In this document: piece after piece, positions 1 to 64,000 of the stretch | Layout: every line of letters starts with the position of its first letter | How positions within the stretch are numbered: the stretch's first letter is position 1 | NCBI RefSeq assembly: GCF_002150785.1 | Contig: NZ_MTAZ01000005.1 | Span: 62,001 to 126,000 of the forward strand | From: Arenibacter amylolyticus | GTDB taxonomy: Bacteria > Bacteroidota > Bacteroidia > Flavobacteriales > Flavobacteriaceae | Direction of reading: 5' to 3' | Length of the DNA: 64,000 nt | The notes under the pieces: generated by a model | What the model was told of the DNA's origin: nothing | Seen by the model: the letters and a program-made list of their open reading frames with translations, nothing else | Database searches by the model: none | Program-made: the position numbers and the translations under genes

Positions 1-858
1 GTAGTGGTTAATGAACGTGTAAAATTACAACTGGAATTTGATGTATTGGTAGACATCTCCTTGGAGTGGTTTGTATATGATATTGGTGACGGAAAAATTA
101 AATTATTTGCCGATGATGATAATAAGATCATCCTGAAAAAGGCCTGTGGTATTGTAGACAATACTCCAGATACCCTAAGGGAAATTCTGAAGGAATGTAG
201 CTGGGTAATTAGGAAGATTGAAGTAGATGATGAAGAGTTAGACAGGCTGTTGGGGTACGAATTCAGCTTTAAGGCAGAAGGAGTAGTTACCCTGAGCAAT
301 GGAACTGATACTTCCGAAGGAACATGGGGAATTACCACCAATGCACAAGGTCGTTTGGTAATGGCTATTACTATGGGCGAAGAGCCTGGAGTTAGTTTTG
401 AATGGTTGTTATCCGATCTTAGGGATAAATATCTAGGGTTCTCTATAGGTGAGGACGATGATTACGAGCTTATTCTTGAAAGGGTGTGTGATGATAATAA
501 TGGCGATGGCGATGTGGTTGAAATCAGAAATATCCTAAGAGAAGGCAAGTGGGTAGTTGCTAAGTATATGGACGATGGCGAAGATGAGACCGAAGATTAT
601 GCCAATCTGGATTTTAATTTTGTTCTAAATGCCTTGGTAACAGTATCAACTAATGATGTTCCTTTGCACTTCGGATTGTGGCGCGTTATTAGAAATAGCG
701 AGGGCAAGCTAAAGTTTTATCTAAATTTTGGATTGGAAGCGTCTTTGGAAGACCTTACGGACCATTGGAGAATAGTAGGAGTCACTGAAAATAGAATTGA
801 ATTACTGGATGTCAGTTCGGATGGCAGTGTAGACCTCCTAGTTTTTGAGAGAAAATAA
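1..858 (+). CDS. Hypothetical repeat-containing protein, 5' end outside window
   Basis: The reading frame is open to base 1, so the gene probably starts upstream; the GTG at position 4 is not a convincing start. Two full copies and one partial copy of an acidic beta-rich unit of roughly 115 residues can be seen. Each has a segment like LREILKECSWVI / IRNILREGKWVV, then a strand-rich stretch ending in GxWxIxxNxxGxL, then a motif such as SFEWLLSDL or SLEDLTDHW and a strand with IELLxV or LILERVC. This looks like tandem lipocalin-like or immunoglobulin-like domains of an exported flavobacterial protein, but no signal peptide is visible because the N-terminus is missing. I do not recognise a named family. 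A strong terminator follows the stop. Confidence 0.7.
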   Translation, partial: VVVNERVKLQLEFDVLVDISLEWFVYDIGDGKIKLFADDDNKIILKKACGIVDNTPDTLREILKECSWVIRKIEVDDEELDRLLGYEFSFKAEGVVTLSNGTDTSEGTWGITTNAQGRLVMAITMGEEPGVSFEWLLSDLRDKYLGFSIGEDDDYELILERVCDDNNGDGDVVEIRNILREGKWVVAKYMDDGEDETEDYANLDFNFVLNALVTVSTNDVPLHFGLWRVIRNSEGKLKFYLNFGLEASLEDLTDHWRIVGVTENRIELLDVSSDGSVDLLVFERK

Positions 859-883
859 CCAAATTTGCCCCAGATTTTTTTAT

Positions 884-917
884 AAAAGGGCAATCCCAAG
901 CTGGGATTGCCCTTTTT
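884..917 (+). terminator. Intrinsic terminator
   Basis: AAAAGGGCAATCCCA (884-898) pairs perfectly with 902-916 around a 3-nt loop, followed by a short T run. It ends the transcript of the repeat protein and isolates ffh. Confidence 0.85.
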
Positions 918-964
918 AGGTTTATATTTTTAATCTCAAGCTTCACACTTCCCTTACTTATTCT

Positions 965-972
965 TAAATTTG
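965..972 (+). promoter_or_regulatory. Putative -7 box for ffh
   Basis: TAAATTTG fits the Bacteroidota -7 consensus TAnnTTTG and lies 26 bp before the ffh ATG. No clear TTG -33 element is found at the usual distance, so the call rests on the -7 match and position. Confidence 0.4.
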
Positions 973-998
973 CGCTTTCCTGTTAATACGGTAAGACT

Positions 999-2336
999 AT
1001 GTTCGATAATTTAAGTGATAAGTTAGATAAGGCGTTACATGTTCTAAAAGGACATGGACAAATTACGGAAATTAATGTTGCGGAAACCTTAAAAGAGGTT
1101 AGGAGAGCCCTATTGGATGCCGATGTCAATTTTAAAATTGCCAAGGAGTTTACCAATACGGTCAAGGAAAAGGCCTTGGGCCAAAACGTATTGACCTCCT
1201 TGCAGCCCAGCCAATTAATGGTAAAGCTGGTTAAAGACGAACTCACCGAACTTATGGGGGGTGATGCAGAGGGAATCAATCTTTCTGGAACACCATCTGT
1301 GATCTTAATGTCGGGTTTACAGGGGTCTGGTAAAACAACTTTTTCAGGAAAGCTTGCAAACTTTCTTAAGACTAAGAAAACCAAAAACCCCTTATTGGTT
1401 GCCTGTGACGTATATAGGCCTGCAGCTATAGATCAGCTACATGTGGTAGGGGAGCAGATAGGAGTAGAGGTCTTTTCCGATCGTGGAAATACAGACCCTG
1501 TTGCTATTTCCAAGGCAGCAATTGCCCACGCTAAAGCGAATGGGAATAACGTGGTGATTATAGATACCGCGGGTAGATTGGCCGTAGATGAGGAAATGAT
1601 GAATGAGATTGCGGCCATCCATAAGGCAATTGAGCCCCAAGAGACCTTGTTTGTTGTAGATTCCATGACTGGTCAGGATGCTGTAAATACTGCAAAGGCC
1701 TTTAATGATATCCTTAATTTTGATGGGGTAATATTAACCAAATTGGATGGGGATACCCGTGGGGGTGCCGCCATATCCATTAAATCCGTGGTTGATAAGC
1801 CTATTAAGTTTATCGGTACCGGAGAGAAAATGGATGCCATAGATATATTCTACCCTTCTCGTATGGCCGAAAGGATCCTAGGGATGGGAGATGTGGTGTC
1901 TTTGGTAGAACGTGCCCAAGAGCAGTTTGATGAAGAAGAGGCCAGAAAGATCCAGAAGAAAATTGCCAAGAATAAATTTGGACTGGACGACTTCCTAAGT
2001 CAGATTCAGCAGATTAAAAAGATGGGGAGTCTTAAGGATTTGATGGGGATGATCCCAGGAGCAGGCAAGGCTTTAAAGGGATTGGATATAGATGATGATG
2101 CCTTTAAACATATCGAGGCTATTATCCATTCTATGACCCCAGATGAAAGAGCCACGCCCTCCAAGCTGAATGCCAGTCGTAAAAAGAGAATCGCGAAAGG
2201 AAGTGGTACTAGTATCCAAGAAATAAATCAGCTGTTAAAACAATTTAACCAGATGAGCAAGATGATGAAGATGATGCAAGGTGGTGGCGGTAAAAAGATG
2301 ATGCAGATGATGAATTCCATGAAGGGGATGAGGTAG
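999..2336 (+). CDS. ffh: Signal recognition particle protein Ffh (SRP54)
   Basis: GTPase of the signal recognition particle. It binds 4.5S RNA and signal sequences of nascent membrane proteins and delivers ribosomes to FtsY at the inner membrane. The 445-residue length is normal. An N-terminal helical bundle is followed by the G domain, with the P-loop GLQGSGKTT at residues 106-114, DTAGR near residue 190 and TKLDGDTRGGA. The C-terminal M domain carries the expected methionine-rich tail (MSKMMKMMQGGGGKKMMQMM). The ATG start gives the standard N-terminus MFDNLSDKL. folD lies downstream, separated by a four-helix-bundle gene that looks inserted. Confidence 0.98.
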   Translation: MFDNLSDKLDKALHVLKGHGQITEINVAETLKEVRRALLDADVNFKIAKEFTNTVKEKALGQNVLTSLQPSQLMVKLVKDELTELMGGDAEGINLSGTPSVILMSGLQGSGKTTFSGKLANFLKTKKTKNPLLVACDVYRPAAIDQLHVVGEQIGVEVFSDRGNTDPVAISKAAIAHAKANGNNVVIIDTAGRLAVDEEMMNEIAAIHKAIEPQETLFVVDSMTGQDAVNTAKAFNDILNFDGVILTKLDGDTRGGAAISIKSVVDKPIKFIGTGEKMDAIDIFYPSRMAERILGMGDVVSLVERAQEQFDEEEARKIQKKIAKNKFGLDDFLSQIQQIKKMGSLKDLMGMIPGAGKALKGLDIDDDAFKHIEAIIHSMTPDERATPSKLNASRKKRIAKGSGTSIQEINQLLKQFNQMSKMMKMMQGGGGKKMMQMMNSMKGMR

Positions 2337-2345
2337 GCTTGTCTT

Positions 2346-2374
2346 AGGTTCAAGGTTCAAAGTTTAATGTTCAA
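2346..2374 (+). repeat. Left heptad repeat array flanking the four-helix-bundle gene
   Basis: Four consecutive 7-bp units start at 2347: GGTTCAA, GGTTCAA, AGTTTAA, TGTTCAA. The 12-mer AGGTTCAAGGTT at 2346-2357 recurs exactly in reverse complement at 2783-2794 beyond the gene. The decamer TCAAAGTTTA (2357-2366) recurs directly at 2764-2773. Confidence 0.8.
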
Positions 2375-2387
2375 AGAAAACTCCAAA

Positions 2388-2723
2388 ATGGCCAAGATTG
2401 AAAGATTTGAGGATTTGGAAATATGGCAATTGGCTAGGGAGATCTGTAATGAAGTAAATCAAATATTTGAAACCATTGCCTTAGGGAAAAATTATGTTTT
2501 AAGGAACCAGATGGATAGAAGTTCTGGGTCCATTATGGATACTATCTCCGAGGGTTTTGAACGAAATGGTAACTGCGAGTTTATGCAATTCTTAAGTATA
2601 GCTAAAGCGTCCTGTGGCGAACTTCGTTCTCAGCTTTATCGCACACTGGATCGAAAATATATAGATAAAAAAACTTTCGACGAACTAATGGAAAAGGTGC
2701 TTTTGGAAAGTAAAAAAAATTAG
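2388..2723 (+). CDS. Four-helix-bundle protein (23S rRNA intervening-sequence protein family)
   Basis: A 111-residue all-helical protein beginning MAKIERFEDLEIWQLAREI. The pattern FEDLxxWQxAxxL, then N-Q-M/L-x-R-S-S-x-S-I, then E-G-F-x-R, is characteristic of the TIGR02436/PF05635 family (S23 or IVP proteins). Members occur in rRNA intervening sequences of some bacteria and as lone genes in Bacteroidota, and the fold resembles the Avd accessory proteins of diversity-generating retroelements. The cellular role is unknown. I chose the ATG at 2388 over 2367 because the family starts with this motif and 2367 lies inside the heptad repeat. It sits alone between ffh and folD, bracketed by inverted 7-bp repeat arrays, which suggests acquisition as a unit. 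Confidence 0.9.
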   Translation: MAKIERFEDLEIWQLAREICNEVNQIFETIALGKNYVLRNQMDRSSGSIMDTISEGFERNGNCEFMQFLSIAKASCGELRSQLYRTLDRKYIDKKTFDELMEKVLLESKKN

Positions 2724-2763
2724 CTCCTTTATGAATTATCTTTCCAAATCAGAATATAAAGGC

Positions 2764-2814
2764 TCAAAGTTTACCTAGTGCCAACCTTGAACCTTAATCT
2801 TTAAACTTTAAATT
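2764..2814 (-). repeat. Right heptad repeat array (inverted relative to left)
   Basis: Units TTGAACC, TTAATCT, TTAAACT and TTAAATT run at 7-bp spacing from 2787 to 2814. They are the inverted counterpart of the left array. AACCTTGAACCT at 2783-2794 is the exact reverse complement of 2346-2357. The array ends 1 bp before the folD ATG, so it forms the folD 5' region. Confidence 0.75.
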
Positions 2815-2815
2815 A

Positions 2816-3700
2816 ATGACAATCTTAGACGGTAAAAAAGTATCGAATCAAATTAAGGAGGAAATCGCCGAAGAGGTGGCGAAAATGCGGGAACGGGGAG
2901 AAAAAGTGCCTCATCTGGCCGCAGTAATTGTAGGTAGCGATGGTGCTAGCCTAACCTATGTAGGTAGTAAAGTGAAATCTTGCGAACGCGTGGGATTTGA
3001 ATCTACCCTAGTGCAACTACCCAGTACCACCTCCGAAAGTGAGTTGTTAAATAAGATTGAAGAACTCAACAAAGACGAGAATATAGACGGATTTATTGTG
3101 CAGTTGCCATTACCAGACCAAATAGATACCCAACGGGTGTTATTGGCCATAGATCCAGATAAGGATGTAGACGGTTTCCACCCAACAAACTTCGGGAAAA
3201 TGGCCTTGGATATGAGTACTTTTATCCCAGCAACTCCCTTCGGTATTTTGGAATTGTTGGAAAGGTACAAGGTAGATACCCAGGGTAAGCATACTGTAGT
3301 GATTGGAAGAAGTCATATTGTAGGTAGGCCCATGAGTATTTTGATGGGTAGAAAAGGGTGGCCAGGGAACTCTACGGTAACCCTAACCCATAGCCATACT
3401 AAAAATATCACCCAGATTACCTCGCAGGCAGATATCATAATTTCGGCCTTGGGTGTACCCAATTTCCTGAAAGCGGAAATGGTGAAAGACGATGCAGTAG
3501 TCATAGACGTGGGTATAACTAGGGTACCAGACGATACCAAGAAAAAAGGTTACTATATAACTGGGGATGTAGATTTTGAGAATGTCAGTAAAAAGGCTTC
3601 TTTTATCACTCCGGTCCCAGGTGGAGTGGGGCCCATGACCATTGCCATGTTATTAAAGAATACGCTTCTAGCTAGGGAAAGACATAGAAGCAGAAAGTAA
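2816..3700 (+). CDS. folD: Bifunctional methylenetetrahydrofolate dehydrogenase/cyclohydrolase FolD
   Basis: Cytosolic one-carbon enzyme interconverting 5,10-methylene-THF, 5,10-methenyl-THF and 10-formyl-THF with NADP(H). The 294-residue length is normal. The active-site motif YVGSKVKSC has Tyr48 and Lys52, equivalent to Tyr50/Lys54 of the E. coli enzyme. The Rossmann signature GRSHIVGRPMSILM and the C-terminal PGGVGPMTIAMLLKNT are intact. The start is the ATG directly after the right heptad array. A perfect hairpin terminator follows the stop. Confidence 0.97.
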   Translation: MTILDGKKVSNQIKEEIAEEVAKMRERGEKVPHLAAVIVGSDGASLTYVGSKVKSCERVGFESTLVQLPSTTSESELLNKIEELNKDENIDGFIVQLPLPDQIDTQRVLLAIDPDKDVDGFHPTNFGKMALDMSTFIPATPFGILELLERYKVDTQGKHTVVIGRSHIVGRPMSILMGRKGWPGNSTVTLTHSHTKNITQITSQADIIISALGVPNFLKAEMVKDDAVVIDVGITRVPDDTKKKGYYITGDVDFENVSKKASFITPVPGGVGPMTIAMLLKNTLLARERHRSRK

Positions 3701-3709
3701 AAGTTTGAA

Positions 3710-3741
3710 GCCCGCAAATAACTGTATTTGCGGGCTTTTTT
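3710..3741 (+). terminator. Intrinsic terminator after folD
   Basis: GCCCGCAAATA (3710-3720) pairs perfectly with TATTTGCGGGC (3725-3735) around ACTG, followed by six T. Confidence 0.92.
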
Positions 3742-3874
3742 ATTCTATGACATAAATAAATAATTTTGAGGTCTTACTATTCTTGATTTTTTAGGATATC
3801 TAGGTAGGAGGAAACTATCTGGGTGTTGTAAAGAAAAATTAAATTGTATATTTCCGTCTTCAAAAAAAATATTT

Positions 3875-4942
3875 ATGGATAACGCCACAGAGCTCAGTCT
3901 AGAGCCTTTCTTTGAGCTGTCGCTAGACATGCTCGTTATTGCTGGCTATGACGGATACTTTAAAAGAATAAATCCGTCTTTCAAAAAGCTTTTAGGCTAC
4001 CCAGATGAGGTGTTGTTCTCTAGTTTGATCCGTGAATTTATCTATGAAGAAGACCAGGTACTAACGGCAAAATACCGTGAGAATTTAAAGAAAGAGGTTC
4101 CCTTGATTAATTATGAAAACCGATTTGTAACTGCCTCCGGGGAAGTGGTCTGGTTGCATTGGACCTCTATTCCCTTACCCGAGCAAAAATTAATTTATGC
4201 AATAGCCAAAAATATTACCCATAAAAAGAAATTGGAGGAAGAGCGGAATGGTCACATTGTGCAACTCGAAAAAATAAACAAGGATCTAAAACAACTTAAC
4301 TACGCCACTTCCCATGACCTACGAGCTCCCATAAATAATCTATTGTCCATCTTTAGTTTATTGGACCTTTCTGAAATATCCAATCCTGAAGTTTTGGAGA
4401 TCTTGAGCTTTATGAGGATGGCCACCGAAGGCCTTCATCAATCCATGAATAAGTATGTGGATTTGTTAAGTGCCAACGAGACGTTGTCAGTAGCATTAGA
4501 AGAAGTTAATATAGAGGCTACTTTTAATCAAGTTCAACAATCCATAAGCTCTCTCTTAGGAAATTCCCAGGCGAAAATAGAGGTGGATTTTTCTGAATTG
4601 CCTACCATTAGTTTTAACAAAAATTATCTAGAGAGTGTATTCCTAAACCTTTTAACCAACTCCATAAAATATGCAAGGCCAGAGGTTCCGCCTCATATCC
4701 AAGTGATCACCTTTATTGATGATGACCAGAAAAAACTGGTGTTTAAAGACAATGGTTTGGGCTTTGATATGGAAGCCGTAGGGGATAAAATATTTGGCCT
4801 AAACCAAAGGTTTCATGGAAATAGTGATAGTAAAGGAGTGGGACTATATCTAGTATATCAACAGCTAACCGACCTAGGAGGTAGTATTCGTGTAGATAGT
4901 AGGGTAAATGAAGGGGCTACGTTTACCATTACCTTTGCCTAA
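3875..4942 (+). CDS. PAS-domain sensor histidine kinase
   Basis: A 355-residue sensor kinase with no obvious membrane segment, so probably cytosolic. A PAS domain (residues about 10-118, ending in the PAC-type AKNITHKKKLEEE) leads through a short coiled coil into a dimerisation/phosphoacceptor helix with SHDLRAP, phospho-His 147. The HATPase_c domain has the N box NLLTNSIKYA, the G1 box DNGLGFD and the G2 box SKGVGLYLV. No response regulator gene is adjacent, so its partner is encoded elsewhere. The start gives a compact N-terminus directly before the PAS fold. TATATTTC upstream at 3846-3853 resembles a -7 box. Confidence 0.93.
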   Translation: MDNATELSLEPFFELSLDMLVIAGYDGYFKRINPSFKKLLGYPDEVLFSSLIREFIYEEDQVLTAKYRENLKKEVPLINYENRFVTASGEVVWLHWTSIPLPEQKLIYAIAKNITHKKKLEEERNGHIVQLEKINKDLKQLNYATSHDLRAPINNLLSIFSLLDLSEISNPEVLEILSFMRMATEGLHQSMNKYVDLLSANETLSVALEEVNIEATFNQVQQSISSLLGNSQAKIEVDFSELPTISFNKNYLESVFLNLLTNSIKYARPEVPPHIQVITFIDDDQKKLVFKDNGLGFDMEAVGDKIFGLNQRFHGNSDSKGVGLYLVYQQLTDLGGSIRVDSRVNEGATFTITFA

Positions 4943-5013
4943 CCAGGTTTTATTGATAACCAATTGGATTTATAAAAAATAATTACTCTGGTAGAACTGT
5001 CTCCTGGTTTAAT

Positions 5014-5172
5014 TTATAGCTGATAAAACTCCGAAATTAAGGTTGGTAGTACGGCCTTGCTGCTGTCATTTGGAGTCAGGATATCAATTTTATCATCATT
5101 TTCGTCATTGGTACAGCTGCCAATGGCAATACAACAGAAAAATACGGTTAATACGAGGGCAATTTTTTTCAT
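5014..5172 (-). CDS. Small putative lipoprotein (52 aa)
   Basis: A short minus-strand gene with a clear lipoprotein signal: start MKKIALVLTVF, a hydrophobic stretch, then AIGSC with the lipidation Cys at residue 20. A short acidic linker (TNDENDDK) follows and the protein ends SEFYQL. The mature peptide would be only 33 residues. It is convergent with the histidine kinase and divergent from fabV. I recognise no family. Tiny lipoproteins of this form are common in Flavobacteriaceae and often have no assigned function. The signal peptide makes chance occurrence unlikely. Confidence 0.72.
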   Translation of the reverse strand: MKKIALVLTVFFCCIAIGSCTNDENDDKIDILTPNDSSKAVLPTLISEFYQL

Positions 5173-5563
5173 GGTAAATGAATTAAACCGAGGGTATTTA
5201 ATCTATTTCTCCTATAACGGAACTTTAGTCTATTTGTTATGCCAATCCTTTGGCTATTAGTGGGTCTTCGTTTGTAAATGTGTGTTGAGATTGATTGCTT
5301 ACCAACTTCTATAGCTACTTGGTCATTAGCTCTACTAATCATTTATAGCAAGCTGTAATAAAACAGCTGTTAGGTGGAAAGGGCGTAAATAATTACAGGA
5401 GATCCGTCATTACGGAGCATTTTGGCGGTTTTTGTACTCAATTTTACCTTCCTCCATGCGGTCTTTTATTTCTTTTAACTATCTTCGATAATTGGTAAAT
5501 TTTAAACACTAGGAACCATTTCGCTATATGTAGATCGTATAGCATTGATAAAAGATTCACAAC
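5173..5563. other. Intergenic region upstream of fabV
   Basis: 391 bp between the small lipoprotein and fabV, which are divergent, so promoters for both should lie here. AGCTGT (5351-5356) and ACAGCT (5363-5368) form a small inverted repeat. TATCTTCG at 5480-5487 is one mismatch from TAnnTTTG and could serve fabV, giving a leader of about 70 nt. No convincing coding frame was seen. Confidence 0.5.
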
Positions 5564-6751
5564 ATGATTATAGAACCTAAAACAAGAGGGTTTATATGCC
5601 TCACCTCGCATCCTTCGGGTTGTGAACAAAATGTAATAGACCAGATAAATTATATCAAATCTAAAGGAGCTATTAACGGAGCAAAAAAAGTGTTGGTTAT
5701 TGGAGCCTCAACTGGCTTTGGCCTAGCTTCCAGAATAACCAGTGCCTTTGGTTCTGAAGCAGCTACTATTGGGGTGTTTTTTGAAAAACCGCCCTCTCCA
5801 GGCAGGCCCGCCTCTCCAGGCTGGTACAATAGTGCTTATTTTGAGCAGGAAGCCCATAAAGCCGGACTTTATGCGAAAAGTATTAATGGGGACGCCTTTT
5901 CCAAGGAGATTAAACGGCAGACGTTAGATTTAATTAAGGAAGACCTAGGGCAGATAGACCTTGTGGTTTATAGTTTGGCCTCTCCGGTTAGAACACATCC
6001 CGAAACGGGCGTTCGGTATAAGTCCGTACTTAAGCCTATTGGTGCCAGTTTTGAGAACAAAACAGTGGATTTCCATACGGGAGTGGTTTCCGAAATTAGC
6101 ATTGCACCTGCCGCTGGCGATGATGTAGATAATACCATTGCCGTAATGGGGGGTGAAGATTGGAAAATGTGGATGGATGCCCTTCAGGAAGAAGGCCTTT
6201 TGGCTCAGGGATGTAAAACCGTAGCCTATTCCTATGTGGGACCTTCGCTAACAGAACCTGTTTATAGAAAAGGTACTATTGGTAGGGCTAAAGACCATTT
6301 GGAGGCCACCGCCTTTGAAATTAAAGATCAATTAAAAGCACTTAATGGAGAAGCCTATGTTTCCGTAAATAAGGCATTGGTAACTCAGGCGAGTTCTGCA
6401 ATTCCAGTGATTCCCCTATATATCTCCTTGCTTTACAAGGTAATGAAAGAAAAAGGAATTCATGAAGGATGCATAGAGCAGATTCAACGGTTGTTTCAAG
6501 ATCGTTTGTATGCCGCTAACACCCCTACGGACGAGCAGGGAAGGATTAGGGTAGACGATTGGGAAATGCGTGAGGACGTGCAGGAAGAAGTAGCTAAGCT
6601 ATGGGAAAAAGCCACCACGGAGACCTTGCCTGCCATTGGAGATCTTAAAGGTTATGAAAAAGATTTTTTCAACCTTTTTGGATTTATGGTGCCAGGAGTT
6701 GATTATGATAAGGATGTAAATGAAATGGTAGAAATCGCAGGTTTACAGTAA
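5564..6751 (+). CDS. fabV: Trans-2-enoyl-[ACP/CoA] reductase FabV
   Basis: NADH-dependent enoyl reductase of the FabV/Ter family, catalysing the last step of each fatty acid elongation cycle. The 395-residue length is normal. The N-terminus MIIEPKTRGFICLTSHP is typical of the family. The dinucleotide motif GASTGFG sits at residues 47-53, YSLASPVR near 136-143, and the catalytic Tyr234-x8-Lys243 (YRKGTIGRAK) is present, as in characterised FabV (Y235/K244). The loop after FEKP carries a near-duplicate SPGRPASPG in place of the more usual charged linker; this seems tolerated. A branched terminator follows. Confidence 0.97.
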   Translation: MIIEPKTRGFICLTSHPSGCEQNVIDQINYIKSKGAINGAKKVLVIGASTGFGLASRITSAFGSEAATIGVFFEKPPSPGRPASPGWYNSAYFEQEAHKAGLYAKSINGDAFSKEIKRQTLDLIKEDLGQIDLVVYSLASPVRTHPETGVRYKSVLKPIGASFENKTVDFHTGVVSEISIAPAAGDDVDNTIAVMGGEDWKMWMDALQEEGLLAQGCKTVAYSYVGPSLTEPVYRKGTIGRAKDHLEATAFEIKDQLKALNGEAYVSVNKALVTQASSAIPVIPLYISLLYKVMKEKGIHEGCIEQIQRLFQDRLYAANTPTDEQGRIRVDDWEMREDVQEEVAKLWEKATTETLPAIGDLKGYEKDFFNLFGFMVPGVDYDKDVNEMVEIAGLQ

Positions 6752-6775
6752 TACGCTGATAATATTTTACATTGG

Positions 6776-6843
6776 AGTCCGATAGGGCAGCGGAGGATTA
6801 GCAATTGATTGCTGAGGTTCTATTGTTCTATCGGACTTTTTTT
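6776..6843 (+). terminator. Branched intrinsic terminator after fabV
   Basis: AGTCCGATAG (6776-6785) pairs perfectly with CTATCGGACT (6828-6837), followed by a run of T. The 42-nt loop holds a second hairpin, AGCAAT/ATTGCT. Confidence 0.85.
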
Positions 6844-7006
6844 ATGGATCAAATGGATGTTTATAGATCAGATAATACCTGTACTTTGTTGCCACCTTTG
6901 AATCCTCCCAGATATAATGAATACGTATCTTGAGAATCTAGAATAATGCCCTAAGGGTATCTTAGGACGATGTACACTAGGGGATTTTAGCTAATGGTAC
7001 AAATGG

Positions 7007-7432
7007 TTATTTGGCAAATAGCTGATCCATATCCCTAAACGACTTAAATTCTAAAGCGTTTCCTGCGGGATCTAAAAAGAACATAGTAGCTTGCTCGCCT
7101 ACTTCTCCCTTAAAACGAATATAGGGCTCTATTACAAAGTGGACCCCTTTGTCTTTTAACCGCTTGGAAAACGACTCAAAAACCTCCCAAGGGAGTACTA
7201 CCCCATAGTGGGGAACGGGAACCTCCTTGCCGTCAACTGCATTTGTATGGGGTTGCTTTTTGTTTTCTTTGGGCTTGTAGTGGATTACCAATTGGTGACC
7301 AAATAAATTAAAGTCTACCCAGTGGTCACTACTCCTACCCTCTTCGCATTGGAGTACCTCCCTGTAGAAAGTACGGCATTCATCTAAATTATGGACAGGA
7401 ATGGCAATATGAAAAGGGGTGATCTCAGACAT
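7007..7432 (-). CDS. VOC-family (glyoxalase/bleomycin-resistance-like) protein
   Basis: A 141-residue single-domain vicinal-oxygen-chelate protein. It has two beta-alpha-beta-beta-beta modules. The first begins [20 protein letters not shown], with the first metal-ligand His, followed by [18 protein letters not shown]. The second ends [15 protein letters not shown] with a Glu ligand. The family includes dioxygenases and lyases, so the substrate cannot be assigned. I chose the ATG at 7432 because a start at 7480 would add a non-conserved extension of 16 residues before [12 protein letters not shown]. It is transcribed alone. Confidence 0.9.
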
Positions 7433-7532
7433 GGTATATTTTGTTATTCTTAAACATCTCGATTCACCTAGCGACAACAATACAATGGCTGCTAATTGGT
7501 GATTTGCAAGATAGCAAAAATAACATATGCTT

Positions 7533-8372
7533 CTAAGCGCTTAAAAAAGCGGCAATTTGCTTGTTTACATCCTCTTTGTGAAGGGAATGCCCTAGGCCGG
7601 TGGTAGCAATTAGTTGACTGCTTTTCCAATTTCGGTGCAAGCGTTCCGAGGCACTAAAGGGAGTAATGGTATCTTCCTTATCATGGATAATTAAACCTGG
7701 AACGGCAATAGACTTCGCAAAGGTTGGCGTTGATATATCCTTGATCCTAAAGCGGTGGTGCTGAAATAGATGCTGATCTATTCCTCTCAATACTGTTTTG
7801 TTCAGCCGCAGTAGACGTTGATAGTGGTCCATCAATTCTGAGAGCTCGGCAGGAGCCCCTAAGGAAACAATTTTTTTAGTGGATGTTTCGGGGTGCTGGT
7901 ATTGATGGTGAAGCGTGGCTAGGCCCCCCATGGAATGTCCAATAATATATTGGGGTTGGTAGTGCTGAACAATTTGCCGGGCACTGTCCGAATAGGTGGC
8001 CAAGTTCAACATATTGCCCTTGGAGTATCCGTGTCCGGGAGCGTCAAAGGCAATAATGTTGAAATTTTTCTCTTGCAATATGGCAATCAGGTGGCGCCAT
8101 CTATATACATTGCTTTCCCAACCGTGCATCAATAGTACGGTAGGAAGACTTCCCGGCCAATGGTACGTTTGGAGGTCCAAGCCGTTTACACAAATAGTTT
8201 TTCCCTTCGCCTTATTTAAAAATGGCGCTTGGTGGGGCAAAACCCTGCCTTTCCTGGGTGTACTAAATAGCTGATACGCTTTCTTGGCGGCATGGCGGGG
8301 CGACAATATAGCAAGTGTATTAAAATAGGTCCCGTAGGACAAAGCTAAGGTATGATATAAAATTTTGTTCAT
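7533..8372 (-). CDS. Alpha/beta hydrolase
   Basis: A 279-residue serine hydrolase of the alpha/beta fold. The oxyanion segment LLMHGWESN lies near residues 81-88, the nucleophile elbow GHSMGG has Ser147, a later Asp is in HDKEDTITP, and the catalytic His is in [10 protein letters not shown] near the C-terminus. The likely activity is an esterase or lysophospholipase; the natural substrate is unknown. I prefer the ATG at 8372, 8 bases after the stop of the upstream lipoprotein gene. A GTG at 8390 would overlap that gene. The two form a two-gene operon. Confidence 0.93.
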
Positions 8373-8380
8373 TCGGTAAA

Positions 8381-8929
8381 TTAATCCCACCCTACCATGA
8401 AATATTTTATTTTGGCATTATCGGGTATCTGCACCGCTTCAATATTGGTACTAGAAGCGTATTGTAGGCTGCTGGGAAGTTCTGTTTTAGCGATGGTAAA
8501 GTAGGCGTCCGAATCCTTAAGAAATATCACCACGTTATTTAAGGCGGTAACAATTTTTTGGATTTCGTGCTTATCTTCAATGTCCTTAAAGGTGCTATTT
8601 AAGCCAACCCCTTTATCGGTTACAAATCTAGGGTCATATACGCGGATGATTCCTATCTTGGGGATGCTATCGTTGGTTGGGGTAAGAGTCATAAGATGGG
8701 TCCCGCCCTTTTCAAAAATGTCTATTTTGTTCACCCTAGGCCCAATGTTGGTAAAGGTGGTATCCCGAACGATAGAATCGGAGGCGAAGATTGTTTCCAA
8801 TTGGTCTATAGTGGAAGTTTTCTCTAGTTTTCCAGCCTGATTCTTGGTGATTAAAAAGTCGTTGTTGGTATTGCATTGGATAAAAAACAACGATAAAATT
8901 ACTACTGCATAAATGGGGAGTCTTGTCAT
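8381..8929 (-). CDS. Hypothetical lipoprotein
   Basis: A 182-residue predicted lipoprotein. The signal MTRLPIYAVVILSLFFIQC has its lipidation Cys at residue 19. The mature part is a small alpha/beta domain with a conserved-looking core (KIGIIRVYDPRFVTDKGVG, then STFKDIEDKHEIQKI) that recalls a widespread bacterial lipoprotein domain of unknown function, but I cannot name it with certainty. It is first in an operon with the alpha/beta hydrolase. Confidence 0.8.
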   Translation of the reverse strand: MTRLPIYAVVILSLFFIQCNTNNDFLITKNQAGKLEKTSTIDQLETIFASDSIVRDTTFTNIGPRVNKIDIFEKGGTHLMTLTPTNDSIPKIGIIRVYDPRFVTDKGVGLNSTFKDIEDKHEIQKIVTALNNVVIFLKDSDAYFTIAKTELPSSLQYASSTNIEAVQIPDNAKIKYFMVGWD

Positions 8930-8993
8930 GTTTAATTATAAGGGTTATGTTAATGGTTTTACGTTTTTATGTAACAGGCCGATAGGGATGGGG

Positions 8994-10508
8994 TTATCGC
9001 ATTGCTTTTTTCAATACTCCCAGTACCCCCCTGATGAAGGTAGCGCTAGTAAGCACTTTTATTATGGGGTTTTGTCTGGTGCTGGCCCTTCGGCTTCTGG
9101 TTCTTGTGGGACTTTTAGGCAATGGTGTATCTTCTTTTTCAGCCAGTTTTTCCGCACGATCTATTTTTGCGTTCAATAGTTCATAGGCACTTTCACGGTC
9201 TATGGTCTCATTGTATTTGTTTACTAACTTGGAATTGTCTATCAGTGCCTGAATTTCGCGCTCGGTTAATACATCCATTCTGCTCATGGGAGCTCGCAGC
9301 ATGGTGGCGGCGAGGGGAGTGGGTCTTCCCTTTTCGTCCAAGGCAGAGATGAGCGCCTCCCCTATGCCTAGTGAGGTAAGCACCTCCTTGGTGTCGTAAT
9401 AGGGGGATAAAGGGTAGTTTTCTGCCGTGAGTTTTATGGCTTTTCTATCCTTTGCTGTAAAAGCCCTTAATGCATGCTGTATTTTTAACCCCAATTGAGC
9501 CAGCACTTCATCGGGGACATCGGTTGGATTTTGGGTTACAAAATACAACCCGATCCCTTTGGATCTAATAAGCTTTACAATACTTTCTATTTGGTTTAAT
9601 AATGCTTTGGAGGCCTCCTTAAAGAGTAAGTGTGCTTCATCTATAAAGAGTACCAACTCTGGTTTCCCACTATCTCCTTGCTCGGGGAAAGTATCATAGA
9701 TTTCTGCCAATAGGCTCAGCATAAAGGTAGAAAATAATTTGGGGCGATCCTGAATATCGGTCAATCGGATAATATTGATATAACCACGTCCCTGATCATC
9801 AATTCGCGTAAGATCATTTACATCAAAAGATTTCTCCCCAAAAAAGAGGTCCGCTCCCTGCTGTTCCAATTCTATAACCTTTCTTAGAATTGCGCCTGTA
9901 GAACTGGTAGAGATGCGTCCGTAGCTATCTGCAAACTCTTTTTTGCCTTCATTGGTGGCATACTGCAAAACTTTTTTAAAGTCCTTCAGGTCTAATAGCG
10001 GATAATGGTTGTCATCACAATATTTAAAAATTACGGCTACAATGCCCTCTTGGGTAACAGAAAGATCTAGAATTCTGGACAAGAGTACAGGGCCAAACTC
10101 GGATACTGTGGCCCGTAATTTTACACCACCTTGTTGGGAGAGGGATAAAATTTCCACGGGAAATCCGGAGGCAGTAAAGGGCAGTCCAATTTTGGCATGC
10201 CGTTCATCTATTTTGGCGTGTCCGGGGCTTGGTTGTGCCAAGCCACTAAGATCTCCCTTTAAGTCCATGCACAGCACGGGAATGCCTTTTTCGGATAGGT
10301 TTTCTGCCAATACCTGTAGCGTCTTGGTCTTTCCTGTTCCTGTAGCCCCAGCGATGAGTCCGTGTCTATTAAGGGTTTTTAATGGGATTTTTACAAAGGC
10401 GTTGGTGACCGTTTCCCCTTTATACATGGCGGCTCCCATGGTAATAAAATCACCCTTGGTAGTATATCCCTCTTCTATATGTGCAAAGAACTGTTCCTTG
10501 GAATCCAT
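8994..10508 (-). CDS. HerA-like P-loop ATPase (DUF853 family)
   Basis: A 504-residue ATPase related to the HerA/FtsK translocases and annotated in other genomes as DUF853 or YjgR-like. The N-terminal segment ends at the Walker A motif GATGTGKT (residues 54-61), and the Walker B is LVLFIDEAHLLF. Between them lies the family stretch VLCMDLKGDLSGLAQP. A sensor-like VTQNPTDVPDEVL and an arginine-rich C-terminal tail (SPTRTRSRRAS) follow. Its role is not established; DNA or nucleoprotein translocation is assumed from the fold. I chose the ATG at 10508 (MDSKEQFFAHIEEGY) because the residues before it are not family-like. GGCTAATTTT occurs twice, 21 bp apart, just upstream (10511, 10532). Confidence 0.9.
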   Translation of the reverse strand: MDSKEQFFAHIEEGYTTKGDFITMGAAMYKGETVTNAFVKIPLKTLNRHGLIAGATGTGKTKTLQVLAENLSEKGIPVLCMDLKGDLSGLAQPSPGHAKIDERHAKIGLPFTASGFPVEILSLSQQGGVKLRATVSEFGPVLLSRILDLSVTQEGIVAVIFKYCDDNHYPLLDLKDFKKVLQYATNEGKKEFADSYGRISTSSTGAILRKVIELEQQGADLFFGEKSFDVNDLTRIDDQGRGYINIIRLTDIQDRPKLFSTFMLSLLAEIYDTFPEQGDSGKPELVLFIDEAHLLFKEASKALLNQIESIVKLIRSKGIGLYFVTQNPTDVPDEVLAQLGLKIQHALRAFTAKDRKAIKLTAENYPLSPYYDTKEVLTSLGIGEALISALDEKGRPTPLAATMLRAPMSRMDVLTEREIQALIDNSKLVNKYNETIDRESAYELLNAKIDRAEKLAEKEDTPLPKSPTRTRSRRASTRQNPIIKVLTSATFIRGVLGVLKKAMR

Positions 10509-10592
10509 ATGGCTAATTTTTGATAAAAATAGGCTAATTTTAATCAACAGAAAAGCAGATCATATTTGTGTTTGTTCTCCAACTTCTGAATT

Positions 10593-10682
10593 ACGAAATG
10601 AGCATGACCGAAAACTGGTCGCAAGCACGAATGAAGATAGGTGAATTATAATTGATCTTCAGAAAACAATAAATATCTAGAT
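10593..10682 (+). promoter_or_regulatory. Conserved 90-bp leader, copy A
   Basis: The 90 bp ending exactly at the ridA ATG align without gaps to the 90 bp ending exactly at the start codon of the PKD lipoprotein gene (41185-41274), with 67 of 90 identities by my count. The strongest blocks are GAAATGAGC, CGAAAACTG, TCGCAA and the 3' end AACAATAAATATCTA. Copy A contains GACC/GGTC around a 7-nt loop at about 10606-10620. CATATTTG at 10561-10568 may be its -7 box. A short frame (ATG at 10598, 17 codons) exists inside it. Confidence 0.65.
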
Positions 10683-11138
10683 ATGAAATATTATAGCATT
10701 ATTTTTTTTGTAGGATTACTAGCTTTCACCACGGAGCTAAGGGCGCAGGAACTGGTTAGGCCGATATTTCACGAGAGCCATGTAGAACGCAAGAAAGCGG
10801 CCCCTTTTAGCGATGCCGTACAAGTTGGAAACCTCTTTTTCCTATCAGGACAGATCGGGATCGATAATCGGACAAGAACCGTGGTGAGTGGGGGAATAGA
10901 AACTGAAACAGAAAAAACCATACATAATATCCAAGAAGTATTGCAACAACATGGTATGGATCTTAGCGATGTGGTTAAATGCACGGTAATCCTCCATGAT
11001 ATGGCCAATTTCTCCACGTTTAACCAGGTGTATGCCCGTTATTTTCCTCAAAAACCGGCCCGCACTACCTTCGCAGCCAGCGGACTTGCCATGGATGCGA
11101 AAGTAGAAATCGAGGTGCTGGCCGTTAAAACGGACTAA
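10683..11138 (+). CDS. Exported RidA/YjgF-family protein
   Basis: A RidA-like domain of about 120 residues preceded by a signal peptide (MKYYSIIFFVGLLAFTTELRA, cleavage near AQ). RidA enzymes hydrolyse reactive imine/enamine intermediates. The arginine that binds the substrate carboxylate is present (Arg127 in KPARTTFA), as are the motifs LSGQIGID and DVVKCTVILHDMANFSTFNQVYARYF. Export to the periplasm is unusual compared with the cytosolic archetype but recurs in Bacteroidota. The gene is preceded by leader copy A and is convergent with the S9 peptidase, with only 6 bp between the stops. Confidence 0.93.
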   Translation: MKYYSIIFFVGLLAFTTELRAQELVRPIFHESHVERKKAAPFSDAVQVGNLFFLSGQIGIDNRTRTVVSGGIETETEKTIHNIQEVLQQHGMDLSDVVKCTVILHDMANFSTFNQVYARYFPQKPARTTFAASGLAMDAKVEIEVLAVKTD

Positions 11139-11144
11139 GTCCGC

Positions 11145-13523
11145 CTATTTCTTTTTGTTTAGCAAGCTTTTTTGAAACAGCTTGTAAATACGGGTGTATT
11201 CATCCGTCCAGCTGCTGGGTTCTACAAAACCGTGGCGCTCTACTGGGTACACCGCCATTTCCCAATTGTGTTTCTCCAATTCTATCAGGCGTTGGGAGAG
11301 TCTAACCATATCCTGAAAATGGACATTGTCATCTACCATGCCATGGAGGATCAATAAATCGCCCTGTAATCCATCAGCAAAATAAATAGGCGAACTTCTT
11401 CGGAAGGCCAAACTGTCCGTAGCTGGGGTGTTCAGGATCCGTGCCGTATATCCATGGTTGTAGGCCGCCCAATCCCCAACAGATCTAATTGCAGCGCCAG
11501 CCTTAAAGGTTTCGGGTGCGGTAAACATCCCCATCAAAGTGATAAAGCCACCATAAGAGCCACCGTATATCCCAATTTTATTGGAGTCTACTCCCAATTC
11601 ATCTACTAAAAACTTTGCGCCGTCCACATGGTCCGATAGGTCTTTGCCCCCCATATGACGGTAAATTCCCGTACGCCAATCCCTCCCGTAACCTGCGCTG
11701 CCCCTATAATCTATATCCAATACCGTATACCCATTGTCTACCAGAAGATTATGGAACATATACTCCCTATAATAGCTGCTCCACCATTTATGGGCGTTTT
11801 GTAGATAGCCAGCTCCGTGGACAAAAATTACTGCAGCCTTGTTGTTCACCTCTGCTTTTGGCTTGTAGAGACGGGCGTGTACAGACGCGCCATCTTCGGC
11901 CGTAAAAGTAATTACTTCCGGGTCGCGCCAAGGGTACTCCTTAAATTCGGGCGTAAGGGAATTGGTAATCTGCTTTGCAGTGGTTTTCGATTTTCCGAAA
12001 ATTGGGTTGTCTTGTAGGTATAGTTCTGTGGGTTTATTAGCATACGAATGTAGAATGGCCATGGTACGCTCATCCGGGGACAAGGTAACCTCGTTCTTAC
12101 CAGTCATATGGGTTAACTGTTTCAGCGCGCCGCCTTTAAGTGGCATGCTGTAAAACTGCCTGTCCCCGGGGTGGATTTTGTTGGCAGTAAAATACCAGCG
12201 CTTTCCGTCCTTGGAGAGTTGTGGGTCGTAAATCTCAAATTTTCCGGAGGTGAGTGCCTTGGTCTTTTTGGTAGTTACATCCATTACATATAGATGGGAA
12301 TAGCCGGTCTTTTCGGACTGGAACCAAATGCTTTTATCATCGGGCATCCATCCCAATGAGCCTCCGCGATATCCGCCTATACCGGGACCTGCAACCCACG
12401 CTTCATCGTGTTGACGGTCTAATTGGGTTATACTGCCATTTTCTGCATCCAATAAGGCAATCCACCTATCCTTATAATCGTTGGTGTTAATATCCAAGAC
12501 CGCATGCGTGCCCTCCTTGTTCCAAAAGGGGCCAGAAATATATCCAATTCTATTCTTGTTCTCATAGGGCTTGTCCGGATAATCCTTGGTGTATTCCGGA
12601 ACATAATCTAACCCTTCCAAATTGTCCATTGCTACGGGATAAACCTTTCTGTTGGCCAAATCGTAAACAAATAGCTCATACTGGGTAGGGGTATCCCCCA
12701 CCTTGGAGCGTGTATTTTGATTTTCGGTATACCCGGATTCCGTAACGTAGTGCGGCATCAAAGTGCCTTTACGGTCCGAAGGGGATTTTGCCGTTAAATA
12801 GGTGATAAACCTGCCGTCTGGACTAATACGTAGATTGGAAATAGATTTTCCCTTAGGGTCTATTACTAGGGGAGCTTTGGCTTCCAATCGCTTATTTAGC
12901 AACTCGGCCTTGTCCTTTTTCTCCTTACGGGTGCGTAGCACGTCAAATAGTGCCAATTGATCTTGGTAGAGCCATTCGTCCTTAGCATTTCGCTCTTTAT
13001 CTGCCTTTATAGACTTAAAATTGGTTAGCTGTGTAGTGGTTCCTGTGCTAATATCCCAACTATAGAGATTCTTGTCTTTTACATAAGCTACCTTAGTGCC
13101 GTTCTCCGTAAAATGGGGACTACCCTCATAGGCTTGCGTATGGGTAATTTGGGTGATAGCCTTACTCTTTACATCGAGTAGAAAAATATCTCCCCTTTTG
13201 GTGTAAAGCTTTTTAGACTTATCACTGTTGTAGGTGCCAAAAGCACTTGGTAAGTGGTATTCTGTTTCAAAATCTGCTTTTTGAGTTTTTCCCGATTTTA
13301 AATGATAAACGTACAAGGAATCGCTGGGAGCCTGCTCCCTGTTCCATTTAAAATATAGTGTTTGGCCATCTAGAGACCATTGCGGACTAGATGGAAGGTG
13401 ACCTACAAAGGTGTCGCCCTGCATAATCTCCTTAATGGAAAGAGGTGATACATTCTCTAGCTGGGCAAAACTAGCGGAGAAGGATAATAAGAGCATACCA
13501 CTCAATAACCAAATATTCTTCAT
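11145..13523 (-). CDS. Exported S9-family prolyl oligopeptidase/dipeptidyl peptidase
   Basis: A 792-residue secreted serine peptidase of the DPP IV type, removing dipeptides or cleaving short peptides in the periplasm. A signal peptide (MKNIWLLSGMLLLSFSASFAQ) is followed by an N-terminal beta-propeller with WD40-like repeats (SPDGRFITYLTAK, SKDGKRWYFTANK, SPDERTMAILHSY). The C-terminal hydrolase domain has Ser656 in GGSYGG, the Asp in MVDDNVHFQD (731/732) and His764 in ERHGF. All catalytic residues appear intact. A perfect palindrome lies about 90-105 bp upstream (13611-13628). Confidence 0.95.
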   Translation of the reverse strand: MKNIWLLSGMLLLSFSASFAQLENVSPLSIKEIMQGDTFVGHLPSSPQWSLDGQTLYFKWNREQAPSDSLYVYHLKSGKTQKADFETEYHLPSAFGTYNSDKSKKLYTKRGDIFLLDVKSKAITQITHTQAYEGSPHFTENGTKVAYVKDKNLYSWDISTGTTTQLTNFKSIKADKERNAKDEWLYQDQLALFDVLRTRKEKKDKAELLNKRLEAKAPLVIDPKGKSISNLRISPDGRFITYLTAKSPSDRKGTLMPHYVTESGYTENQNTRSKVGDTPTQYELFVYDLANRKVYPVAMDNLEGLDYVPEYTKDYPDKPYENKNRIGYISGPFWNKEGTHAVLDINTNDYKDRWIALLDAENGSITQLDRQHDEAWVAGPGIGGYRGGSLGWMPDDKSIWFQSEKTGYSHLYVMDVTTKKTKALTSGKFEIYDPQLSKDGKRWYFTANKIHPGDRQFYSMPLKGGALKQLTHMTGKNEVTLSPDERTMAILHSYANKPTELYLQDNPIFGKSKTTAKQITNSLTPEFKEYPWRDPEVITFTAEDGASVHARLYKPKAEVNNKAAVIFVHGAGYLQNAHKWWSSYYREYMFHNLLVDNGYTVLDIDYRGSAGYGRDWRTGIYRHMGGKDLSDHVDGAKFLVDELGVDSNKIGIYGGSYGGFITLMGMFTAPETFKAGAAIRSVGDWAAYNHGYTARILNTPATDSLAFRRSSPIYFADGLQGDLLILHGMVDDNVHFQDMVRLSQRLIELEKHNWEMAVYPVERHGFVEPSSWTDEYTRIYKLFQKSLLNKKK

Positions 13524-13610
13524 ACATATAGTGTTTGTCGCGACTTATAAAAGCGCAAATTAATGTTCCAAAAATCTATGGAAAATCTTAAAGAGGTAAA
13601 TATCCTAATT

Positions 13611-13628
13611 CTTGTGTAATAACACAAG
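13611..13628. promoter_or_regulatory. Palindromic operator-like site
   Basis: CTTGTGT-AATA-ACACAAG, a perfect 7-bp inverted repeat with no following T run. It lies between the marR stop and the S9 peptidase start, so it fits a regulator site for the peptidase promoter better than a terminator. Confidence 0.45.
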
Positions 13629-13696
13629 GTGTTGGGAGAATATTGGAAAGGGGGTAGAGTTGGGTTAGGGAGTGCGGTTTTATGGAGATATGGGAT

Positions 13697-14311
13697 TTAT
13701 AGCGGTGTGATTTCCTCAAATTCAGGACAATCTAACCTAATGTCCGTGTTTAATAGTTGGGTATTTAAGAGGTTGCAATAATCCTTTCCGTGCTTGTTAT
13801 CGTGATATTTACAGGAATAACAACTGCGTTGAACCCTAAGGATACCACTTTGGTTTAATTGATGGATTAAATTGCAGAGGGTTGTAAAAAGCTGCTCCAT
13901 TTTGGCGTCATCCATTCCTTTAAGTCCGCCTTTTAAGGGATTGGCAAAGTTTTCGGTTTCAGTAACCATTTTCTTCCCATTTTCAGATAAACGGATGCTG
14001 TAGCTGCGACTATCCGCTGTTGAATGTTCTTTGGTGACCAATCCCTTTTGATACAGTGCTTTTATAGCATCGCTGATGGTGGGTTTGGTAAGGTTAAATT
14101 CTTTGGCCAGATAACTAACATTGGTAATTTCCGATTTGTGATAGGCGATAAAAATTAGGAGCTGTATTTGAATGGGGCTTAGGCCTAGAAGTTTGGCTTT
14201 TTCCCAAAGGAGTACTTTAAATGCTTCGGATATACGGGATAATCCTGCCACTATTTTGCTGGAAATATCGGAATTCTGATGATCTATATTAAAAACGCTC
14301 TTATTGTCCAT
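13697..14311 (-). CDS. MarR-family regulator with C-terminal cysteine cluster
   Basis: A 204-residue winged-helix regulator. The HTH region is about residues 55-105 (ISDAIKALYQKGLVTKEHS), with the wing SYSIRLSENGKK. Beyond the usual MarR length it carries a tail with four cysteines, Cys164-x2-Cys167-x11-Cys179-x15-Cys195, which could bind a metal or an iron-sulfur cluster, or respond to thiol oxidation. The neighbouring thioredoxin-like gene on the same strand supports a redox role, as inference. Its promoter region holds ACTAAGGATACTTTTAGT (14393-14410), which shares TACTAAGGA with the site upstream of the thioredoxin gene. Confidence 0.9.
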   Translation of the reverse strand: MDNKSVFNIDHQNSDISSKIVAGLSRISEAFKVLLWEKAKLLGLSPIQIQLLIFIAYHKSEITNVSYLAKEFNLTKPTISDAIKALYQKGLVTKEHSTADSRSYSIRLSENGKKMVTETENFANPLKGGLKGMDDAKMEQLFTTLCNLIHQLNQSGILRVQRSCYSCKYHDNKHGKDYCNLLNTQLLNTDIRLDCPEFEEITPL

Positions 14312-14392
14312 AAAAAAACTGGATTTTGCCTGAAAGGTAAAATAAATAACCCGATGGTGCTAGGTTATGACTACCATGGGATAAAGGATTTT

Positions 14393-14410
14393 ACTAAGGA
14401 TACTTTTAGT
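14393..14410. promoter_or_regulatory. Imperfect inverted repeat upstream of marR
   Basis: ACTAAGGATACTTTTAGT has 5-bp exact arms. A second candidate, GTAAC-TATAG-GTTAC, is at 14444-14458. Either could be a site for the MarR protein. Confidence 0.3.
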
Positions 14411-14520
14411 CCAACATAGTTATAGGGGCGGGGAATGAGGTTGGTAACTATAGGTTACAATCCATAAGGTTTTATGCAAGTTGCCTTTAATAGTGTTTTC
14501 ATTTATCCATATAGTGGTGC

Positions 14521-14566
14521 CAAAACCTTAAAAGTTAGGACGCCAATACTACGGGCCCTAACTTTA
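14521..14566 (-). terminator. Probable terminator after the thioredoxin-like gene
   Basis: AAAGTTAGG (14531-14539) and CCTAACTTT (14557-14565) form a 9-bp stem. On the minus strand it is followed by TTTTAAGGTTTT, 20 bp after the stop. Confidence 0.5.
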
Positions 14567-14585
14567 TGGGATTAAAAAGCTAAGC

Positions 14586-14819
14586 CTAGCCCTTAACGTC
14601 TGCCATGGAGGCTCCGTAGTTAATATGAAGTACATTTCCATTGGGGGTTACTAAGGCTGGGACCGATTTAACCCCTGCTTTTTCTGCCTCCGCAATACGG
14701 GATTTGCTTTCTCCAAAATGTACTACTTCCACATTGTCCGACCCTACCAGTGCTATAATGTCGTGTTCTGCACTAACACATACCGGGCATCCTGCGTGAT
14801 AAAAAACTGATTTTTTCAT
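14586..14819 (-). CDS. Small thioredoxin/glutaredoxin-like protein (CPVC)
   Basis: A 77-residue thioredoxin-fold protein. The redox motif Cys11-Pro-Val-Cys14 follows the first strand (SVFYHAG), and the cis-Pro loop is present (KSVPALVT). The acidic helix SRIAEAEKAGV and the strand HFGE complete a minimal fold. No signal peptide, so cytosolic. It may be the partner of the cysteine-rich MarR encoded 274 bp downstream on the same strand, though the two are separated by a probable terminator. Its promoter has a near-perfect 19-bp inverted repeat. Confidence 0.88.
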   Translation of the reverse strand: MKKSVFYHAGCPVCVSAEHDIIALVGSDNVEVVHFGESKSRIAEAEKAGVKSVPALVTPNGNVLHINYGASMADVKG

Positions 14820-14840
14820 GGTACTTTAATTAAGGTTGAT

Positions 14841-14879
14841 GCAATATTGCCCAATAAATATAGTAAGGAATCCTAACTA
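14841..14879. promoter_or_regulatory. Operator-like palindromes upstream of the thioredoxin-like gene
   Basis: GCAATATTGC (14841-14850) is a perfect palindrome. TAGTAAGGA-A-TCCTAACTA (14861-14879) is a 19-bp inverted repeat with one mismatch. They lie 22-60 bp upstream of the start. Confidence 0.45.
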
Positions 14880-14991
14880 AATATGTTAAAGTTTGGATTT
14901 TTTTCGAACGTAGGAGAATTTAATGAAATTGGAAGTGGGTAGGGAAATCATATAATTTACTAAAAATGTAGGGCTGCGATAGTCTATTGTC

Positions 14992-14999
14992 TATCTTTG
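14992..14999 (+). promoter_or_regulatory. Putative -7 box for queE
   Basis: TATCTTTG fits TAnnTTTG and lies only 4 bp before the queE ATG, so the mRNA could be leaderless or nearly so. No -33 TTG is seen at the usual spacing. Confidence 0.45.
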
Positions 15000-15003
15000 C
15001 CGT

Positions 15004-15636
15004 ATGGTACAAGAAGAAGTTTTAACATTGGTAGATCAGGGGCTTATGCTCCCGTTGATGGAGGAGTTTTACACAATACAGGGGGAGGGGTTCCATAAGG
15101 GGACCGCGGCCTATTTTATTCGTGTTGGAGGTTGTGATGTAGGTTGCCATTGGTGCGATGTAAAGGAGAGTTGGAATGCGGAAACACATCCGCCCACTAA
15201 AATTTCGCAAATTGTGGATAATGCGGCCAAATATTCGGACACCATAGTTATAACAGGAGGAGAGCCCTTAACCTGGGATATGGGGCCTATTACTCAGGCT
15301 TTGAAGGCTAAAAACTTAAAAACGCATATAGAAACATCCGGGGCGTATCCTTTAACGGGTACCTGGGATTGGATTTGTCTCTCTCCTAAAAAGAACAAAT
15401 TACCAGAAGGGGTTATTTACGACAAGGCACACGAGTTAAAAGTAATTGTTTACAATAAGCACGATTTAATTTTTGCCGAACAAGAGGCGGCAAAAACCAA
15501 CAAGGACTGTATTCTATACCTGCAGCCAGAGTGGAGTGTGCGGGATAAGGTAATTCCTATGATTGTGGACTATGTGATGAAAAACCCAAAATGGAAAGTT
15601 TCCCTACAAACTCATAAATACTTGAATATTCCTTAG
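15004..15636 (+). CDS. queE: 7-carboxy-7-deazaguanine synthase QueE
   Basis: Radical SAM enzyme of queuosine/7-deazapurine biosynthesis, contracting 6-carboxytetrahydropterin to 7-carboxy-7-deazaguanine. The 210-residue length is typical. The motif LMEEFYTIQGEGFHKGTAAY precedes the cluster-binding Cys44-x3-Cys48-x2-Cys51 (CDVGCHWC). GGEPL, for SAM binding, follows near residue 80. The ATG lies unusually close to a -7 box, but the N-terminus LVDQGLMLPLMEEFYT matches the flavobacterial family, so the start is kept. A hairpin terminator follows. Confidence 0.95.
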   Translation: MVQEEVLTLVDQGLMLPLMEEFYTIQGEGFHKGTAAYFIRVGGCDVGCHWCDVKESWNAETHPPTKISQIVDNAAKYSDTIVITGGEPLTWDMGPITQALKAKNLKTHIETSGAYPLTGTWDWICLSPKKNKLPEGVIYDKAHELKVIVYNKHDLIFAEQEAAKTNKDCILYLQPEWSVRDKVIPMIVDYVMKNPKWKVSLQTHKYLNIP

Positions 15637-15667
15637 GAGCGTTAGGGAATTTCAAAATAGTGGATTA

Positions 15668-15701
15668 ACAGGTGGAATTAGATAATTTCACCTGTTTTTT
15701 T
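15668..15701 (+). terminator. Intrinsic terminator after queE
   Basis: ACAGGTGGAATT (15668-15679) pairs with AATTTCACCTGT (15684-15695) with one G-U pair, then a run of T. Confidence 0.9.
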
Positions 15702-15712
15702 GTTAAGCGTAC

Positions 15713-15768
15713 CAAGTACAAAGTAGGTAGTTGAGTCTCACTACTCAGTACTTTGTACTCAATACTAT
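15713..15768. repeat. Heptad-period palindromic repeat
   Basis: AGTACAAAGTA (15715-15725) and TACTTTGTACT (15749-15759) are perfect inverted arms, with an inner GTAGT/ACTAC pair. The sequence runs in 7-bp steps (CCAAGTA, CAAAGTA, then on the right AGTACTT, TGTACTC, AATACTA). It lies between the convergent queE and metalloprotease genes and contains no gene. Confidence 0.7.
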
Positions 15769-15773
15769 CTCAC

Positions 15774-16553
15774 CTATTTCCCTCCATTGGCCCTGAGATC
15801 CAAAATGCATTCCACGCCAAATCCGGGGGTTCTACCGCCTTTGGAAGCTAGCATTTTGGCAATACCACCCCCAAATTGCAACTCGGCTCGCATAAGGCAG
15901 TTGTCTTCAATGCAATGATGTTCCGCTTCTGGGTCATGATGTTCATTTACCATGGGGGTCCCTAAATTTACCAATCCAAATAAATGGCCCGCCTCATGGG
16001 ACAGGGTAGCCGCCTCTACTTGGGCCGATGAGATTAACATGCTTCTAGACGCCAGCTTTCTAATGGTGGCCTCGTATATTACCATGGAAGTGTTTTTATA
16101 GACTGCTCCTAAGGTTACCAGGTCGTCCTCGGCCTTGTCATTATCGGAGGGTGCATCAGAAAAATAGATGTAAAGCCCTAGGGTATCCCCATTGTTGTAC
16201 ACCGATCTGTGTTCTTGTTCCAATTCAAAAATTTCCTGTACACTTAGACTGTCCTTTCCCGGTGAGGGCAATTCTTGATAGGTGATAGCTATGTTGTCCT
16301 TGTGAATACGTTCAGATAGCATGGAAGTGAATTCGGAAATGGCACTATCGGTAGGCTTAAATCCTGTAACGTAGCCAATCTCAATCTTTAAGTTTTTAAA
16401 TTTGGAGTCGGAAAGAAATTCGTTGGCAGAATCGCCAGGACCCTTTAAATTGGCGGTCCTGTCCAGGGTCTTTTCAGTAGGTGTTTCACTTTCTTTGGTG
16501 CAGCTTAGGAGGCTCAAAAAAAGGATAGCCAACAATACGGAAAACTTTTTCAT
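15774..16553 (-). CDS. Putative zinc metalloprotease lipoprotein
   Basis: A 259-residue lipoprotein (signal MKKFSVLLAILFLSLLSC, Cys18). The zinc-binding helix HEAGHLFGLVN is at residues 186-196 and fits the extended metzincin form HExxHxxGxxN, with Asn in place of the usual third His. A Met lies further on in NCLMRAELQ and may be the Met-turn. A His-rich stretch (EHHDPEAEHHC) follows the zinc helix and could provide another ligand. Related proteins are annotated as membrane metalloproteases in Flavobacteriia. It probably faces the periplasm or cell surface. Confidence 0.85.
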   Translation of the reverse strand: MKKFSVLLAILFLSLLSCTKESETPTEKTLDRTANLKGPGDSANEFLSDSKFKNLKIEIGYVTGFKPTDSAISEFTSMLSERIHKDNIAITYQELPSPGKDSLSVQEIFELEQEHRSVYNNGDTLGLYIYFSDAPSDNDKAEDDLVTLGAVYKNTSMVIYEATIRKLASRSMLISSAQVEAATLSHEAGHLFGLVNLGTPMVNEHHDPEAEHHCIEDNCLMRAELQFGGGIAKMLASKGGRTPGFGVECILDLRANGGK

Positions 16554-16601
16554 AAGTAGATTAATTTAATAAGGGGTGTCTTGTATTACAATACTGGAGG
16601 T

Positions 16602-17318
16602 CTATGATTCCAAAAAGGTGAGTTTTGCTAAATAATCAAAATGAGCACCCTCATATACCAGTTCGCAAGATAAGTTATTTGCATGAGCCGCTCGCTGTAA
16701 GGTGTTAAAATCGATGTACAACCACGGTAAGGGGTCACTTTTATGGCCTTTGTATTCCATTACAAAGGTGACCTCCCCATAGTAATCTTGATCCTCCGGA
16801 ATCCAATAGCCTCCATCCTCATCTTCCTCGTACATATATATGATGTCACTGGAGTCTAGAAGAATTTGCCCGTTAGACTTTAGCAAGGATTTTAAGTGCT
16901 TTAAAAAGGCATCTATCTTATTTAGTTTTCCCACTATGCCAATCCCGTTCATCAGCATCAACAGGGTGTCGTACTTCTGATTCTTTACTTCTAGGATATC
17001 TGACAGCATTACTTGTTTTAGCCCTCTCAGTTTGCAGGTTTCCACAGCGGCTGGGGAATAATCTAGCGCCGTTACCAGATGTCCCTGTTCTTGTAAATAG
17101 AGGCTATGGCTTCCTGCACCACATCCAATATCCAAGATGTTTCCCTTACAACGTTTCAAGGCCTCCTTTTCCAAGGCGGGCATCTGTTTGTAGTTCCTAA
17201 AAAGATAGGGGACAGGAATGCTGTCTTCCTCTTCCAAAGTGGAATAGGTCTTAATATCCTCGGAATAATTTCCGTTTTGATAGTCCAGTACAGCGCTGCC
17301 TAAGATGTCCTTGTTCAT
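16602..17318 (-). CDS. Class I SAM-dependent methyltransferase
   Basis: A 238-residue Rossmann-fold methyltransferase. Motif I ILDIGCGAGSHSLYL lies in the first third, followed by the acidic residue of motif II (LVTALDYSPAAVE) and a motif IV-like LLMLMNGIG. The substrate is unknown. I chose the ATG at 17318 (MNKDILGSAVLDY). Starting at 17432 would add 38 residues of basic, non-conserved sequence that crosses the promoter region. It is a single gene. Confidence 0.88.
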   Translation of the reverse strand: MNKDILGSAVLDYQNGNYSEDIKTYSTLEEEDSIPVPYLFRNYKQMPALEKEALKRCKGNILDIGCGAGSHSLYLQEQGHLVTALDYSPAAVETCKLRGLKQVMLSDILEVKNQKYDTLLMLMNGIGIVGKLNKIDAFLKHLKSLLKSNGQILLDSSDIIYMYEEDEDGGYWIPEDQDYYGEVTFVMEYKGHKSDPLPWLYIDFNTLQRAAHANNLSCELVYEGAHFDYLAKLTFLES

Positions 17319-17490
17319 TTTATTTATAGCATTTCCATGCAAAAATGAGGTTTTTATATGTATTTGGGGTCGACTTTTAATAATTTTGAGGAATTTATTT
17401 TTAAGTGGGGAGCTAGTTAGTCCAGATACCATAAACCGGTTCGGTCAATTACCATAAACCATTTTTAAATAGGCCTAAAACAATGCCATT

Positions 17491-17989
17491 TTGGAAAACA
17501 CTATAGAACAACTCCCAAAGCTCGCCAAGGAGAAACATAATGAGAATCGGAAATTCTTTGCTAAGCTCCGTAAAAAGCCACCAAAGGATTTAGATTATAT
17601 TATGCAGGATTTGCACGAGGAAGAATTTCAGCGCACAGACTGCTTGGAATGTGCCAATTGTTGTAAAACAACGGGGCCCCTGTTTACCAATAATGATATA
17701 GAAAGGATATCCAAACATTTTAGGATGAAGCCCCAAAAGTTTGTGGAGACCTATTTGCGCGTAGACGAGGAACAGGATTATGTATTGCAACGTGTTCCCT
17801 GTACCTTTTTGGGAGCCGATAATTACTGTTCCATCTACGACGTGAGACCAAAGGCTTGTCGGGAATTTCCGCACACCAATAGAAAAAAAGTTTCATCAAA
17901 TAAGTAACCTTACCCTAAAAAACGTGGTTATTTGTCCGGCAGCATACAACATTGTAGAGGAGATGAAAAAAAGACTTGCAAAAAAATAA
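17491..17989 (+). pseudogene. YkgJ-family cysteine-cluster protein gene with a frameshift
   Basis: The first 138 codons encode a YkgJ-type Zn/Fe-chelating domain with CLECANCCKTTGP, CTFLGADNYC and VRPKACREFPHTNRKK. The frame then ends at 17908. Translating the +1 frame from the A7 run at 17883-17889 restores a family-like C-terminus (FHQISNLTLKNVVICPAAYN, then IVEEMKKRLAKK) and a stop at 17987-17989. Removing a single A would give one continuous frame of 165 codons. The start is TTG at 17491. The break may be a real mutation, a sequencing error in the homopolymer, or expression through transcriptional slippage. Confidence 0.82.
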
Positions 17990-18244
17990 TCGGCCCCTTA
18001 TCTCCCCTCCTAAACTAGTTGTCTGTATAGTGGAGAGGTGCCAGTTCTTAGAAGAGGTTAATGCTTTATTTATATTTTCTAGCAAGCTTAGCCACTCAAC
18101 GATAATGAGGGAGTTTCTTCATAATTTTTCCGTTTAGGGGAACCAATTGTGCTATATGCTATGTGCTTCTCTTGGTGGTAGATGTTTGTTTATGAGTAGT
18201 TTATCGCCATGTTCTCCATAAGAATTATTTTGTATTTTTAGTAC

Positions 18245-19096
18245 ATGGAAAGTATCTATAGTTATTTTGAAACGATCCCCCCGGCCCATAGAAGTGTAAT
18301 TTTGGTTTCGGGAATAGCATTTTTTTGGATTCTAGAATATATAGTCCCCTTATTTCAGCTTAAATACAAAAAGATTAAGCATGCTGGGGTTAATATCTTC
18401 TTTACCTTAACCACCATTCTAGTAAATTTTCCCTTGGCTTTTTTGCTGTTAAAAACCAGTGATTGGACCCTCGAAAATAATTTTGGGGTTCTTCAATGGT
18501 TGCCTGTAATGCCACTCTGGGTAACTATTTTTTTAGGGGTGTTGTTGTTGGATCTATTAGGGGCATGGCTGGCTCATTGGGTAGAGCACAAAGTGAAGTT
18601 GTTATGGGGATTCCATATCATCCATCATACAGATCATCAGGTAGACACCACAACGGCCAATAGGCATCATCCGGGGGAGAGCGTAGTGCGATTTGCATTT
18701 ACCTGCTTTGGAACCTTTATAGTGGGAGCGCCCGTAGCCATCATTATGATCTATCAGGCACTTTCGGTACTGTTTTCTCAATTTAACCATGCCAATATTG
18801 CCCTACCCAAAAAATTGGACAATGCACTTAGTTGGGTATTTGTATCCCCAGATATGCACAAGGTGCACCACCATTATAAACTACCCTATACAGACAGTAA
18901 TTATGGAAATATCTTCTCCCTATGGGACCGACTCTTTGGGACCTTTTTAAAACTTCCTAAGGATGAAATCGTATACGGAGTGGATACCTATTTCAATGAA
19001 AAGGAAAATTCCAATATTGGCTTACTGATGCAAATTCCCTTTAAAGCTTATAAAGCTCCCAAAGAGGCAGGTTTAAAATCGCCTTCTCAATCGTAG
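18245..19096 (+). CDS. Fatty acid hydroxylase/sterol desaturase family protein
   Basis: A 283-residue integral membrane di-iron enzyme. Four or so hydrophobic helices carry the histidine boxes: HWVEH, then HIIHH plus NRHHP, then HKVHHHY near the C-terminus. These are the ligands of the FA_hydroxylase family (PF04116). It likely hydroxylates or desaturates a lipid; in Bacteroidota candidate substrates include sphingolipid or ornithine-lipid acyl chains and carotenoids, but none can be picked here. It is convergent with the DUF1343 gene, and the coding ends overlap by 10 bp. Confidence 0.92.
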   Translation: MESIYSYFETIPPAHRSVILVSGIAFFWILEYIVPLFQLKYKKIKHAGVNIFFTLTTILVNFPLAFLLLKTSDWTLENNFGVLQWLPVMPLWVTIFLGVLLLDLLGAWLAHWVEHKVKLLWGFHIIHHTDHQVDTTTANRHHPGESVVRFAFTCFGTFIVGAPVAIIMIYQALSVLFSQFNHANIALPKKLDNALSWVFVSPDMHKVHHHYKLPYTDSNYGNIFSLWDRLFGTFLKLPKDEIVYGVDTYFNEKENSNIGLLMQIPFKAYKAPKEAGLKSPSQS

Positions 19097-20334
19097 ATCA
19101 GGTATTTTGCTCTAATTTTTTTAAAATTGCTGATGTCTTCCTGCCAACTAGCTTTTATTTCTTCCTGAGAGAGGCCTGCTTTTATCTGTTGCTGTAGTTT
19201 CTCGGTTCCTGCATGTCGTGTAAAACCGCTAGTAAGAAAGAACTTTGTCTTGTCCGTACTGTTTTTGTAGGCATCCAATAAAAAACTTAAATCAACCTTA
19301 TCCATTTTTGGCATTTGTGATAGGTCCTTCCCGTAACAAACTTCCCCATTGTGTTTGGGGGATTTAGCGCCAAAATTAGGAGCAGGAGTATAGGAAAAGC
19401 TGTATTGGGTGCTGTCCAGAAACGGTGCCCCGTATCGCTGAAACTGAAACTCCGTTCCCCGTCCGGCATTTATATTGGTGCCTTCAAAGAAGCCTAGGCT
19501 CGGGTATAAATAAATGGAGGTGTTATTAGGTAAGTTAGGCGATGGCCTAATGGGAAGAAGATAGTCCTTGTTGCGATGGTAGTTTTCCAGCGTAATTACC
19601 GTAAGGTCTACCTTGGCTTGGTTTTCCATCATCCCCTCCTCATTAATCATTTTGGCGTATTCTCCAATCGTCATTCCATATACTAGTGGGATGTTGGTTA
19701 ACCCCAAAAATCCGCGGTGCTTAGTTTCCATAGTAGGGCCGTCTACATAGTGTGCGTTGGGGTTGGGGCGGTCTAGTACAATAACTGGGATGTTTTGCGC
19801 GGCACAGGCTTCCATTACCAATTGCATGGTAGCGATATACGTGTAAAATCGCACTCCTACATCCTGTATGTCAAAAAGAACAATGTCTATATCCTGTAAT
19901 TGCTCCTCAGTGGGTTTTCTATTGCTTCCATACAGCGAGATAATGGGTAGGCCCGTTTTTTCGTCCTTCCCATCGGTTACCTTTTCACCCGCATCGGCTT
20001 CGCCCCTAAAACCGTGTTCCGGAGCAAAGACGTGTTTTATATCTACCTCCAAAGCTCGTAGGGAGTCCACAATGTGCGTATAGGTCAATGGCTCCGTATC
20101 CTTAAAGAGTACGCTGGTCTGATTGGCTACCACGGCAACCTTCTTCCCCTTTAGTAAGGGAAGGTATTCTTCGGTGCGGTTGGCACCTACAATGATAGGA
20201 GGTTCGTTTTCCAAAGAGGCGGTACTCATATGAGCGCCTTGATCCTTGTTGTTAGACTTGGAGGGGTTTCCACAAGAAGATACTATAAAAACCAATAATA
20301 AAACAGTATTTTTGAAGACGGAAAAAATTGCCAT
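19087..20334 (-). CDS. NamZ-type exo-beta-N-acetylmuramidase (DUF1343) lipoprotein
   Basis: A 415-residue DUF1343 protein. This family includes Bacillus NamZ (GH171), which releases terminal MurNAc from peptidoglycan fragments. The lipoprotein signal ends at IVSSC (Cys21), so it is anchored in the envelope. Conserved stretches are KVAVVANQTSV, HVFAPEHGFRGEADAGEKV, VLFDIQDVGVRFYTYIATM, VLDRPNPN and GRGTEFQFQRYGAPF. Its likely role is turnover or recycling of cell-wall material. The start lies 3 bp from the divergent permease start, so promoters must overlap coding sequence. Confidence 0.92.
   Translation of the reverse strand: MAIFSVFKNTVLLLVFIVSSCGNPSKSNNKDQGAHMSTASLENEPPIIVGANRTEEYLPLLKGKKVAVVANQTSVLFKDTEPLTYTHIVDSLRALEVDIKHVFAPEHGFRGEADAGEKVTDGKDEKTGLPIISLYGSNRKPTEEQLQDIDIVLFDIQDVGVRFYTYIATMQLVMEACAAQNIPVIVLDRPNPNAHYVDGPTMETKHRGFLGLTNIPLVYGMTIGEYAKMINEEGMMENQAKVDLTVITLENYHRNKDYLLPIRPSPNLPNNTSIYLYPSLGFFEGTNINAGRGTEFQFQRYGAPFLDSTQYSFSYTPAPNFGAKSPKHNGEVCYGKDLSQMPKMDKVDLSFLLDAYKNSTDKTKFFLTSGFTRHAGTEKLQQQIKAGLSQEEIKASWQEDISNFKKIRAKYLIYD
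20307..20314 (+). promoter_or_regulatory. Putative -7 box for the permease, inside DUF1343 coding sequence
   Basis: TATTTTTG matches TAnnTTTG and lies 23 bp before the TTG start of the permease, within the 5' end of the opposite gene. Confidence 0.4.
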
Positions 20335-20337
20335 AAT

Positions 20338-21579
20338 TTGAATTTAGAATTTTTTATTGCCAAGCGGCTGGTTACTGCAAAAGAGCATAAAATTAGCATA
20401 TCTGCACCAATAATAAAAATTGCCATTGCAGCAATTACTTTGGGGGTGATTATGATGTTGGTGGCAATTGCTACTGGCGTGGGATTAAAGCATAAGATTA
20501 GGGAGAAAGTAGCTGCCTTTAATGGGCATATCCAGATTTATAACTATGACAATAATAACTCGGATGTCTCCGTGGTTCCCGTTTCCCTAAACCAGGATTT
20601 CTATCCAGAATTTAAATCTGTTAGCGGTATTCAGCACATTCAGGGGGTGGCTACCAAAGCTGGCATTATTAGAACCGAGGAAACCTTTGAGGGAATAATT
20701 GCCAAGGGAGTGGGTAAAGATTATAACTGGGAGGTGTTTAAAGAGTTTTTAGTCGATGGAAACCTACCTAATTATGCCGAGGACCTAAATGAGGAAGTGT
20801 TAATTTCCCAAGTGCTGGCAAATCGACTTCATTTTAAAACGGGCGATTCCTTTGTAGCCATTTTTTTTAAGGAAGACGATGAGTCTAAAATGCCAAATCA
20901 ACGAAAATTTACCATAACAGGTATCTATAATAGTGGTTTTGAGGAGCTAGATGCTTCCTATATCTTTATCGATATCCGCCATATTCGCCATATGAATAAA
21001 TGGAGCCAGGACGAGGTAGGGAATTTTGAGATATTCCTGGATAATTTTGACGAAATGGAAGTCAAGGCAAGGGAAATCTATGGGAAAACTTTGTCCGATT
21101 TGGATACGCAGACCATACAAGGGAAGTATTTTAGGATTTTTGAATGGATAGGCCTCTTCGATCTCAATATCGCTATCATCATTGGAATTATGATTATCGT
21201 AGGCGGATTTAATATGATTACGGCCCTTCTAGTGCTTATTTTGGAACGAACGCAGATGATTGGGATATTGAAAGCACTGGGATCTTCCAATTGGAGCATA
21301 AGAAAAATATTCCTCTACAATGCCAGCTATCTCATAGGAGTGGGATTGTTATTGGGGAATATTATCGGCCTCGGGATTATTGGCTTGCAATACAAATTTA
21401 GGTTGTTGAAATTTCCCAATCCCAAGGAGTACTATATAGATTATATTCCTGTGTATATAGATGTTTGGATGGTATTGGCCTTAAATGTTGGGGTATTGTT
21501 TCTGTGTCTGTTGATGCTGTTAATTCCCTCCTATGTTATTACTAAAATAGCGCCGGTAAAAGCCATTAAATTCGAATAA
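20338..21579 (+). CDS. LolC/LolE-type ABC transporter permease
   Basis: A 413-residue permease of the MacB/FtsX-LolC/E superfamily. One N-terminal membrane helix (residues about 24-48, IAIAAITLGVIMMLVAIATG) is followed by a large periplasmic domain beginning HIQIYNYDNNN. A C-terminal FtsX domain has three helices (around ILILERTQMIGILKALGSS). The family extracts outer-membrane lipoproteins for the LolA carrier. The ATPase is not adjacent. The start is TTG at 20338, chosen because MNLEFFIAKRL is the family N-terminus and no in-frame ATG is near. Confidence 0.92.
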   Translation: MNLEFFIAKRLVTAKEHKISISAPIIKIAIAAITLGVIMMLVAIATGVGLKHKIREKVAAFNGHIQIYNYDNNNSDVSVVPVSLNQDFYPEFKSVSGIQHIQGVATKAGIIRTEETFEGIIAKGVGKDYNWEVFKEFLVDGNLPNYAEDLNEEVLISQVLANRLHFKTGDSFVAIFFKEDDESKMPNQRKFTITGIYNSGFEELDASYIFIDIRHIRHMNKWSQDEVGNFEIFLDNFDEMEVKAREIYGKTLSDLDTQTIQGKYFRIFEWIGLFDLNIAIIIGIMIIVGGFNMITALLVLILERTQMIGILKALGSSNWSIRKIFLYNASYLIGVGLLLGNIIGLGIIGLQYKFRLLKFPNPKEYYIDYIPVYIDVWMVLALNVGVLFLCLLMLLIPSYVITKIAPVKAIKFE

Positions 21580-21737
21580 CCATCCAGGAAATAGCTACAT
21601 TTCAGTGTTTTTCACTGGTGTAATTTAGGTGTTCATCCCAAGAATATCGGGATGTGTGTTTCCTTAACTTCTCCCTTTACTATGGATTGGTATGGGCTAA
21701 TTGTGGTTCCTTTAATAATCTATTATCTTTATAGTAT

Positions 21738-22718
21738 ATGAAATACGCAGAGAATATACTAGGAACCATCGGCAACACCCCTTTAATTAAGTTAAACCGG
21801 ATAACGGGAAATTTGCCCTGCATAGTGCTTGCAAAAAATGAAACCTTTAATCCGGGTAATTCGGTAAAGGACCGTATGGCTCTGCAGATGATAGAGGATG
21901 CGGAAGCTTCGGGTTTGCTGAAGCCAGGAGGGACAATTATTGAGAGCACCTCAGGAAATACGGGAATGGGGCTAGCCTTGGTGGCCATTATAAAAGGCTA
22001 TAAAATGATCTGCGTTATCAGTGATAAGCAATCCAAGGAAAAAGTGGATATTCTTAGGGCATTGGGCAGTGAAGTACACGTTTGTCCCACCAACGTAGCT
22101 CCCGAAGATCCAAAAAGTTATTATTCTACCGCAAAACGATTGGCAGCGGAAACCCCCAATTCCTGGTACGTAAATCAATATGACAATCCCTCCAATTACA
22201 AAGCACATTATCTTAGTACAGGTCCAGAAATATGGGAGCAGACCGAGGGGAAGATTACCCATTTTGTGGTAGGGGTGGGAACAGGAGGCACTATTTCTGG
22301 CGTAGGGACCTATTTAAAGGAGAAAAATCCAGAAATCAAGGTTTGGGGAGTAGATACCTATGGGTCCGTATATAAAAAATATCATGAAACAGGTATCTTT
22401 GACCCCAACGAGATTTATCCCTATAGTACGGAAGGGATAGGGGAGGATATTTTACCGGAAAATGTCCATTTTAATATTATTGACGGATTCACAAAGGTTA
22501 CCGATAAGGATGCTGCCCTCTACACACGGCGGTTGGCATTGGAAGAAGCCATGTTTCTAGGGAATTCTGCAGGGGCTGCCATAAAAGGAGTCCTGCAATT
22601 GGCCCATCACTTTACCAAGAAAGACGTGGTGGTAGTTCTCTTCCATGACCATGGCAGCAGGTATGTTGGCAAGATCTTTAATGATACATGGATGCGTGAA
22701 AAAGGATTTTTGAAATAA
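21738..22718 (+). CDS. Cysteine synthase family PLP enzyme
   Basis: A 326-residue fold-type II PLP enzyme (O-acetylserine sulfhydrylase or cystathionine beta-synthase core). The N-terminus is MKYAENILGTIGNTPLIKLNRI, the PLP Lys44 lies in GNSVKDRMA, the substrate loop is ESTSGNTGMGLA, and the phosphate loop is GVGTGGTISGVG. No CBS regulatory domains are present. It probably makes cysteine from O-acetylserine or condenses homocysteine with serine; the two cannot be told apart by eye. It heads an operon with the peptidase, epimerase and Crp genes. TATCTTTA at 21724-21731 resembles a -7 box. Confidence 0.93.
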   Translation: MKYAENILGTIGNTPLIKLNRITGNLPCIVLAKNETFNPGNSVKDRMALQMIEDAEASGLLKPGGTIIESTSGNTGMGLALVAIIKGYKMICVISDKQSKEKVDILRALGSEVHVCPTNVAPEDPKSYYSTAKRLAAETPNSWYVNQYDNPSNYKAHYLSTGPEIWEQTEGKITHFVVGVGTGGTISGVGTYLKEKNPEIKVWGVDTYGSVYKKYHETGIFDPNEIYPYSTEGIGEDILPENVHFNIIDGFTKVTDKDAALYTRRLALEEAMFLGNSAGAAIKGVLQLAHHFTKKDVVVVLFHDHGSRYVGKIFNDTWMREKGFLK

Positions 22719-22741
22719 TTAACCACTAAATACTACTAATT

Positions 22742-24040
22742 ATGACTTGGAATGGAATGCTCGCCCTTGCACTTATGTGTGTTATAGGTTTTTCGGTAAA
22801 TGCCCAAAAGCTCTCCCGAGTAGAGAAAAAATTGGTGCGCACTGTGGAGTCCAATAATACCGAAGCTATAGATTTTTTAAAAAAGGTGGTCAACATCAAT
22901 AGTGGTACCCTAAATAAAGAAGGGGTTAAAGAGGTGGGAATGGTATTCAGGGACGCCTTTGATAATATAAATTTTAAGACTTCCTGGATTTCTATGCCGG
23001 AAGAAATGAATAGAGCCGGACACTTATTTGCAGAAACATCGGGGAATAAAGGAAAAAAATTGTTGCTTATTGGACATTTGGATACAGTTTTTGAGGAGGA
23101 CAGTCCCTTTCAGACTTTCACCATGGTAAATGATAGTATTGCCCATGCCCCAGGGGGAAATGATATGAAGGGGGGCAACGTTATAATTTTGTATGCCCTA
23201 AAGGCGCTACATCAACAAGGACTTTTGGACAACGCCCAGATTATTGTGGCCTTTACCGGAGATGAGGAAAGTACTGGGAAACCCTTGGAAATTAGTAGGA
23301 AGGATTTGATTGAAGCTGCCAAACGTAGCGATATTGCCTTGGGATTTGAAACCTCTACAGGTTTTAACTATGCCACGGTAGCTCGTAGGGGTTCCTCTGG
23401 ATGGGAGTTGGAGGTAACCGGAAATCGCGCTCACTCCTCCGGAATTTTTAGCGATAAGGTAGGGGCGGGTGCAATTTTTGAAATGTCTCGTATTCTAAAC
23501 GGATTTTATAATGAGGTAAGAGGTGAGGAGTTTTTAACCTTTAATCCTGGTATCATGATGGGAGGGACCTTTTTGGAATACGATGCCAAGACAGGGAGTG
23601 GAACAGCCTTTGGGAAAAGCAATGTAGTGGCACAATCGGCCATTGCAAAAGGAGGGCTCCGCTTTATATCGGAAGAGCAAAAAGAAAATGCCCGTGAGAA
23701 AATGAGGCAGATCGCAGCCGAGAACCTGCCACATACTTCCGCTAAATTAACCTTTACCGATAGCTATCCCGCTATGGTCCCCACGGAAGGAAACCTACAA
23801 TTGTTGGCGCAATTAAATGAGGTGAGCCTGGCTTTGGGTCAAGGGGAGGTGGAAGCTTACGATCCAGGAAAAAGAGGCGCTGCAGATACTTCCTTCGTGG
23901 CAGAATATGTAGCCTGTTTAGACGGATTGGGAACCATGGGGTCTGGGGCGCATACCCCCCAGGAGACGGTAAACTTAAACACCATAGAGGCACTTACAAA
24001 ACGTACTGCCGTAATGATATATAGATTAATACAACAATAG
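22742..24040 (+). CDS. Exported M20-family metallopeptidase
   Basis: A 432-residue zinc peptidase of the M20 family (carboxypeptidase G2/ArgE-like) with a signal peptide (MTWNGMLALALMCVIGFSVNA, then QKL). Metal and catalytic residues are visible: His112 in GHLDTVF, Asp141 in GGNDMKGG, and Glu175/Glu176 in GDEEST. A dimerisation-domain His lies in NRAHSSGIF. It likely removes C-terminal amino acids or hydrolyses aminoacyl amides in the periplasm. The gene starts 23 bp after the cysteine synthase gene. Confidence 0.93.
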   Translation: MTWNGMLALALMCVIGFSVNAQKLSRVEKKLVRTVESNNTEAIDFLKKVVNINSGTLNKEGVKEVGMVFRDAFDNINFKTSWISMPEEMNRAGHLFAETSGNKGKKLLLIGHLDTVFEEDSPFQTFTMVNDSIAHAPGGNDMKGGNVIILYALKALHQQGLLDNAQIIVAFTGDEESTGKPLEISRKDLIEAAKRSDIALGFETSTGFNYATVARRGSSGWELEVTGNRAHSSGIFSDKVGAGAIFEMSRILNGFYNEVRGEEFLTFNPGIMMGGTFLEYDAKTGSGTAFGKSNVVAQSAIAKGGLRFISEEQKENAREKMRQIAAENLPHTSAKLTFTDSYPAMVPTEGNLQLLAQLNEVSLALGQGEVEAYDPGKRGAADTSFVAEYVACLDGLGTMGSGAHTPQETVNLNTIEALTKRTAVMIYRLIQQ

Positions 24041-24046
24041 ATATAG

Positions 24047-24826
24047 ATGCTAAGTTTAAAAAAAGACGGGAAAATAGTTGCTATAGAAGCAGGAGAATTG
24101 GTAGGGTATAAGGTAGATGGTCACGAATATATCCACCAGAAAGGAAGTCCAGGATGGAGAAGTTCGGATACCGAGATGTTTCCTCTAATAGGGCCTACCC
24201 AAGAAGCAAATTTTAGGGTACAGACCCCAGAAGGAGTGGCCGTTCAAGATCAACACGGTCTACTTCGTGAAATGGATTATGAACTACTGCAACAAACCGA
24301 ACATAGCGCCAGTTTTATTAAAAAATACGAGGCAGGTAGCTTGGTTAAAAACAGTAAATATCCAGATAAATCAACCGAAGAATATTTGGCTTGGCCCTAT
24401 AGCTTTCAATTTGTAAAATCTTTTGCGCTGGACGATGATGGATTAAACATTCAATTTGAAATTAATGGGGAAGAGGGAATGCCATTTATGTTGGGGTATC
24501 ACCCTGCCTTTAAATTGCATACTGCAGAACCGGTTGTGCTCGCCGGAGACAGAACTATTTCCTTGGCGCAGATATTGGAAGTAGGGAATAGGGCACTCCC
24601 CGTACTAAACTGTAACTCCATCACCCTGTCCGATGAAAAGAACTTAACCATCTACACCAAAGGATTTGGGCATTTTATGCTGTGGACGGAAGTATCCAAC
24701 ATGGTTTGTATAGAGCCTATTACTTTCTACCCCTATAATGTAAAGCAGCCGCAATTGCATACGGGTTTTATGGAGTTGAATAGCAGTCAGAATAAATTTT
24801 TAGTGAGGTTGGAGCCCTCTAATTGA
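24047..24826 (+). CDS. Aldose 1-epimerase family protein (LacX-like)
   Basis: A 259-residue galactose-mutarotase-like beta-sandwich. Motifs include GSPGWRSSDTEMFPLIGP near residues 33-50, DQHGLLREMDYEL and the C-terminal VCIEPITFYP, whose Glu is the likely general base. The group is close to LacX and YeaD and probably converts sugar anomers; the physiological sugar is unknown. It is cytosolic, with no signal. The ATG lies 6 bp after the M20 peptidase stop, inside the operon. Confidence 0.9.
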   Translation: MLSLKKDGKIVAIEAGELVGYKVDGHEYIHQKGSPGWRSSDTEMFPLIGPTQEANFRVQTPEGVAVQDQHGLLREMDYELLQQTEHSASFIKKYEAGSLVKNSKYPDKSTEEYLAWPYSFQFVKSFALDDDGLNIQFEINGEEGMPFMLGYHPAFKLHTAEPVVLAGDRTISLAQILEVGNRALPVLNCNSITLSDEKNLTIYTKGFGHFMLWTEVSNMVCIEPITFYPYNVKQPQLHTGFMELNSSQNKFLVRLEPSN

Positions 24827-24837
24827 AGTCAAGGAAT

Positions 24838-25470
24838 ATGAAGGATGCATTAGAACGTTATTACAGCTATCTCTTTGAGGAGGAATTGTTGGAGGAAATA
24901 AGAAATGTAGGGATTTATAAGAAAATAGGGCAGGGGGAGAAGTTGATGGATATCGGCGATGTGGTTCAAACCATGCCTCTACTGCTGCAAGGTGCGGTTA
25001 AGGTGATGCGGGAAGATGATGACCACAATGAACTGTTACTCTACTTTATTGAACGTGGTGATACCTGTGCCATGACATTCTCTTGTTGTTTTGGGGGAAA
25101 GAAAAGTGAAATTAGGGCAGTGGCCGAAACCGACACGGAACTTTTGATGATCCCCGTAGAATATATGGAATCCTGGATGGGGAAATATAAGTCTTGGCAA
25201 CATTTTATCTTGGATAGTTACCACTCCAGGATGATGGAGCTTATGGAAACTGTGGATTCCTTGGCATTTTTAAAAATGGATGAGCGACTCCTAAAGCATC
25301 TGCGCGATAAGGCCAAAGTAACCCAGGATGATGTTATTTATACCACCCATCAGGAAATTGCGTACGACTTACATACTTCTCGGGTGGTGGTATCCAGATT
25401 GCTAAAAAAGATGGAACAAGAGGGAGATATTCAGCTAAACCGCAATCATATAAAAATCCTGAACCTATAA
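24838..25470 (+). CDS. Crp/Fnr-family transcriptional regulator
   Basis: A 210-residue regulator. A cyclic-nucleotide-binding-like beta-barrel (residues about 25-120) contains CAMTFSCCFGGKKSEIRAVAET, where the cysteines may sense redox or sulfur species. The C-terminal winged helix has the recognition segment HQEIAYDLHTSRVVVSRLLKKM. I chose the ATG at 24838 rather than TTG at 24823, which overlaps the epimerase stop. It ends the cysteine synthase operon. Its position near SulP and the MBL-rhodanese gene suggests control of sulfur metabolism, as inference. A bidirectional terminator follows. Confidence 0.92.
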   Translation: MKDALERYYSYLFEEELLEEIRNVGIYKKIGQGEKLMDIGDVVQTMPLLLQGAVKVMREDDDHNELLLYFIERGDTCAMTFSCCFGGKKSEIRAVAETDTELLMIPVEYMESWMGKYKSWQHFILDSYHSRMMELMETVDSLAFLKMDERLLKHLRDKAKVTQDDVIYTTHQEIAYDLHTSRVVVSRLLKKMEQEGDIQLNRNHIKILNL

Positions 25471-25506
25471 CTGCAATTCAATCCCCAGTACGGAGTAACT
25501 GTAATT

Positions 25507-25551
25507 AAAAGCGCCTATTGCTTTGGACTATCCAAAACACTAGGCGCTTTT
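25507..25551. terminator. Bidirectional terminator between crp and DUF1080 genes
   Basis: AAAAGCGCCTA (25507-25517) pairs perfectly with TAGGCGCTTTT (25541-25551). An inner stem TTTGGA/TCCAAA sits in the loop. The A and T ends suit both strands of this convergent pair. Confidence 0.9.
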
Positions 25552-25571
25552 AATAAATATAACCGAGGAGG

Positions 25572-26447
25572 TTAATAGGTACACGCCTCCGGAGCGGGTT
25601 CTATGTAATAATCCTTATAATTTTTTGCTTTTGGATCCATACAACCTTTTAGGTTTTTTATGGAAACTAATCTGAAATCTATAGGCTGGCCTTCAGATTG
25701 TAGGCCAATAAACCCTTCTTTTAAAAGCTTTCCGTCAATTTTAATGGCCGGGTCGTACCTATTGGCTACCCCACCTCCAATCTGCGGATTGGTATATTCT
25801 AATACTTTCTCCCCATTAACAATATGGGTAACTAAGGAACTTCCTAGTACAATGGCCTCTGCACGGACCCATTGATCGCCATAATAGGTTTTAGAAGTGG
25901 AATTTATACAGTGACGTGGGTCAATTTTTCCCTCATAAACCACGTTGGTACCAGGAGAACACATGTTTCCGGTGGGGCGCGATTTACCTTCTTCTAAACC
26001 GGCCAAAAACTGCAGTTCTACAGAAATGGGCCAGTCTTGCTCCTTTAAAATGGTGTTAGGATCCTGAGAATGGAACATAACCCCACTATTCTTTATGGTA
26101 TAGCCGGGTGCCCCAGGATGGAGTTCGCCCACAAACCTATATTCTACCACTAAATGGTAATAGGAATAGGGAGTGTTGTAAAAAAGATGCCCGTAACGCT
26201 CATTAAAATCCCCCTCGTATTTGTCGTAGCGCACTTTTATAATACCGTCTTCTACCCTAAAGGTATCCCCATAATTATCACCTGCCTCGTAATGATGGAT
26301 TTTTGGGGTCCAATCTTCCAAATCCTCTCCGTTGAACATTTGGACCCAGCCATCGTCCTTTTGCTGGGAAACGGATTTAACGGTACTGCACTGGGTAAAT
26401 ACAAAGCCTAATAAACAGCTCAGAATAACTATAGGGTAATTTCGCAT
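25572..26447 (-). CDS. DUF1080 lipoprotein (3-keto-disaccharide hydrolase-like)
   Basis: A 291-residue lipoprotein (signal MRNYPIVILSCLLGFVFTQC, Cys20) with one DUF1080/PF06439 concanavalin-like domain. The domain opens with WVQMFNGEDLEDWTPKIHHYE and ends near GFIGLQSEGQPIDFRLVSIKNL. Characterised relatives hydrolyse 3-keto-glucosides. A C-terminal tail GCMDPKAKNYKDYY...ACTY holds two Cys that may form a disulfide; such a tail recurs in Bacteroidota surface proteins. I chose the ATG at 26447 over 26471, which would put eight extra residues before a good signal peptide. Confidence 0.9.
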   Translation of the reverse strand: MRNYPIVILSCLLGFVFTQCSTVKSVSQQKDDGWVQMFNGEDLEDWTPKIHHYEAGDNYGDTFRVEDGIIKVRYDKYEGDFNERYGHLFYNTPYSYYHLVVEYRFVGELHPGAPGYTIKNSGVMFHSQDPNTILKEQDWPISVELQFLAGLEEGKSRPTGNMCSPGTNVVYEGKIDPRHCINSTSKTYYGDQWVRAEAIVLGSSLVTHIVNGEKVLEYTNPQIGGGVANRYDPAIKIDGKLLKEGFIGLQSEGQPIDFRLVSIKNLKGCMDPKAKNYKDYYIEPAPEACTY

Positions 26448-26797
26448 CTTTAATGGTTTTTCAAAATTCACGGCCGCAAGATAGGGTTTTTAGTCAAACA
26501 TACTGTGATTATACCTAGGTACCGTAGGAGATAGCTTAGGTAGTTGGGCTAGTTGTTATCAAAACGGTGGGGTAGATAAGGAAAGGTCATTAACTGCTGC
26601 ACGCTAGGATCAACCTCTTTCCTGAATCAAAATTTATTGGGACTAGGAAATTAATACCAATAGATTCCAAGGCTAGCATCTTATCCAATAAAATGGTGTT
26701 ATTTTTATAGAAAGATTGTGGTAAGATTATCTGGCTGTATTAGAATTGTGGGCCTATTGCTACATTCCGTTTAAGTATTTAATACTAATTTTGTCAA
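26448..26797. other. Intergenic region between DUF1080 and sulP
   Basis: 350 bp between divergent genes. A perfect palindrome TACCTAGGTA lies at about 26514-26523 on the DUF1080 side. A -7-like box for sulP lies at 26786-26793. No coding frame or strong hairpin was seen. Confidence 0.5.
26786..26793 (+). promoter_or_regulatory. Putative -7 box for sulP
   Basis: TAATTTTG matches TAnnTTTG and ends 4 bp before the ATG. A TTG at 26757-26759 is 26 bp upstream, slightly beyond the usual spacing. Confidence 0.4.
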
Positions 26798-28525
26798 ATG
26801 AGAAAATTCTTCCCTTTCTTGGATTGGCTGCCAAAGTATAAGAAATCCTATTTTAGGAAAGATATAGTGGCCGGACTCACAGTAGGGATAATCCTTGTTC
26901 CACAGGGGATGGCCTATGCCATGATTGCAGGATTACCGCCCGTATACGGACTGTATGCTTCCTTGTTTCCCGTACTGGTCTATGCCGTTATGGGGACCTC
27001 TAGGCAAATAGCTGTTGGACCAGTGGCAATGGATTCGCTTCTTGTTGCTGCGGGATTGGGGACCCTGGCCATTACAGGCTTGGAAAATTATATTGTCATG
27101 GCATTGTTCCTATCCTTTATGGTGGGACTCTTTCAATTTTCCTTGGGGCTACTGCGGATGGGATTTCTGGTGAATTTTATGTCCAAGCCCGTAATAAGTG
27201 GCTTTACCTCCGCCGCAGCCCTAATCATTATTTTTAGTCAACTAAAACATTTACTGGGTGCCGATATAGCCAATAACAATAAATTTCACCTACTCGTGGT
27301 TAATGCCGTGCAAAATTTGGGCAACATTAATTTCTACGATTTTGCAATAGGCCTTACGGGGATTCTTATTATTAGCTTTTTTAAAAAATGGTTTAAACGG
27401 TTTCCCGCTATCCTGCTGGTAGTGGTGCTCAGTACCTTGGTAGTATATTTATTTGATCTGGAAGCAAAGCATGTGAAAGTGGTGGGCGAAGTGCCAGCCG
27501 GACTCCCTAGTTTTCAAATGCACAACATCAGTTGGGAAAAGATTTCACAGATATGGCCCATTGCATTAACCTTAGCGTTTTTGGGATACCTGGAGGCCAT
27601 TTCTATAGGCAAGGCATTTGAAGAAAAAAATAAGGAAGAAACCATAGATCCTAACCAAGAATTGGTAGCCTTAGGGAGTGCTAATATGATTGGGTCCTTT
27701 TTTCAGGCCTATCCTGTTACCTCCAGCTTTTCTAGGTCTGCCATTAATTTTGTTGCGGGAGCGAAAAGTACTATCGCTTCGGTAATTAGTGTCTCCATGG
27801 TAGTGCTTACCCTCCTGTTCTTAACACCCTTGTTCTATTATCTGCCCAATGCGGCATTGGCCTCCATTATTATGGTTTCGGTATTTGGGCTTATTAACCT
27901 ATCCTACCCCAAATATTTGTGGAATCAGCATAAAGACGAGTTCTCTGTATTGGCGCTCACCTTTTTGGTAACGCTGTTTGTAGGTATTGTTAGTGGAATA
28001 CTTATGGGGATCCTATTGGCATTATTGCTGATGGTGTACCGATCTTCCAAGCCCCATTTTGCAGTTTTGGGCAAAATTAGAAATTCGGACTACTATAGAA
28101 ATGTGGACCGATTTGGGGAAGAAGTGGAGGTCCGTGAGGATATATTGATTGTTAGGTTCGACTCCCAACTATACTTTGGGAACTCTTCCTACTTTAAAAG
28201 GAAAATGTTGAAATTTATTGACGTGAGAAGGCCTAAGTTGAAAGCGGTAATCCTAAATGCGGAAGCCATAAATTATATAGATGCAACTGCCTCCAATATG
28301 CTGGTGCAACTGATCGGCGAAATCCATAAGATGAATATTCAATTCTATATTGCCGGGGCCATAGGGCCTACAAGGGATATTATTTTTAATAGTGAAATTG
28401 TAGATTCCTTGGATAAAGCCTACCTTTTTGTGAGGATAAAAGAAGCCGTAGATCATTTTGATGATCCCCAAGCCATTCCTGCCCTAAGGGAAAAGGTGGC
28501 CTTCCAAAACCTAGGCCATCAATAG
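26798..28525 (+). CDS. SulP-family inorganic anion transporter
   Basis: A 575-residue SLC26/SulP permease. The transport domain starts with the family signature DIVAGLTVGIILVPQGMAYAMIAGLPPVYGLYAS and contains about 12-14 helices. A cytosolic C-terminal STAS domain (residues about 435-560) has LIVRFDSQLYFGNSSYFK and VILNAEAINYIDATA. The family carries sulfate, bicarbonate or related anions; sulfate is plausible given the MBL-rhodanese gene downstream. TAnnTTTG upstream suggests its own promoter with almost no leader. Confidence 0.94.
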   Translation: MRKFFPFLDWLPKYKKSYFRKDIVAGLTVGIILVPQGMAYAMIAGLPPVYGLYASLFPVLVYAVMGTSRQIAVGPVAMDSLLVAAGLGTLAITGLENYIVMALFLSFMVGLFQFSLGLLRMGFLVNFMSKPVISGFTSAAALIIIFSQLKHLLGADIANNNKFHLLVVNAVQNLGNINFYDFAIGLTGILIISFFKKWFKRFPAILLVVVLSTLVVYLFDLEAKHVKVVGEVPAGLPSFQMHNISWEKISQIWPIALTLAFLGYLEAISIGKAFEEKNKEETIDPNQELVALGSANMIGSFFQAYPVTSSFSRSAINFVAGAKSTIASVISVSMVVLTLLFLTPLFYYLPNAALASIIMVSVFGLINLSYPKYLWNQHKDEFSVLALTFLVTLFVGIVSGILMGILLALLLMVYRSSKPHFAVLGKIRNSDYYRNVDRFGEEVEVREDILIVRFDSQLYFGNSSYFKRKMLKFIDVRRPKLKAVILNAEAINYIDATASNMLVQLIGEIHKMNIQFYIAGAIGPTRDIIFNSEIVDSLDKAYLFVRIKEAVDHFDDPQAIPALREKVAFQNLGHQ

Positions 28526-28685
28526 AGGGCTGCAAGTGAAAGAAATCTATTATTTTTGCTAGGATATGGGGCAGTTATCATTGTGGCAAGCAATTGTCTA
28601 CCATAATTAGAAGGTGCTGCTTGTATGGATGGGATTGGGCAAGTAGGCCTTAATATATTTTAATTAAGTAATAAAATTGAGTGTG

Positions 28686-30095
28686 ATGAAAATTGAGCAA
28701 ATATATACGGGATGTTTGGCGCAGGGCGCTTACTATATAGAAAGTAAAGGAGAGGTGGCTATCATTGATCCGCTTCGGGAGGTAGAACCCTATCTAAACA
28801 GGGTGAAAGAAGATAATGCCAAGGTGAAATATATTTTTGAGACCCATTTTCATGCCGATTTTGTTAGTGGACACCTTACCCTATCCAAAGAAACCGGGGC
28901 CCCCATCGTTTATGGTCCCATGGCCAACCCTTCCTATGAGGCTATAATAGCTGAGGATGGGCAGGAATTCTCTTTGGGGGAGCTTACCATAAAGGTGCTG
29001 CATACCCCAGGCCATACCATGGAAAGTACTACCTATCTCTTAAGGGATAAGGATGGTAAGGACCATGCTATATTTTCCGGGGATACCTTATTCTTAGGGG
29101 ATGTAGGAAGACCAGATTTGGCACAAAAGGCGGCAGATATGACGCAAGAAGATCTTGCAGGTATTTTGTACGATAGTCTGAGGGAAAAAATAATGCCTCT
29201 TAACGATGAGGTAATCGTTTATCCCGCACATGGGGCAGGTTCTGCATGTGGTAAGAATATGATGAAGGAAACGGTAGACACCCTAGGTAACCAGAAAAAG
29301 ATGAACTATGCCCTAAGAGCAGACATGAGCAAGGAAGAGTTTATTAAGGAGGTTACAGACGGACTACTTCCACCTCCAAAGTATTTTCCATTAAATGTGA
29401 AGATGAACAAGGAGGGATATGCAGATATTGGTGAAATCCTAAAAAAAGGAACCACTGCATTATCTCCCGAGCAGTTTGAGGAAGCAGCCAATGCCACTAA
29501 TGCCGTGATCTTGGACGTACGTCATCAGAGCGATTTTGTAAAAGGACATATTCCAAGGTCTATTTTTATTGGCCTGGATGGCGGATTTGCACCTTGGGTG
29601 GGGGCATTGATAGCCGATGTGAAACAGCCAATTTTGTTGGTAACCGAAAAAGGAAGGGAAGAAGAGGCCATTATACGCTTATCTAGGGTTGGTTTTGATG
29701 CCACTATCGGATATTTGGAGGGAAGCTTCCAAGCATGGAAAGACGCGGGCAAGGAATACGATACCATTAGTTCCGTCCCAGCCAAGGAGTTGGAAACCGC
29801 GTTGGCCGAAAAAGAAGCTCCTGTCTTTGATGTTAGAAAAGAAACCGAATTCCTATCGGAGCATGTGGTGGATGCCCATAACACCCCCTTGGATTACATC
29901 AATAAATATTTGACGGAATTTCCAAAAGAGGAGCCTTTCTATGTTCACTGTGCTGGTGGGTATAGGTCTGTCATAGCGGCATCCATCCTCAAGAGTAGGG
30001 GGATCCACAATCTTATAGATGTAGCAGGTGGATTTGGTGCCATAAAAAAGACGGATATACCCGTTACGGATTATGTGTGTCCTACCACGCTCTAA
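28686..30095 (+). CDS. MBL-fold persulfide dioxygenase-like protein fused to rhodanese domains
   Basis: A 469-residue protein with three parts. The N-terminal metallo-beta-lactamase domain carries THFHADFVSGH with His54, His56 and Asp58; the next position is Phe, a variant common in this group. A first rhodanese domain (VILDVRHQSDFVKGH) lacks a catalytic Cys. A second rhodanese domain ends with the active loop HCAGGYRS. This layout matches CstB/Blh-type enzymes, which oxidise persulfides and produce thiosulfate or sulfite. It is likely cytosolic sulfide detoxification. I chose the ATG at 28686; TTG at 28677 adds three residues. Confidence 0.93.
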   Translation: MKIEQIYTGCLAQGAYYIESKGEVAIIDPLREVEPYLNRVKEDNAKVKYIFETHFHADFVSGHLTLSKETGAPIVYGPMANPSYEAIIAEDGQEFSLGELTIKVLHTPGHTMESTTYLLRDKDGKDHAIFSGDTLFLGDVGRPDLAQKAADMTQEDLAGILYDSLREKIMPLNDEVIVYPAHGAGSACGKNMMKETVDTLGNQKKMNYALRADMSKEEFIKEVTDGLLPPPKYFPLNVKMNKEGYADIGEILKKGTTALSPEQFEEAANATNAVILDVRHQSDFVKGHIPRSIFIGLDGGFAPWVGALIADVKQPILLVTEKGREEEAIIRLSRVGFDATIGYLEGSFQAWKDAGKEYDTISSVPAKELETALAEKEAPVFDVRKETEFLSEHVVDAHNTPLDYINKYLTEFPKEEPFYVHCAGGYRSVIAASILKSRGIHNLIDVAGGFGAIKKTDIPVTDYVCPTTL

Positions 30096-30395
30096 ATAGG
30101 AATTCACAAGCAATTAACTTATAAATAGATGATGCCCGGTAATTAGGTAGTTCAACCTAAATTATTGGGCATCCTTGTTTAATCTGGGAGTGCTTTGTGT
30201 GGACGTTTTAGTTTAATCATAATTTTTCCAACCCATAAATGTTTGCCAATACAACGGTATTATCTAGGGAATTAGTTACTGATGTTAGGAAATTATATAG
30301 ACATGATATATTATTTCAGGATACTGACATTAATCATGATTTTAGAAACTGCCTGCTCCTATTTTAGCATTTTATAAATTGTAACAATAGAGAGC
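30096..30395. other. Intergenic region between the MBL-rhodanese gene and the membrane peptide
   Basis: 300 bp holding a stem-loop terminator (30131-30180) and a perfect palindrome AATCATGATT at 30332-30341, about 55 bp upstream of the small gene at 30396. No other coding frame was seen. Confidence 0.5.
30131..30180 (+). terminator. Stem-loop terminator after the MBL-rhodanese gene
   Basis: GATGCCC-GG-TAATT-AGGT (30131-30148) pairs with 30155-30173 with two G-U pairs and one bulge. The T tract is weak (CTTGTTT). Confidence 0.65.
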
Positions 30396-30521
30396 ATGAT
30401 GAAATTTCTACCCTTAGTCAATTGGAATAACGGTATGGTAATGATCGCCATCTTTGGCGTGGTTTGCGTAGCATTAGTGGGTGTTGTACTTGTTTTTTTA
30501 TATAGCGGTAAAAAGAAATAA
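30396..30521 (+). CDS. Small single-pass membrane protein (41 aa)
   Basis: A short gene starting MMKFLPLVNWNNGMVMIAIF, followed by one hydrophobic helix (residues about 14-36) and a basic tail SGKKK. A start region with AGAGAG and two consecutive ATG codons supports translation. The organisation (amphipathic N-terminus, one helix, positive C-terminus) suggests an N-out, C-in inner-membrane peptide. I recall similar peptides in Flavobacteriaceae near sulfur genes, but no function. Its position after the MBL-rhodanese gene suggests a link to that module. Confidence 0.7.
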   Translation: MMKFLPLVNWNNGMVMIAIFGVVCVALVGVVLVFLYSGKKK

Positions 30522-30566
30522 TTTCTGGACATTGACCCAGTGGTCCTATGAAGCCAGTTGGTATAA

Positions 30567-31949
30567 TCACGGTGTGGTAGGATGGGAAAGCGGGATGCTT
30601 CTATGAGGGAATTTCCTAAGGTACCAGTTAATGATTCTTTTGGTATCCACATTTTCCCGTTTCCGTTCCAAAAAGTTTTCCAAATCATCCAAACCCTGGA
30701 TAGGTTCCGTTTTTTCTATAAATCCATACCCTTTATACTGCCCTTCCGCAAGTAAAACAAAAGCTCTTTCGTTGGGGGTTCTCCCTTTTTCGGGTATGAT
30801 AATATTCTTGTTTTTTTCTTTCTCCGCTTTAATGGCACTCTTAACCCTGTCGTTATAAGTAACTATAGCTTCCTTTCCCCGGCAAATCCCCCGACAATTC
30901 CGAATACTGTAATGCGAACAACTTTCAGCGTTTTCCTGAAGGTGGCAAAATTTGGGACATAGTTCATGACCCTGGCATATTTCCTCCAAAAAAGACCTGC
31001 AATCGGCAATGGTGCTAAAGGTGGCAATAGGATTGGAAACATGTTTTAAATTATTGTAGGCCAGGTGGAGGATACCATTTCTATCCTCATAAGAGAAAAC
31101 GGCAACTTCTTTTGAAATCCGTTTTTGACTGGAGTTAAACTGGGGGTAATGTTTTTTGATGGCCTCAGATTCCATTAACAAGGCCACTAGCTCACTACCC
31201 GAAAGTTCGTAGTCTATATCGTGGGTTGCCTTGCAGAGCCTGACTTCCTTATTAGATTTGTTGTAAAAGTGTCCCAATACCCGCTTCTTAATATCAATGG
31301 CCTTTCCTACGTATATAATACTTCCTTTTTGATCCTTAAAGTAATAAACCCCCGCAGCATTGGGAAGTTTTTCAAAGGCTTCCTTTGGAAGGTCTGGCGG
31401 GAGGGTGCCTTCCTGTGACCGCGCATTTAGAAAGGTTTTAAAAACGGAAGCGGCCCCTTCAATAGCTATTAGTTTCTTAAACAATAACACCGTGGCATGG
31501 GCATCCCCTCTAGCGCGGTGCCGATCTGTTAGGGGAATGTTCAGGGCCGAACATAATTTTCCCAAGCTATAAGAATTGAATCCGGGTATCAACTTTCGGG
31601 AAAGACGCACCGTACAGAGTTTTTTCCGGGAATAGGTAATTCCTATATTGCTAAATTCATTTTTTATTACGTTATAGTCAAAATTGACACTGTGGGCCAC
31701 AAAGATGGTGTCTTGGGTCATTTCCAAAACCAGGTGGGCTATCTCTTTCCATTTGGGAGCATCCCTAACCATAGTGTCGTCTATCCCAGTTAGGCCGGTA
31801 ATAAAGTAGGGGATCTCGCATTCCGGATTTACCAAGGAAGTAAACTCGTCCACAATCTCCCTTCCATCAAAATTGAAGATGGAGATTTCGGTAATCTTAT
31901 TGCCCTTAATACCATTCCCAGTGGTTTCTATATCTATAATACTGTACAT
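30567..31949 (-). CDS. DEDDh exonuclease fused to GIY-YIG endonuclease domain
   Basis: A 460-residue fusion. The N-terminal DnaQ-like 3'-5' exonuclease (residues 1-165) has Exo I SIIDIETTG (Asp6, Glu8), a middle FVAHSVNFDYNV and Exo III HRARGDAHA. A GIY-YIG nuclease follows at about 195-275, with AGVYYFKDQKGSIIYVGKA as in UvrC/Cho. The C-terminal part has Cys residues (HELCPKFCHLQ, RNCRGICRG) that may bind metal. The layout is known in Bacteroidota and resembles a DNA polymerase III epsilon-UvrC/Cho hybrid, probably for DNA repair. It is convergent with the small membrane peptide. Confidence 0.93.
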   Translation of the reverse strand: MYSIIDIETTGNGIKGNKITEISIFNFDGREIVDEFTSLVNPECEIPYFITGLTGIDDTMVRDAPKWKEIAHLVLEMTQDTIFVAHSVNFDYNVIKNEFSNIGITYSRKKLCTVRLSRKLIPGFNSYSLGKLCSALNIPLTDRHRARGDAHATVLLFKKLIAIEGAASVFKTFLNARSQEGTLPPDLPKEAFEKLPNAAGVYYFKDQKGSIIYVGKAIDIKKRVLGHFYNKSNKEVRLCKATHDIDYELSGSELVALLMESEAIKKHYPQFNSSQKRISKEVAVFSYEDRNGILHLAYNNLKHVSNPIATFSTIADCRSFLEEICQGHELCPKFCHLQENAESCSHYSIRNCRGICRGKEAIVTYNDRVKSAIKAEKEKNKNIIIPEKGRTPNERAFVLLAEGQYKGYGFIEKTEPIQGLDDLENFLERKRENVDTKRIINWYLRKFPHRSIPLSHPTTP

Positions 31950-32080
31950 CTACTATGTTCCAATTTTTGGAGGACAATAAAGTTATGGGAAAATGATCAG
32001 ATAATTGGGGTGTTGGTTAATTATTCAGTTTTGGTTGCTTTACGCTATTCCAGATTTTCAAATTTATATTTTCGTTTTAA

Positions 32081-32695
32081 TTATCTTAAAACAGCTAAGG
32101 CCGGTCCGTATTTAACTGGTTTCTTTTTATAAATTCTTATGGTATTGTATATGGTGATAATGATATTATATGCATATAGAAGTAAAGGAGGGAAAAGCAT
32201 TGTAAGCACTCCAAACGGGGAAAATGGGCCGAAGTTGGGAAGTATACTTGCTAAAATTTGTCTAGATGCTGGGAATAGGAATATAAATACGGCTATGTAA
32301 TACAGGAATAACAAAAGAGTCCATGAAATTTGAAAGTTCAACATGGACTTCCCCAATTCATTTACATGTTTCAATTTGTCTTTTTTGAAAATCCACAGGA
32401 TTAATGGAATGATAATTCCCAGTACTGGAAAAAATAAAAATCCAAGTGCAGAAAGGCTCATGATTATCAAATAGTTTTGATCTTCCTGTATTTTCCAGTC
32501 CACGAGATCATCGGGCGAAGTTTCTAAAGCAATCGCTAACTTTTTTAGCGTATCTCCTCTAGGCGTCGTCTCATTGTTTTCAATTCTCTGGATTGTTCTT
32601 AAGCTTAAGCCAGATTCTTCTGCCAAAGCTTCTTGGGACATTTCTTTTTTAATTCTTAAGTCTTTTACTCTTTGTCCTAAATTCAAATTGTTCAT
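32081..32695 (-). CDS. XRE-family HTH regulator with DUF4870 membrane domain
   Basis: A 204-residue protein. An N-terminal Cro/C1-type HTH (residues about 6-62, RVKDLRIKKEMSQEALAEESGLSLRTIQRIEN) is joined to a membrane region (75-190) with a DUF4870-type core, LKHVNELGKSMLNFQISWTLLLFLYY. DNA binding from a membrane-embedded protein suggests a sensor that responds to envelope state. A 12/13-bp inverted repeat in its own promoter (32711-32745) suggests autoregulation. It is transcribed alone. Confidence 0.9.
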   Translation of the reverse strand: MNNLNLGQRVKDLRIKKEMSQEALAEESGLSLRTIQRIENNETTPRGDTLKKLAIALETSPDDLVDWKIQEDQNYLIIMSLSALGFLFFPVLGIIIPLILWIFKKDKLKHVNELGKSMLNFQISWTLLLFLYYIAVFIFLFPASRQILASILPNFGPFSPFGVLTMLFPPLLLYAYNIIITIYNTIRIYKKKPVKYGPALAVLR

Positions 32696-32710
32696 TTTAA
32701 TGGGTTTCTC

Positions 32711-32745
32711 AATTTGAAGTAAATATATATTGGTTTACTCAAATT
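32711..32745. promoter_or_regulatory. Inverted repeat operator upstream of the XRE gene
   Basis: AATTTGAAGTAAA (32711-32723) and TTTACTCAAATT (32734-32745) are inverted arms with a single extra A on the left. They lie 16-50 bp before the start and overlap the likely promoter. Confidence 0.55.
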
Positions 32746-32961
32746 AGTAGTGTCTTTACTATGTCATTCTTGCGTCATTAGTGTCCGAACCTTGTTTTTC
32801 CTATGATTCATCATGTTTTGTATATGATTGGATAGGCTATTGATCCTCTGATTTATGTAAATGTAAACCTACTGTTAATTCGATATGATATGCTTTTGGA
32901 AGAGAAAGTTATCCGTCAGTGGGACTAACATTGGTTTTCAAAAAGAGCCTAATCGGTAGTG

Positions 32962-34527
32962 TTAATTCAACTCCTGAATCACTTCCCTTAAGGCTTTATA
33001 AATTATGGGAGCTGTTTCTGGACCCAGGGAATTGCTTTCCCCATAAGTGGCCCTTTCGTCATTATAGAGATAGGGTTTCTTTACGTCCCACTGGCTTTTT
33101 GGAATAATATATCCAATCTCGTCATTGGAGAGTCCTAGGTAAAATTGGTAGGGGGTCTTAATAAAATCTTTTAAAGGGGGAATTTCTTGAGGTTGAATAT
33201 CAAAATCCCTACCTGCCGGCGCTTCAATGCCTCCATATACAATCTCTGGATATATTTCCCCGGGTATACTTAGCCAGAGGCTGGGACCTATTCTTATGGC
33301 CCCAACTTCGGTTCTAGTTTTAAAGTATTTAGGCATTCCCATATCTATAAGGCCAATAGCGCTGGCAAGTTTAAAGGTGTTATTCTCCACAGGAACTGAC
33401 AGGGTCTTTGCCCTTATTGATAGGTAGCTCTCCGTTATGGTGTCTCCCTTTTGTTTTAGTGCGGCTAAGGAGAGGAGGGCTATTTGATCTCCCAATGCCT
33501 TTGTCTTTTTAAAGGTGGGTTCCAAATATTCTTCCCCAGTATAGGGATCAGGAATAGGTAGGGAAGGGTGCGGCGCCATGAGTCCGCCTAGGGCACCCGA
33601 GAAGTATATGGCCAATCCGCCCAAACCTTCCTCCATTAATTGACCCTTATGATACACCCCATTCTCTAAGGCTTCTCTTATAAAATGGGGGAAATCTGAG
33701 CTTATCAAGAGGTTCTGGGACCAAAGTGTTTCTGGATGGTTGGCCCAATTTATCAGGGTGCCCATGGTGGTATCGTTTTCGGCATCTAACACTTGCATTA
33801 AGTGAATTCCCGTGGCCTTTACAATGGGTTCTCTAGTGTCCTTCATAAACTTTCCATCGGCCCCGGAAAGGTCTTCCGCAAATACCAACTTGGCCCTGCG
33901 AAGTTTGCCCACTGCTTCGGTGATGGCAGCCACGGTCTGGGTTTTAACGTATTCCAACATTTCAGGATTTACCCCGGATTTGAAAATGTTTTCTCCCCAA
34001 ATCCCAATTAGGTCGTTGCTTTCATGGGTATGGGTAGATGCGATTAAGGTGTAGTCTATTCCTAATTCCTTGGGAAGACGCTTTCGAATATCCACCACAT
34101 CGCCGTGTAAAAAGCCTATGGCATCCAAGGAAACTAGGGCAATTCTTGTATTGTTATCCTCAATAACTAGTACCCTAGACCAAACGTCGTCATGGATCCC
34201 CTGTGCGGGTTTGGCATTGCTCATACCTGCTATCCAATAAGCATCAAATTTTCCATTATTATTGTTGTCATTATAGGTGTCCCCCTCCTTCTTATGGTAT
34301 TTGTTATTGCCATTGGCATCGTTCCACGTATCTACAATTGTAGGGGTTATGGGTCTTTTTGCAAATCCTGCCTTAAGGCGTTGGGGGGTGCTGTTTGCTA
34401 TTTTTATATCTATGGAATAATCCGGGTGACGGTCCCGCCAATTATAAAGCGAAATAGAAGCTGCAATAACTAGGAGTAGAAGTAGTGCTATCCCCAAAGA
34501 TTTCAATATTCTTTTCAAAACCTTCAT
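32962..34527 (-). CDS. Neutral/alkaline ceramidase N-domain-like protein, with Ca-binding-type loops
   Basis: A 521-residue envelope protein with an N-terminal anchor helix (residues 10-28). It has the ceramidase zinc motifs STHTHESND (His166/168) and INWANHPETLW, matching the two histidine sites of neutral ceramidase. The serine loop (SGPF-type) that carries the nucleophile is not seen; the region reads YFSGALGGLMAPHP. Length is below the roughly 650 or more of true ceramidases, and no C-terminal immunoglobulin-like domain is evident. Two EF-hand/dockerin-like Asp/Asn-rich loops lie at residues 70-81 and 87-95. A metal-dependent hydrolase acting on an amide or ester is plausible. It is last in an operon with its paralogue, 12 bp apart. 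Confidence 0.85.
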   Translation of the reverse strand: MKVLKRILKSLGIALLLLLVIAASISLYNWRDRHPDYSIDIKIANSTPQRLKAGFAKRPITPTIVDTWNDANGNNKYHKKEGDTYNDNNNNGKFDAYWIAGMSNAKPAQGIHDDVWSRVLVIEDNNTRIALVSLDAIGFLHGDVVDIRKRLPKELGIDYTLIASTHTHESNDLIGIWGENIFKSGVNPEMLEYVKTQTVAAITEAVGKLRRAKLVFAEDLSGADGKFMKDTREPIVKATGIHLMQVLDAENDTTMGTLINWANHPETLWSQNLLISSDFPHFIREALENGVYHKGQLMEEGLGGLAIYFSGALGGLMAPHPSLPIPDPYTGEEYLEPTFKKTKALGDQIALLSLAALKQKGDTITESYLSIRAKTLSVPVENNTFKLASAIGLIDMGMPKYFKTRTEVGAIRIGPSLWLSIPGEIYPEIVYGGIEAPAGRDFDIQPQEIPPLKDFIKTPYQFYLGLSNDEIGYIIPKSQWDVKKPYLYNDERATYGESNSLGPETAPIIYKALREVIQELN

Positions 34528-34539
34528 GATACTGCGTTT

Positions 34540-35943
34540 TTATAATTTGGAATGGATAAGGGTATTGGCCATTTTAAAATTGACTTCCATTAGATAGTCT
34601 CCCATGCTGGGACCGTACCATCCCATGAGGCCCGATTCGTAGGAATCGTAATAGTAGTATTTTGCCGGTGTGATATACCCTAAATACTGTCCGTTAAAAC
34701 TGCTCAATACCATGTGATGACCGGCTACTTCCATAGCATTTATAAGATCTAAACCGTATTCCCCGCTTAATTCGTAGGGTAGCGTAATCCAAACAAGGTG
34801 GTTTAATTGTAGTCCCTGCAGGGGGATAGTCGCTATGTTGGGCATTAATTTTCTCCCTAGAAAGGGGGCTAATCGCAAGCGATCCGTAATCTTAAAGAAT
34901 TGTAGTTTCGGAATTTCCAGTTCTGTGCTGATAGCGGATAGGTGCACCTGAGAATCGTATTCCAATCTACGGAGGACTACTTGTGCGGAATCGGCCAGGG
35001 TTTCCCCAATAAATCTTGCTTTCTCAAACTTTTCACCTTCCCCTTTGTTAGAGTGGCTACCTACGGTACCAGCAAAGAAAAGCGCCAGATCTGTTCCTTT
35101 CGCTTCCAAATGCCGCTGAAAATACCCGGGATAATCCCCGCTAAAAGCATCGTTAATGGGACTTATCACCGTGGCATGGGCGGCATAGATCCCAATAGTT
35201 GCCTTTTTTCCAGTGTCCTGTATAAAGGATAGCACCTCTAACCTATCATTTACTCGCCCCGGTTCCCCGATGATCCTATTTCTCACTAAATTGGGAACCT
35301 TAATGTAGCCCGATGAGAATTTGCTGGGCTCCTTGTCTGCAAGAGCCTTTTTTATGAGTAATACCAATTTATCACTCAACCAGCTTACCATTTCTGGGTT
35401 GTATTCTCCTCCAAAACTTTCCCCAACGTAACTGGGAAGGCAGTTCCCTATGCTGGAATGCGTATGCGTTGCCCCAAAAAATAATTGATCCCGAGTAATT
35501 ACATTCTTTAATTTTTCCGAAACTGCCATGACTATGGGCTCTGGCATAAGGAGTAGGTCGGCACTGATTAACACCACCCCTTTCTGTCCCACCTCTAAAG
35601 CAATGGCCTTTGCATAAATAGAGTCGTGCACCCCCTTGGCAATTTTTCCGTCCCCATATCCGGCCAGTTTTATTCCGCTGAATATACCTTGTTTCGGATT
35701 GGGGTTTCCCTCCACTATTGTGGGGGTAATATTCACTTTTGCAAATCCGGCAAAAAGGGGGCCTTGGGCATCGGTCCTGTTCTTTGCCGCCAATTCTAGC
35801 TTACCAATGGTGTTCTGGTAATAGGTTGTTTCAAAATAGGACGTGGAATCTACGGTAGTAGTGGCGAAATAGAAACTCAGCCCCAGTAATAACAGTAGGC
35901 CCACCAATAGTTTTAGCAATACCTTTCCCCATTTTCTCATCAA
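34540..35943 (-). CDS. Neutral/alkaline ceramidase N-domain-like protein (second paralogue)
   Basis: A 467-residue protein with one N-terminal membrane anchor (residues 8-26). Zinc-site motifs ATHTHSSIGN and YAAHATVISP are present, and SGDYPGYFQRHLE follows as in neutral ceramidases. The catalytic-serine loop is again replaced (FFAGTVGSHSNKG). It has no Asp-rich loop like its neighbour. Sequence similarity to the 521-residue protein is limited to the core, so the two may act on different bonds of one substrate. The stop lies 12 bp before the next start; the start is 3 bp after the propeller gene. Confidence 0.85.
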   Translation of the reverse strand: MMRKWGKVLLKLLVGLLLLLGLSFYFATTTVDSTSYFETTYYQNTIGKLELAAKNRTDAQGPLFAGFAKVNITPTIVEGNPNPKQGIFSGIKLAGYGDGKIAKGVHDSIYAKAIALEVGQKGVVLISADLLLMPEPIVMAVSEKLKNVITRDQLFFGATHTHSSIGNCLPSYVGESFGGEYNPEMVSWLSDKLVLLIKKALADKEPSKFSSGYIKVPNLVRNRIIGEPGRVNDRLEVLSFIQDTGKKATIGIYAAHATVISPINDAFSGDYPGYFQRHLEAKGTDLALFFAGTVGSHSNKGEGEKFEKARFIGETLADSAQVVLRRLEYDSQVHLSAISTELEIPKLQFFKITDRLRLAPFLGRKLMPNIATIPLQGLQLNHLVWITLPYELSGEYGLDLINAMEVAGHHMVLSSFNGQYLGYITPAKYYYYDSYESGLMGWYGPSMGDYLMEVNFKMANTLIHSKL

Positions 35944-35946
35944 GCG

Positions 35947-37086
35947 TTATTTCAGTTTACTGGGATCTAATTTTATATACTTTACCGTCTTCCTGTTCCA
36001 GGTATACACAATATGAACCATACCATCTTCGGCTTGTATCATGGTAGGGTAGGAGTACTCTTCGCCTTCCTTATCAGTGTTTTTGCGTAGTGGTTCCAAA
36101 TCCAGTACCCGGTCCCAGTGCTTACCATCGGTAGATAGGGCTAAACTTAAAGGAACCCGGTCTCCCCAGTTTTTTCCAGTGGGGTTGTACACTATCAATT
36201 GACGACCATCCTGTAGGCTTACCCCATCTATGCCCGAGTTTGGATTGGGTAATTCCGTGGCCGTCATTTTGTCCCAAGTCTTACCGTAGTCCTCAGACCA
36301 GTTTTGGGAAACAACACTATTTTTAGTGCGACTCAATAATTGTAGTTTTCCATCACCGTAATTTAATACTGTGGGTTGTATGGCTCCAAACTCTTCCCCA
36401 TCATTCAAGGATTCCGTACGGTTCCAAGTTTTGCCGCCATCACTACTATGTTCCAAATGTATCTGCCATCCATCGGTATCACTTTCCGTACTGGAAGGGG
36501 ATATTATAGTTCCATTGGCCAGTTGTATAGGCTGATTTTTAATAGGTCCCAACACGCCATCTGGGAGTTTAACGGGGGTAGACCATGTTTGTCCATTGTC
36601 CGTTGAGGTCATATAGAGTCCCCACCAAGATTTTGGGTCTGGACCAACCTTGTAAAACAGCATCAAGGGTTGTCCTTTAGGCTTAAACAAAACCGGATTC
36701 CAGCAAGGAAATCTTGAGCCATCGGGTTGCACCCCGTTGGCCACTTCTACGGGAGAAGACCAAGATTGGCCTGTTTTTCGCGATACCCAAATCCCAACAT
36801 CGTCGTTTTTTTCCTTGGTGCCTCCAAACCAAGAGGCAACCACAGTACCATTGCTTATCGCTACGGTAGAGGCGTGGCATTCTGGAGTAAGTGCCTTCTC
36901 TAATTCGTAAACAAACTCCTGCTCCACAATAGCAGGATGCTCCAAGGGAATAACTTGCGGTAATTTTTCCATTTTTTCTTTACAAGATACAAGGAGTAGG
37001 GTAGAAAAAAGGAATAGGGATCCTAAAAAAGAGGGCTTTTTAAATTGAAGGAAGCTCACAAAAGCGTGGTAATTTTTTTGAGTCAT
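35947..37086 (-). CDS. Sialidase-fold (BNR repeat) lipoprotein
   Basis: A 379-residue lipoprotein (signal ends LLLVSC, Cys35) with a six-bladed sialidase-type propeller (BNR_2, PF13088). Asp-box motifs are clear: STDNGQTW, SSDGGKTW, SEDYGKTW and STDGKHW. The N-terminal block HASTVAISNGTVVASWFGG is shared with the paralogue at 47469. The FRIP arginine motif of classic GH33 sialidases is not visible. It may cleave an acidic sugar linkage by another route, for example like propeller lyases or rhamnosidases. It lies in an operon between the BASS symporter and the ceramidase-like genes. Confidence 0.85.
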   Translation of the reverse strand: MTQKNYHAFVSFLQFKKPSFLGSLFLFSTLLLVSCKEKMEKLPQVIPLEHPAIVEQEFVYELEKALTPECHASTVAISNGTVVASWFGGTKEKNDDVGIWVSRKTGQSWSSPVEVANGVQPDGSRFPCWNPVLFKPKGQPLMLFYKVGPDPKSWWGLYMTSTDNGQTWSTPVKLPDGVLGPIKNQPIQLANGTIISPSSTESDTDGWQIHLEHSSDGGKTWNRTESLNDGEEFGAIQPTVLNYGDGKLQLLSRTKNSVVSQNWSEDYGKTWDKMTATELPNPNSGIDGVSLQDGRQLIVYNPTGKNWGDRVPLSLALSTDGKHWDRVLDLEPLRKNTDKEGEEYSYPTMIQAEDGMVHIVYTWNRKTVKYIKLDPSKLK

Positions 37087-37097
37087 TTTCGTAAAGG

Positions 37098-37982
37098 TTA
37101 GGTTTGTTTATCCAAACTTGGTTGGTCTTTTACCCCAAGAGGTTTTCTTAAGAATATAATAACCGTAGCGGTTACAAACATTAGTAGTCCGTAGATAGCC
37201 GGGACTATGGAGTATTCGGCATTATTCAGTGCTATGGTGGCGAGCGTTATCGCTAGGGTTCCGTTTTGTATCCCAGTCTCTATGGAGATACTAATCGCCT
37301 GCGGCCGTGATAATTTAAAGGCCAATGCAAAAAGAAAGCCTAGGGTCATGGTGCTGATATTTAGTAGAATGGCGGGTAGCCCCGCTTCTTTTAAGTAGCT
37401 CATAAAAACATCTTTAATACTTAAGGTGACGCCAACAACTACCAATATAAAAATAATGGCCGATGCAATTTTTACGGGTTTTTCCATCTTTTGGGCGAAG
37501 GAGGGAAACTTTCCCTTTACCCACATGCCAATTCCTACGGGGATAATTACGATGACCAATAACTGCAATACCATGGTAAACGCATCTACGGAAACCGCTA
37601 CACTTTGGTTGGCAAATTCCACTAAAGCAAATTGAACAATAAGCGGGATGGTAAGTATGGTGAGCATGCTAGAAACCGCCGTTAGGGACACCGATAGGGC
37701 TAGGTCTCCTTTGGCTAAATAAGACAACATATTGGAAGTGGGGCCGCCTGGACAAGCCGCCAATAACATTACGCCAATGGCTGTAGTAGGGGACAGATTT
37801 AAATAGAGGGTGATGAGGTAGCCTAGCAAAGGCAATAATATAATTTGGCAGCAGAGCCCTATAATCATTGCCTTGGGATATACCAATACTCTTTTAAAAT
37901 CTGAAAGACTTAGGGATAGTCCCATCCCAAACATGATAATAATAAGTGAAATGGCGAGAATAATTCCAGAAGTAGTATTCAT
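37098..37982 (-). CDS. BASS-family sodium symporter
   Basis: A 294-residue membrane protein with about nine to ten helices of the bile acid:sodium symporter family (SBF, PF01758). Family stretches include the N-terminal MFGMGLSLSLSDFKRV and the crossover-region motif LLAACPGGPTSNMLSYLAKGD, followed by QNGTLAITLATIAL. It probably takes up an organic anion with Na+. Its position at the head of the propeller and ceramidase-like operon suggests import of a product of those enzymes. An 11-bp gap separates it from the propeller gene. Confidence 0.93.
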   Translation of the reverse strand: MNTTSGIILAISLIIIMFGMGLSLSLSDFKRVLVYPKAMIIGLCCQIILLPLLGYLITLYLNLSPTTAIGVMLLAACPGGPTSNMLSYLAKGDLALSVSLTAVSSMLTILTIPLIVQFALVEFANQSVAVSVDAFTMVLQLLVIVIIPVGIGMWVKGKFPSFAQKMEKPVKIASAIIFILVVVGVTLSIKDVFMSYLKEAGLPAILLNISTMTLGFLFALAFKLSRPQAISISIETGIQNGTLAITLATIALNNAEYSIVPAIYGLLMFVTATVIIFLRKPLGVKDQPSLDKQT

Positions 37983-38214
37983 AACTAATTGTTACAATCT
38001 TAATTATTGATTATTATTTTCATGATGGCATAACATCCACTTTTCCAAATAAACCTTTTTAAAGGTAGAATTGCTTCGTAAATATTGTGCGAAATGCATC
38101 AAATATTGACTGCCTTTTAGTCGTGCTATAGGCTTTACTTCAATTTACATCAGGGTCTAGGATAGTCGATATATGGCAATACAATTCCCCTTAAGCTTAT
38201 GGTCTATCTCAATA

Positions 38215-39240
38215 CTATAGCTCTTTAAACCGTTTCATTATTTCCTTCCAGTTCGTGAAAATCACCTCTTCTTCTTCCAGGAAATTTATGAGGTCTGGGT
38301 CTCCAAACATTTTGGCCTCCCACACCCTTTCTTGCCAGGAATTGGTAATACCCTTTAGATTTTCCGTTTCCACCGAAGGATGAAAGATAATTTCTGTAAG
38401 GCCAGGTTTCAAGCCCGATATCAGCGCCTTAAAGTTTTCCACTTTTTCTTGGTAAGACTTGGCCTTAGGTGCACTGGTGAAAAAGTCTAGTTTAGGAAGG
38501 CTGTAGTCTGCAATCATTTCCACAACAACCTCGTCTAAAGGATAGCCTTGCTCCCTAAAGATGGCTAATACCTCTGGGTTAGAGATATCAATTATATTGG
38601 CTGGTATGCCATATTCCTCTGCCACCTTAATAAAGACTTTCACATAACTGGGATCTGCATATAGGGTACCCATGTGGGTGTCTATATGATCTGGGGTATG
38701 TCCCCAAGCCAAGGATTGTTCTATTTGAGCGCGAATCTCTTTTTCCACTTCCTCAGCGGTCGCATGTTGAACTACTTGGGCTACGCTACGCCATAATTTG
38801 GAATGGGGATCCAATAAGCCTGGGACTGCTTCGGGATTGGTAATAGGACCCCAACGGTGCTCCTTCCATTCGCTGGTAAGGGTAAGGTGCAGCCCAATAT
38901 CCATTTCTGGGTTTTCTATAGCCCAGTTTATAAACTCCTCGGCATTAGGACAGGGGACCATTACTGCGGCCGATTGTATTTGGCCACTGTTTAGTTGAGC
39001 TTTAGCTGCAATATTGGCTTCTGGGCACATACCAATATCATCGGCATGTAGCATTATGACTTTCTTTCCTGCTGGCCAACCTAATTTTTCTGCCCAATTT
39101 TTGTTGGTTTCCAACTGTTGTTCCTCGGTCTCCAAGGTTTCGGAGACTGCTTGTTTGGTGTTTTTCTTTTCTCCGCATCCCAGTAAAAATGCCCAAAAGA
39201 ATAGGAGTAGTAGTACCCTAGGTAAACGTAAGTTTTTCAT
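38215..39240 (-). CDS. YdjC/ChbG-type carbohydrate deacetylase lipoprotein
   Basis: A 341-residue lipoprotein (signal ends FLLGC, Cys22) with a YdjC-like domain (PF04794). Metal-site motifs are HADDIGMCPEAN, GLHLTLTSEW and HIDTHMG, and a later EIIFHPSVE. ChbG relatives remove an N-acetyl group from chitobiose-type sugars. Its surface or periplasmic location and the neighbouring genes suggest deacylation of an amino sugar in the locus substrate. AACCAACCAACC lies just upstream of the start (minus strand, 39258-39247), and ATTGGTGTT lies at 39262-39270. Confidence 0.92.
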   Translation of the reverse strand: MKNLRLPRVLLLLFFWAFLLGCGEKKNTKQAVSETLETEEQQLETNKNWAEKLGWPAGKKVIMLHADDIGMCPEANIAAKAQLNSGQIQSAAVMVPCPNAEEFINWAIENPEMDIGLHLTLTSEWKEHRWGPITNPEAVPGLLDPHSKLWRSVAQVVQHATAEEVEKEIRAQIEQSLAWGHTPDHIDTHMGTLYADPSYVKVFIKVAEEYGIPANIIDISNPEVLAIFREQGYPLDEVVVEMIADYSLPKLDFFTSAPKAKSYQEKVENFKALISGLKPGLTEIIFHPSVETENLKGITNSWQERVWEAKMFGDPDLINFLEEEEVIFTNWKEIMKRFKEL

Positions 39241-39246
39241 AATACA

Positions 39247-39270
39247 GGTTGGTTGGTTTTAATTGGTGTT
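39247..39270. promoter_or_regulatory. Leader and operator-like motifs upstream of the deacetylase
   Basis: GGTTGGTTGGTT (39247-39258; AACCAACCAACC on the coding strand) lies 7 bp before the start. ATTGGTGTT at 39262-39270 is identical to 52816-52824 in the araC-aldolase spacer. Confidence 0.35.
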
Positions 39271-39342
39271 GATTGGTTTTTTATCCCTTAAAGTGGCCAT
39301 TTATTAACGCGGTCCAGGTATCTATGGCTGGCGTACTAAATC

Positions 39343-40719
39343 CTATAGAACTTCATTGGTATCCGCTACATACATCCTAGTACTTTTGGTATATAAATCC
39401 CCGTGGAGATCTTTATACTCTAAATCCATATAAAACGCCTTATATCCTTTCTCAGGAAATTGGATAAGGTGATAAATATTCTTAGGATCCGTTATATCAA
39501 TTTTTAAAGGCGTCCATTCCTCATCCCTAAAATCCCGATCGTCGGAATCTGCAGACCATAAATAAGCGTTGTGTAAATTTTCTGTTGCAGTGCTTACAGT
39601 TAAGGTTGCCGATTCTTTGCTGGAGGTAATATTATAGGATAATTGGGTTAGCGGTTTATCGTTCAATAGCTTTCCCCAGAAAGCACTTAATGCCCTAAAA
39701 GCTTGTGTCCCGCCCCCTAAATCATGGCCCGCATTGGGAACATAATGAAGGTAGTTTTCACCAGGAATATCATTGATGTAATTTTTAACCGCATCTACAG
39801 GCCAATATTCGTCATTGGTGCCTATAAAGATCAATTTGGGCATGCTCAGTTGATCTTTGTAGGAATAGGGATCTACCATTTGAGTAATGGCATTACCATC
39901 CTCGGAACGTACAGTTTGGGGAATCTCCAATTGTATATAATCGTTAATCTGTTCACTGTACTCCTTCCAAACCACCAGGTGATAATCTAGGCTAACGGGC
40001 ATATTAAGCACATCTATAACCATGGGCGCTATAGCCTGTACCCGCTTGTCATGTGCGCCTGTTAACCAGGTGGTCCATCCTCTTTTGGAAGCACCGGAAA
40101 CGATAAATCTGTTAATGTCCCGTTCTAACTCTGCCTTACTAAATTCCTGCACGGCATCCATAGCGCTTACGGCACTCTTTACCATAGGGAATAGTAGTGG
40201 CCAAGTAAGATCTTTGTCCTTTTTGTAGTTGTGCAGGGTGAAAGAGATTAGTTGATCTTCTACCAAGCCATCGTATAAGGGCTGATTGGGAACTTGTTTT
40301 AAGATGGCAACCATTGCATTATTCTCTTCTGCGATCTTTTTAAAGTTTTGTGTCTTGCTATCCTCCTTGTTAGAAGACCACTTGGGGAGTCCGTCCTTAA
40401 CGCTTCCTCCGGTAACGAATAATAATGCCCCATCATGGTCTACCTTTGATGGTACCAATAAAGTGAGCTGATGGGTCCAAATAAAATCGCGCCATTTTTG
40501 GGATGTGAGTAATAGCTCATATACGGAAGATTCCCCTAACTGGTAGCTGTCACGTAACTCCCAGGAATAATGGGAGTCGTTATTGTGTAAATAGCTTTTT
40601 AATGCAGTTTCCGGAGTTATAGGATCATTTATTACCTTGTTTTCTGCCAGATTTTTTGGATGGTCTTTGCAGGCCATGATGAGGGCCATAAAGAGCAATA
40701 AAAGAAGGTGTTTTTTCAT
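39343..40719 (-). CDS. PhoPQ-activated protein PqaA-like lipoprotein
   Basis: A 458-residue lipoprotein (signal ends ALIMAC, Cys17) of the PhoPQ_related family (PF10142). The alpha/beta-hydrolase-like core has FIVSGASKRGWTTWLTGAHDKRVQAIAP with the presumed nucleophile in SGASKRG, then FIGTNDEYWPVDA and PNAGHDLGGG, which supply Asp and His. No activity is established for the family. It is placed with the other envelope enzymes of the locus, on the same strand as the deacetylase, 102 bp upstream. Confidence 0.9.
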   Translation of the reverse strand: MKKHLLLLLFMALIMACKDHPKNLAENKVINDPITPETALKSYLHNNDSHYSWELRDSYQLGESSVYELLLTSQKWRDFIWTHQLTLLVPSKVDHDGALLFVTGGSVKDGLPKWSSNKEDSKTQNFKKIAEENNAMVAILKQVPNQPLYDGLVEDQLISFTLHNYKKDKDLTWPLLFPMVKSAVSAMDAVQEFSKAELERDINRFIVSGASKRGWTTWLTGAHDKRVQAIAPMVIDVLNMPVSLDYHLVVWKEYSEQINDYIQLEIPQTVRSEDGNAITQMVDPYSYKDQLSMPKLIFIGTNDEYWPVDAVKNYINDIPGENYLHYVPNAGHDLGGGTQAFRALSAFWGKLLNDKPLTQLSYNITSSKESATLTVSTATENLHNAYLWSADSDDRDFRDEEWTPLKIDITDPKNIYHLIQFPEKGYKAFYMDLEYKDLHGDLYTKSTRMYVADTNEVL

Positions 40720-41063
40720 GGTGGTATTTATAAGTTATGTGTTTTTCCTACGCTATCTATTTGGTATTGGAATGCCGTGATAGCTGCCTTACAGCACGCC
40801 ATAGAATAAGCTGAAATTTTCTAGTACTGCCCTGTGGTTGCTAAACCCAGCCAGTTAATTTTTGCAAGCGTTCTTATTAAGCTGCATCGTTTGTATTATG
40901 CTATTCCTTAACAATATAGGCCTAAAATGTGATATCTTGAAATAAGGTTTCACAATTAGAATATTGCCCTTTTTGGTAAAATTATATTTAAATATTTAAA
41001 TCGAGGGTTAATATTTAATGCACAATTAATAAAATAGCTGAATTATACCGAAAAAATTAAGTA

Positions 41064-41071
41064 TATATTTG
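41064..41071 (+). promoter_or_regulatory. Putative -7 box of the SusCD operon
   Basis: TATATTTG matches TAnnTTTG, about 203 bp before the PKD ATG. No TTG at the expected -33 spacing. Confidence 0.4.
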
Positions 41072-41184
41072 AGGATAACCTATTTAAGGGATTGTTTTTT
41101 GGGGATTTGACATGTGGGGCTTAAAGGGCTCCAAGCGTAGGACTAAATATAAACCAACCAAATATTTAATTAAAAGGCCGACCT

Positions 41185-41274
41185 ATGAAATGAGCACTAT
41201 CGAAAACTGTTCGCAACTACGAATTAAGATCTGCGCATTACATACGTCCGTTAAAAAACAATAAATATCTACCT
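41185..41274 (+). promoter_or_regulatory. Conserved 90-bp leader, copy B
   Basis: Ends exactly at the PKD gene ATG and aligns without gaps to 10593-10682 (67 of 90 identical). The CGAAAACTG block may form a small hairpin (CGAA/TTCG). See copy A. Confidence 0.65.
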
Positions 41275-42225
41275 ATGAAAAAAAAATACACACGAGTATT
41301 AATTGGAATGCTCTCTTCCCTTATGCTGACGTTGTTTTCTTGTAGCTCGGACGATTCGGATAGGGAAAGTTTACCGCTTACCGCAGATATCTTTCACAGT
41401 GTTAAGGGGAAAAAGGTAGCATTTCAGGGCTTGACCAACAGTGCTGTTTCTTGGATGTGGGATTTTGGAGATGGCAATACCAGTACCGATAAAAATCCCG
41501 TACATACCTATGCCTCGGGAGGATACTACTCCGCTACCCTAACTGCTACCGGTGCCGATGGAAGTACGGTAAACAAGGAAATTCGTTTGGCGGTGGATTT
41601 AACCCCCTATATTTTGCTTACGGGCGGACCAACGGCCGAGAATGGGAAGACCTGGAAATTGGCAAGTAGCCATTCAGATTCGGACTATTTTGCCAATGCA
41701 GATGCTACCTTGTCACCATTTCCTGGAGCGCCAAAACCATTGCCAGCAGGAATAATGGGAGCCGGATTGGGGCTTGGAGAAGTATATGAGGACGAATATA
41801 CATTTCATTTTGACGGTAGTTACGGCCATGATGTAAAAGCCGATGGGGCTGCCTTTAGTGGTCTGGTTTATCAATTTGTTACTACGGGTGGAGCGGGTAT
41901 TGTAAATCCTAGTTCTAACCAAAGTTTTGGATTGTGTACCGGAGCCTATACACCAGATGAGACGGCTACTTTTACCTATGTGGAGAAAGAGGACTTCACC
42001 GTTTCTTCCGTTTATGGCCCGGAGGGTACTATAACCTTTAATGGGGTAAGCACCCTAGACTTTTCAGGAACCGAGTTTTTGGGCTTTATGGATTTTCAAC
42101 GGAAGGTAATCGTTCAGGAAATTAAGGATACTTCAATGCGAGTAGTCATGTTCATGGCGGCTTCCACGGATGCCATTGGGGTAAACACCCATGCACTAGT
42201 GCTCACCTTCGAAGTCGTGAATTAA
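41275..42225 (+). CDS. PKD-domain lipoprotein (probable surface glycan-binding protein)
   Basis: A 316-residue lipoprotein (MKKKYTRVLIGMLSSLMLTLFSC, Cys23, then an acidic SSDDSDRE stretch resembling a lipoprotein export signal to the cell surface). A PKD domain (residues about 35-115) has the signature WMWDFGDGNTSTDKNPVHTY. The C-terminal 200 residues are beta-rich with WKLASSHSD and no recognised family. It is the first gene of the plus-strand operon before SusC, where binding proteins are usually encoded last; it may still bind substrate. Leader copy B precedes the ATG. Confidence 0.85.
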   Translation: MKKKYTRVLIGMLSSLMLTLFSCSSDDSDRESLPLTADIFHSVKGKKVAFQGLTNSAVSWMWDFGDGNTSTDKNPVHTYASGGYYSATLTATGADGSTVNKEIRLAVDLTPYILLTGGPTAENGKTWKLASSHSDSDYFANADATLSPFPGAPKPLPAGIMGAGLGLGEVYEDEYTFHFDGSYGHDVKADGAAFSGLVYQFVTTGGAGIVNPSSNQSFGLCTGAYTPDETATFTYVEKEDFTVSSVYGPEGTITFNGVSTLDFSGTEFLGFMDFQRKVIVQEIKDTSMRVVMFMAASTDAIGVNTHALVLTFEVVN

Positions 42226-42260
42226 TCTTCCTAGACCATTTTGGAAGATCAGAAATAATT

Positions 42261-42269
42261 AACCAACCA
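42261..42269 (+). promoter_or_regulatory. AACCAACCA leader motif before susC
   Basis: AACCAACCA lies 12 bp before the susC ATG. The same core is upstream of the deacetylase (39247-39258, minus) and the PKD gene (41152-41160). Confidence 0.3.
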
Positions 42270-42281
42270 CAAAGCAATTTT

Positions 42282-45200
42282 ATGAACATGCGTCTAAATT
42301 ATATTAAACCGATAGTTAAACAAATGGGGGGGCTGCTGCTGCTGTTGTGTACAGCCTTGCTAACCGCACAGTCCGGACAACATACCGTATCGGGAACTGT
42401 TACCTCTTTGGATGACGGAATGCCCTTGCCAGGGGTAACCATATTAGTGAAAGGGACTACCCAAGGGGAAACCACCAATTTTGATGGCAACTACCAAATT
42501 AATTTGGCCAATGCAAATGGCACCTTGGTTTTTTCCTACCTTGGTTTTCAAACCACCGAGGTTGCGGTAAATGGAAGGACTACCATCAATGTTCCATTGG
42601 CAACCAGTACGGAGGCCTTGGATGAGGTGGTGGTAACGGCCCTAGGGATAAAAAGATCTGAAAAATCCTTGGGATATTCCGTAGAAAATGTAGCAGGAGA
42701 AGAACTAACCCGTGTGGCCCAAGAGAATGTTTTAAACTCCTTATCTGGAAAAGTGGCCGGGGTAACGTTAAATGCTACAGGGGGTACCGGATCCTCTGTG
42801 AGTATGGTAATCCGGGGAGCTATTTCCTTAAGCTCGGACAATCAGCCGCTCTTTGTGATAGATGGGGTGCCCATAGCCAACTCGGTTAATAATGTAGGTG
42901 GTTTTGGGAGCGATAACCGGGTAGATTACGGAAATGCCATTTCGGATTTAGACCCAGAGAGTATAGAGGATGTAAGTATCCTAAAAGGTCCCAGTGCAGC
43001 TGCGCTGTACGGTTCTAGAGCAGGGAACGGCGTGGTTTTGATTACTACCAAGAAGGCACGGGATATGGAAAAGATGAAGGTTTCCTTTACCTCCAGTACC
43101 GTTTTTGATGTTCCTTATAGGTATTTAAAACAGCAAACGCGATTTGCATCGGGGTATTTTTCCTTCTCGCCAGAATCTCAGGGAGGAAGCTATATAATGC
43201 CCGAAATCTCCCTGTCTGGAGGAAATTCTGGCCCGGAATTGGACAAGGGGTATTTTGCCATCCAATGGGATTCTCCCACAGATGCCAATGGAGTGCGTAT
43301 TCCAACTCCCTTAAGATCCTATCCCAACAACGTAAAGAATTTTGTGCAGACAGGTATTACTACCTCTAACAGCCTTACGGTAACCAATAGCTCCGAGGTT
43401 ATTAATTATAGATTGGGGGTTACCAATATGGAGAATACAGGACTTATTCCCAATTCGGACGTCAACAGAAACAGCTTTTCCCTTTCTGCATCTTCCAATT
43501 TAAACAATAAGCTCCTTATAAGTACCAATGTAAATGTGGTGCATAGCTTTTCAGATAATAGGCCAGCCTCCAACAGAGGGGCCAATCCCTTACAATGGGC
43601 GTATAATATGCCGGCCAATCTAGATTTAATGAGCCTAAAGGATTATGACCTGCCAGGTACGGATGTGCTGAGTATTTCTGAGGACTACAACAACCCTTAT
43701 TTTTTGGCACATGAGGTAAACAATAGCAATTCCCGGTATCGGATTTTTGGGAATATGGCGCTAGACTGGCAAATAAGTCCAGAGTTCAATATCAGGACAA
43801 GTTATAACCTCAATAGCTTTAATCAAACCCAGGAAACTAAAATGTCGCCTGGTTATAGTAGGGAATCCAACAATGGAACCTATGGTATTGCCAAATCGGA
43901 CGGGGTAGAGACCAATGTGGATTTGCTGGCTACCTACGCCAAGGATTTTGATGCTTTTGATATTCGTATTTCCGGAGGTGGAAATCTAATGTACCAAAAA
44001 AGCAGCGGCATTAGCAATTCGGCCGCATCTAGAGTAGGACTTATAGTACCCGATCTGTTTACGGTAAAAAATATTGCCCCTTCTGCTTTGGTCTATTCCA
44101 GTTTTTTAAGTGAGCGTGGCATCAATAGTGTATACGGACTGGCAAATATAGGCTATGAAGATATGTTATACTTAGATGTAACCGCAAGAAACGATTGGTC
44201 TAGTACCCTGCCGGTGAATAATAGGTCTTATTTTTACCCATCCGCATCCCTGAGTTTTTTATTAAGTGAATTGATCGAAATTCCCAAGGTAGATCTTCTT
44301 AAGTTAAGAGGAGGCTGGGCTAGGGTTGGTAACGATACCAGTCCGTACCAATTGGGCGCCTATTATAACAACGCAGGACAGTGGGACAATGCGGTTTTGT
44401 ACAGCGCCTCTGGCGGACTAAGTACGCCTAGCTTAGAGCCAGAGGAGGCTACCTCCAAGGAATTTGGAGTAGACCTCTCCCTATTTGATAATAGAGTGCG
44501 ATTTAATGGTACGTATTACACGGTGGAAAATAAAAACCAAATTGTACCCAGTGTTCCCATTCCGGGTTCCTCGGGTTATAGCAGTGTTAGTATAAATGCT
44601 GGGGTGCTAGAAAGTAAGGGGTACGAACTCTCCTTGGGTATTACTCCAATAAAGACAGCAAATATCAACTGGGATGTTAACCTAAACTTTACTACGAATG
44701 AGTCTAAAATTATAGCGCTAGCAGAGGGGATAGATTATATCGAATTCTGGAGTGATAACAAAAGTGTATCTAGGGGGTATGTAGCCAATCCCGCCACTGG
44801 GGAAGATGGTTTGGTAGGTAATTTATATTCCCCAAAGATTAAAAGGGTTACCGATCCCAATTCTCCCTATTTAGGATATCCCATGCTGGGAACAGGGGAA
44901 GATGCAGAATGGTTGCCAGAAGAAGAGCGGGTAAAAGTGGGGAATTATAATCCCGATTTTATAATGGGCTTGCAAAGTAGTTTTTCCTTTAAAAACTTTA
45001 GCTTAAACCTGACGGTAGATTGGCGTTCTGGAGGCCAATATATGTCCCAGACCTCTAGATATATGACCGAGGATGGCTATAGTCAGCAATTATTGGATAA
45101 TTTAATTAATCCAGGAATTTCTTCCACTGGGCAAGAATTAAAGGATTGGGTGTTAGACAATGCCGATCTACTGATCTTCGGAGAGAATTTTATTTCTATT

Positions 45201-45683
45201 GGAGGTCCTCCCGGAGAGGGCGGATTCCCAGAGGCTTTAGGAGGTAGTGTCGTATACGATGGAGTCTTTAATGCCGGGGTGGTAGGTTACCACGATGAGA
45301 ATGGCAATTTTATCTTAGAACGTGAGAACCTCGGATTGGAAGGTACCAGTTTCATCCCCTTTTCCGTAGCCAATGCATGGGATTTTGGAACCCCACATAT
45401 GTTCGATGCAGATTTTATCAAACTAAGGGAAATTTCCCTAGGCTATGATCTGCCCAAAAGATTTTTGGACAAGACAGGACTATATGCTGTGAATATCTCC
45501 CTGTATAGTAGAAACATCATGTTATGGACCAAGGATTCCGCCTTTGGTATAGATCCAGAAAGAGCGTATCAGGCAGAATCCGGGAAAGATAAAAGAGGAA
45601 CTCAATTTAAGCAAGGGATAGAACGCTATAACGTAGACCCTTGGGTAATCCCTGTTGGATTTAAGGTCGGTTTCACATTCTAA
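42282..45683 (+). CDS. SusC/RagA-family TonB-dependent outer-membrane transporter
   Basis: An 1133-residue outer-membrane receptor. After the signal (ending ALLTAQ) comes a carboxypeptidase-regulatory-like domain (HTVSGTVTSLDDGMPLPGVTILVKG). The plug has NVLNSLSGKVAGV, the SusC signature PLFVIDGVPI and GPSAAALYGSRAGNGVVLITTKK. A 22-strand barrel follows, ending with the aromatic VGFKVGFTF. With the SusD partner it imports large glycan fragments by a TonB-driven lid mechanism. The length and pairing with the next gene are typical. The substrate is not readable from the sequence. Confidence 0.97.
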   Translation: MNMRLNYIKPIVKQMGGLLLLLCTALLTAQSGQHTVSGTVTSLDDGMPLPGVTILVKGTTQGETTNFDGNYQINLANANGTLVFSYLGFQTTEVAVNGRTTINVPLATSTEALDEVVVTALGIKRSEKSLGYSVENVAGEELTRVAQENVLNSLSGKVAGVTLNATGGTGSSVSMVIRGAISLSSDNQPLFVIDGVPIANSVNNVGGFGSDNRVDYGNAISDLDPESIEDVSILKGPSAAALYGSRAGNGVVLITTKKARDMEKMKVSFTSSTVFDVPYRYLKQQTRFASGYFSFSPESQGGSYIMPEISLSGGNSGPELDKGYFAIQWDSPTDANGVRIPTPLRSYPNNVKNFVQTGITTSNSLTVTNSSEVINYRLGVTNMENTGLIPNSDVNRNSFSLSASSNLNNKLLISTNVNVVHSFSDNRPASNRGANPLQWAYNMPANLDLMSLKDYDLPGTDVLSISEDYNNPYFLAHEVNNSNSRYRIFGNMALDWQISPEFNIRTSYNLNSFNQTQETKMSPGYSRESNNGTYGIAKSDGVETNVDLLATYAKDFDAFDIRISGGGNLMYQKSSGISNSAASRVGLIVPDLFTVKNIAPSALVYSSFLSERGINSVYGLANIGYEDMLYLDVTARNDWSSTLPVNNRSYFYPSASLSFLLSELIEIPKVDLLKLRGGWARVGNDTSPYQLGAYYNNAGQWDNAVLYSASGGLSTPSLEPEEATSKEFGVDLSLFDNRVRFNGTYYTVENKNQIVPSVPIPGSSGYSSVSINAGVLESKGYELSLGITPIKTANINWDVNLNFTTNESKIIALAEGIDYIEFWSDNKSVSRGYVANPATGEDGLVGNLYSPKIKRVTDPNSPYLGYPMLGTGEDAEWLPEEERVKVGNYNPDFIMGLQSSFSFKNFSLNLTVDWRSGGQYMSQTSRYMTEDGYSQQLLDNLINPGISSTGQELKDWVLDNADLLIFGENFISIGGPPGEGGFPEALGGSVVYDGVFNAGVVGYHDENGNFILERENLGLEGTSFIPFSVANAWDFGTPHMFDADFIKLREISLGYDLPKRFLDKTGLYAVNISLYSRNIMLWTKDSAFGIDPERAYQAESGKDKRGTQFKQGIERYNVDPWVIPVGFKVGFTF

Positions 45684-45694
45684 TCAATAAAACA

Positions 45695-47356
45695 ATGATC
45701 ACCATGTATCAGATAAAAAATAAAATAGTTGTATTGTTTATAGGGCTTGCCCTCTTGGTGTCCTGTCATGGATTGGAGGAGCTGAATGAGAATCCCAACC
45801 AGGCAAGTTCAGAGACCGTAGAGCCTAATTTATTGGTGCCTACCGTTATTTCCAGCGCCGCTAAAAATACCTTAAACCTTGGATTTGGCGATCTAGCAGG
45901 GGTAGTGCAACACACCCAAAAAGATGGATGGTCTGGTGGGCATAACGCCTATGACTGGGGGAATGATTCCCATAGTTGGAACGGATTTTATAGTGCCCTT
46001 ACCAATAATAAGACCTTAATCCAGAAGGCGGAAGATGAAAACTTGGAATTTCACCTAGGAGTGGGATTGGTAATGAGAGGCTATTTATTTGGAATGATAA
46101 CCGACCTGTGGGGAGATGCACCCTATTCCGAAGCTCTTAAAGGGGATCAAGGAAGTGAATATTTTAAATCGCCCTTCGATCCGCAAAAGGATATTTATGT
46201 CGGAATCTTGGCCGATCTGGCCAAGGCCAATACCTTACTATCCAAGAATCAGAGTGCCTATTTCGGAATTCAACCCGCCCAAGATATTCTTTATGCAGGC
46301 AATGTAGCTAAGTGGAGAAAATTCGCCAACTCCTTGGCACTTAGGTATTATATGCGACTCTCCGCAAAGGAGCCTGGCCTAGCAGAAGAAGGGATTAAGA
46401 GAATTACTTCCAATCCGCAGCAATACCCGCTGATAAAGACCGCTTCGGATGATGCCGCAATGGCATATGTAGGTAATACCGGTAACGACTCATGGCCCAC
46501 CAATACTAAGTTTGATTCTGATACCCAAGGGGCTTATTTTAGGATAAAAATGGCGGAAACCTTAGTGGAAGTTTTAAAATCCTTGGATGACCCAAGACTA
46601 GGGGTCTGGGCCAATAAAGTAGGAATACCTCTTGTATTGGATGAAGGAGCCCCAGACGGTACGGATTATATGTTGGATGGGGAACGACATGTTTCCCAAG
46701 ACATTGTAGATGCTTACGAGGAAGTGGTTGGGGTACCCGTAAATTATGCCAAAGACTATATAGGATTACCAACGGCTATGACCTTGGGACCGGCCTTTAA
46801 TTTAAAAGAAGAGTTTAAACAGGGATCCTATAATCCCCATGTGTCCCAACTAAATGATATTTATAAAGAAGCCAGTGGCCCACTTTTAAAGGCGCGGATG
46901 CTTTCGGCTGCCGAAGTAAATTTTATTTTGGCCGAAGCAGCCCTAAAAGGGTGGATTTCTGGGAGTGCGCAGCATTATTATGAGGAAGGGATTAAGCAAT
47001 CTTTTGAAACCTGGGGGGTATCCTCGGAATACTCAGATTATATTTCGGGGGCGCCTTTTAATGGCCTGGAGGATATAATAGAGCAGAAGTGGATTGCCAG
47101 CTGGACTGCTGCCGCAGAAGCCTGGTTCGATTATAGGAGGACTGGTTTACCCAAGCTGCAGACGGGGGAAGCTTCCAAGCGCGCTGCGCTTCCATTACGG
47201 TTTTATTATCACATAAACGAGACGGATACCAATGCAGAGAATGCAGATGCTGCAATCGGTAGGTTAGAGGCCACCCAGTTTAAGGGAGAAGATACCAGTA
47301 ATAATAGTGCCTGGTCTAAAATTTGGCTCCTGCAAGGAACTGGAAAACCATATTGA
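45695..47356 (+). CDS. SusD/RagB-like nutrient-binding outer-membrane lipoprotein
   Basis: A 553-residue SusD homologue of the SusD-like_2 type (PF12771). The lipoprotein signal ends ALLVSC (Cys24); an ATG at 45704 would shorten it by three residues. The mature N-terminus HGLEELNENPNQ and the block VVQHTQKDGWSGGHNAYDWGND are typical, as is AEVNFILAEAALKG with the tetratricopeptide-like helices. It covers the SusC pore and captures substrate at the surface. The start is 11 bp after the SusC stop. A hairpin terminator or attenuator follows. Confidence 0.95.
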   Translation: MITMYQIKNKIVVLFIGLALLVSCHGLEELNENPNQASSETVEPNLLVPTVISSAAKNTLNLGFGDLAGVVQHTQKDGWSGGHNAYDWGNDSHSWNGFYSALTNNKTLIQKAEDENLEFHLGVGLVMRGYLFGMITDLWGDAPYSEALKGDQGSEYFKSPFDPQKDIYVGILADLAKANTLLSKNQSAYFGIQPAQDILYAGNVAKWRKFANSLALRYYMRLSAKEPGLAEEGIKRITSNPQQYPLIKTASDDAAMAYVGNTGNDSWPTNTKFDSDTQGAYFRIKMAETLVEVLKSLDDPRLGVWANKVGIPLVLDEGAPDGTDYMLDGERHVSQDIVDAYEEVVGVPVNYAKDYIGLPTAMTLGPAFNLKEEFKQGSYNPHVSQLNDIYKEASGPLLKARMLSAAEVNFILAEAALKGWISGSAQHYYEEGIKQSFETWGVSSEYSDYISGAPFNGLEDIIEQKWIASWTAAAEAWFDYRRTGLPKLQTGEASKRAALPLRFYYHINETDTNAENADAAIGRLEATQFKGEDTSNNSAWSKIWLLQGTGKPY

Positions 47357-47386
47357 TCAAAGTGTTTGTTAAACATAATAGGGGAG

Positions 47387-47430
47387 GTCTAAGAAGACGA
47401 TTGGTTCTTTTTAGACGTTCTCTTTTTTAA
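47387..47430 (+). terminator. Terminator/attenuator after the SusD gene
   Basis: GTCTAAGAAG (47387-47396) pairs with CTTTTTAGAC (47407-47416) with one G-U pair. A run of six T follows within 15 bp. It would lower expression of the downstream enzymes relative to SusCD. Confidence 0.65.
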
Positions 47431-47468
47431 TGTATGGATCGCAGTAAGGTCCTCAATATCAAATTTTC

Positions 47469-48686
47469 ATGAAGAAATTGAATGAAGCTTTCCAAAATAC
47501 ACCCCGAGCAATCCTAAGTCTTTTATGCTGCCTTGTAGTTCCATTTTTCATTTTTGGCCAAAAGCAAAAATTACAGGAAAAATTTATCTTCCCATTCCAA
47601 AGTCAGCATGTACACGCCAGTTCCATAGTAGCACTTCCCAATGGGGATTTGTTGTCTTGCTGGTTTCAAGGTTCCGGGGAACGCAAGGCCAATGATGTAC
47701 AAATCATGGGCTCCCGTTTACAAAAAGGACACGCAGCATGGAGCGCGCCTTTTGTTATGGCAGATACTCCTGGTCAGCCCGATTGTAATCCCGTGCTTTT
47801 TGTGGATGGGGATGGCAAGCTATTCTTGTTCTGGATCGTCGTGCAGGCCAATAGATGGGAACGTTCTATCTTAAAATATAAAACCGCTGTCGACTACCTG
47901 AAATCGGGAGCCCCAAATTGGGATTGGCAGGAGGTTATCCTGTTAAAACCCGATGAGAAATTTGAAAATACCATAGAAACGCAATTTAAGGCCATGCCTC
48001 CCCGAGGCCTCACTTGGGCAGAATACGCGCCCAATTATGAAACTATGATCTTGGAGGCCGCCAAGGATAAAACCAAAAAGGAGACGGGATGGATGACTCG
48101 GATACATCCCACCGTATTGCCATCAGGGAGAATTTTGCTCCCTCTCTATTCGGACGGTTACAACTTATCCTTGATTGCGATATCGGATGACCAAGGAACC
48201 ACATGGCAACCTAGTCTGCCCATTGTGGGCTATGGCAATATTCAGCCAAGTATTGTGCGAAAAAAAGATGGTAGCCTTGTAGCGTATATGCGCGATAATG
48301 GGGATGCCCCCGGACGCATATTGGAAAGTACCTCTAAGGATGATGGCTATACGTGGACCCCTGCCTCTAAATCCAATATTCCTAATCCCGGTACCAGTAT
48401 GGAAACCTTGGTCCTTGCTAATGGGAATTGGATAATGGTTTACAACGACCTAGAATCGGGGAGGTCTAGCCTAGCCGTAAGCCTATCGGAGGATGAAGGG
48501 AAAACTTGGAAGTGGACCCGAAATCTGGAGGTACATGAAAACGGATCCTTTTCCTATCCGTCTATGATTCAAACCAGGGACGGTTTTATCCATATTACCT
48601 ATTCCTATCATATAGCGGGAAATAAAACCATAAAACATGTGGCGTTTCCATCAGAATGGGTAAAGGGAAAAACGGAGGGGAAATAA
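47469..48686 (+). CDS. Sialidase-fold (BNR repeat) secreted protein
   Basis: A 405-residue exported protein (signal MKKLNEAFQNTPRAILSLLCCLVVPFFIFG, cleaved near Q) of the same BNR_2 family as the lipoprotein at 35947. Shared blocks are HASSIVALPNGDLLSCWFQG, DCNPVLF and SYPSMIQTRDGFIHITYSY. Asp-box-type motifs are SDDQGTTW, SKDDGYTW and SEDEGKTW. It has no lipobox, so it is soluble in the periplasm or secreted. A GH33 FRIP motif was not found. It lies 112 bp after the SusD gene, past a hairpin. Confidence 0.85.
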   Translation: MKKLNEAFQNTPRAILSLLCCLVVPFFIFGQKQKLQEKFIFPFQSQHVHASSIVALPNGDLLSCWFQGSGERKANDVQIMGSRLQKGHAAWSAPFVMADTPGQPDCNPVLFVDGDGKLFLFWIVVQANRWERSILKYKTAVDYLKSGAPNWDWQEVILLKPDEKFENTIETQFKAMPPRGLTWAEYAPNYETMILEAAKDKTKKETGWMTRIHPTVLPSGRILLPLYSDGYNLSLIAISDDQGTTWQPSLPIVGYGNIQPSIVRKKDGSLVAYMRDNGDAPGRILESTSKDDGYTWTPASKSNIPNPGTSMETLVLANGNWIMVYNDLESGRSSLAVSLSEDEGKTWKWTRNLEVHENGSFSYPSMIQTRDGFIHITYSYHIAGNKTIKHVAFPSEWVKGKTEGK

Positions 48687-48743
48687 GGGAAGTGGAAATT
48701 AGTTTAAAAATAGCATAAGAGTAACCATCAAAAAGTTTAGATC

Positions 48744-49877
48744 ATGAAGAAAATTTGTTTTTTATCCTGTTTGTTTATCACTGTCATTGGGTTGGCACAG
48801 GAGAACCGAAAAATAGCCTTCGGCCCCTATATTCAGCAAATGGGAACCAAAGATGCCACTATCTGTTGGTCTACCAAGGTAAGCGAACCCACCATAACCG
48901 ATCCAGAGGGAAATGTAAAAACCATAACAGAATATAAACACCATAAGATCCATTTGGGCCGATTAAAGCCCAATACGGAATATAGCTATGATGTGCTAAA
49001 CGATGGAACGGACGAGGGCAAAGGCACCCTAACAACCTATCCAGACGAGATGGTTCCCTTTAATTTTGCAGTCACCGGAGATTCTAGAAGTAGGCACGAT
49101 GTTCATGCCAAGGTGGTGGCCAAAATAATGGAAACCAATCCGAGGTTCATAGTGAATTCTGGGGATCTGGTATCCAACGGGCGATCTATTGAAGATTGGG
49201 AAGCCTTTTTTGAGGTAAGTAAGGAGTTAATGAGGAATACCCCCTATTACCCAGTGCTGGGAAATCACGAGAAAGACTCCCCCTACTACTACGATCTTTT
49301 TGATCTTCCCAATAATGAGAAGTATTACTACTTTACCGTAGGGGATGCCTTGATGATAGTTTTGGACAGTGAGGGCAAGGAAATTTCCCAACCTACATTC
49401 GTTTCCGATGAACACAGTGAAGCCTTTTGGAAAGAAGCATTCTCCGATTATTTTGTGGAGCAAAAGAAGTGGTTAGAGAAAGTGCTAGACCTCAATAGGG
49501 AAGCGGGATTTGTATTTATATTTCAACACAAACCCCTTTTTAGCGTTATGAAAAATAGGAAGGCCGAAGCCGAGAAGACTCGAGAATTCTGGGGAGATAT
49601 TTTCGAGAGACACAAGGTGCAGGTCTTCTTTAACGGACATGATCACCACTATCACCGAGCGTTTAAAAACGGGGTGCATTACATTACTTCTGCAGGAGCA
49701 GGAGCGCCATTGTACGACGTGGATTTTGAACTTCCAGAAACCGAGAAATTTAGTAAGGTAGAACACTTTGTAAATGTGCAGGTTCAAAAGGATAAAGCCG
49801 TGCTTTTGGTGACAGATATAGACGGGAACGAAATAGAGACCGTAGAAGTGAAGAGACGGATGGTGATGGAACCATAG
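48744..49877 (+). CDS. Exported metallophosphoesterase (purple acid phosphatase-like)
   Basis: A 377-residue secreted protein (signal MKKICFLSCLFITVIGLA). A fibronectin-like N-terminal domain (YKHHKIHLGRLKPNTEYSY) precedes the calcineurin-like phosphoesterase domain. The metal motifs are in order: TGDSRS, NSGDLVSNG, PVLGNHEKD, FIFQHKPLF and FFNGHDHHYHR. This is the layout of purple acid phosphatases. It should release phosphate from a sugar phosphate or phosphodiester in the periplasm, which suggests a phosphorylated substrate for the locus. Confidence 0.93.
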   Translation: MKKICFLSCLFITVIGLAQENRKIAFGPYIQQMGTKDATICWSTKVSEPTITDPEGNVKTITEYKHHKIHLGRLKPNTEYSYDVLNDGTDEGKGTLTTYPDEMVPFNFAVTGDSRSRHDVHAKVVAKIMETNPRFIVNSGDLVSNGRSIEDWEAFFEVSKELMRNTPYYPVLGNHEKDSPYYYDLFDLPNNEKYYYFTVGDALMIVLDSEGKEISQPTFVSDEHSEAFWKEAFSDYFVEQKKWLEKVLDLNREAGFVFIFQHKPLFSVMKNRKAEAEKTREFWGDIFERHKVQVFFNGHDHHYHRAFKNGVHYITSAGAGAPLYDVDFELPETEKFSKVEHFVNVQVQKDKAVLLVTDIDGNEIETVEVKRRMVMEP

Positions 49878-49921
49878 ATAGTGCTATACCAAAACTAAAA
49901 ACGCAATATAAATTAGCTAAT

Positions 49922-51193
49922 ATGAAATCATCTACCTGGAGGATCCCGATGCTTATTGTAGCCATGGCCTTGGCAACCGCTTGGGCTATTCGCGGACAGT
50001 TTGGGCACGAACAGGGGGCCGCATGGGCCGGGGCTATAGGAGGTATTGCTTTGGTCTTGGTCTCCCAACGCCAGGATTGGTACCGGAAAATGATGGTGGT
50101 TGCCCTGGCCTCTGCCGTTGGCTGGGGCGTAGGCGGGATGATCAGCTATGGGATGATAGTAGGCTATGGAAAAGCGGACAATTTTATCAATGCCTTTTAT
50201 GGCCTAGGGATGTTGTTCCTGATAGGAGGCCTCTTTGGGCTACTTGGGGGTGGCTTGGTAGGACTTAGTTTAGATTCCACTCGGGAAAATAGGGTGAAAT
50301 GGGGCGCCTTAATGGCAGAGATGGCAGCAGGCGGACTCATAGGGTATTATTTATTGATTGTACAGATAGGAATAAGAATGACCCCTCCAAGGTCCGAGGC
50401 ATGGGCGGTTTGTCTTGGAGCTGGCTTAGCCATGTTATGGCATATGGCTAGGGAAAAAAGAAATTCGCCCATCAGGGTGGCATGCTTCTCCATGTTAGGA
50501 GGGGGTATAGGTTTCGGATTCGGTAATTTTCTGCAGATCCTAGGGATATCCGCAGCGCTATCCTTTAATATGTGGAATGTGATGGAATATAGCATCGGAT
50601 TTTTTGGAGGTCTAGGAATGGCCTATGGGGTCTTTAGCTCTCCTTGGCCTAAAGATATACCAGGGCCAAAGAAGTGGGAGAACTGGAGTTCATTTGGAAT
50701 ACTTGCCCTTTTTCTACCATTGATTGTTTATAGGGAGTCCCTTAGTTATCACCACCTAACTAGGCGATTACGGGATTTGCCAAATGTAGAGGAGCTGGCA
50801 ACTACTAGTACCTGGGTGGCTGCACTGGTGCTTCTTTTAATGATATTTTTATTGGGTAGGCAATTAATAAAGGAGCTGATAGGCCATAAACAGGTATTCC
50901 GGACGTTTTTTATTTTACTGATTCCGTATGCGGGAGTTAGCTTTTTGGTAAAAGGGCTTTTAGGAGGGGTGGTAGAAGTCACTCACTACTTATACCTCCT
51001 TAATATTTTGATGCTGTTTCTACTACTAGGCCTTAAGCAACCATCTATTCAATTTGGAAAACTAAAAGTTATGCCAATGGATAGGTGGATTTACTATTTG
51101 CTGGGAGGTTTAAGTTTTATGGCGCTTTTGGCATTTATAGCTATTCATGTACATGGTGATTTGGGAGGACATAATAGATTTCCATTAAACTAA
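49922..51193 (+). CDS. Multi-pass membrane protein of unknown function
   Basis: A 423-residue protein with about ten to eleven predicted helices. The N-terminal part is rich in glycine (GAAWAGAIGG, GWGVGGMISYGM, FLIGGLFGLLGGGLVGL), giving a tightly packed bundle. Charged or aromatic positions inside helices (AIRGQFGHEQG, MWHMAREKR) could bind a ligand or cofactor. I recognise no transporter family. The locus context and the neighbouring gene suggest a paired inner-membrane complex, as inference. It lies 44 bp after the phosphatase gene. Confidence 0.8.
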   Translation: MKSSTWRIPMLIVAMALATAWAIRGQFGHEQGAAWAGAIGGIALVLVSQRQDWYRKMMVVALASAVGWGVGGMISYGMIVGYGKADNFINAFYGLGMLFLIGGLFGLLGGGLVGLSLDSTRENRVKWGALMAEMAAGGLIGYYLLIVQIGIRMTPPRSEAWAVCLGAGLAMLWHMAREKRNSPIRVACFSMLGGGIGFGFGNFLQILGISAALSFNMWNVMEYSIGFFGGLGMAYGVFSSPWPKDIPGPKKWENWSSFGILALFLPLIVYRESLSYHHLTRRLRDLPNVEELATTSTWVAALVLLLMIFLLGRQLIKELIGHKQVFRTFFILLIPYAGVSFLVKGLLGGVVEVTHYLYLLNILMLFLLLGLKQPSIQFGKLKVMPMDRWIYYLLGGLSFMALLAFIAIHVHGDLGGHNRFPLN

Positions 51194-51197
51194 GGAT

Positions 51198-51836
51198 ATG
51201 ACGACTACAAAGGAAAGTAATGGCTTTTATTTTATGATTCTTGTGGTGTTTATTGCCATTGGATATGCCGTTCTAAGATATCACCTATTGGGGGAGGTTC
51301 CCTGGAAAGATTTTCCAATTTTTATTTTGAACAAAGGTGTATCGCTGGCTGGGATAACCCTTTTGTCATTATGTGTTTCCCTTGGCCCCTTATCTCGCAT
51401 GGGAATCTCCATATTAGCTACAAGATCTGCCAAGAAACTGATGGGCATTTCAGGGCTACTCCTGACCATTGCGCATGTTTTGCTGAGTATGGTAATTTTA
51501 AATCCGCGCTATTTTGAGCTGTTTTTTGTGGAGGATGGAAGCTTATCGGCACGGGGATCCCTTAGTTTGATGGCTGGGGTGGTTAGCTTAATAATGCTGG
51601 GGGTATACCATCAATGTTTTAAAAATGGGGTGGTGGGAAAGGAAAAATTGGTTAAGTTTTTAACCTCCAATAAATTTCTTCTAGGACTACTACTGCTGTT
51701 TGGGGCTCATCTTTTTTTTGTGGGCTATCACAATTGGTTGGTTCCCGCCAATTGGATAGGCGGACTACCACCCATTACGTTGGTTTCCTTTGTAATGGTG
51801 TTTTTGGCCATGGGAATTAGTCTTCTTGGGCGCTGA
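51198..51836 (+). CDS. Membrane protein, possibly ferric-reductase-like (YedZ/MsrQ-type)
   Basis: A 212-residue protein with about five to six helices. A His in LLTIAHVLLSMVIL and another in LLFGAHLFFVGYHNW are placed as in b-type heme-binding helices of the ferric-reductase-like transmembrane domain. The match is only by pattern. If right, it passes electrons across the membrane, perhaps to its neighbour. The ATG is 4 bp after the previous stop, so the two are translationally linked. It ends the plus-strand arm before araC. Confidence 0.6.
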   Translation: MTTTKESNGFYFMILVVFIAIGYAVLRYHLLGEVPWKDFPIFILNKGVSLAGITLLSLCVSLGPLSRMGISILATRSAKKLMGISGLLLTIAHVLLSMVILNPRYFELFFVEDGSLSARGSLSLMAGVVSLIMLGVYHQCFKNGVVGKEKLVKFLTSNKFLLGLLLLFGAHLFFVGYHNWLVPANWIGGLPPITLVSFVMVFLAMGISLLGR

Positions 51837-51874
51837 AAATTCTACGCCGCTAGAGAAAACTAAAAGTTAGGATA

Positions 51875-52723
51875 CTATCTAAATGTCTTCCGATATTCAC
51901 TAGGGGTCTTCCCCATAATGAATTTAAAGTAGTGGTTAAAGTTGGCGAGATTGTTATACCCGCTTTCAAAACAAATTTGAGTAATCTGTTTGTCCGTTTC
52001 TGCCAGTAATTTAGCGGCTATGCCCACCCTCACGCTCTTTACATACTCCATAAAGGTTTGGCCTGTCTTCTTCTTAAAATACCTGCAGAAGCTGCTGGGC
52101 GCCATGTTTAGTACGGCAGAGGCCGACTCTAACTTTACCCCTTCCTGGATGTTTTGGAAAACATACTCATAAACCTTGTTTATCTTATCAAGGTTTTTGG
52201 AGAAAACGGCGGAGTTGTTAATGGGATTTGATAGGTTTTCCCTTTCCTCTACTTGGATGAGGTAATGAAATACCCTTAATAGTTGAATGTAATACTCCAA
52301 ACCAGTGAGCTGGGTCATCTCCTCCAAAATAGCCGGTATATGGGTGTCATTTCCCAGTTTAAATCGTAGTCCGGTGTTGGATTGTCTTAGTAGCTCAACC
52401 ACCTTCTCCAATTCGGGCATTTTAAAAAAATCCGAATTGATGATGTCTTCAGAGAAATGGGTGACAATACAAAAGGGATCTTTACCTTTTTCGGCATCCA
52501 AGGCTTCCCAACAATGAGGTAGATTGGGACCTAAAAGTACCAGATCGTCTTTTTCAAAACCGGAGATGTTATCTCCCACAATTCTTCGTCCCGACCCTGA
52601 TGTGATAAAGTTTAATTCGAAATTTCTATGGGAATGAATTCTGGCATTGGATGCCAATGGTAGTTTTCTAGAAATAAATGAATGCTTGGTGGGGACATAA
52701 ATTTTTTCAAAAATAAACTCCAT
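51875..52723 (-). CDS. AraC-family transcriptional regulator
   Basis: A 282-residue regulator with a cupin-type N-terminal ligand domain (residues 1-150; HSHRNFELNFITSGSGRRIVGD) and a C-terminal double HTH (190-282) ending in the signature ITQICFESGYNNLANFNHYFKFIMGKTPSEYRK. It is divergent from the aldolase/symporter genes, and an 8-bp inverted pair (ACACCAAT at 52745-52752, ATTGGTGT at 52816-52823) lies between them. It is the most likely controller of the locus, sensing a sugar product. Confidence 0.94.
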   Translation of the reverse strand: MEFIFEKIYVPTKHSFISRKLPLASNARIHSHRNFELNFITSGSGRRIVGDNISGFEKDDLVLLGPNLPHCWEALDAEKGKDPFCIVTHFSEDIINSDFFKMPELEKVVELLRQSNTGLRFKLGNDTHIPAILEEMTQLTGLEYYIQLLRVFHYLIQVEERENLSNPINNSAVFSKNLDKINKVYEYVFQNIQEGVKLESASAVLNMAPSSFCRYFKKKTGQTFMEYVKSVRVGIAAKLLAETDKQITQICFESGYNNLANFNHYFKFIMGKTPSEYRKTFR

Positions 52724-52744
52724 CTTTATAATATTGACATTATT

Positions 52745-52823
52745 ACACCAATATAATTAATTATTTTAAAATAAAGGTTAAGATATAATGCAATTAAAAC
52801 AATATAGTGGTGGCGATTGGTGT
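52745..52823. promoter_or_regulatory. Inverted AraC-type sites between araC and aldolase genes
   Basis: ACACCAAT (52745-52752) and ATTGGTGT (52816-52823) are exact reverse complements, 63 bp apart. The 9-mer ATTGGTGTT (52816-52824) also occurs upstream of the deacetylase (39262-39270). Confidence 0.4.
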
Positions 52824-52952
52824 TAAATTGAATTTAATTTGTGTAGGGTCTATGGTAATAGAAGGAGAATTGTTAAAGAATTAGGTTGCTTGACCAAACT
52901 TCTTGCCGTTAATCGATTTTAGCCTAAAATAAAGACTTTTAAACATGAGCAA

Positions 52953-53876
52953 ATGAATTTACCAATAAAAGGAATTATTCCACCGATGATTACGCCGCTT
53001 TTGGAGAATTTGTCATTAGATCTTGTCGGATTAGAAAATTTGGTGCATCATTTATTGGAAGGTGGTGTACATGGTATTTTTATCTTGGGGACTTCTGGTG
53101 AGGGACCTAGCCTGAGTTACGCAACACGGAAAAAAATGATTTCCGAGACCTGTAGGTTGGTTAACGGCAAGGTGCCGCTGTTGGTTGGAATCACAGATAC
53201 CTCCTTTGAGGAAGCCATGGAATTGGCCAAACACGCCAAAAGGGAAGGAGCCAATGCCTTGGTGGTGGCCTCCCCATATTACCTTCCTATTTCTGAGAGG
53301 GAAATGTTAGAGTATTTGGAAAATTTAGCTCCTAAATTGCCATTACCTTTCCTTTTGTACAATATGCCAAGTTGTACCAAGCTAAGCGTATCAATGAAAA
53401 TAGTTAAAAAAGCGAGAGCGTTGGGAGCTATAGGCATCAAGGATAGCTCTGGTGATCTTTCGTTTTTGTATATGCTGATCGAAGCGTTTAAGAACGACCC
53501 CCAATTCGCTATCATTACGGGGACGGAATTATTTCTGCCAGAAACAATCATGAATGGCGGACATGGGGCCGTGGCAGGGGGTGCCAATTTTTTTCCAGGG
53601 CTTTTTGTGGCCCTCTATGAAGCTATGCTTAAGAAAGATTTTGATAAGGCAAAAGAACTACGCCAAGAGGTAATTAAGATTCATCATACCATTTATGAGG
53701 TTGGAAAATATTCCTCACGGCACATAAAAGGGACTAAAGCAGCCTTAGCAGCCATGAATATTTGCAAGGATTATGTAGCAGAACCCCTGCACAGATTTAA
53801 TGAGGAACAACGTAATAAAATTAAAGAGTATATTGTAGCGTTTAAATATACCAACCACTACAAACCTGCATTATGA
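52953..53876 (+). CDS. NanA/DapA-family class I aldolase
   Basis: A 307-residue (beta/alpha)8 lyase of the dihydrodipicolinate synthase/N-acetylneuraminate lyase family. Motifs are GTSGEGPSLS (residues 46-55), the catalytic Tyr136 in LLYNMPS and the Schiff-base Lys163 in GIKDSSGDL. The last resembles the KQTSGDL of NanA more than the KEATGNL of DapA, but this does not fix the substrate. It probably cleaves a 2-keto-3-deoxy acid such as a sialic or ulosonic acid to pyruvate. A minute upstream frame (ATG AGC AAA TGA, 52945-52956) overlaps its start. Its stop overlaps the next start by 4 bp. Confidence 0.88.
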   Translation: MNLPIKGIIPPMITPLLENLSLDLVGLENLVHHLLEGGVHGIFILGTSGEGPSLSYATRKKMISETCRLVNGKVPLLVGITDTSFEEAMELAKHAKREGANALVVASPYYLPISEREMLEYLENLAPKLPLPFLLYNMPSCTKLSVSMKIVKKARALGAIGIKDSSGDLSFLYMLIEAFKNDPQFAIITGTELFLPETIMNGGHGAVAGGANFFPGLFVALYEAMLKKDFDKAKELRQEVIKIHHTIYEVGKYSSRHIKGTKAALAAMNICKDYVAEPLHRFNEEQRNKIKEYIVAFKYTNHYKPAL

Positions 53877-55363
53877 ATTACCAATTAGGAACTGTGGACC
53901 TGACCATAATAGTGCTTTATGGACTGGTCTTGGTCCTCATGGGAATCTACTTTTTTAAGAGGAGCAAAACTTCGGAACAGTTTATGGTAGCCAGTAGGGG
54001 GATACCCGCCTGGGCCGCAGGTATTGCGGTTATGAGTACCTATACTAGTAGCATTTCCTATATTGCCGTTCCTGGAAAAGCCTTTGACGATAATTGGCAC
54101 CCCCTTGTATTTGCCATCTGCGCCATTCCAGTAGCCTGGTTTGTAACTTCCTATGTAATTCCCCATTACCGAAAAAATAATATCATCTCCGTTTATAACT
54201 ATCTCGAAGAAAAAATTGGGGGCTGGGGTAGAATTTATGCTGCTTTCTCCTTTCTCCTCTTTATGGTAGGGCGGGTAGCTGTAATTCTATACTTGTCTTC
54301 CCTGTTGCTTACCTCCTTTGTGAGCTTAGATATAGAAATGGTTATTGTATGTATTGGTGTCGTGACCATTATCTACACCTTAATGGGAGGAATGGAAGCG
54401 GTCATATGGACGGATGTGATGCAATCCATAATAATGATCGGGGGAATCCTTTTTGTAGCTGTTATACTTAGTATGGAGATTTTTTCCCAGCCCGATTATT
54501 TGGTGCAAAAGGCTTTTGATAACAATAAATTTAGCCTTGGGGATACAGACTTTTCACTGCGCGATAGAACATTGTGGGTAATGATTATTTACGGAATATC
54601 GGAAAATGTTAGGAATCTTATTGCCGATCAAAATTACACCCAGAAATATAGCTCGGTGGGCACCACCCAGGAAGCGCGTAAATCGGTTTGGATTGCCATG
54701 CTCATCTACCTGCCATTAACCCTTATCTTTTTATATATAGGAACGGCCTTATTTGCTTACTACGGAGCAGAAGCAAATGTTTTAAATGAAACCATTACCA
54801 AAGGCGATGAGGTCTTCCCATATTTTATCGCTACAGAACTCCCGGTAGGCATTAAAGGCCTTATGATTGCAGCCATCATGGCGGCTTCTATGAGTACGGT
54901 AGATTCTGCCCTCAACTCTTCGGCTACGGTGCTGTATATCGATTTTTATAAAAAGTACCTCAATCCCAAAGGGTCCGAACGGTCCAGCCTAAATTTTCTT
55001 AGGATTACCACCATCATTTGGGGAGTGTTGGGAGTGGGATTTGCCCTGCTTATGATTAATGCCAAAAGCGCATTGGATGTCTGGTGGCAAATTTCAGGGA
55101 TTTTTGGGGGTGGTATCCTCGGATTGTTTCTCTTGGCCCTATTTAACGTAGGTATCAGTCGGGCACAAGGGATTCTATCCGTACTGTTTAGTATTCTAAT
55201 TATTGTTTGGGGTACCTTCTTTAGAGACCTGCCCAAAGGTTACAGCTGGTTAGAGTGTACCATGGATCCAATAATCATTGGTGCGGCTTCTACGGCAGGA
55301 TTAATTGCTATGGCCTTGGTCTTTATGCTGTATAATAAAAGCAAAACTAAAGAGTACGCATAA
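53873..55363 (+). CDS. Sodium:solute symporter (SSS family)
   Basis: A 496-residue transporter with about 13 helices of the LeuT-like SSS fold. The N-terminal GTVDLTIIVLYGLVLVLMG is typical, and YTSSISYIAVPGKAFDDNW is the helix-1 substrate/sodium region. AAIMAASMSTVDSALNSSATVLYIDFY near residue 330-355 is the family signature. Relatives include sialic acid (SiaT), sugar and amino acid importers. Overlap with the aldolase gene suggests it imports that enzyme's substrate or its precursor. Confidence 0.95.
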   Translation: MNYQLGTVDLTIIVLYGLVLVLMGIYFFKRSKTSEQFMVASRGIPAWAAGIAVMSTYTSSISYIAVPGKAFDDNWHPLVFAICAIPVAWFVTSYVIPHYRKNNIISVYNYLEEKIGGWGRIYAAFSFLLFMVGRVAVILYLSSLLLTSFVSLDIEMVIVCIGVVTIIYTLMGGMEAVIWTDVMQSIIMIGGILFVAVILSMEIFSQPDYLVQKAFDNNKFSLGDTDFSLRDRTLWVMIIYGISENVRNLIADQNYTQKYSSVGTTQEARKSVWIAMLIYLPLTLIFLYIGTALFAYYGAEANVLNETITKGDEVFPYFIATELPVGIKGLMIAAIMAASMSTVDSALNSSATVLYIDFYKKYLNPKGSERSSLNFLRITTIIWGVLGVGFALLMINAKSALDVWWQISGIFGGGILGLFLLALFNVGISRAQGILSVLFSILIIVWGTFFRDLPKGYSWLECTMDPIIIGAASTAGLIAMALVFMLYNKSKTKEYA

Positions 55364-55365
55364 TT

Positions 55366-56811
55366 TTGGAACTGGGGAAACAGGCATGGATTAAGATAGG
55401 GAGGGTGCTTCTGCCCCCATTACTTCTTTTAATGCTACTGCTCTTCTTCCCATTTTCTATAACTATCATAGATGCCCTAAGCTTACAACCCCTAGCAGAT
55501 TACAGTATTCAGATACATTTCTGGAGAACGGTCTTTGAACCCTTTTTGGGTCCTTTGCTTTATTTTAAAAGATCTATAAACCCACTGCAGGAAGTGCCAA
55601 TGGCAATCCTGTGGGGGCTTGTGATCTATCTGCTCCATGGGTTTTGGAAGTACAAAAAAATGGAGGATAAATCTGGAGGGGGAAAATACTTTTTAAGGAA
55701 ACTAAGCAATTTACCTTTGATTTTGGGAATGGGGTTTGCTTACTTTCTTTTAGTCCTTTTTATTCCATTGCCAACCAATACCATCGTCAATAATTCCGAG
55801 CACGATATTTTGGTGACCACCCATGCACATTCCGAATTCAGCCATGACGGATTAATCTCTCCAATACAATTGTGGGAATGGCATAAAAGAAATGGATTTG
55901 ACGCCTTGTTTATTACCGAACATGCCCATCATCATAAAACCCTAGAGTTTTCAAGACAACAGCGCAATAGTAAATTTCCTATGGATCCATTGGTTATGGT
56001 AGGGCAGGAGTATTCTGGCTCTAACCATATGAGTCTTTTGGGGTTAAACGGAAGCTTTGTGACCAAAGGAAAAACAGATGCAGAAATTGTGGACTTAACC
56101 CACAGGCATGGGGGTGCAGTAATCGTTAACCATTGGTTTGATGGGAAAGGAAAGGAAAAAGAATTCTATACGGCCATGGGAGTAGATGGATTTGAAATTG
56201 AAAATGTAGGCAAGAAATTATACTACAATCGGTTAGTTTTCAAGAATCTTAAAGAACACTGTGAGGAAAACGGACTTATCATGGTGGGCGGCTTAGACTA
56301 TCACGGATATGGAAGGGGATGTTCCCTTTGGAATGCTTTCACCATTCCCAATTGGCACAAAATGAACCCAAAAGCAAAAGAAAGTGCCATACTACAGATT
56401 TTACGGGATAGGGATCAGTCTAAGCTTAAGGTACTTATGTACAGGGATAGGCCTTTTTACGAGGGGATCCCTCCTTTGATTAGTCCACCTATTAACGCCC
56501 TATATTATTTTAGAACGCTCAATGGCTATCAAGTGGCATCTTGGATAGTTTGGTGGGCTATTTTTCAGTTGTTTCTTGTTGTAGGAAGGAGTTGGCTAAT
56601 GTATTGGGAAGATGCTTTGCCATTAGGGGGAGGCCTAAGCGCAACGTTTATGCTGATCTTGGGCGTAATTTATTATTTAAAGGACCAGACGCTGCAGGGG
56701 TATAGTAGTTTGTATGCTGAATACGGTACCCTCTTGTTGACAATTGGGGGCATATATATCCTATACGCGGGCTACTTAATCCGTCGTCGTTTTTTTAGAG
56801 TGAAAATATAG
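55366..56811 (+). CDS. Membrane-anchored PHP-domain phosphoesterase-like protein
   Basis: A 481-residue protein. Three N-terminal hydrophobic segments (residues about 12-35, 75-92 and 115-140) precede a PHP domain (about 145-370), and two or three C-terminal helices follow. Metal-binding motifs are DILVTTHAHSEFSHDG, ALFITEHAHHHKTLE, VMVGQEYSG and VIVNHWFDG, then GGLDYHGYG. PHP enzymes hydrolyse phosphoesters; here the domain probably faces the periplasm. The start is TTG at 55366, 2 bp after the symporter stop. With the phosphatase and glycerophosphodiesterase nearby it suggests a phosphorylated substrate. Confidence 0.85.
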   Translation: MELGKQAWIKIGRVLLPPLLLLMLLLFFPFSITIIDALSLQPLADYSIQIHFWRTVFEPFLGPLLYFKRSINPLQEVPMAILWGLVIYLLHGFWKYKKMEDKSGGGKYFLRKLSNLPLILGMGFAYFLLVLFIPLPTNTIVNNSEHDILVTTHAHSEFSHDGLISPIQLWEWHKRNGFDALFITEHAHHHKTLEFSRQQRNSKFPMDPLVMVGQEYSGSNHMSLLGLNGSFVTKGKTDAEIVDLTHRHGGAVIVNHWFDGKGKEKEFYTAMGVDGFEIENVGKKLYYNRLVFKNLKEHCEENGLIMVGGLDYHGYGRGCSLWNAFTIPNWHKMNPKAKESAILQILRDRDQSKLKVLMYRDRPFYEGIPPLISPPINALYYFRTLNGYQVASWIVWWAIFQLFLVVGRSWLMYWEDALPLGGGLSATFMLILGVIYYLKDQTLQGYSSLYAEYGTLLLTIGGIYILYAGYLIRRRFFRVKI

Positions 56812-56875
56812 TCTGAGGTAAAAGCCTGCTGTTCATTTTTATATCCAGCCTTCTACGGGTGGCCATTTACCATCT

Positions 56876-57751
56876 TTAACGGTGAAGCTTACGCGCTCTT
56901 AAATAATTTAAAAGAGCTTCCGGCAAATCTGTCTGTATTACATTTACATATTTTTTGCTCAAAAGGGCATCAAACCCAGCATCTTTCTCTAACCGCTCCA
57001 TGCTATCATATTTTCCTAAGGCATTGATCCATACCCTTGTTCCCGAGTCTATAATCTTGCGCATCTTACGGTCCTTGTAAAAGCTTTCATCAATATGGAT
57101 AATATCTATCAGGTCCATTTTTTGAATCGCCCTCACTTCTCTTCTAGAATACGCCCTAGGCATTATTCGTATTTCACTATCCATTTCTTGCAGCCTGGGG
57201 GTTTCCTTATAATCGTACAGAAAAAATAATATTTGGTTCTCCATCCCGAATTCTTGAATAAGGGAATAGGCTTTTTCAACAGCGGCCATATCCTCCAATT
57301 TAAAGTCGATGTCTAAAAGGACTTTTCCTTTAGTCAATTGCAGTACTTCTTTAAAGGTGGGAATACGCTCTGTAGTGATACTGTCTTTAAATAATAGGCG
57401 TAGGTCTTTTAGCTGGTCTAAGCTAAAATCGGACACATTTCCACTACCATTGGTGGTTCTATCCAAAGTGCGATCGTGCATTATCAGCAACACTCCATCC
57501 TTACTTTGTCTAATATCTAATTCCACGATATCTACTCCTATACGGATACTTTCCTTAATGGCAGCCAAAGAATTTTCTGGGTAATAATCATTGGTGGCTC
57601 TATGGGCAGCAACTAATATTTGTTCGGGATTGTTTTTAAAATCGATTAAAATACGATCCAAGTTGGACTCCTGTGCTGCTAATCCTACATAGAGAAATAA
57701 CAATAGCACTAAGAGAAGCTTTTTTGGGTGTGGTGATAGGTGGTTGTTCAT
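56876..57751 (-). CDS. Exported glycerophosphodiester phosphodiesterase
   Basis: A 291-residue secreted GDPD enzyme (signal MNNHLSPHPKKLLLVLLLFLYVGLAA). Metal and catalytic residues are in place: His50-Arg51 and Glu60 in AAHRATNDYYPENS, Glu77 and Asp79 in VELDIR, and His92 in MHDRTLDRTTNG. It hydrolyses glycerophosphodiesters to glycerol 3-phosphate and an alcohol. It is on the opposite strand to the symporter operon, 64 bp after its end, and may belong to the locus or be independent. Confidence 0.93.
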   Translation of the reverse strand: MNNHLSPHPKKLLLVLLLFLYVGLAAQESNLDRILIDFKNNPEQILVAAHRATNDYYPENSLAAIKESIRIGVDIVELDIRQSKDGVLLIMHDRTLDRTTNGSGNVSDFSLDQLKDLRLLFKDSITTERIPTFKEVLQLTKGKVLLDIDFKLEDMAAVEKAYSLIQEFGMENQILFFLYDYKETPRLQEMDSEIRIMPRAYSRREVRAIQKMDLIDIIHIDESFYKDRKMRKIIDSGTRVWINALGKYDSMERLEKDAGFDALLSKKYVNVIQTDLPEALLNYLRARKLHR

Positions 57752-57826
57752 TTCAAAAATAAATAAACTGGCGCGGTAGCCAGTAATTATAAGCTTCCCT
57801 AAGTTAGGAAATTATTTTGGCTCTCC

Positions 57827-58498
57827 TTACTCTGCACCGGCTAGGATCAGTAGTTGGGCAATTTCTTTAAACCCACGACGTTTTGCGTGCTGTAAGGGAG
57901 TGATACCGTTATTGTCGGCAATATTAACGTTGGCACCTGCAGCTATAAGCATGGATACAGCTTGCTGGTAACCTTGGTTGCCTTCCCCTAAGATAATGGC
58001 CTCCAATAAGGCCGTCCATCCCAGGCGATTGATGTGGTCTATGGGATAATTGGGGTCGTCTAGTAAGAGCTTTATCACCTCTAAATGGGCATGCTCACTG
58101 GCGGGAATTAGGGCCGTTCCTTTATACCTGTTTAGTACCCCGTAATCTGGATTAGCAGTCATGCAGATTTTTACAATTTCTGTGAAGCCTTCGGCGCCAG
58201 CATATAAAAAAGGAGAGTTAAGCATATGATCTTGGGCATTGACATTGGCTCCTGCTTTTATAAGAATTTTTGCAGCTTCTACATGGTTGGCATAGGTAGC
58301 AAGCATAAGGGCAGTACGTCCCTTAGTGTCTTTTAAGTCTAGCTGAGCACCATTCGCTATCGCCTTCTTTAGGGAGAGGGTATCATTGTTGGCAGCCGCC
58401 CTAAGTAGTAAGGTGCTTTTCATTGTGTTTTGTCCCTTGCTCTGAGCGCAGGATACTCCGATGAGAAGCATACATCCCATCAAGAAAAAAGTCTTCAT
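57827..58498 (-). CDS. Ankyrin-repeat lipoprotein
   Basis: A 223-residue lipoprotein (signal MKTFFLMGCMLLIGVSC, Cys17). Four to five ankyrin repeats fill the mature chain, for example DTKGRTALMLATYANHVEAA and IADNNGITPLQHAKRRGF. It should be a protein-binding scaffold in the periplasm, and similar small proteins in other bacteria protect against toxic effectors or oxidative stress. No partner is evident. It is transcribed alone, 75 bp upstream of the GDPD gene on the same strand. Confidence 0.9.
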   Translation of the reverse strand: MKTFFLMGCMLLIGVSCAQSKGQNTMKSTLLLRAAANNDTLSLKKAIANGAQLDLKDTKGRTALMLATYANHVEAAKILIKAGANVNAQDHMLNSPFLYAGAEGFTEIVKICMTANPDYGVLNRYKGTALIPASEHAHLEVIKLLLDDPNYPIDHINRLGWTALLEAIILGEGNQGYQQAVSMLIAAGANVNIADNNGITPLQHAKRRGFKEIAQLLILAGAE

Positions 58499-58651
58499 TT
58501 TTTATCATTTTCGGTAAAGTTAAGGATCATTTTCGTCAATGGGAAGAGGGGGGCTGTCGTAGGAGAAGCGCTCAGCTAAGGTTGTTTGCATCAATATATT
58601 TATGATAAGGATTCATTATAAATAAGGCAGACCTGTATTTTTAAAGAAAAA

Positions 58652-60175
58652 ATGCCAATAGTAGGAAGTATCGTAAAAGGGTTTTTGGATTTGAGAGATC
58701 GATTGGTGAGTGATAAAAATCCGGTAGAGGCCCAAAAGGAGGTGTTGAAAATGCTCTTGGAAAAGGCCAAGAACACCGATTTTGGCAAGCACTATCAATT
58801 TTCAAAAATCCTGAAATCGCCCAATCTAGTAAGAACTTTTGCTGAAACCATCCCTTATTTTGATTATGATAAAATGAATGCCGAGTGGTGGTGCAAAATC
58901 CATGAGGGCACTCCGGATGTTAGTTGGCCGGGAAAGCCAGATTACTTTGCGTTGAGTTCTGGTACTACGGGAAAAACAAGTAAGCGTATCCCCGTTACTA
59001 ATGACATGATTAAGGCTATACAGGAGGCGGGTTTAGAACAGGTGTATGCCCTAAGCAATTTTGACCTTCCTGCCGATTTCTTTGAGAAAGATATTATGAT
59101 GTTGGGAAGCTCCACAGATTTGGAGAGTGTAGATCAGCATTTGGAAGGGGAAATCAGTGGAATTAGTGCTAGCCAGATCCCGGCATGGTTTAGAGGCTAT
59201 TATAAACCAGGAGAAGAAATTGCCAAGATTGATGATTGGGACAAGCGGGTTGATCGTATTGTGGAGAAAGCGGCCGATTGGGATGTTGGGGCACTTAGTG
59301 GCATACCCTCTTGGATGGAGCTTATGTTAAAACAAGTAATAGAAAGACATCAGCTTAAAAATATTCATGAGTTATGGCCCAATTTACAGGTGTACACTTC
59401 CGGAGGGGTGGCTTTTGCCCCATACGAAAAGAGCTTTAATGCCCTTTTGGGAAAACCCATTACAGTTATTGATACCTATTTGGCTTCCGAAGGATTTATT
59501 GCGTTTCAGGCGAGACCAGAAACCGAAGCAATGCAGTTGGTGACCAATGGGGGAATATATTTCGAGTTTGTGCCGTTTAATCCAGACTATATTAACCAAA
59601 ATGGTGCCTTAGTGAAAGATGCTCCATGTGTATCCCTGGCTGAGGTGGAGTTGAATCAGGACTATGTGCTGGTGATCAGTACCGTAGCGGGTGCATGGCG
59701 CTATATTATAGGGGATACCATTAAATTTACGGATTTAGAACGGGCCGAGATAAAGATTACCGGGAGGACCAAGTTTTTCCTTAATGTGGTTGGGTCCCAG
59801 CTGTCCGTAAATAAAATGGACGATGCTGTAAACCGATTGGAAGATGCATTTTCCATGAAAATTCCCGAGTATACCCTGTGTGCTAAAAAAATAGACGGCG
59901 AGTTTTACCATTGTTGGTATTTGGGAACCGATGCCACAATGGATGAGAATGAAATAGCGGCAAAACTGGACGAATATTTAAAGGATGCCAATAAGAATTA
60001 TAAGGTGGCTCGCTCAAAAGCTTTGAAAGGGGTAAAGGTAAGCCCGGTACCAGTGGCTATCTTCCATGAATGGAATGCTGTTAATAAGAAGAAAGGCGGA
60101 CAAGTAAAGATGGAACGGGTAATGGATACGGAGAAATTTGCGGAATGGGAAGAATTCGTAAAAGAAAATTTGTAG
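58652..60175 (+). CDS. GH3-like acyl-adenylate ligase
   Basis: A 507-residue protein of the GH3 auxin-responsive promoter family, whose plant members join amino acids to acyl hormones through acyl-adenylates. The ATP-binding loop SSGTTGKTSKRIPVT lies near residues 105-120. YTSGGVAFAPYEKSF, YLASEGFIAFQ, YRYIIGD-like WRYIIGDTIKFTD and the C-terminal GGQVKMERVMD are consistent with the fold. In bacteria the substrates are unknown. It is cytosolic and has its own promoter region, divergent from the ankyrin gene. Confidence 0.93.
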   Translation: MPIVGSIVKGFLDLRDRLVSDKNPVEAQKEVLKMLLEKAKNTDFGKHYQFSKILKSPNLVRTFAETIPYFDYDKMNAEWWCKIHEGTPDVSWPGKPDYFALSSGTTGKTSKRIPVTNDMIKAIQEAGLEQVYALSNFDLPADFFEKDIMMLGSSTDLESVDQHLEGEISGISASQIPAWFRGYYKPGEEIAKIDDWDKRVDRIVEKAADWDVGALSGIPSWMELMLKQVIERHQLKNIHELWPNLQVYTSGGVAFAPYEKSFNALLGKPITVIDTYLASEGFIAFQARPETEAMQLVTNGGIYFEFVPFNPDYINQNGALVKDAPCVSLAEVELNQDYVLVISTVAGAWRYIIGDTIKFTDLERAEIKITGRTKFFLNVVGSQLSVNKMDDAVNRLEDAFSMKIPEYTLCAKKIDGEFYHCWYLGTDATMDENEIAAKLDEYLKDANKNYKVARSKALKGVKVSPVPVAIFHEWNAVNKKKGGQVKMERVMDTEKFAEWEEFVKENL

Positions 60176-60223
60176 AAATCAACCTAATTTATTGCTCTTT
60201 ATAATAGGGGTAGGCCTAGTGTT

Positions 60224-60820
60224 TTACCTTTTATCCATTTCTTCTACAAGGACCATAATCTCTTCCGGGGATAGGTAGTACTTTTTAATTCTGTCTTTAT
60301 ATTCCTGTCGGATTTCTGCATGATCCAATATAAAGTTCTTGGTATCCAAAATATAAGTTCCCATCCCTTGAGCTACTGCATAAGTGTCTGCGGCGCGCTC
60401 TGCTTCTACGATGTAGGATCCGGAAAAAAGATATTTAACCCCAAACCAAAGTAGGTTAAGACTGCTCCTGTTTTTATAATCCATAATATGCCCCAATTCA
60501 TGACCTAACCAGCCAATCATAATTTTGGGATCTATGGATTTGGTATGAAACTCTGTCCCTGAAATTTTAAATTTCTCACTAATCAGAATAATATATTTCC
60601 TTTTTTTTCTAGACCCAAAAAGACTCCAGAAATTTGGCTGGGCCATCATGGTAGATTTTTTGATGTTTTTCTTGAATTTTACGGTAATCGGGGTGTTTTC
60701 CAATTCCGGATAATAGGATAGTGCCGTAGCTACTTCCTTCTTTATGGATTTGGGTGCTATGTGTTGGGCATTTAAGGAAACTAAACTCATGAATAGTATT
60801 GCGATTAATTGGATTTTCAT
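60224..60820 (-). CDS. Small exported zinc metallopeptidase-like protein
   Basis: A 198-residue secreted protein (signal MKIQLIAILFMSLVSLNA). The zinc motif His107-Glu108-x2-His111 lies in GWLGHELGHIMDY, with a likely third ligand in EAERAADTYAV, about 27 residues later. This is the HExxH...E(x)2(x)D gluzincin-like pattern. The chain is too short for a classical multi-domain peptidase. The substrate is unknown. It is transcribed alone and convergent with the GH3-like gene. Confidence 0.87.
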   Translation of the reverse strand: MKIQLIAILFMSLVSLNAQHIAPKSIKKEVATALSYYPELENTPITVKFKKNIKKSTMMAQPNFWSLFGSRKKRKYIILISEKFKISGTEFHTKSIDPKIMIGWLGHELGHIMDYKNRSSLNLLWFGVKYLFSGSYIVEAERAADTYAVAQGMGTYILDTKNFILDHAEIRQEYKDRIKKYYLSPEEIMVLVEEMDKR

Positions 60821-61024
60821 CTGCGTTTCTAATGCTTGTCATTCTGATAAGCTATAAGTTATAAAAAATTAGTACGCGTATGAAATGGCCTTTGCAATTC
60901 CATTAAAAATTGTTGGAAATGGGATAAAAGGGTGCCACTTAAAGCATAGAAGCACTAACCTTACGCCTTATCTAGCCTAAGGGAAAGATACCCTGCATGA
61001 ATACTAAACCTAATAACTGAAATC

Positions 61025-62017
61025 TTAGTTTGCAACGGTAGGTTTCTCCTCCTTTATTTTACTTTCAATATGATTGATAATCATAGGAGCATGTATCCTA
61101 GAGTTTTCTATAAACCACTTATGCGTTTCCATCCCGCCGCAAATTACTCCAGCCAAATAGATGCCTGCTATATTGGTTTCCATGGTCTCCGGGTTGTAGC
61201 TGGGTAGTCTTTTTGGGTCCTCGGATAAGTGAATGCCCAGTTTCTCCAAAAAGCCAAAGTTGGGCATATAACCGGTCAGGGCCAAAACGTAATCATTGGC
61301 CAATGGTACGCTTCCCTCGGGAGTGTTAATAAGAATTTCCTCCTCTCTAATCTCTTCTACCGTACTGTTGTAGTAAGCCTTTATACTCCCTTCACTAATC
61401 CTATTTAAAATATCGGGTCTTACCCAATATTTAACTCGTTCACCTATGCTAGAACCGCGAACTATTAAGCTCACATCGGCCCCTTTTCTATAGCATTCCA
61501 AAGCAGCGTCCACAGAGGAGTTGCTGGCGCCAATAACGGCCACTTTCTGATTAGAATAAAAGTGTGGATCCTTGTAGTAATGGGATACTTTATCCAAATC
61601 CTCTCCGGGGACATTCATCTTATTGGGTATATCATAGAATCCGGTGGCTACAATTACATTGTTTGCACGATAGTCGGTTTTTGTAGTGTTTACAAGAAAA
61701 TGATCTTCGGTCTTTTGAACAGAATTCACCTTTTCGAAGAGTTGTATATTTAAGTTGTTAGAGGTTACAATTCTCCTGTAATATTCCAAAGCTTCGTTTC
61801 GTTTGGGTTTTGCCTCTATACTGATAAAGGGAATATCATCTATCTCCAACTTTTCGGAAGATGAGAAAAATTGCATATTTAAGGGGTAGTTGTAAAGTGA
61901 ATTTACAATACATCCCTTTTCCAGAATTGTATAGGACAATCCTTTCTTTTGGGCTTCCAGTCCGCACGCAATACCGATGGGGCCACCACCGATGATTATA
62001 ATATCAAAATCCTTCAT
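61025..62017 (-). CDS. ypdA: YpdA-type bacillithiol disulfide reductase-like flavoprotein
   Basis: A 330-residue two-dinucleotide-binding flavoprotein. The FAD motif GGGPIGIA is near residues 10-17 and the NADPH motif GASNSSVDAALE is about halfway. The C-terminal AGVICGGMETHKWFIENSR is typical of YpdA. This family lacks the CxxC disulfide of thioredoxin reductase and reduces low-molecular-weight thiol disulfides; bacillithiol is the known partner in Firmicutes and several Bacteroidota. Its ATG shares one base with the rpe stop (TAATG). Confidence 0.92.
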   Translation of the reverse strand: MKDFDIIIIGGGPIGIACGLEAQKKGLSYTILEKGCIVNSLYNYPLNMQFFSSSEKLEIDDIPFISIEAKPKRNEALEYYRRIVTSNNLNIQLFEKVNSVQKTEDHFLVNTTKTDYRANNVIVATGFYDIPNKMNVPGEDLDKVSHYYKDPHFYSNQKVAVIGASNSSVDAALECYRKGADVSLIVRGSSIGERVKYWVRPDILNRISEGSIKAYYNSTVEEIREEEILINTPEGSVPLANDYVLALTGYMPNFGFLEKLGIHLSEDPKRLPSYNPETMETNIAGIYLAGVICGGMETHKWFIENSRIHAPMIINHIESKIKEEKPTVAN

Positions 62018-62676
62018 TATCCCACGATTTCTTTTAATTTCTTAATTGTTTGGGTTGGGTCATCACTTTTAAAAATAAAACTTCCGGCCACTAATACATC
62101 CGCTCCGGCATCAACCAATTGTTTGGCATTTTCCGAAGTTACCCCGCCATCTATTTCTATCAGGGTATGCGACTCCTTTTGGTTAATTAAAGCCTTTACA
62201 TCCCTAATTTTCTTATAGGTGTTTTCTATAAAGGATTGGCCTCCAAAACCTGGATTTACACTCATGATTAACACCAAATCCAAATCACCGATAATATCTT
62301 CCAAGAGACTTATTGGGGTATGCGGATTTATGGCAACCCCTGCGGTCATCCCCTCATCCTTAATAGCCTGAATTGTTCTGTGTAAATGCGGGCATGCCTC
62401 ATAATGTACGGTAAGATTATCAGCTCCCAATTGCGCAAATGTTTTTATATACCTATCTGGATCTACAATCATCAGGTGCACATCAATTGTCTTAGTGGCA
62501 TGGGCAGTAATCGATTTTAATACAGGCATGCCAAAGGAGATATTGGGAACAAAGACCCCGTCCATAATGTCTATATGGAACCAATCTGCATCGCTTCTAT
62601 TCACCATTTCTATGTCTCGCTGTAGATTGGCGAAATCGGCTGCTAAAACGGAAGGTGCAATAATTTTTTTATCCAT
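62017..62676 (-). CDS. rpe: Ribulose-phosphate 3-epimerase
   Basis: A 219-residue TIM-barrel enzyme interconverting ribulose 5-phosphate and xylulose 5-phosphate in the pentose phosphate pathway. Motifs are IAPSVLAADF, HIDIMDGVFVPNISFG (His34, Asp36), VHLMI, SVNPGFGGQSF and EIDGGV. The start ATG at 62676 is supported by a -7 box 24 bp upstream. The stop overlaps the ypdA start, giving translational coupling of the two. Confidence 0.97.
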   Translation of the reverse strand: MDKKIIAPSVLAADFANLQRDIEMVNRSDADWFHIDIMDGVFVPNISFGMPVLKSITAHATKTIDVHLMIVDPDRYIKTFAQLGADNLTVHYEACPHLHRTIQAIKDEGMTAGVAINPHTPISLLEDIIGDLDLVLIMSVNPGFGGQSFIENTYKKIRDVKALINQKESHTLIEIDGGVTSENAKQLVDAGADVLVAGSFIFKSDDPTQTIKKLKEIVG

Positions 62677-62699
62677 AGGAATGTGTCTGAGAGTTGGTG

Positions 62700-62707
62700 C
62701 AAATATA
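62700..62707 (-). promoter_or_regulatory. Putative -7 box for rpe-ypdA
   Basis: On the minus strand the sequence is TATATTTG, matching TAnnTTTG, 24 bp before the rpe ATG. No TTG at the expected -33 spacing. Confidence 0.4.
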
Positions 62708-62756
62708 ATTAAATGAAAGGTTCTACTAAAACTGCGTATTCATGGGCATGGGAATC

Positions 62757-62778
62757 ACCGTAATAAATTTATTCCGGT
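62757..62778. repeat. 22-bp palindrome between helicase and rpe
   Basis: ACCG-T-AATAAATTTATT-C-CGGT, an inverted repeat with one mismatched pair and no loop. It starts 17 bp after the helicase stop and lies 50 bp upstream of the rpe -7 box. It has no T run, so it may be an operator or a weak terminator. Confidence 0.4.
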
Positions 62779-62794
62779 TACCTATTACTAGCTG

Positions 62795-64000
62795 TTAGTA
62801 CCAGCGTTTCTTTTTCTTTTTAGAGGCTTCGGACTTTCTTCCTTTCCTGTATTTACTACCCTTCTTTTTGTGTACCATAGGTTTTGCAGTGGGGTCTAAG
62901 GGGAAGGGGTGGTCCGTTACCACCACTATTTGCTTTTGCATTAGCTTTTGAATACTTGCCACATATTCTTTTTCTTCTGCTGCGCATAAAGAGTAAGAAA
63001 TACCACTTTGTCCTGCTCTTCCGGTCCGCCCTATTCGGTGTACATAGGTTTCGGGAATATTGGGAAGATCAAAGTTTATAACATTGTCTAGTTGTTCAAT
63101 GTCTATTCCCCTAGCAGCGACATCTGTGGCAATTAAGATGCTTGCTTCCTTGTTCTTAAATCGGTTTAAGGCTTCCAGACGTTCCTCTTGGGATTTTCCT
63201 CCATGCAGGGTTTCTACCTTATACTGGTTCTTGAGTAGGGATTGCTCTAGCTTGTCTACCCCGTATTTGGTTCTCCTAAAAATAAGTACATTTCCTTTTA
63301 TACTGTGTTTTAAAAGATGCAAACAAAGCTGAATTTTTTCGTGTATTGGAGTGTAATAAAGCAATTGATGTACTCTTGCAGCCGCCAAGGAAGTAGGGCT
63401 TATTTCAATTTTAATGGCATTCTGTAAAATGCTATTAGTCAATTGTACTACTTTATATGGAATGGTGGCAGAGAAAAGTAGGGTTTGTTTTCCTGTGGGG
63501 CAGAGGCGTTCTATCTTCTTTACGTCTTCTACAAAGCCCATATCTAACATGAGGTCTGCCTCATCCAAGACCAGGGTTTCTACATAGTCTAAATTTACAA
63601 TATCTTGTTTATGCAGATCTAGGAGTCGGCCTGGGGTGGCTACTAAAATATCTACTCCTTTTCTTAGCTCCGCAATCTGTGGCTCCATGGCGGTGCCACC
63701 GTAAATCACAGCAGTAATTAAGCTAGCGTGGGTACCGTAATCCAAGAAGTTTTCATGGATTTGAATGGCCAATTCCCTAGTGGGACATACCACTAATGCC
63801 TTAATTTTTCGTCCTTTTTTGGTGCTTTCCTGTTTGTGGAAAAGCCGCTGAAGGATGGGAAGTGCATAAGCAGCGGTCTTACCGGTTCCCGTTTGCGCAG
63901 ATACTATAACATCCTTACCCTCCAAAACCAAGGGAATGGTTATCTCCTGCACTGGGGTTGGGGCGTTGTAGTTTTTTTCGGCGACAGCTCTTAAAAGCGG
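62795..64000 (-). CDS. DEAD-box ATP-dependent RNA helicase, N-terminus outside window
   Basis: A RhlE-type helicase cut by the right edge; reading continues from base 64000 with PLLRAVAEKNYNAPTPVQE, which includes the Q motif, so a start at 63952 would be inside the gene. Motifs are AQTGTGKT (I), VCPTRELA (Ia), VATPGRLL (Ib), LDEADLML (II), LFSATIP (III), LIATDVAARGID (V) and HRIGRTGRAG (VI). The C-terminal tail is rich in lysine and arginine (SKYRKGRKSEASKKKKKRWY), suited to RNA binding. Probably in ribosome assembly or mRNA turnover at low temperature. Confidence 0.95.
   Translation of the reverse strand, partial: PLLRAVAEKNYNAPTPVQEITIPLVLEGKDVIVSAQTGTGKTAAYALPILQRLFHKQESTKKGRKIKALVVCPTRELAIQIHENFLDYGTHASLITAVIYGGTAMEPQIAELRKGVDILVATPGRLLDLHKQDIVNLDYVETLVLDEADLMLDMGFVEDVKKIERLCPTGKQTLLFSATIPYKVVQLTNSILQNAIKIEISPTSLAAARVHQLLYYTPIHEKIQLCLHLLKHSIKGNVLIFRRTKYGVDKLEQSLLKNQYKVETLHGGKSQEERLEALNRFKNKEASILIATDVAARGIDIEQLDNVINFDLPNIPETYVHRIGRTGRAGQSGISYSLCAAEEKEYVASIQKLMQKQIVVVTDHPFPLDPTAKPMVHKKKGSKYRKGRKSEASKKKKKRWY

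Follow-up and report, generated by a model that had tools for sequence, protein, structure and literature searches.

Gene content of the locus

The window (the whole stretch of DNA analysed here, 64 kb, from a marine flavobacterium) encodes a tandem SusC/SusD pair, one of the defining features of a Sus-type locus, with both proteins scoring over their cut-offs (TIGR04056 and SusD-like_2). The genes around this pair, and three copies of a putative operator, are as follows.

32962..34527 (-): cerA, short ceramidase-like (Ceramidase_alk) hydrolase; Pfam 30.4 bits
34540..35943 (-): cerB, ceramidase-like hydrolase; Pfam Ceramidase_alk 54.3 bits
35947..37086 (-): bnrA, sialidase-fold lipoprotein with altered catalytic set; BNR_2 296 bits
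37098..37982 (-): BASS-family sodium symporter (bass); SBF 134 bits
38081..38110 (-): operator copy 1, upstream of bass-bnrA-cerB-cerA; exact match of GKYAANATWNNAYNNNNNNNNNRYAANATW
38215..39240 (-): YdjC-family carbohydrate deacetylase-like lipoprotein; YdjC 185 bits
39343..40719 (-): PqaA-like alpha/beta hydrolase lipoprotein; PhoPQ_related 354 bits
41007..41036 (+): operator copy 2, divergent pqaA / PKD-SusCD promoter region
41275..42225 (+): PKD-domain lipoprotein, probable surface glycan-binding protein; PKD_4 52 bits
42282..45683 (+): SusC-type TonB-dependent transporter; TIGR04056 601 bits, cut-off 368
45695..47356 (+): SusD-type lipoprotein; SusD-like_2 257 bits, cut-off 27
47469..48686 (+): bnrB, second sialidase-fold protein; BNR_2 184 bits
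48744..49877 (+): calcineurin/purple-acid-type phosphatase; Metallophos 56 bits, purple-acid N-domain weak
49922..51193 (+): membrane protein, no assigned family; no Pfam match over cut-off
51198..51836 (+): small membrane protein, no assigned family; no Pfam match over cut-off
51875..52723 (-): AraC-type regulator, probable operator binder; HTH_18 82 bits
52777..52806 (+): operator copy 3, between araC and aldolase
52953..53876 (+): DHDPS-family aldolase, proposed Kdo-type 2-keto-3-deoxy sugar acid aldolase; DHDPS 178 bits
53873..55363 (+): SSS-family sodium symporter, proposed sugar-acid importer; SSF 161 bits
55366..56811 (+): membrane-anchored PHP/CehA-like phosphoesterase; PHP 27.6 bits, cut-off 26.4
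56876-57751: GDPD (glycerophosphodiesterase); Pfam

Every gene family named in the initial annotation of this DNA was found in its place (Pfam and open reading frames), and its statement that the locus has no ordinary glycoside hydrolase also held, as Pfam assigned none of the 20 proteins scanned from 32962-60175 to any family of glycoside hydrolases or polysaccharide lyases. The PKD-domain lipoprotein (41275-42225), whose lipobox is followed by CSSDDSDR, and the two membrane proteins (49922-51193 and 51198-51836) were omitted from that earlier list.

Conservation and a shared operator

Eight relatives, each of a different genus, were picked by the presence of a close aldolase. The genes for bnrA, YdjC, PqaA, the PKD protein, SusC, SusD, AraC, the aldolase and the SSS symporter were found in all eight, the divergent arrangement of the block recurs in these genomes of other genera, and their AraC regulators are 75-79% identical to that of the window. 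The membrane protein 49922..51193 is present in seven relatives, a cerA orthologue (at least 50% identity) in six, cerB in six, the PHP protein (at least 45%) in five, the BASS symporter in four and bnrB in one, while the small membrane protein 51198..51836 has a 41% homologue in G129. All nine block genomes encode at least one ceramidase-like protein. The phosphatase gene is in none of the relatives' blocks, and orthologues of 63-65% identity adjoin operator sites in L103, L097, L122 and G129; both the phosphatase and the PHP gene are members of the gene set in relatives. No open reading frame at 50% identity or more to GDPD was found in the eight relatives' blocks (one 119-residue stretch in the G080 flank is 50% identical to it), and no operator accompanies the GDPD gene in the 64-kb window search. 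Judging from gene content and synteny, the block is a conserved unit, and GDPD is outside both block and regulon; the proposal that all these genes form one set was upheld for most of them, which are co-conserved and apparently co-regulated, and not for GDPD.

The operator is a 30-bp direct repeat. Exactly three matches of GKYAANATWNNAYNNNNNNNNNRYAANATW occur in the window, versus 0.02 expected, and all three lie in promoter regions of the locus (the profile score of copy 1 is only 11.2). Across 64 kb, a profile built only from the relatives' araC/aldolase sites scored the window's araC/aldolase site highest and its pqaA/PKD site next; the reverse profile placed the same two sites on top in swapped order. 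There were 32 matches, of which 9 have the sequence of a training site, in 33 loci taken mostly from block genomes (596 kb) and none in 28 control loci (497 kb). Sites precede the genes for bnrA, bass, the aldolase, FucI, ribulokinase, the phosphatase and cl1tor, those before the aldolase, propeller, FucI and ribulokinase genes being seen in relatives; cl1tor, a protein that is encoded in all nine block genomes and unlinked to the block, has the operator in the window genome. The relatives' regulons also include GH92 and a GlcNAc-2-epimerase family gene, and their clusters GH31. Among 80 named loci, bnrA adjoins araC in 10, of which 10 have the aldolase and 9 the SSS symporter. The block genes are apparently co-regulated through this shared operator, and the AraC regulator probably binds it, a pairing that we infer.

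Sialidase-fold, ceramidase-like and aldolase proteins

The predicted structure of bnrA (AF2, pLDDT 81.2) indicates that this protein has a sialidase fold, most of its best 50 Foldseek matches, and its best PDB hits, being sialidases (best E 1.8e-15, query TM 0.60-0.69). GH33 sialidases use an arginine triad that includes the RIP arginine, a catalytic Tyr/Glu pair and an Asp. When bnrA was aligned to a sialidase of the same genome, Cys70 took the place of the RIP arginine, next to an invariant His71; Ala is found there in some orthologues, and Val in bnrB, so that neither propeller has the GH33 arginine triad with its RIP arginine in these alignments. Gln237 of bnrA stands at the catalytic Glu by hhalign, and MAFFT places a gap there; D96, R253, R310 and Y344 are retained. 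NanH of the same genome carries FRIP.

cerA scores just below the Ceramidase_alk cut-off (30.4 vs 32.1 bits) and cerB above it (54.3). The cerB profile matched the neutral ceramidase 2zws (E 1.6e-12), while the cerA profile found no solved ceramidase; the cerA residues HTH (166-168), H264 and PGE424 are invariant in A2. Both proteins begin with a hydrophobic segment that lacks a lipobox (by hydropathy only), which suggests periplasmic action on imported fragments. The PHP protein reached 38.3 of 80 bits with CehA_McbA.

The aldolase falls under the NanA equivalog cut-offs (83.5 of 382 bits for TIGR00683 and 111 of 281 for NF003164) and under those of DapA, and its PDB sequence matches are 4xky and then YagE, named there as a probable 2-keto-3-deoxy-galactonate aldolase. 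The aldolase clade was found in 14 and the propeller family in 21 of 199 genomes, with 13 having both (Fisher p 3e-14), and the SSS-aldolase-propeller trio occurs in two genomes of a different family (G292 and G462). FucI is encoded in 12 of the 199 genomes, eight of them shared with the aldolase clade (p 2.5e-8). In aldolase-less genomes, FucA and FucK adjoin FucI in 4/4 cases (the queries came from one of these), whereas neither was found within the 20-54 kb fetched around FucI in nine aldolase-bearing genomes, in eight of which FucI is near the aldolase. The FucI of G189 is far above the L-fucose isomerase cut-offs, that of G100 is a remote homologue (24%), and the kinase adjoining FucI in G135 is over one of two ribulokinase cut-offs. 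FucI is missing from five of the nine block genomes (G000, G011, G018, G080 and G184), and searches of the window genome gave no FucI, nor any ribulokinase-like kinase (E <= 1e-30) or block-type Gfo dehydrogenase (E <= 1e-40).

Proposed function and comparison with known systems

Our preferred reading, to which we assign a probability of about 40%, is that this is a SusCD-type system under its own AraC regulator for a substituted acidic oligosaccharide containing a Kdo- (or Dha-) type 2-keto-3-deoxy acid. The gene content, the synteny, the shared operator, the relatives' operator sites and the changed active site are read from sequence; how the regulator pairs with the operator, in which order the steps run and what each substrate is, above all Kdo, are our interpretation. 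AraC would switch the locus via the direct-repeat operator; SusD, the PKD protein and possibly bnrA, as surface lipoproteins, would bind the oligosaccharide for import with SusC. Acyl or amide substituents would be removed by YdjC, PqaA and the ceramidase-like hydrolases, and any phosphate by the phosphatases, whereupon a sialidase-fold protein would free the sugar acid. The SSS symporter would carry this acid into the cytoplasm, where the aldolase would cleave it; the products would be pyruvate and an aldose, which in the case of Kdo is D-arabinose. In relatives FucI and, in some, ribulokinase would convert D-arabinose to ribulose 5-phosphate. This reading draws on the co-occurrence of aldolase and propeller and on the homologues found in pectin/RG-II-like loci. 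A FucI without FucA and FucK, sometimes with ribulokinase and tied to the aldolase or operator, fits D-arabinose derived from Kdo. Kdo is formed from D-arabinose and pyruvate by NanA-type aldolases (PMC4016182), and 2-keto sugar acids of the Kdo and Dha types are described from green-algal scales and the Tetraselmis theca (PMC10762512). A polymer mostly of Kdo and Dha (e.g., prasinophyte or Tetraselmis scales) would not need an ordinary glycoside hydrolase. We would go further only tentatively, at clearly longer odds, and suggest a dedicated regulon for the Kdo/Dha polysaccharides of green microalgal scales or thecae, with re-tooled sialidase-fold enzymes, the SSS symporter, a new aldolase clade yielding pyruvate and D-arabinose, FucI and ribulokinase in several genera, and cl1tor as an undescribed depolymerase.

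Several points argue against Kdo. The propellers are one arginine short of the carboxylate-binding triad that a GH33-type ulosonidase would be expected to keep, it is hard to see what the ceramidase-like enzymes and YdjC (N-deacetylase type) would do on Kdo, and the aldose route is not accounted for in the window genome, which lacks FucI, ribulokinase and the block-type dehydrogenase. GH92, the GlcNAc-2-epimerase family gene and GH31 in relatives may point to a mixed glycan as the substrate. L-Fucose and L-galactose are sugars of RG-II and substrates of FucI, and could explain FucI as well. A substrate containing either sugar, with FucI acting on it and the aldolase on an oxidized product, would suit the score of the G189 enzyme and the fucose-pathway-like genes (by eye) in the FucI-bearing locus of G094; we consider it improbable, given the nine FucI genes without FucA or FucK nearby and the window genome without FucI. 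A uronate reading is doubtful but deserves more weight: bnrA would be a lyase or hydrolase on a uronic-acid glycan (e.g., a rhamno- or glucurono-glycan), and the aldolase would split a six-carbon acid of the KDG or 2-keto-3-deoxy-fuconate type into pyruvate and a three-carbon aldehyde. The many invariant basic and polar residues of bnrA outside the GH33 set, the YagE match and homologues adjoining GH78, GH95, GH2, GH28 and GH88 agree with this, but uronate isomerase, dehydratase and KDG kinase were not recognized among the scanned proteins of the window and relatives, and the tie of the aldolase clade to FucI without FucA/FucK is left unexplained.

The initial annotation proposed an acidic, phosphorylated and acylated glycoconjugate, with a sialylated or phosphorylated glycolipid as its example. 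That the substrate is acidic and substituted is probable (several esterase/amidase-type enzymes are present), and this part of the proposal stands. It may be phosphorylated: the phosphatase and PHP genes are members of the set in relatives, but GDPD is not. The sialylated-glycolipid idea is not supported, because the propellers lack the RIP arginine (and, in one of two alignments, the catalytic Glu) and a separate sialic-acid locus lies on another contig. That locus has two BNR sialidases, one carrying the RIP motif, and an epimerase-family gene; by eye it also has a GntR-like regulator and a NanA-like lyase. There is only a small chance that the block is a second system of this kind, serving Kdn or a modified nonulosonic acid and using a distant NanA as its aldolase. 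The sialidase fold, the DHDPS/NanA-type aldolase and the SSS symporter do recall nan loci, and Kdn synthesis genes are reportedly abundant in haptophytes and dinoflagellates (PMC6200933); yet, besides the missing RIP arginine and the separate locus, the aldolase scores far below the NanA cut-offs and shares 26.6% identity with the NanA-like lyase of G135, and the 30 kb searched on the nan contig contained no strict operator match, though a weaker site (19.5) lies there between NanA-like and SusC-like genes. Degradation of a glycolipid with true ceramidases would agree with the conserved histidines of the two Ceramidase_alk proteins, with their recurrence in block genomes and with the phosphoesterases and GDPD, but the ceramidase-like proteins are short with a hydrophobic N-terminus and no lipobox, GDPD is outside block and regulon and sialic acid is handled elsewhere. 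This reading is very improbable; a glycolipid of some kind is likewise not supported, though its case is helped by the ceramidase-like protein in every block genome.

If the Kdo-type reading is true, Kdo/Dha-type sugars gain a named importer, aldolase clade and sialidase-like family, and the operator gives a means to find the remaining regulon; even if the sugar differs, this is a co-regulated system with depolymerizing chemistry unrecognized by Pfam and concrete proteins to assay. No locus of this gene set was found in the titles and abstract openings of the literature covered, most subscription journals lying outside that coverage. The classical L-fucose operon (FucI-FucK-FucA) shares FucI with four block genomes, but FucI there has no FucK/FucA beside it, is in some accompanied by ribulokinase, and is absent from the window genome. 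In RG-II-type pectin loci, homologues of bnrA, the aldolase, SSS or FucI sit with GH2, GH78, GH95, GH106, GH127, GH28 or apiosidase-like genes, a set that is absent from the window block (Pfam) and partly surrounds FucI-SSS-aldolase in G551 (GH2, GH28, GH95, GH88, apiosidase-like) and G159 (GH127, GH106, GH2, SASA). Bacteroidota nan loci likewise combine a sialidase-fold protein, a DHDPS/NanA-family aldolase and SusCD, but differ in active-site residues and aldolase clade, and the block has no epimerase in a genome with its own nan locus. With Sus-type polysaccharide utilization loci the block shares SusC/SusD, a probable surface glycan-binding lipoprotein, a regulator, hydrolases, a symporter and divergent operons; it differs in that Pfam assigns none of its proteins to a glycoside hydrolase or lyase family (the sialidase-fold proteins may yet cleave glycans), in counting the aldolase and SSS symporter among its core genes, and in an operator that also marks unlinked genes.

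Gene content and conservation of the block

The SusCD-type locus at 32962-56811 consists of two divergent arms and a group of genes beyond them, as follows.

Minus strand, one arm: pqaA (PqaA-like hydrolase), ydjC (YdjC deacetylase), bass (sodium symporter), bnrA (sialidase-fold propeller), cerB and cerA (ceramidase-like)
Plus strand, other arm: PKD protein, susC, susD, bnrB (sialidase-fold propeller), phosphatase, two membrane proteins
Minus strand, beyond the arms: araC (regulator)
Plus strand, after araC: aldolase (DHDPS family, 52953-53876), sss (sodium symporter), php (PHP phosphoesterase)
38081-38110, 41007-41036 and 52777-52806: copies of the 30-bp direct-repeat operator

ORF and Pfam analyses recovered every family named in the initial annotation where it had been placed, the cerA score being slightly below the Pfam cut-off. 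The absence of an ordinary glycoside hydrolase also held, as Pfam assigned none of the 20 proteins submitted from 32962-60175 to a family of glycoside hydrolases or lyases. Directly outside the locus, the product of 58652-60175 belongs to the auxin-responsive GH3 family of Pfam and is no glycoside hydrolase. Upstream of GDPD, 57827-58498 encodes a lipobox-bearing protein with ankyrin repeats.

Matches to cerB were found in 12 of 199 family genomes, six of the 11 others being 52-61% identical and the remaining ones remote, while the aldolase clade (at least 43% identity) was found in 14 of 199, namely the window genome and 13 more. We fetched 40 kb around the aldolase from the eight of these 13 with the closest aldolases (G129, G018, G184, G080, G011, G135, G189, and G172), together with four more stretches. 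A core of the block is conserved as a unit: bnrA, ydjC, pqaA, the PKD protein, susC, susD, araC, aldolase, and sss were present in all eight relatives at ≥50% identity; in G129, the SusCD portion is at a separate position on that contig. At the same threshold, a 423-aa membrane protein was present in seven relatives, cerA and cerB in six each, bass in four, and bnrB in one; php was present in five (cut at 45%), and at least one ceramidase-like protein in all eight, counting a third, ~25% similar one. The phosphatase was found in none of the relatives' blocks (≥50% identity). Neither was the GDPD ORF, which also lacks the operator, and we no longer count it as a member of the locus. Of the five remaining aldolase genomes, G061, G094, G100, and G159 did not have the block around the aldolase, and in G037 the aldolase, SSS, and bnrA are located at the termini of short contigs. 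Two genomes from a different family (G292 and G462) also have the SSS-aldolase-bnrA trio, and a class-wide search at E ≤ 1e-75 detected the aldolase clade in 4 of 395 genomes, one of them the window genome.

Among the best 80 of 243 confirmed loci of named genomes, some of which are the same genomes as those with G handles, the closest were from Arenibacter (77-85% for bnrA), followed by Kriegella, Zobellia, Maribacter, Pricia, Ulvibacterium, Pseudozobellia, Euzebyella, and Sediminicola. These 80 loci carried cerA in 34, cerB in 34, ydjC in 31, pqaA in 30, and the aldolase (≥50%) in 16, and araC adjoined bnrA in 10; all of these counts are lower bounds because many loci end at contig ends or at the 10-kb flank. 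Arenibacter also has a second locus (L131-L135 and L137-L140) with a 60-63% bnrA paralogue and a SusCD pair of its own; in 9 of 9 of them an operator site is located in the promoter region of this SusC gene.

Operator and regulon

When the relatives' promoter regions of araC/aldolase and pqaA/PKD were aligned, a similar element emerged in both. Matching the araC/aldolase sites with a fixed seed gave, in most genomes, no improvement over shuffles. A profile built solely from the araC/aldolase sites of the relatives (8 genomes, hand-aligned) ranked the araC/aldolase site of the window first (24.7) and the pqaA/PKD site second (21.0), the next match scoring 14.5; conversely, a profile built solely from their pqaA/PKD sites (7 genomes) scored the two window sites 26.9 and 37.2, respectively, with the next at 13.2. 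Refinement gave a direct repeat of roughly GKTAANATW with 22-bp spacing. The direct-repeat form is usual for AraC-type dimers. We infer that AraC binds the operator.

A strict pattern had exactly three matches in the window, one upstream of bass and one in each of the pqaA/PKD and araC/aldolase intervals (0.02 expected; three reached by 0 of 100 shuffles). Two of these sites were among the 104 from which the pattern was derived; the window bass site (score 11.2) was not, while the relatives' bass promoters were. The 33 loci of block genomes (596 kb), including two from G037, both without a match, contained 32 matches, 9 of them identical to training sites (shuffled mean 0.1), and the 28 control loci (497 kb) contained none. 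At least one strict match was present in 38 of the 80 named loci. At a profile score of ≥15, the scanned loci contained 146 matches, some places counted twice owing to a genome present under two names, and 4 of the 146 lay within ORFs. Such sites precede pkd/cerC, aldolase/araC, bnrA, bass, FucI/HAD, ribulokinase/phosphatase, and GH92/2-hydroxyacid dehydrogenase genes, a second SusCD set, and cl1tor. In several relatives (L219-L220, L222, L188, and L218), all or some of a second SusCD cluster was observed near the block or with the same operator, and the genes of this cluster encode GH92, a GH67N/GH20b-like protein, a GlcNAc-2-epimerase family protein, and an HpcH/HpaI aldolase.

A scan of 60 kb of contig C91 from the window genome gave a single additional strict match, located upstream of cl1tor (C91:21106-23361, fetched as L213:1106-3361). 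Cl1tor (about 720-790 aa) has a beta-propeller-like first half and a helical second half, and the search that detected it in 9 of 9 block genomes detected it in 0 of the 8 other genomes with G handles. It gave no Pfam match above cut-off, a profile search matched its first half to sensor-kinase propellers only, and its AlphaFold model was poor (mean pLDDT 48). It is possible that cl1tor is an undescribed depolymerase.

Sialic acid and the propeller active site

The initial annotation had given a sialylated or phosphorylated glycolipid as an example of the substrate. The propeller bnrA is predicted to have the sialidase fold and retains Asp96, Arg253, Arg310, and Tyr344 in an alignment with the 378-aa sialidase encoded on contig C45 of the window genome. 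In this alignment the RIP arginine is replaced by Cys70 in bnrA and by Val in bnrB, with His beside it, and the sialidase Glu corresponds to Gln237 by hhalign or to a gap by MAFFT; we take all of these sialidase residues to have the roles usually assigned to them. His71 and Gln237 are invariant in 9 of 9 bnrA orthologues, and position 70 is Cys or Ala. C45 carries the genome's own nan locus, with an N-acylglucosamine-2-epimerase family gene, BNR sialidases of 378 and 525 aa, a lyase sharing 51% identity with its NanA-like counterpart in G135, and a GntR-like regulator recognized by eye. We rejected sialic acid as the main reading in view of this separate locus and the missing RIP arginine. The aldolase of the block scores far under the NanA cut-offs. 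PF07221 was found in 14 of 17 genomes; PF04131 passed its cut-off in 1 of 17 and reached E ≤ 0.001 in 6 of 17. At these counts neither family is discriminating singly. An operator-like site (L225:4550-4582, score 19.5), not matched by the strict pattern, is flanked on C45 by the NanA-like lyase gene and a SusC-like gene, and a link between the nan locus and the block is conceivable.

Our search for a solved structure sharing the propeller active site found none, with weak sequence matches only; 5mqr, an RG-II enzyme, matches only one half of the propeller.

A proposed keto-deoxy sugar acid substrate and RG-II-like loci

We have little doubt that the block is a conserved, co-regulated utilization system outside sialic-acid use. 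Its assignment to a Kdo-type sugar acid is more tentative, with a probability of roughly 0.4. The aldolase clade (14 genomes) and the bnrA family (21) are common to 13 of 199 genomes (p 3e-14), and the aldolase and FucI (12, one under cut-off) to 8 of 199 (p 2.5e-8), both values being indicative only because the genomes are related. Kdo is split into pyruvate and D-arabinose, the reverse reaction having been shown for NanA-type enzymes (PMC4016182), so Kdo catabolism needs an aldolase, then a D-arabinose isomerase and a ribulokinase. FucI adjoins FucA and FucK in all four FucI-bearing genomes without the aldolase, including G014, the source of both queries, and FucA and FucK were absent from the FucI loci (20-54 kb fetched) of nine aldolase-bearing genomes (G061, G094, G100, G159, G135, G189, G172, G129, and G551), FucI being away from the aldolase in G129 and a remote homologue (24%) in G100. 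The gene before FucI in G135 passed the ribulokinase cut-off of NF003154 (562.8 of 428) and missed that of TIGR01234 (493 of 583); L103 and L120 have a homologue at 52%, accompanied by an operator site, and partial ribulokinase matches lie elsewhere in the genomes of G189, G172, G061, G100, G159, G129, and G011.

We hold the Kdo-type reading no more firmly because FucI is absent from the window genome, G011, G018, G080, and G184, and ribulokinase and the Gfo dehydrogenase (carried by 7 of 14 examined genomes) are absent from the window genome. The ceramidase-like, YdjC, and PqaA enzymes, which suggest N- or O-acyl groups, are a further puzzle, and the glycan may be mixed because the relatives' regulons include GH92 and others.

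Homologues of the block genes are found in pectin-type loci. One locus of G551 reads GH2-FucI-SSS-aldolase-GH28-esterase-GH95-GH88-apiosidase, and in G159 GH127, GH106, GH2, and SASA genes adjoin the aldolase, SSS, and FucI. A bnrA homologue lies amid GH78- and GH2-kind genes in six genomes (G061, G134, G159, G100, G196, and G127), five of which also have the GH95 kind, the families being assigned by Pfam in G134 and by similarity to G134 in the other five. The G134 bnrA carries a fused xylose-isomerase-like barrel, and three others are equal in length; in G196 the barrel is a separate gene. Such a fusion with a xylose-isomerase-like TIM barrel is encoded at L190:8830-10779 between GH78 and GH2-type genes, with homologues of the same length in L189, L191, and L192, and L203:6712-9213 (G011 contig C25) is an 833-aa ORF with a bnrA-like domain over part of it. 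Kdo and Dha are constituents of RG-II. The occurrence of Kdo in RG-II is mentioned in PMC6200933, and green algal scales and the Tetraselmis theca contain, according to PMC10762512, the same kind of sugar acids as Kdo and Dha.
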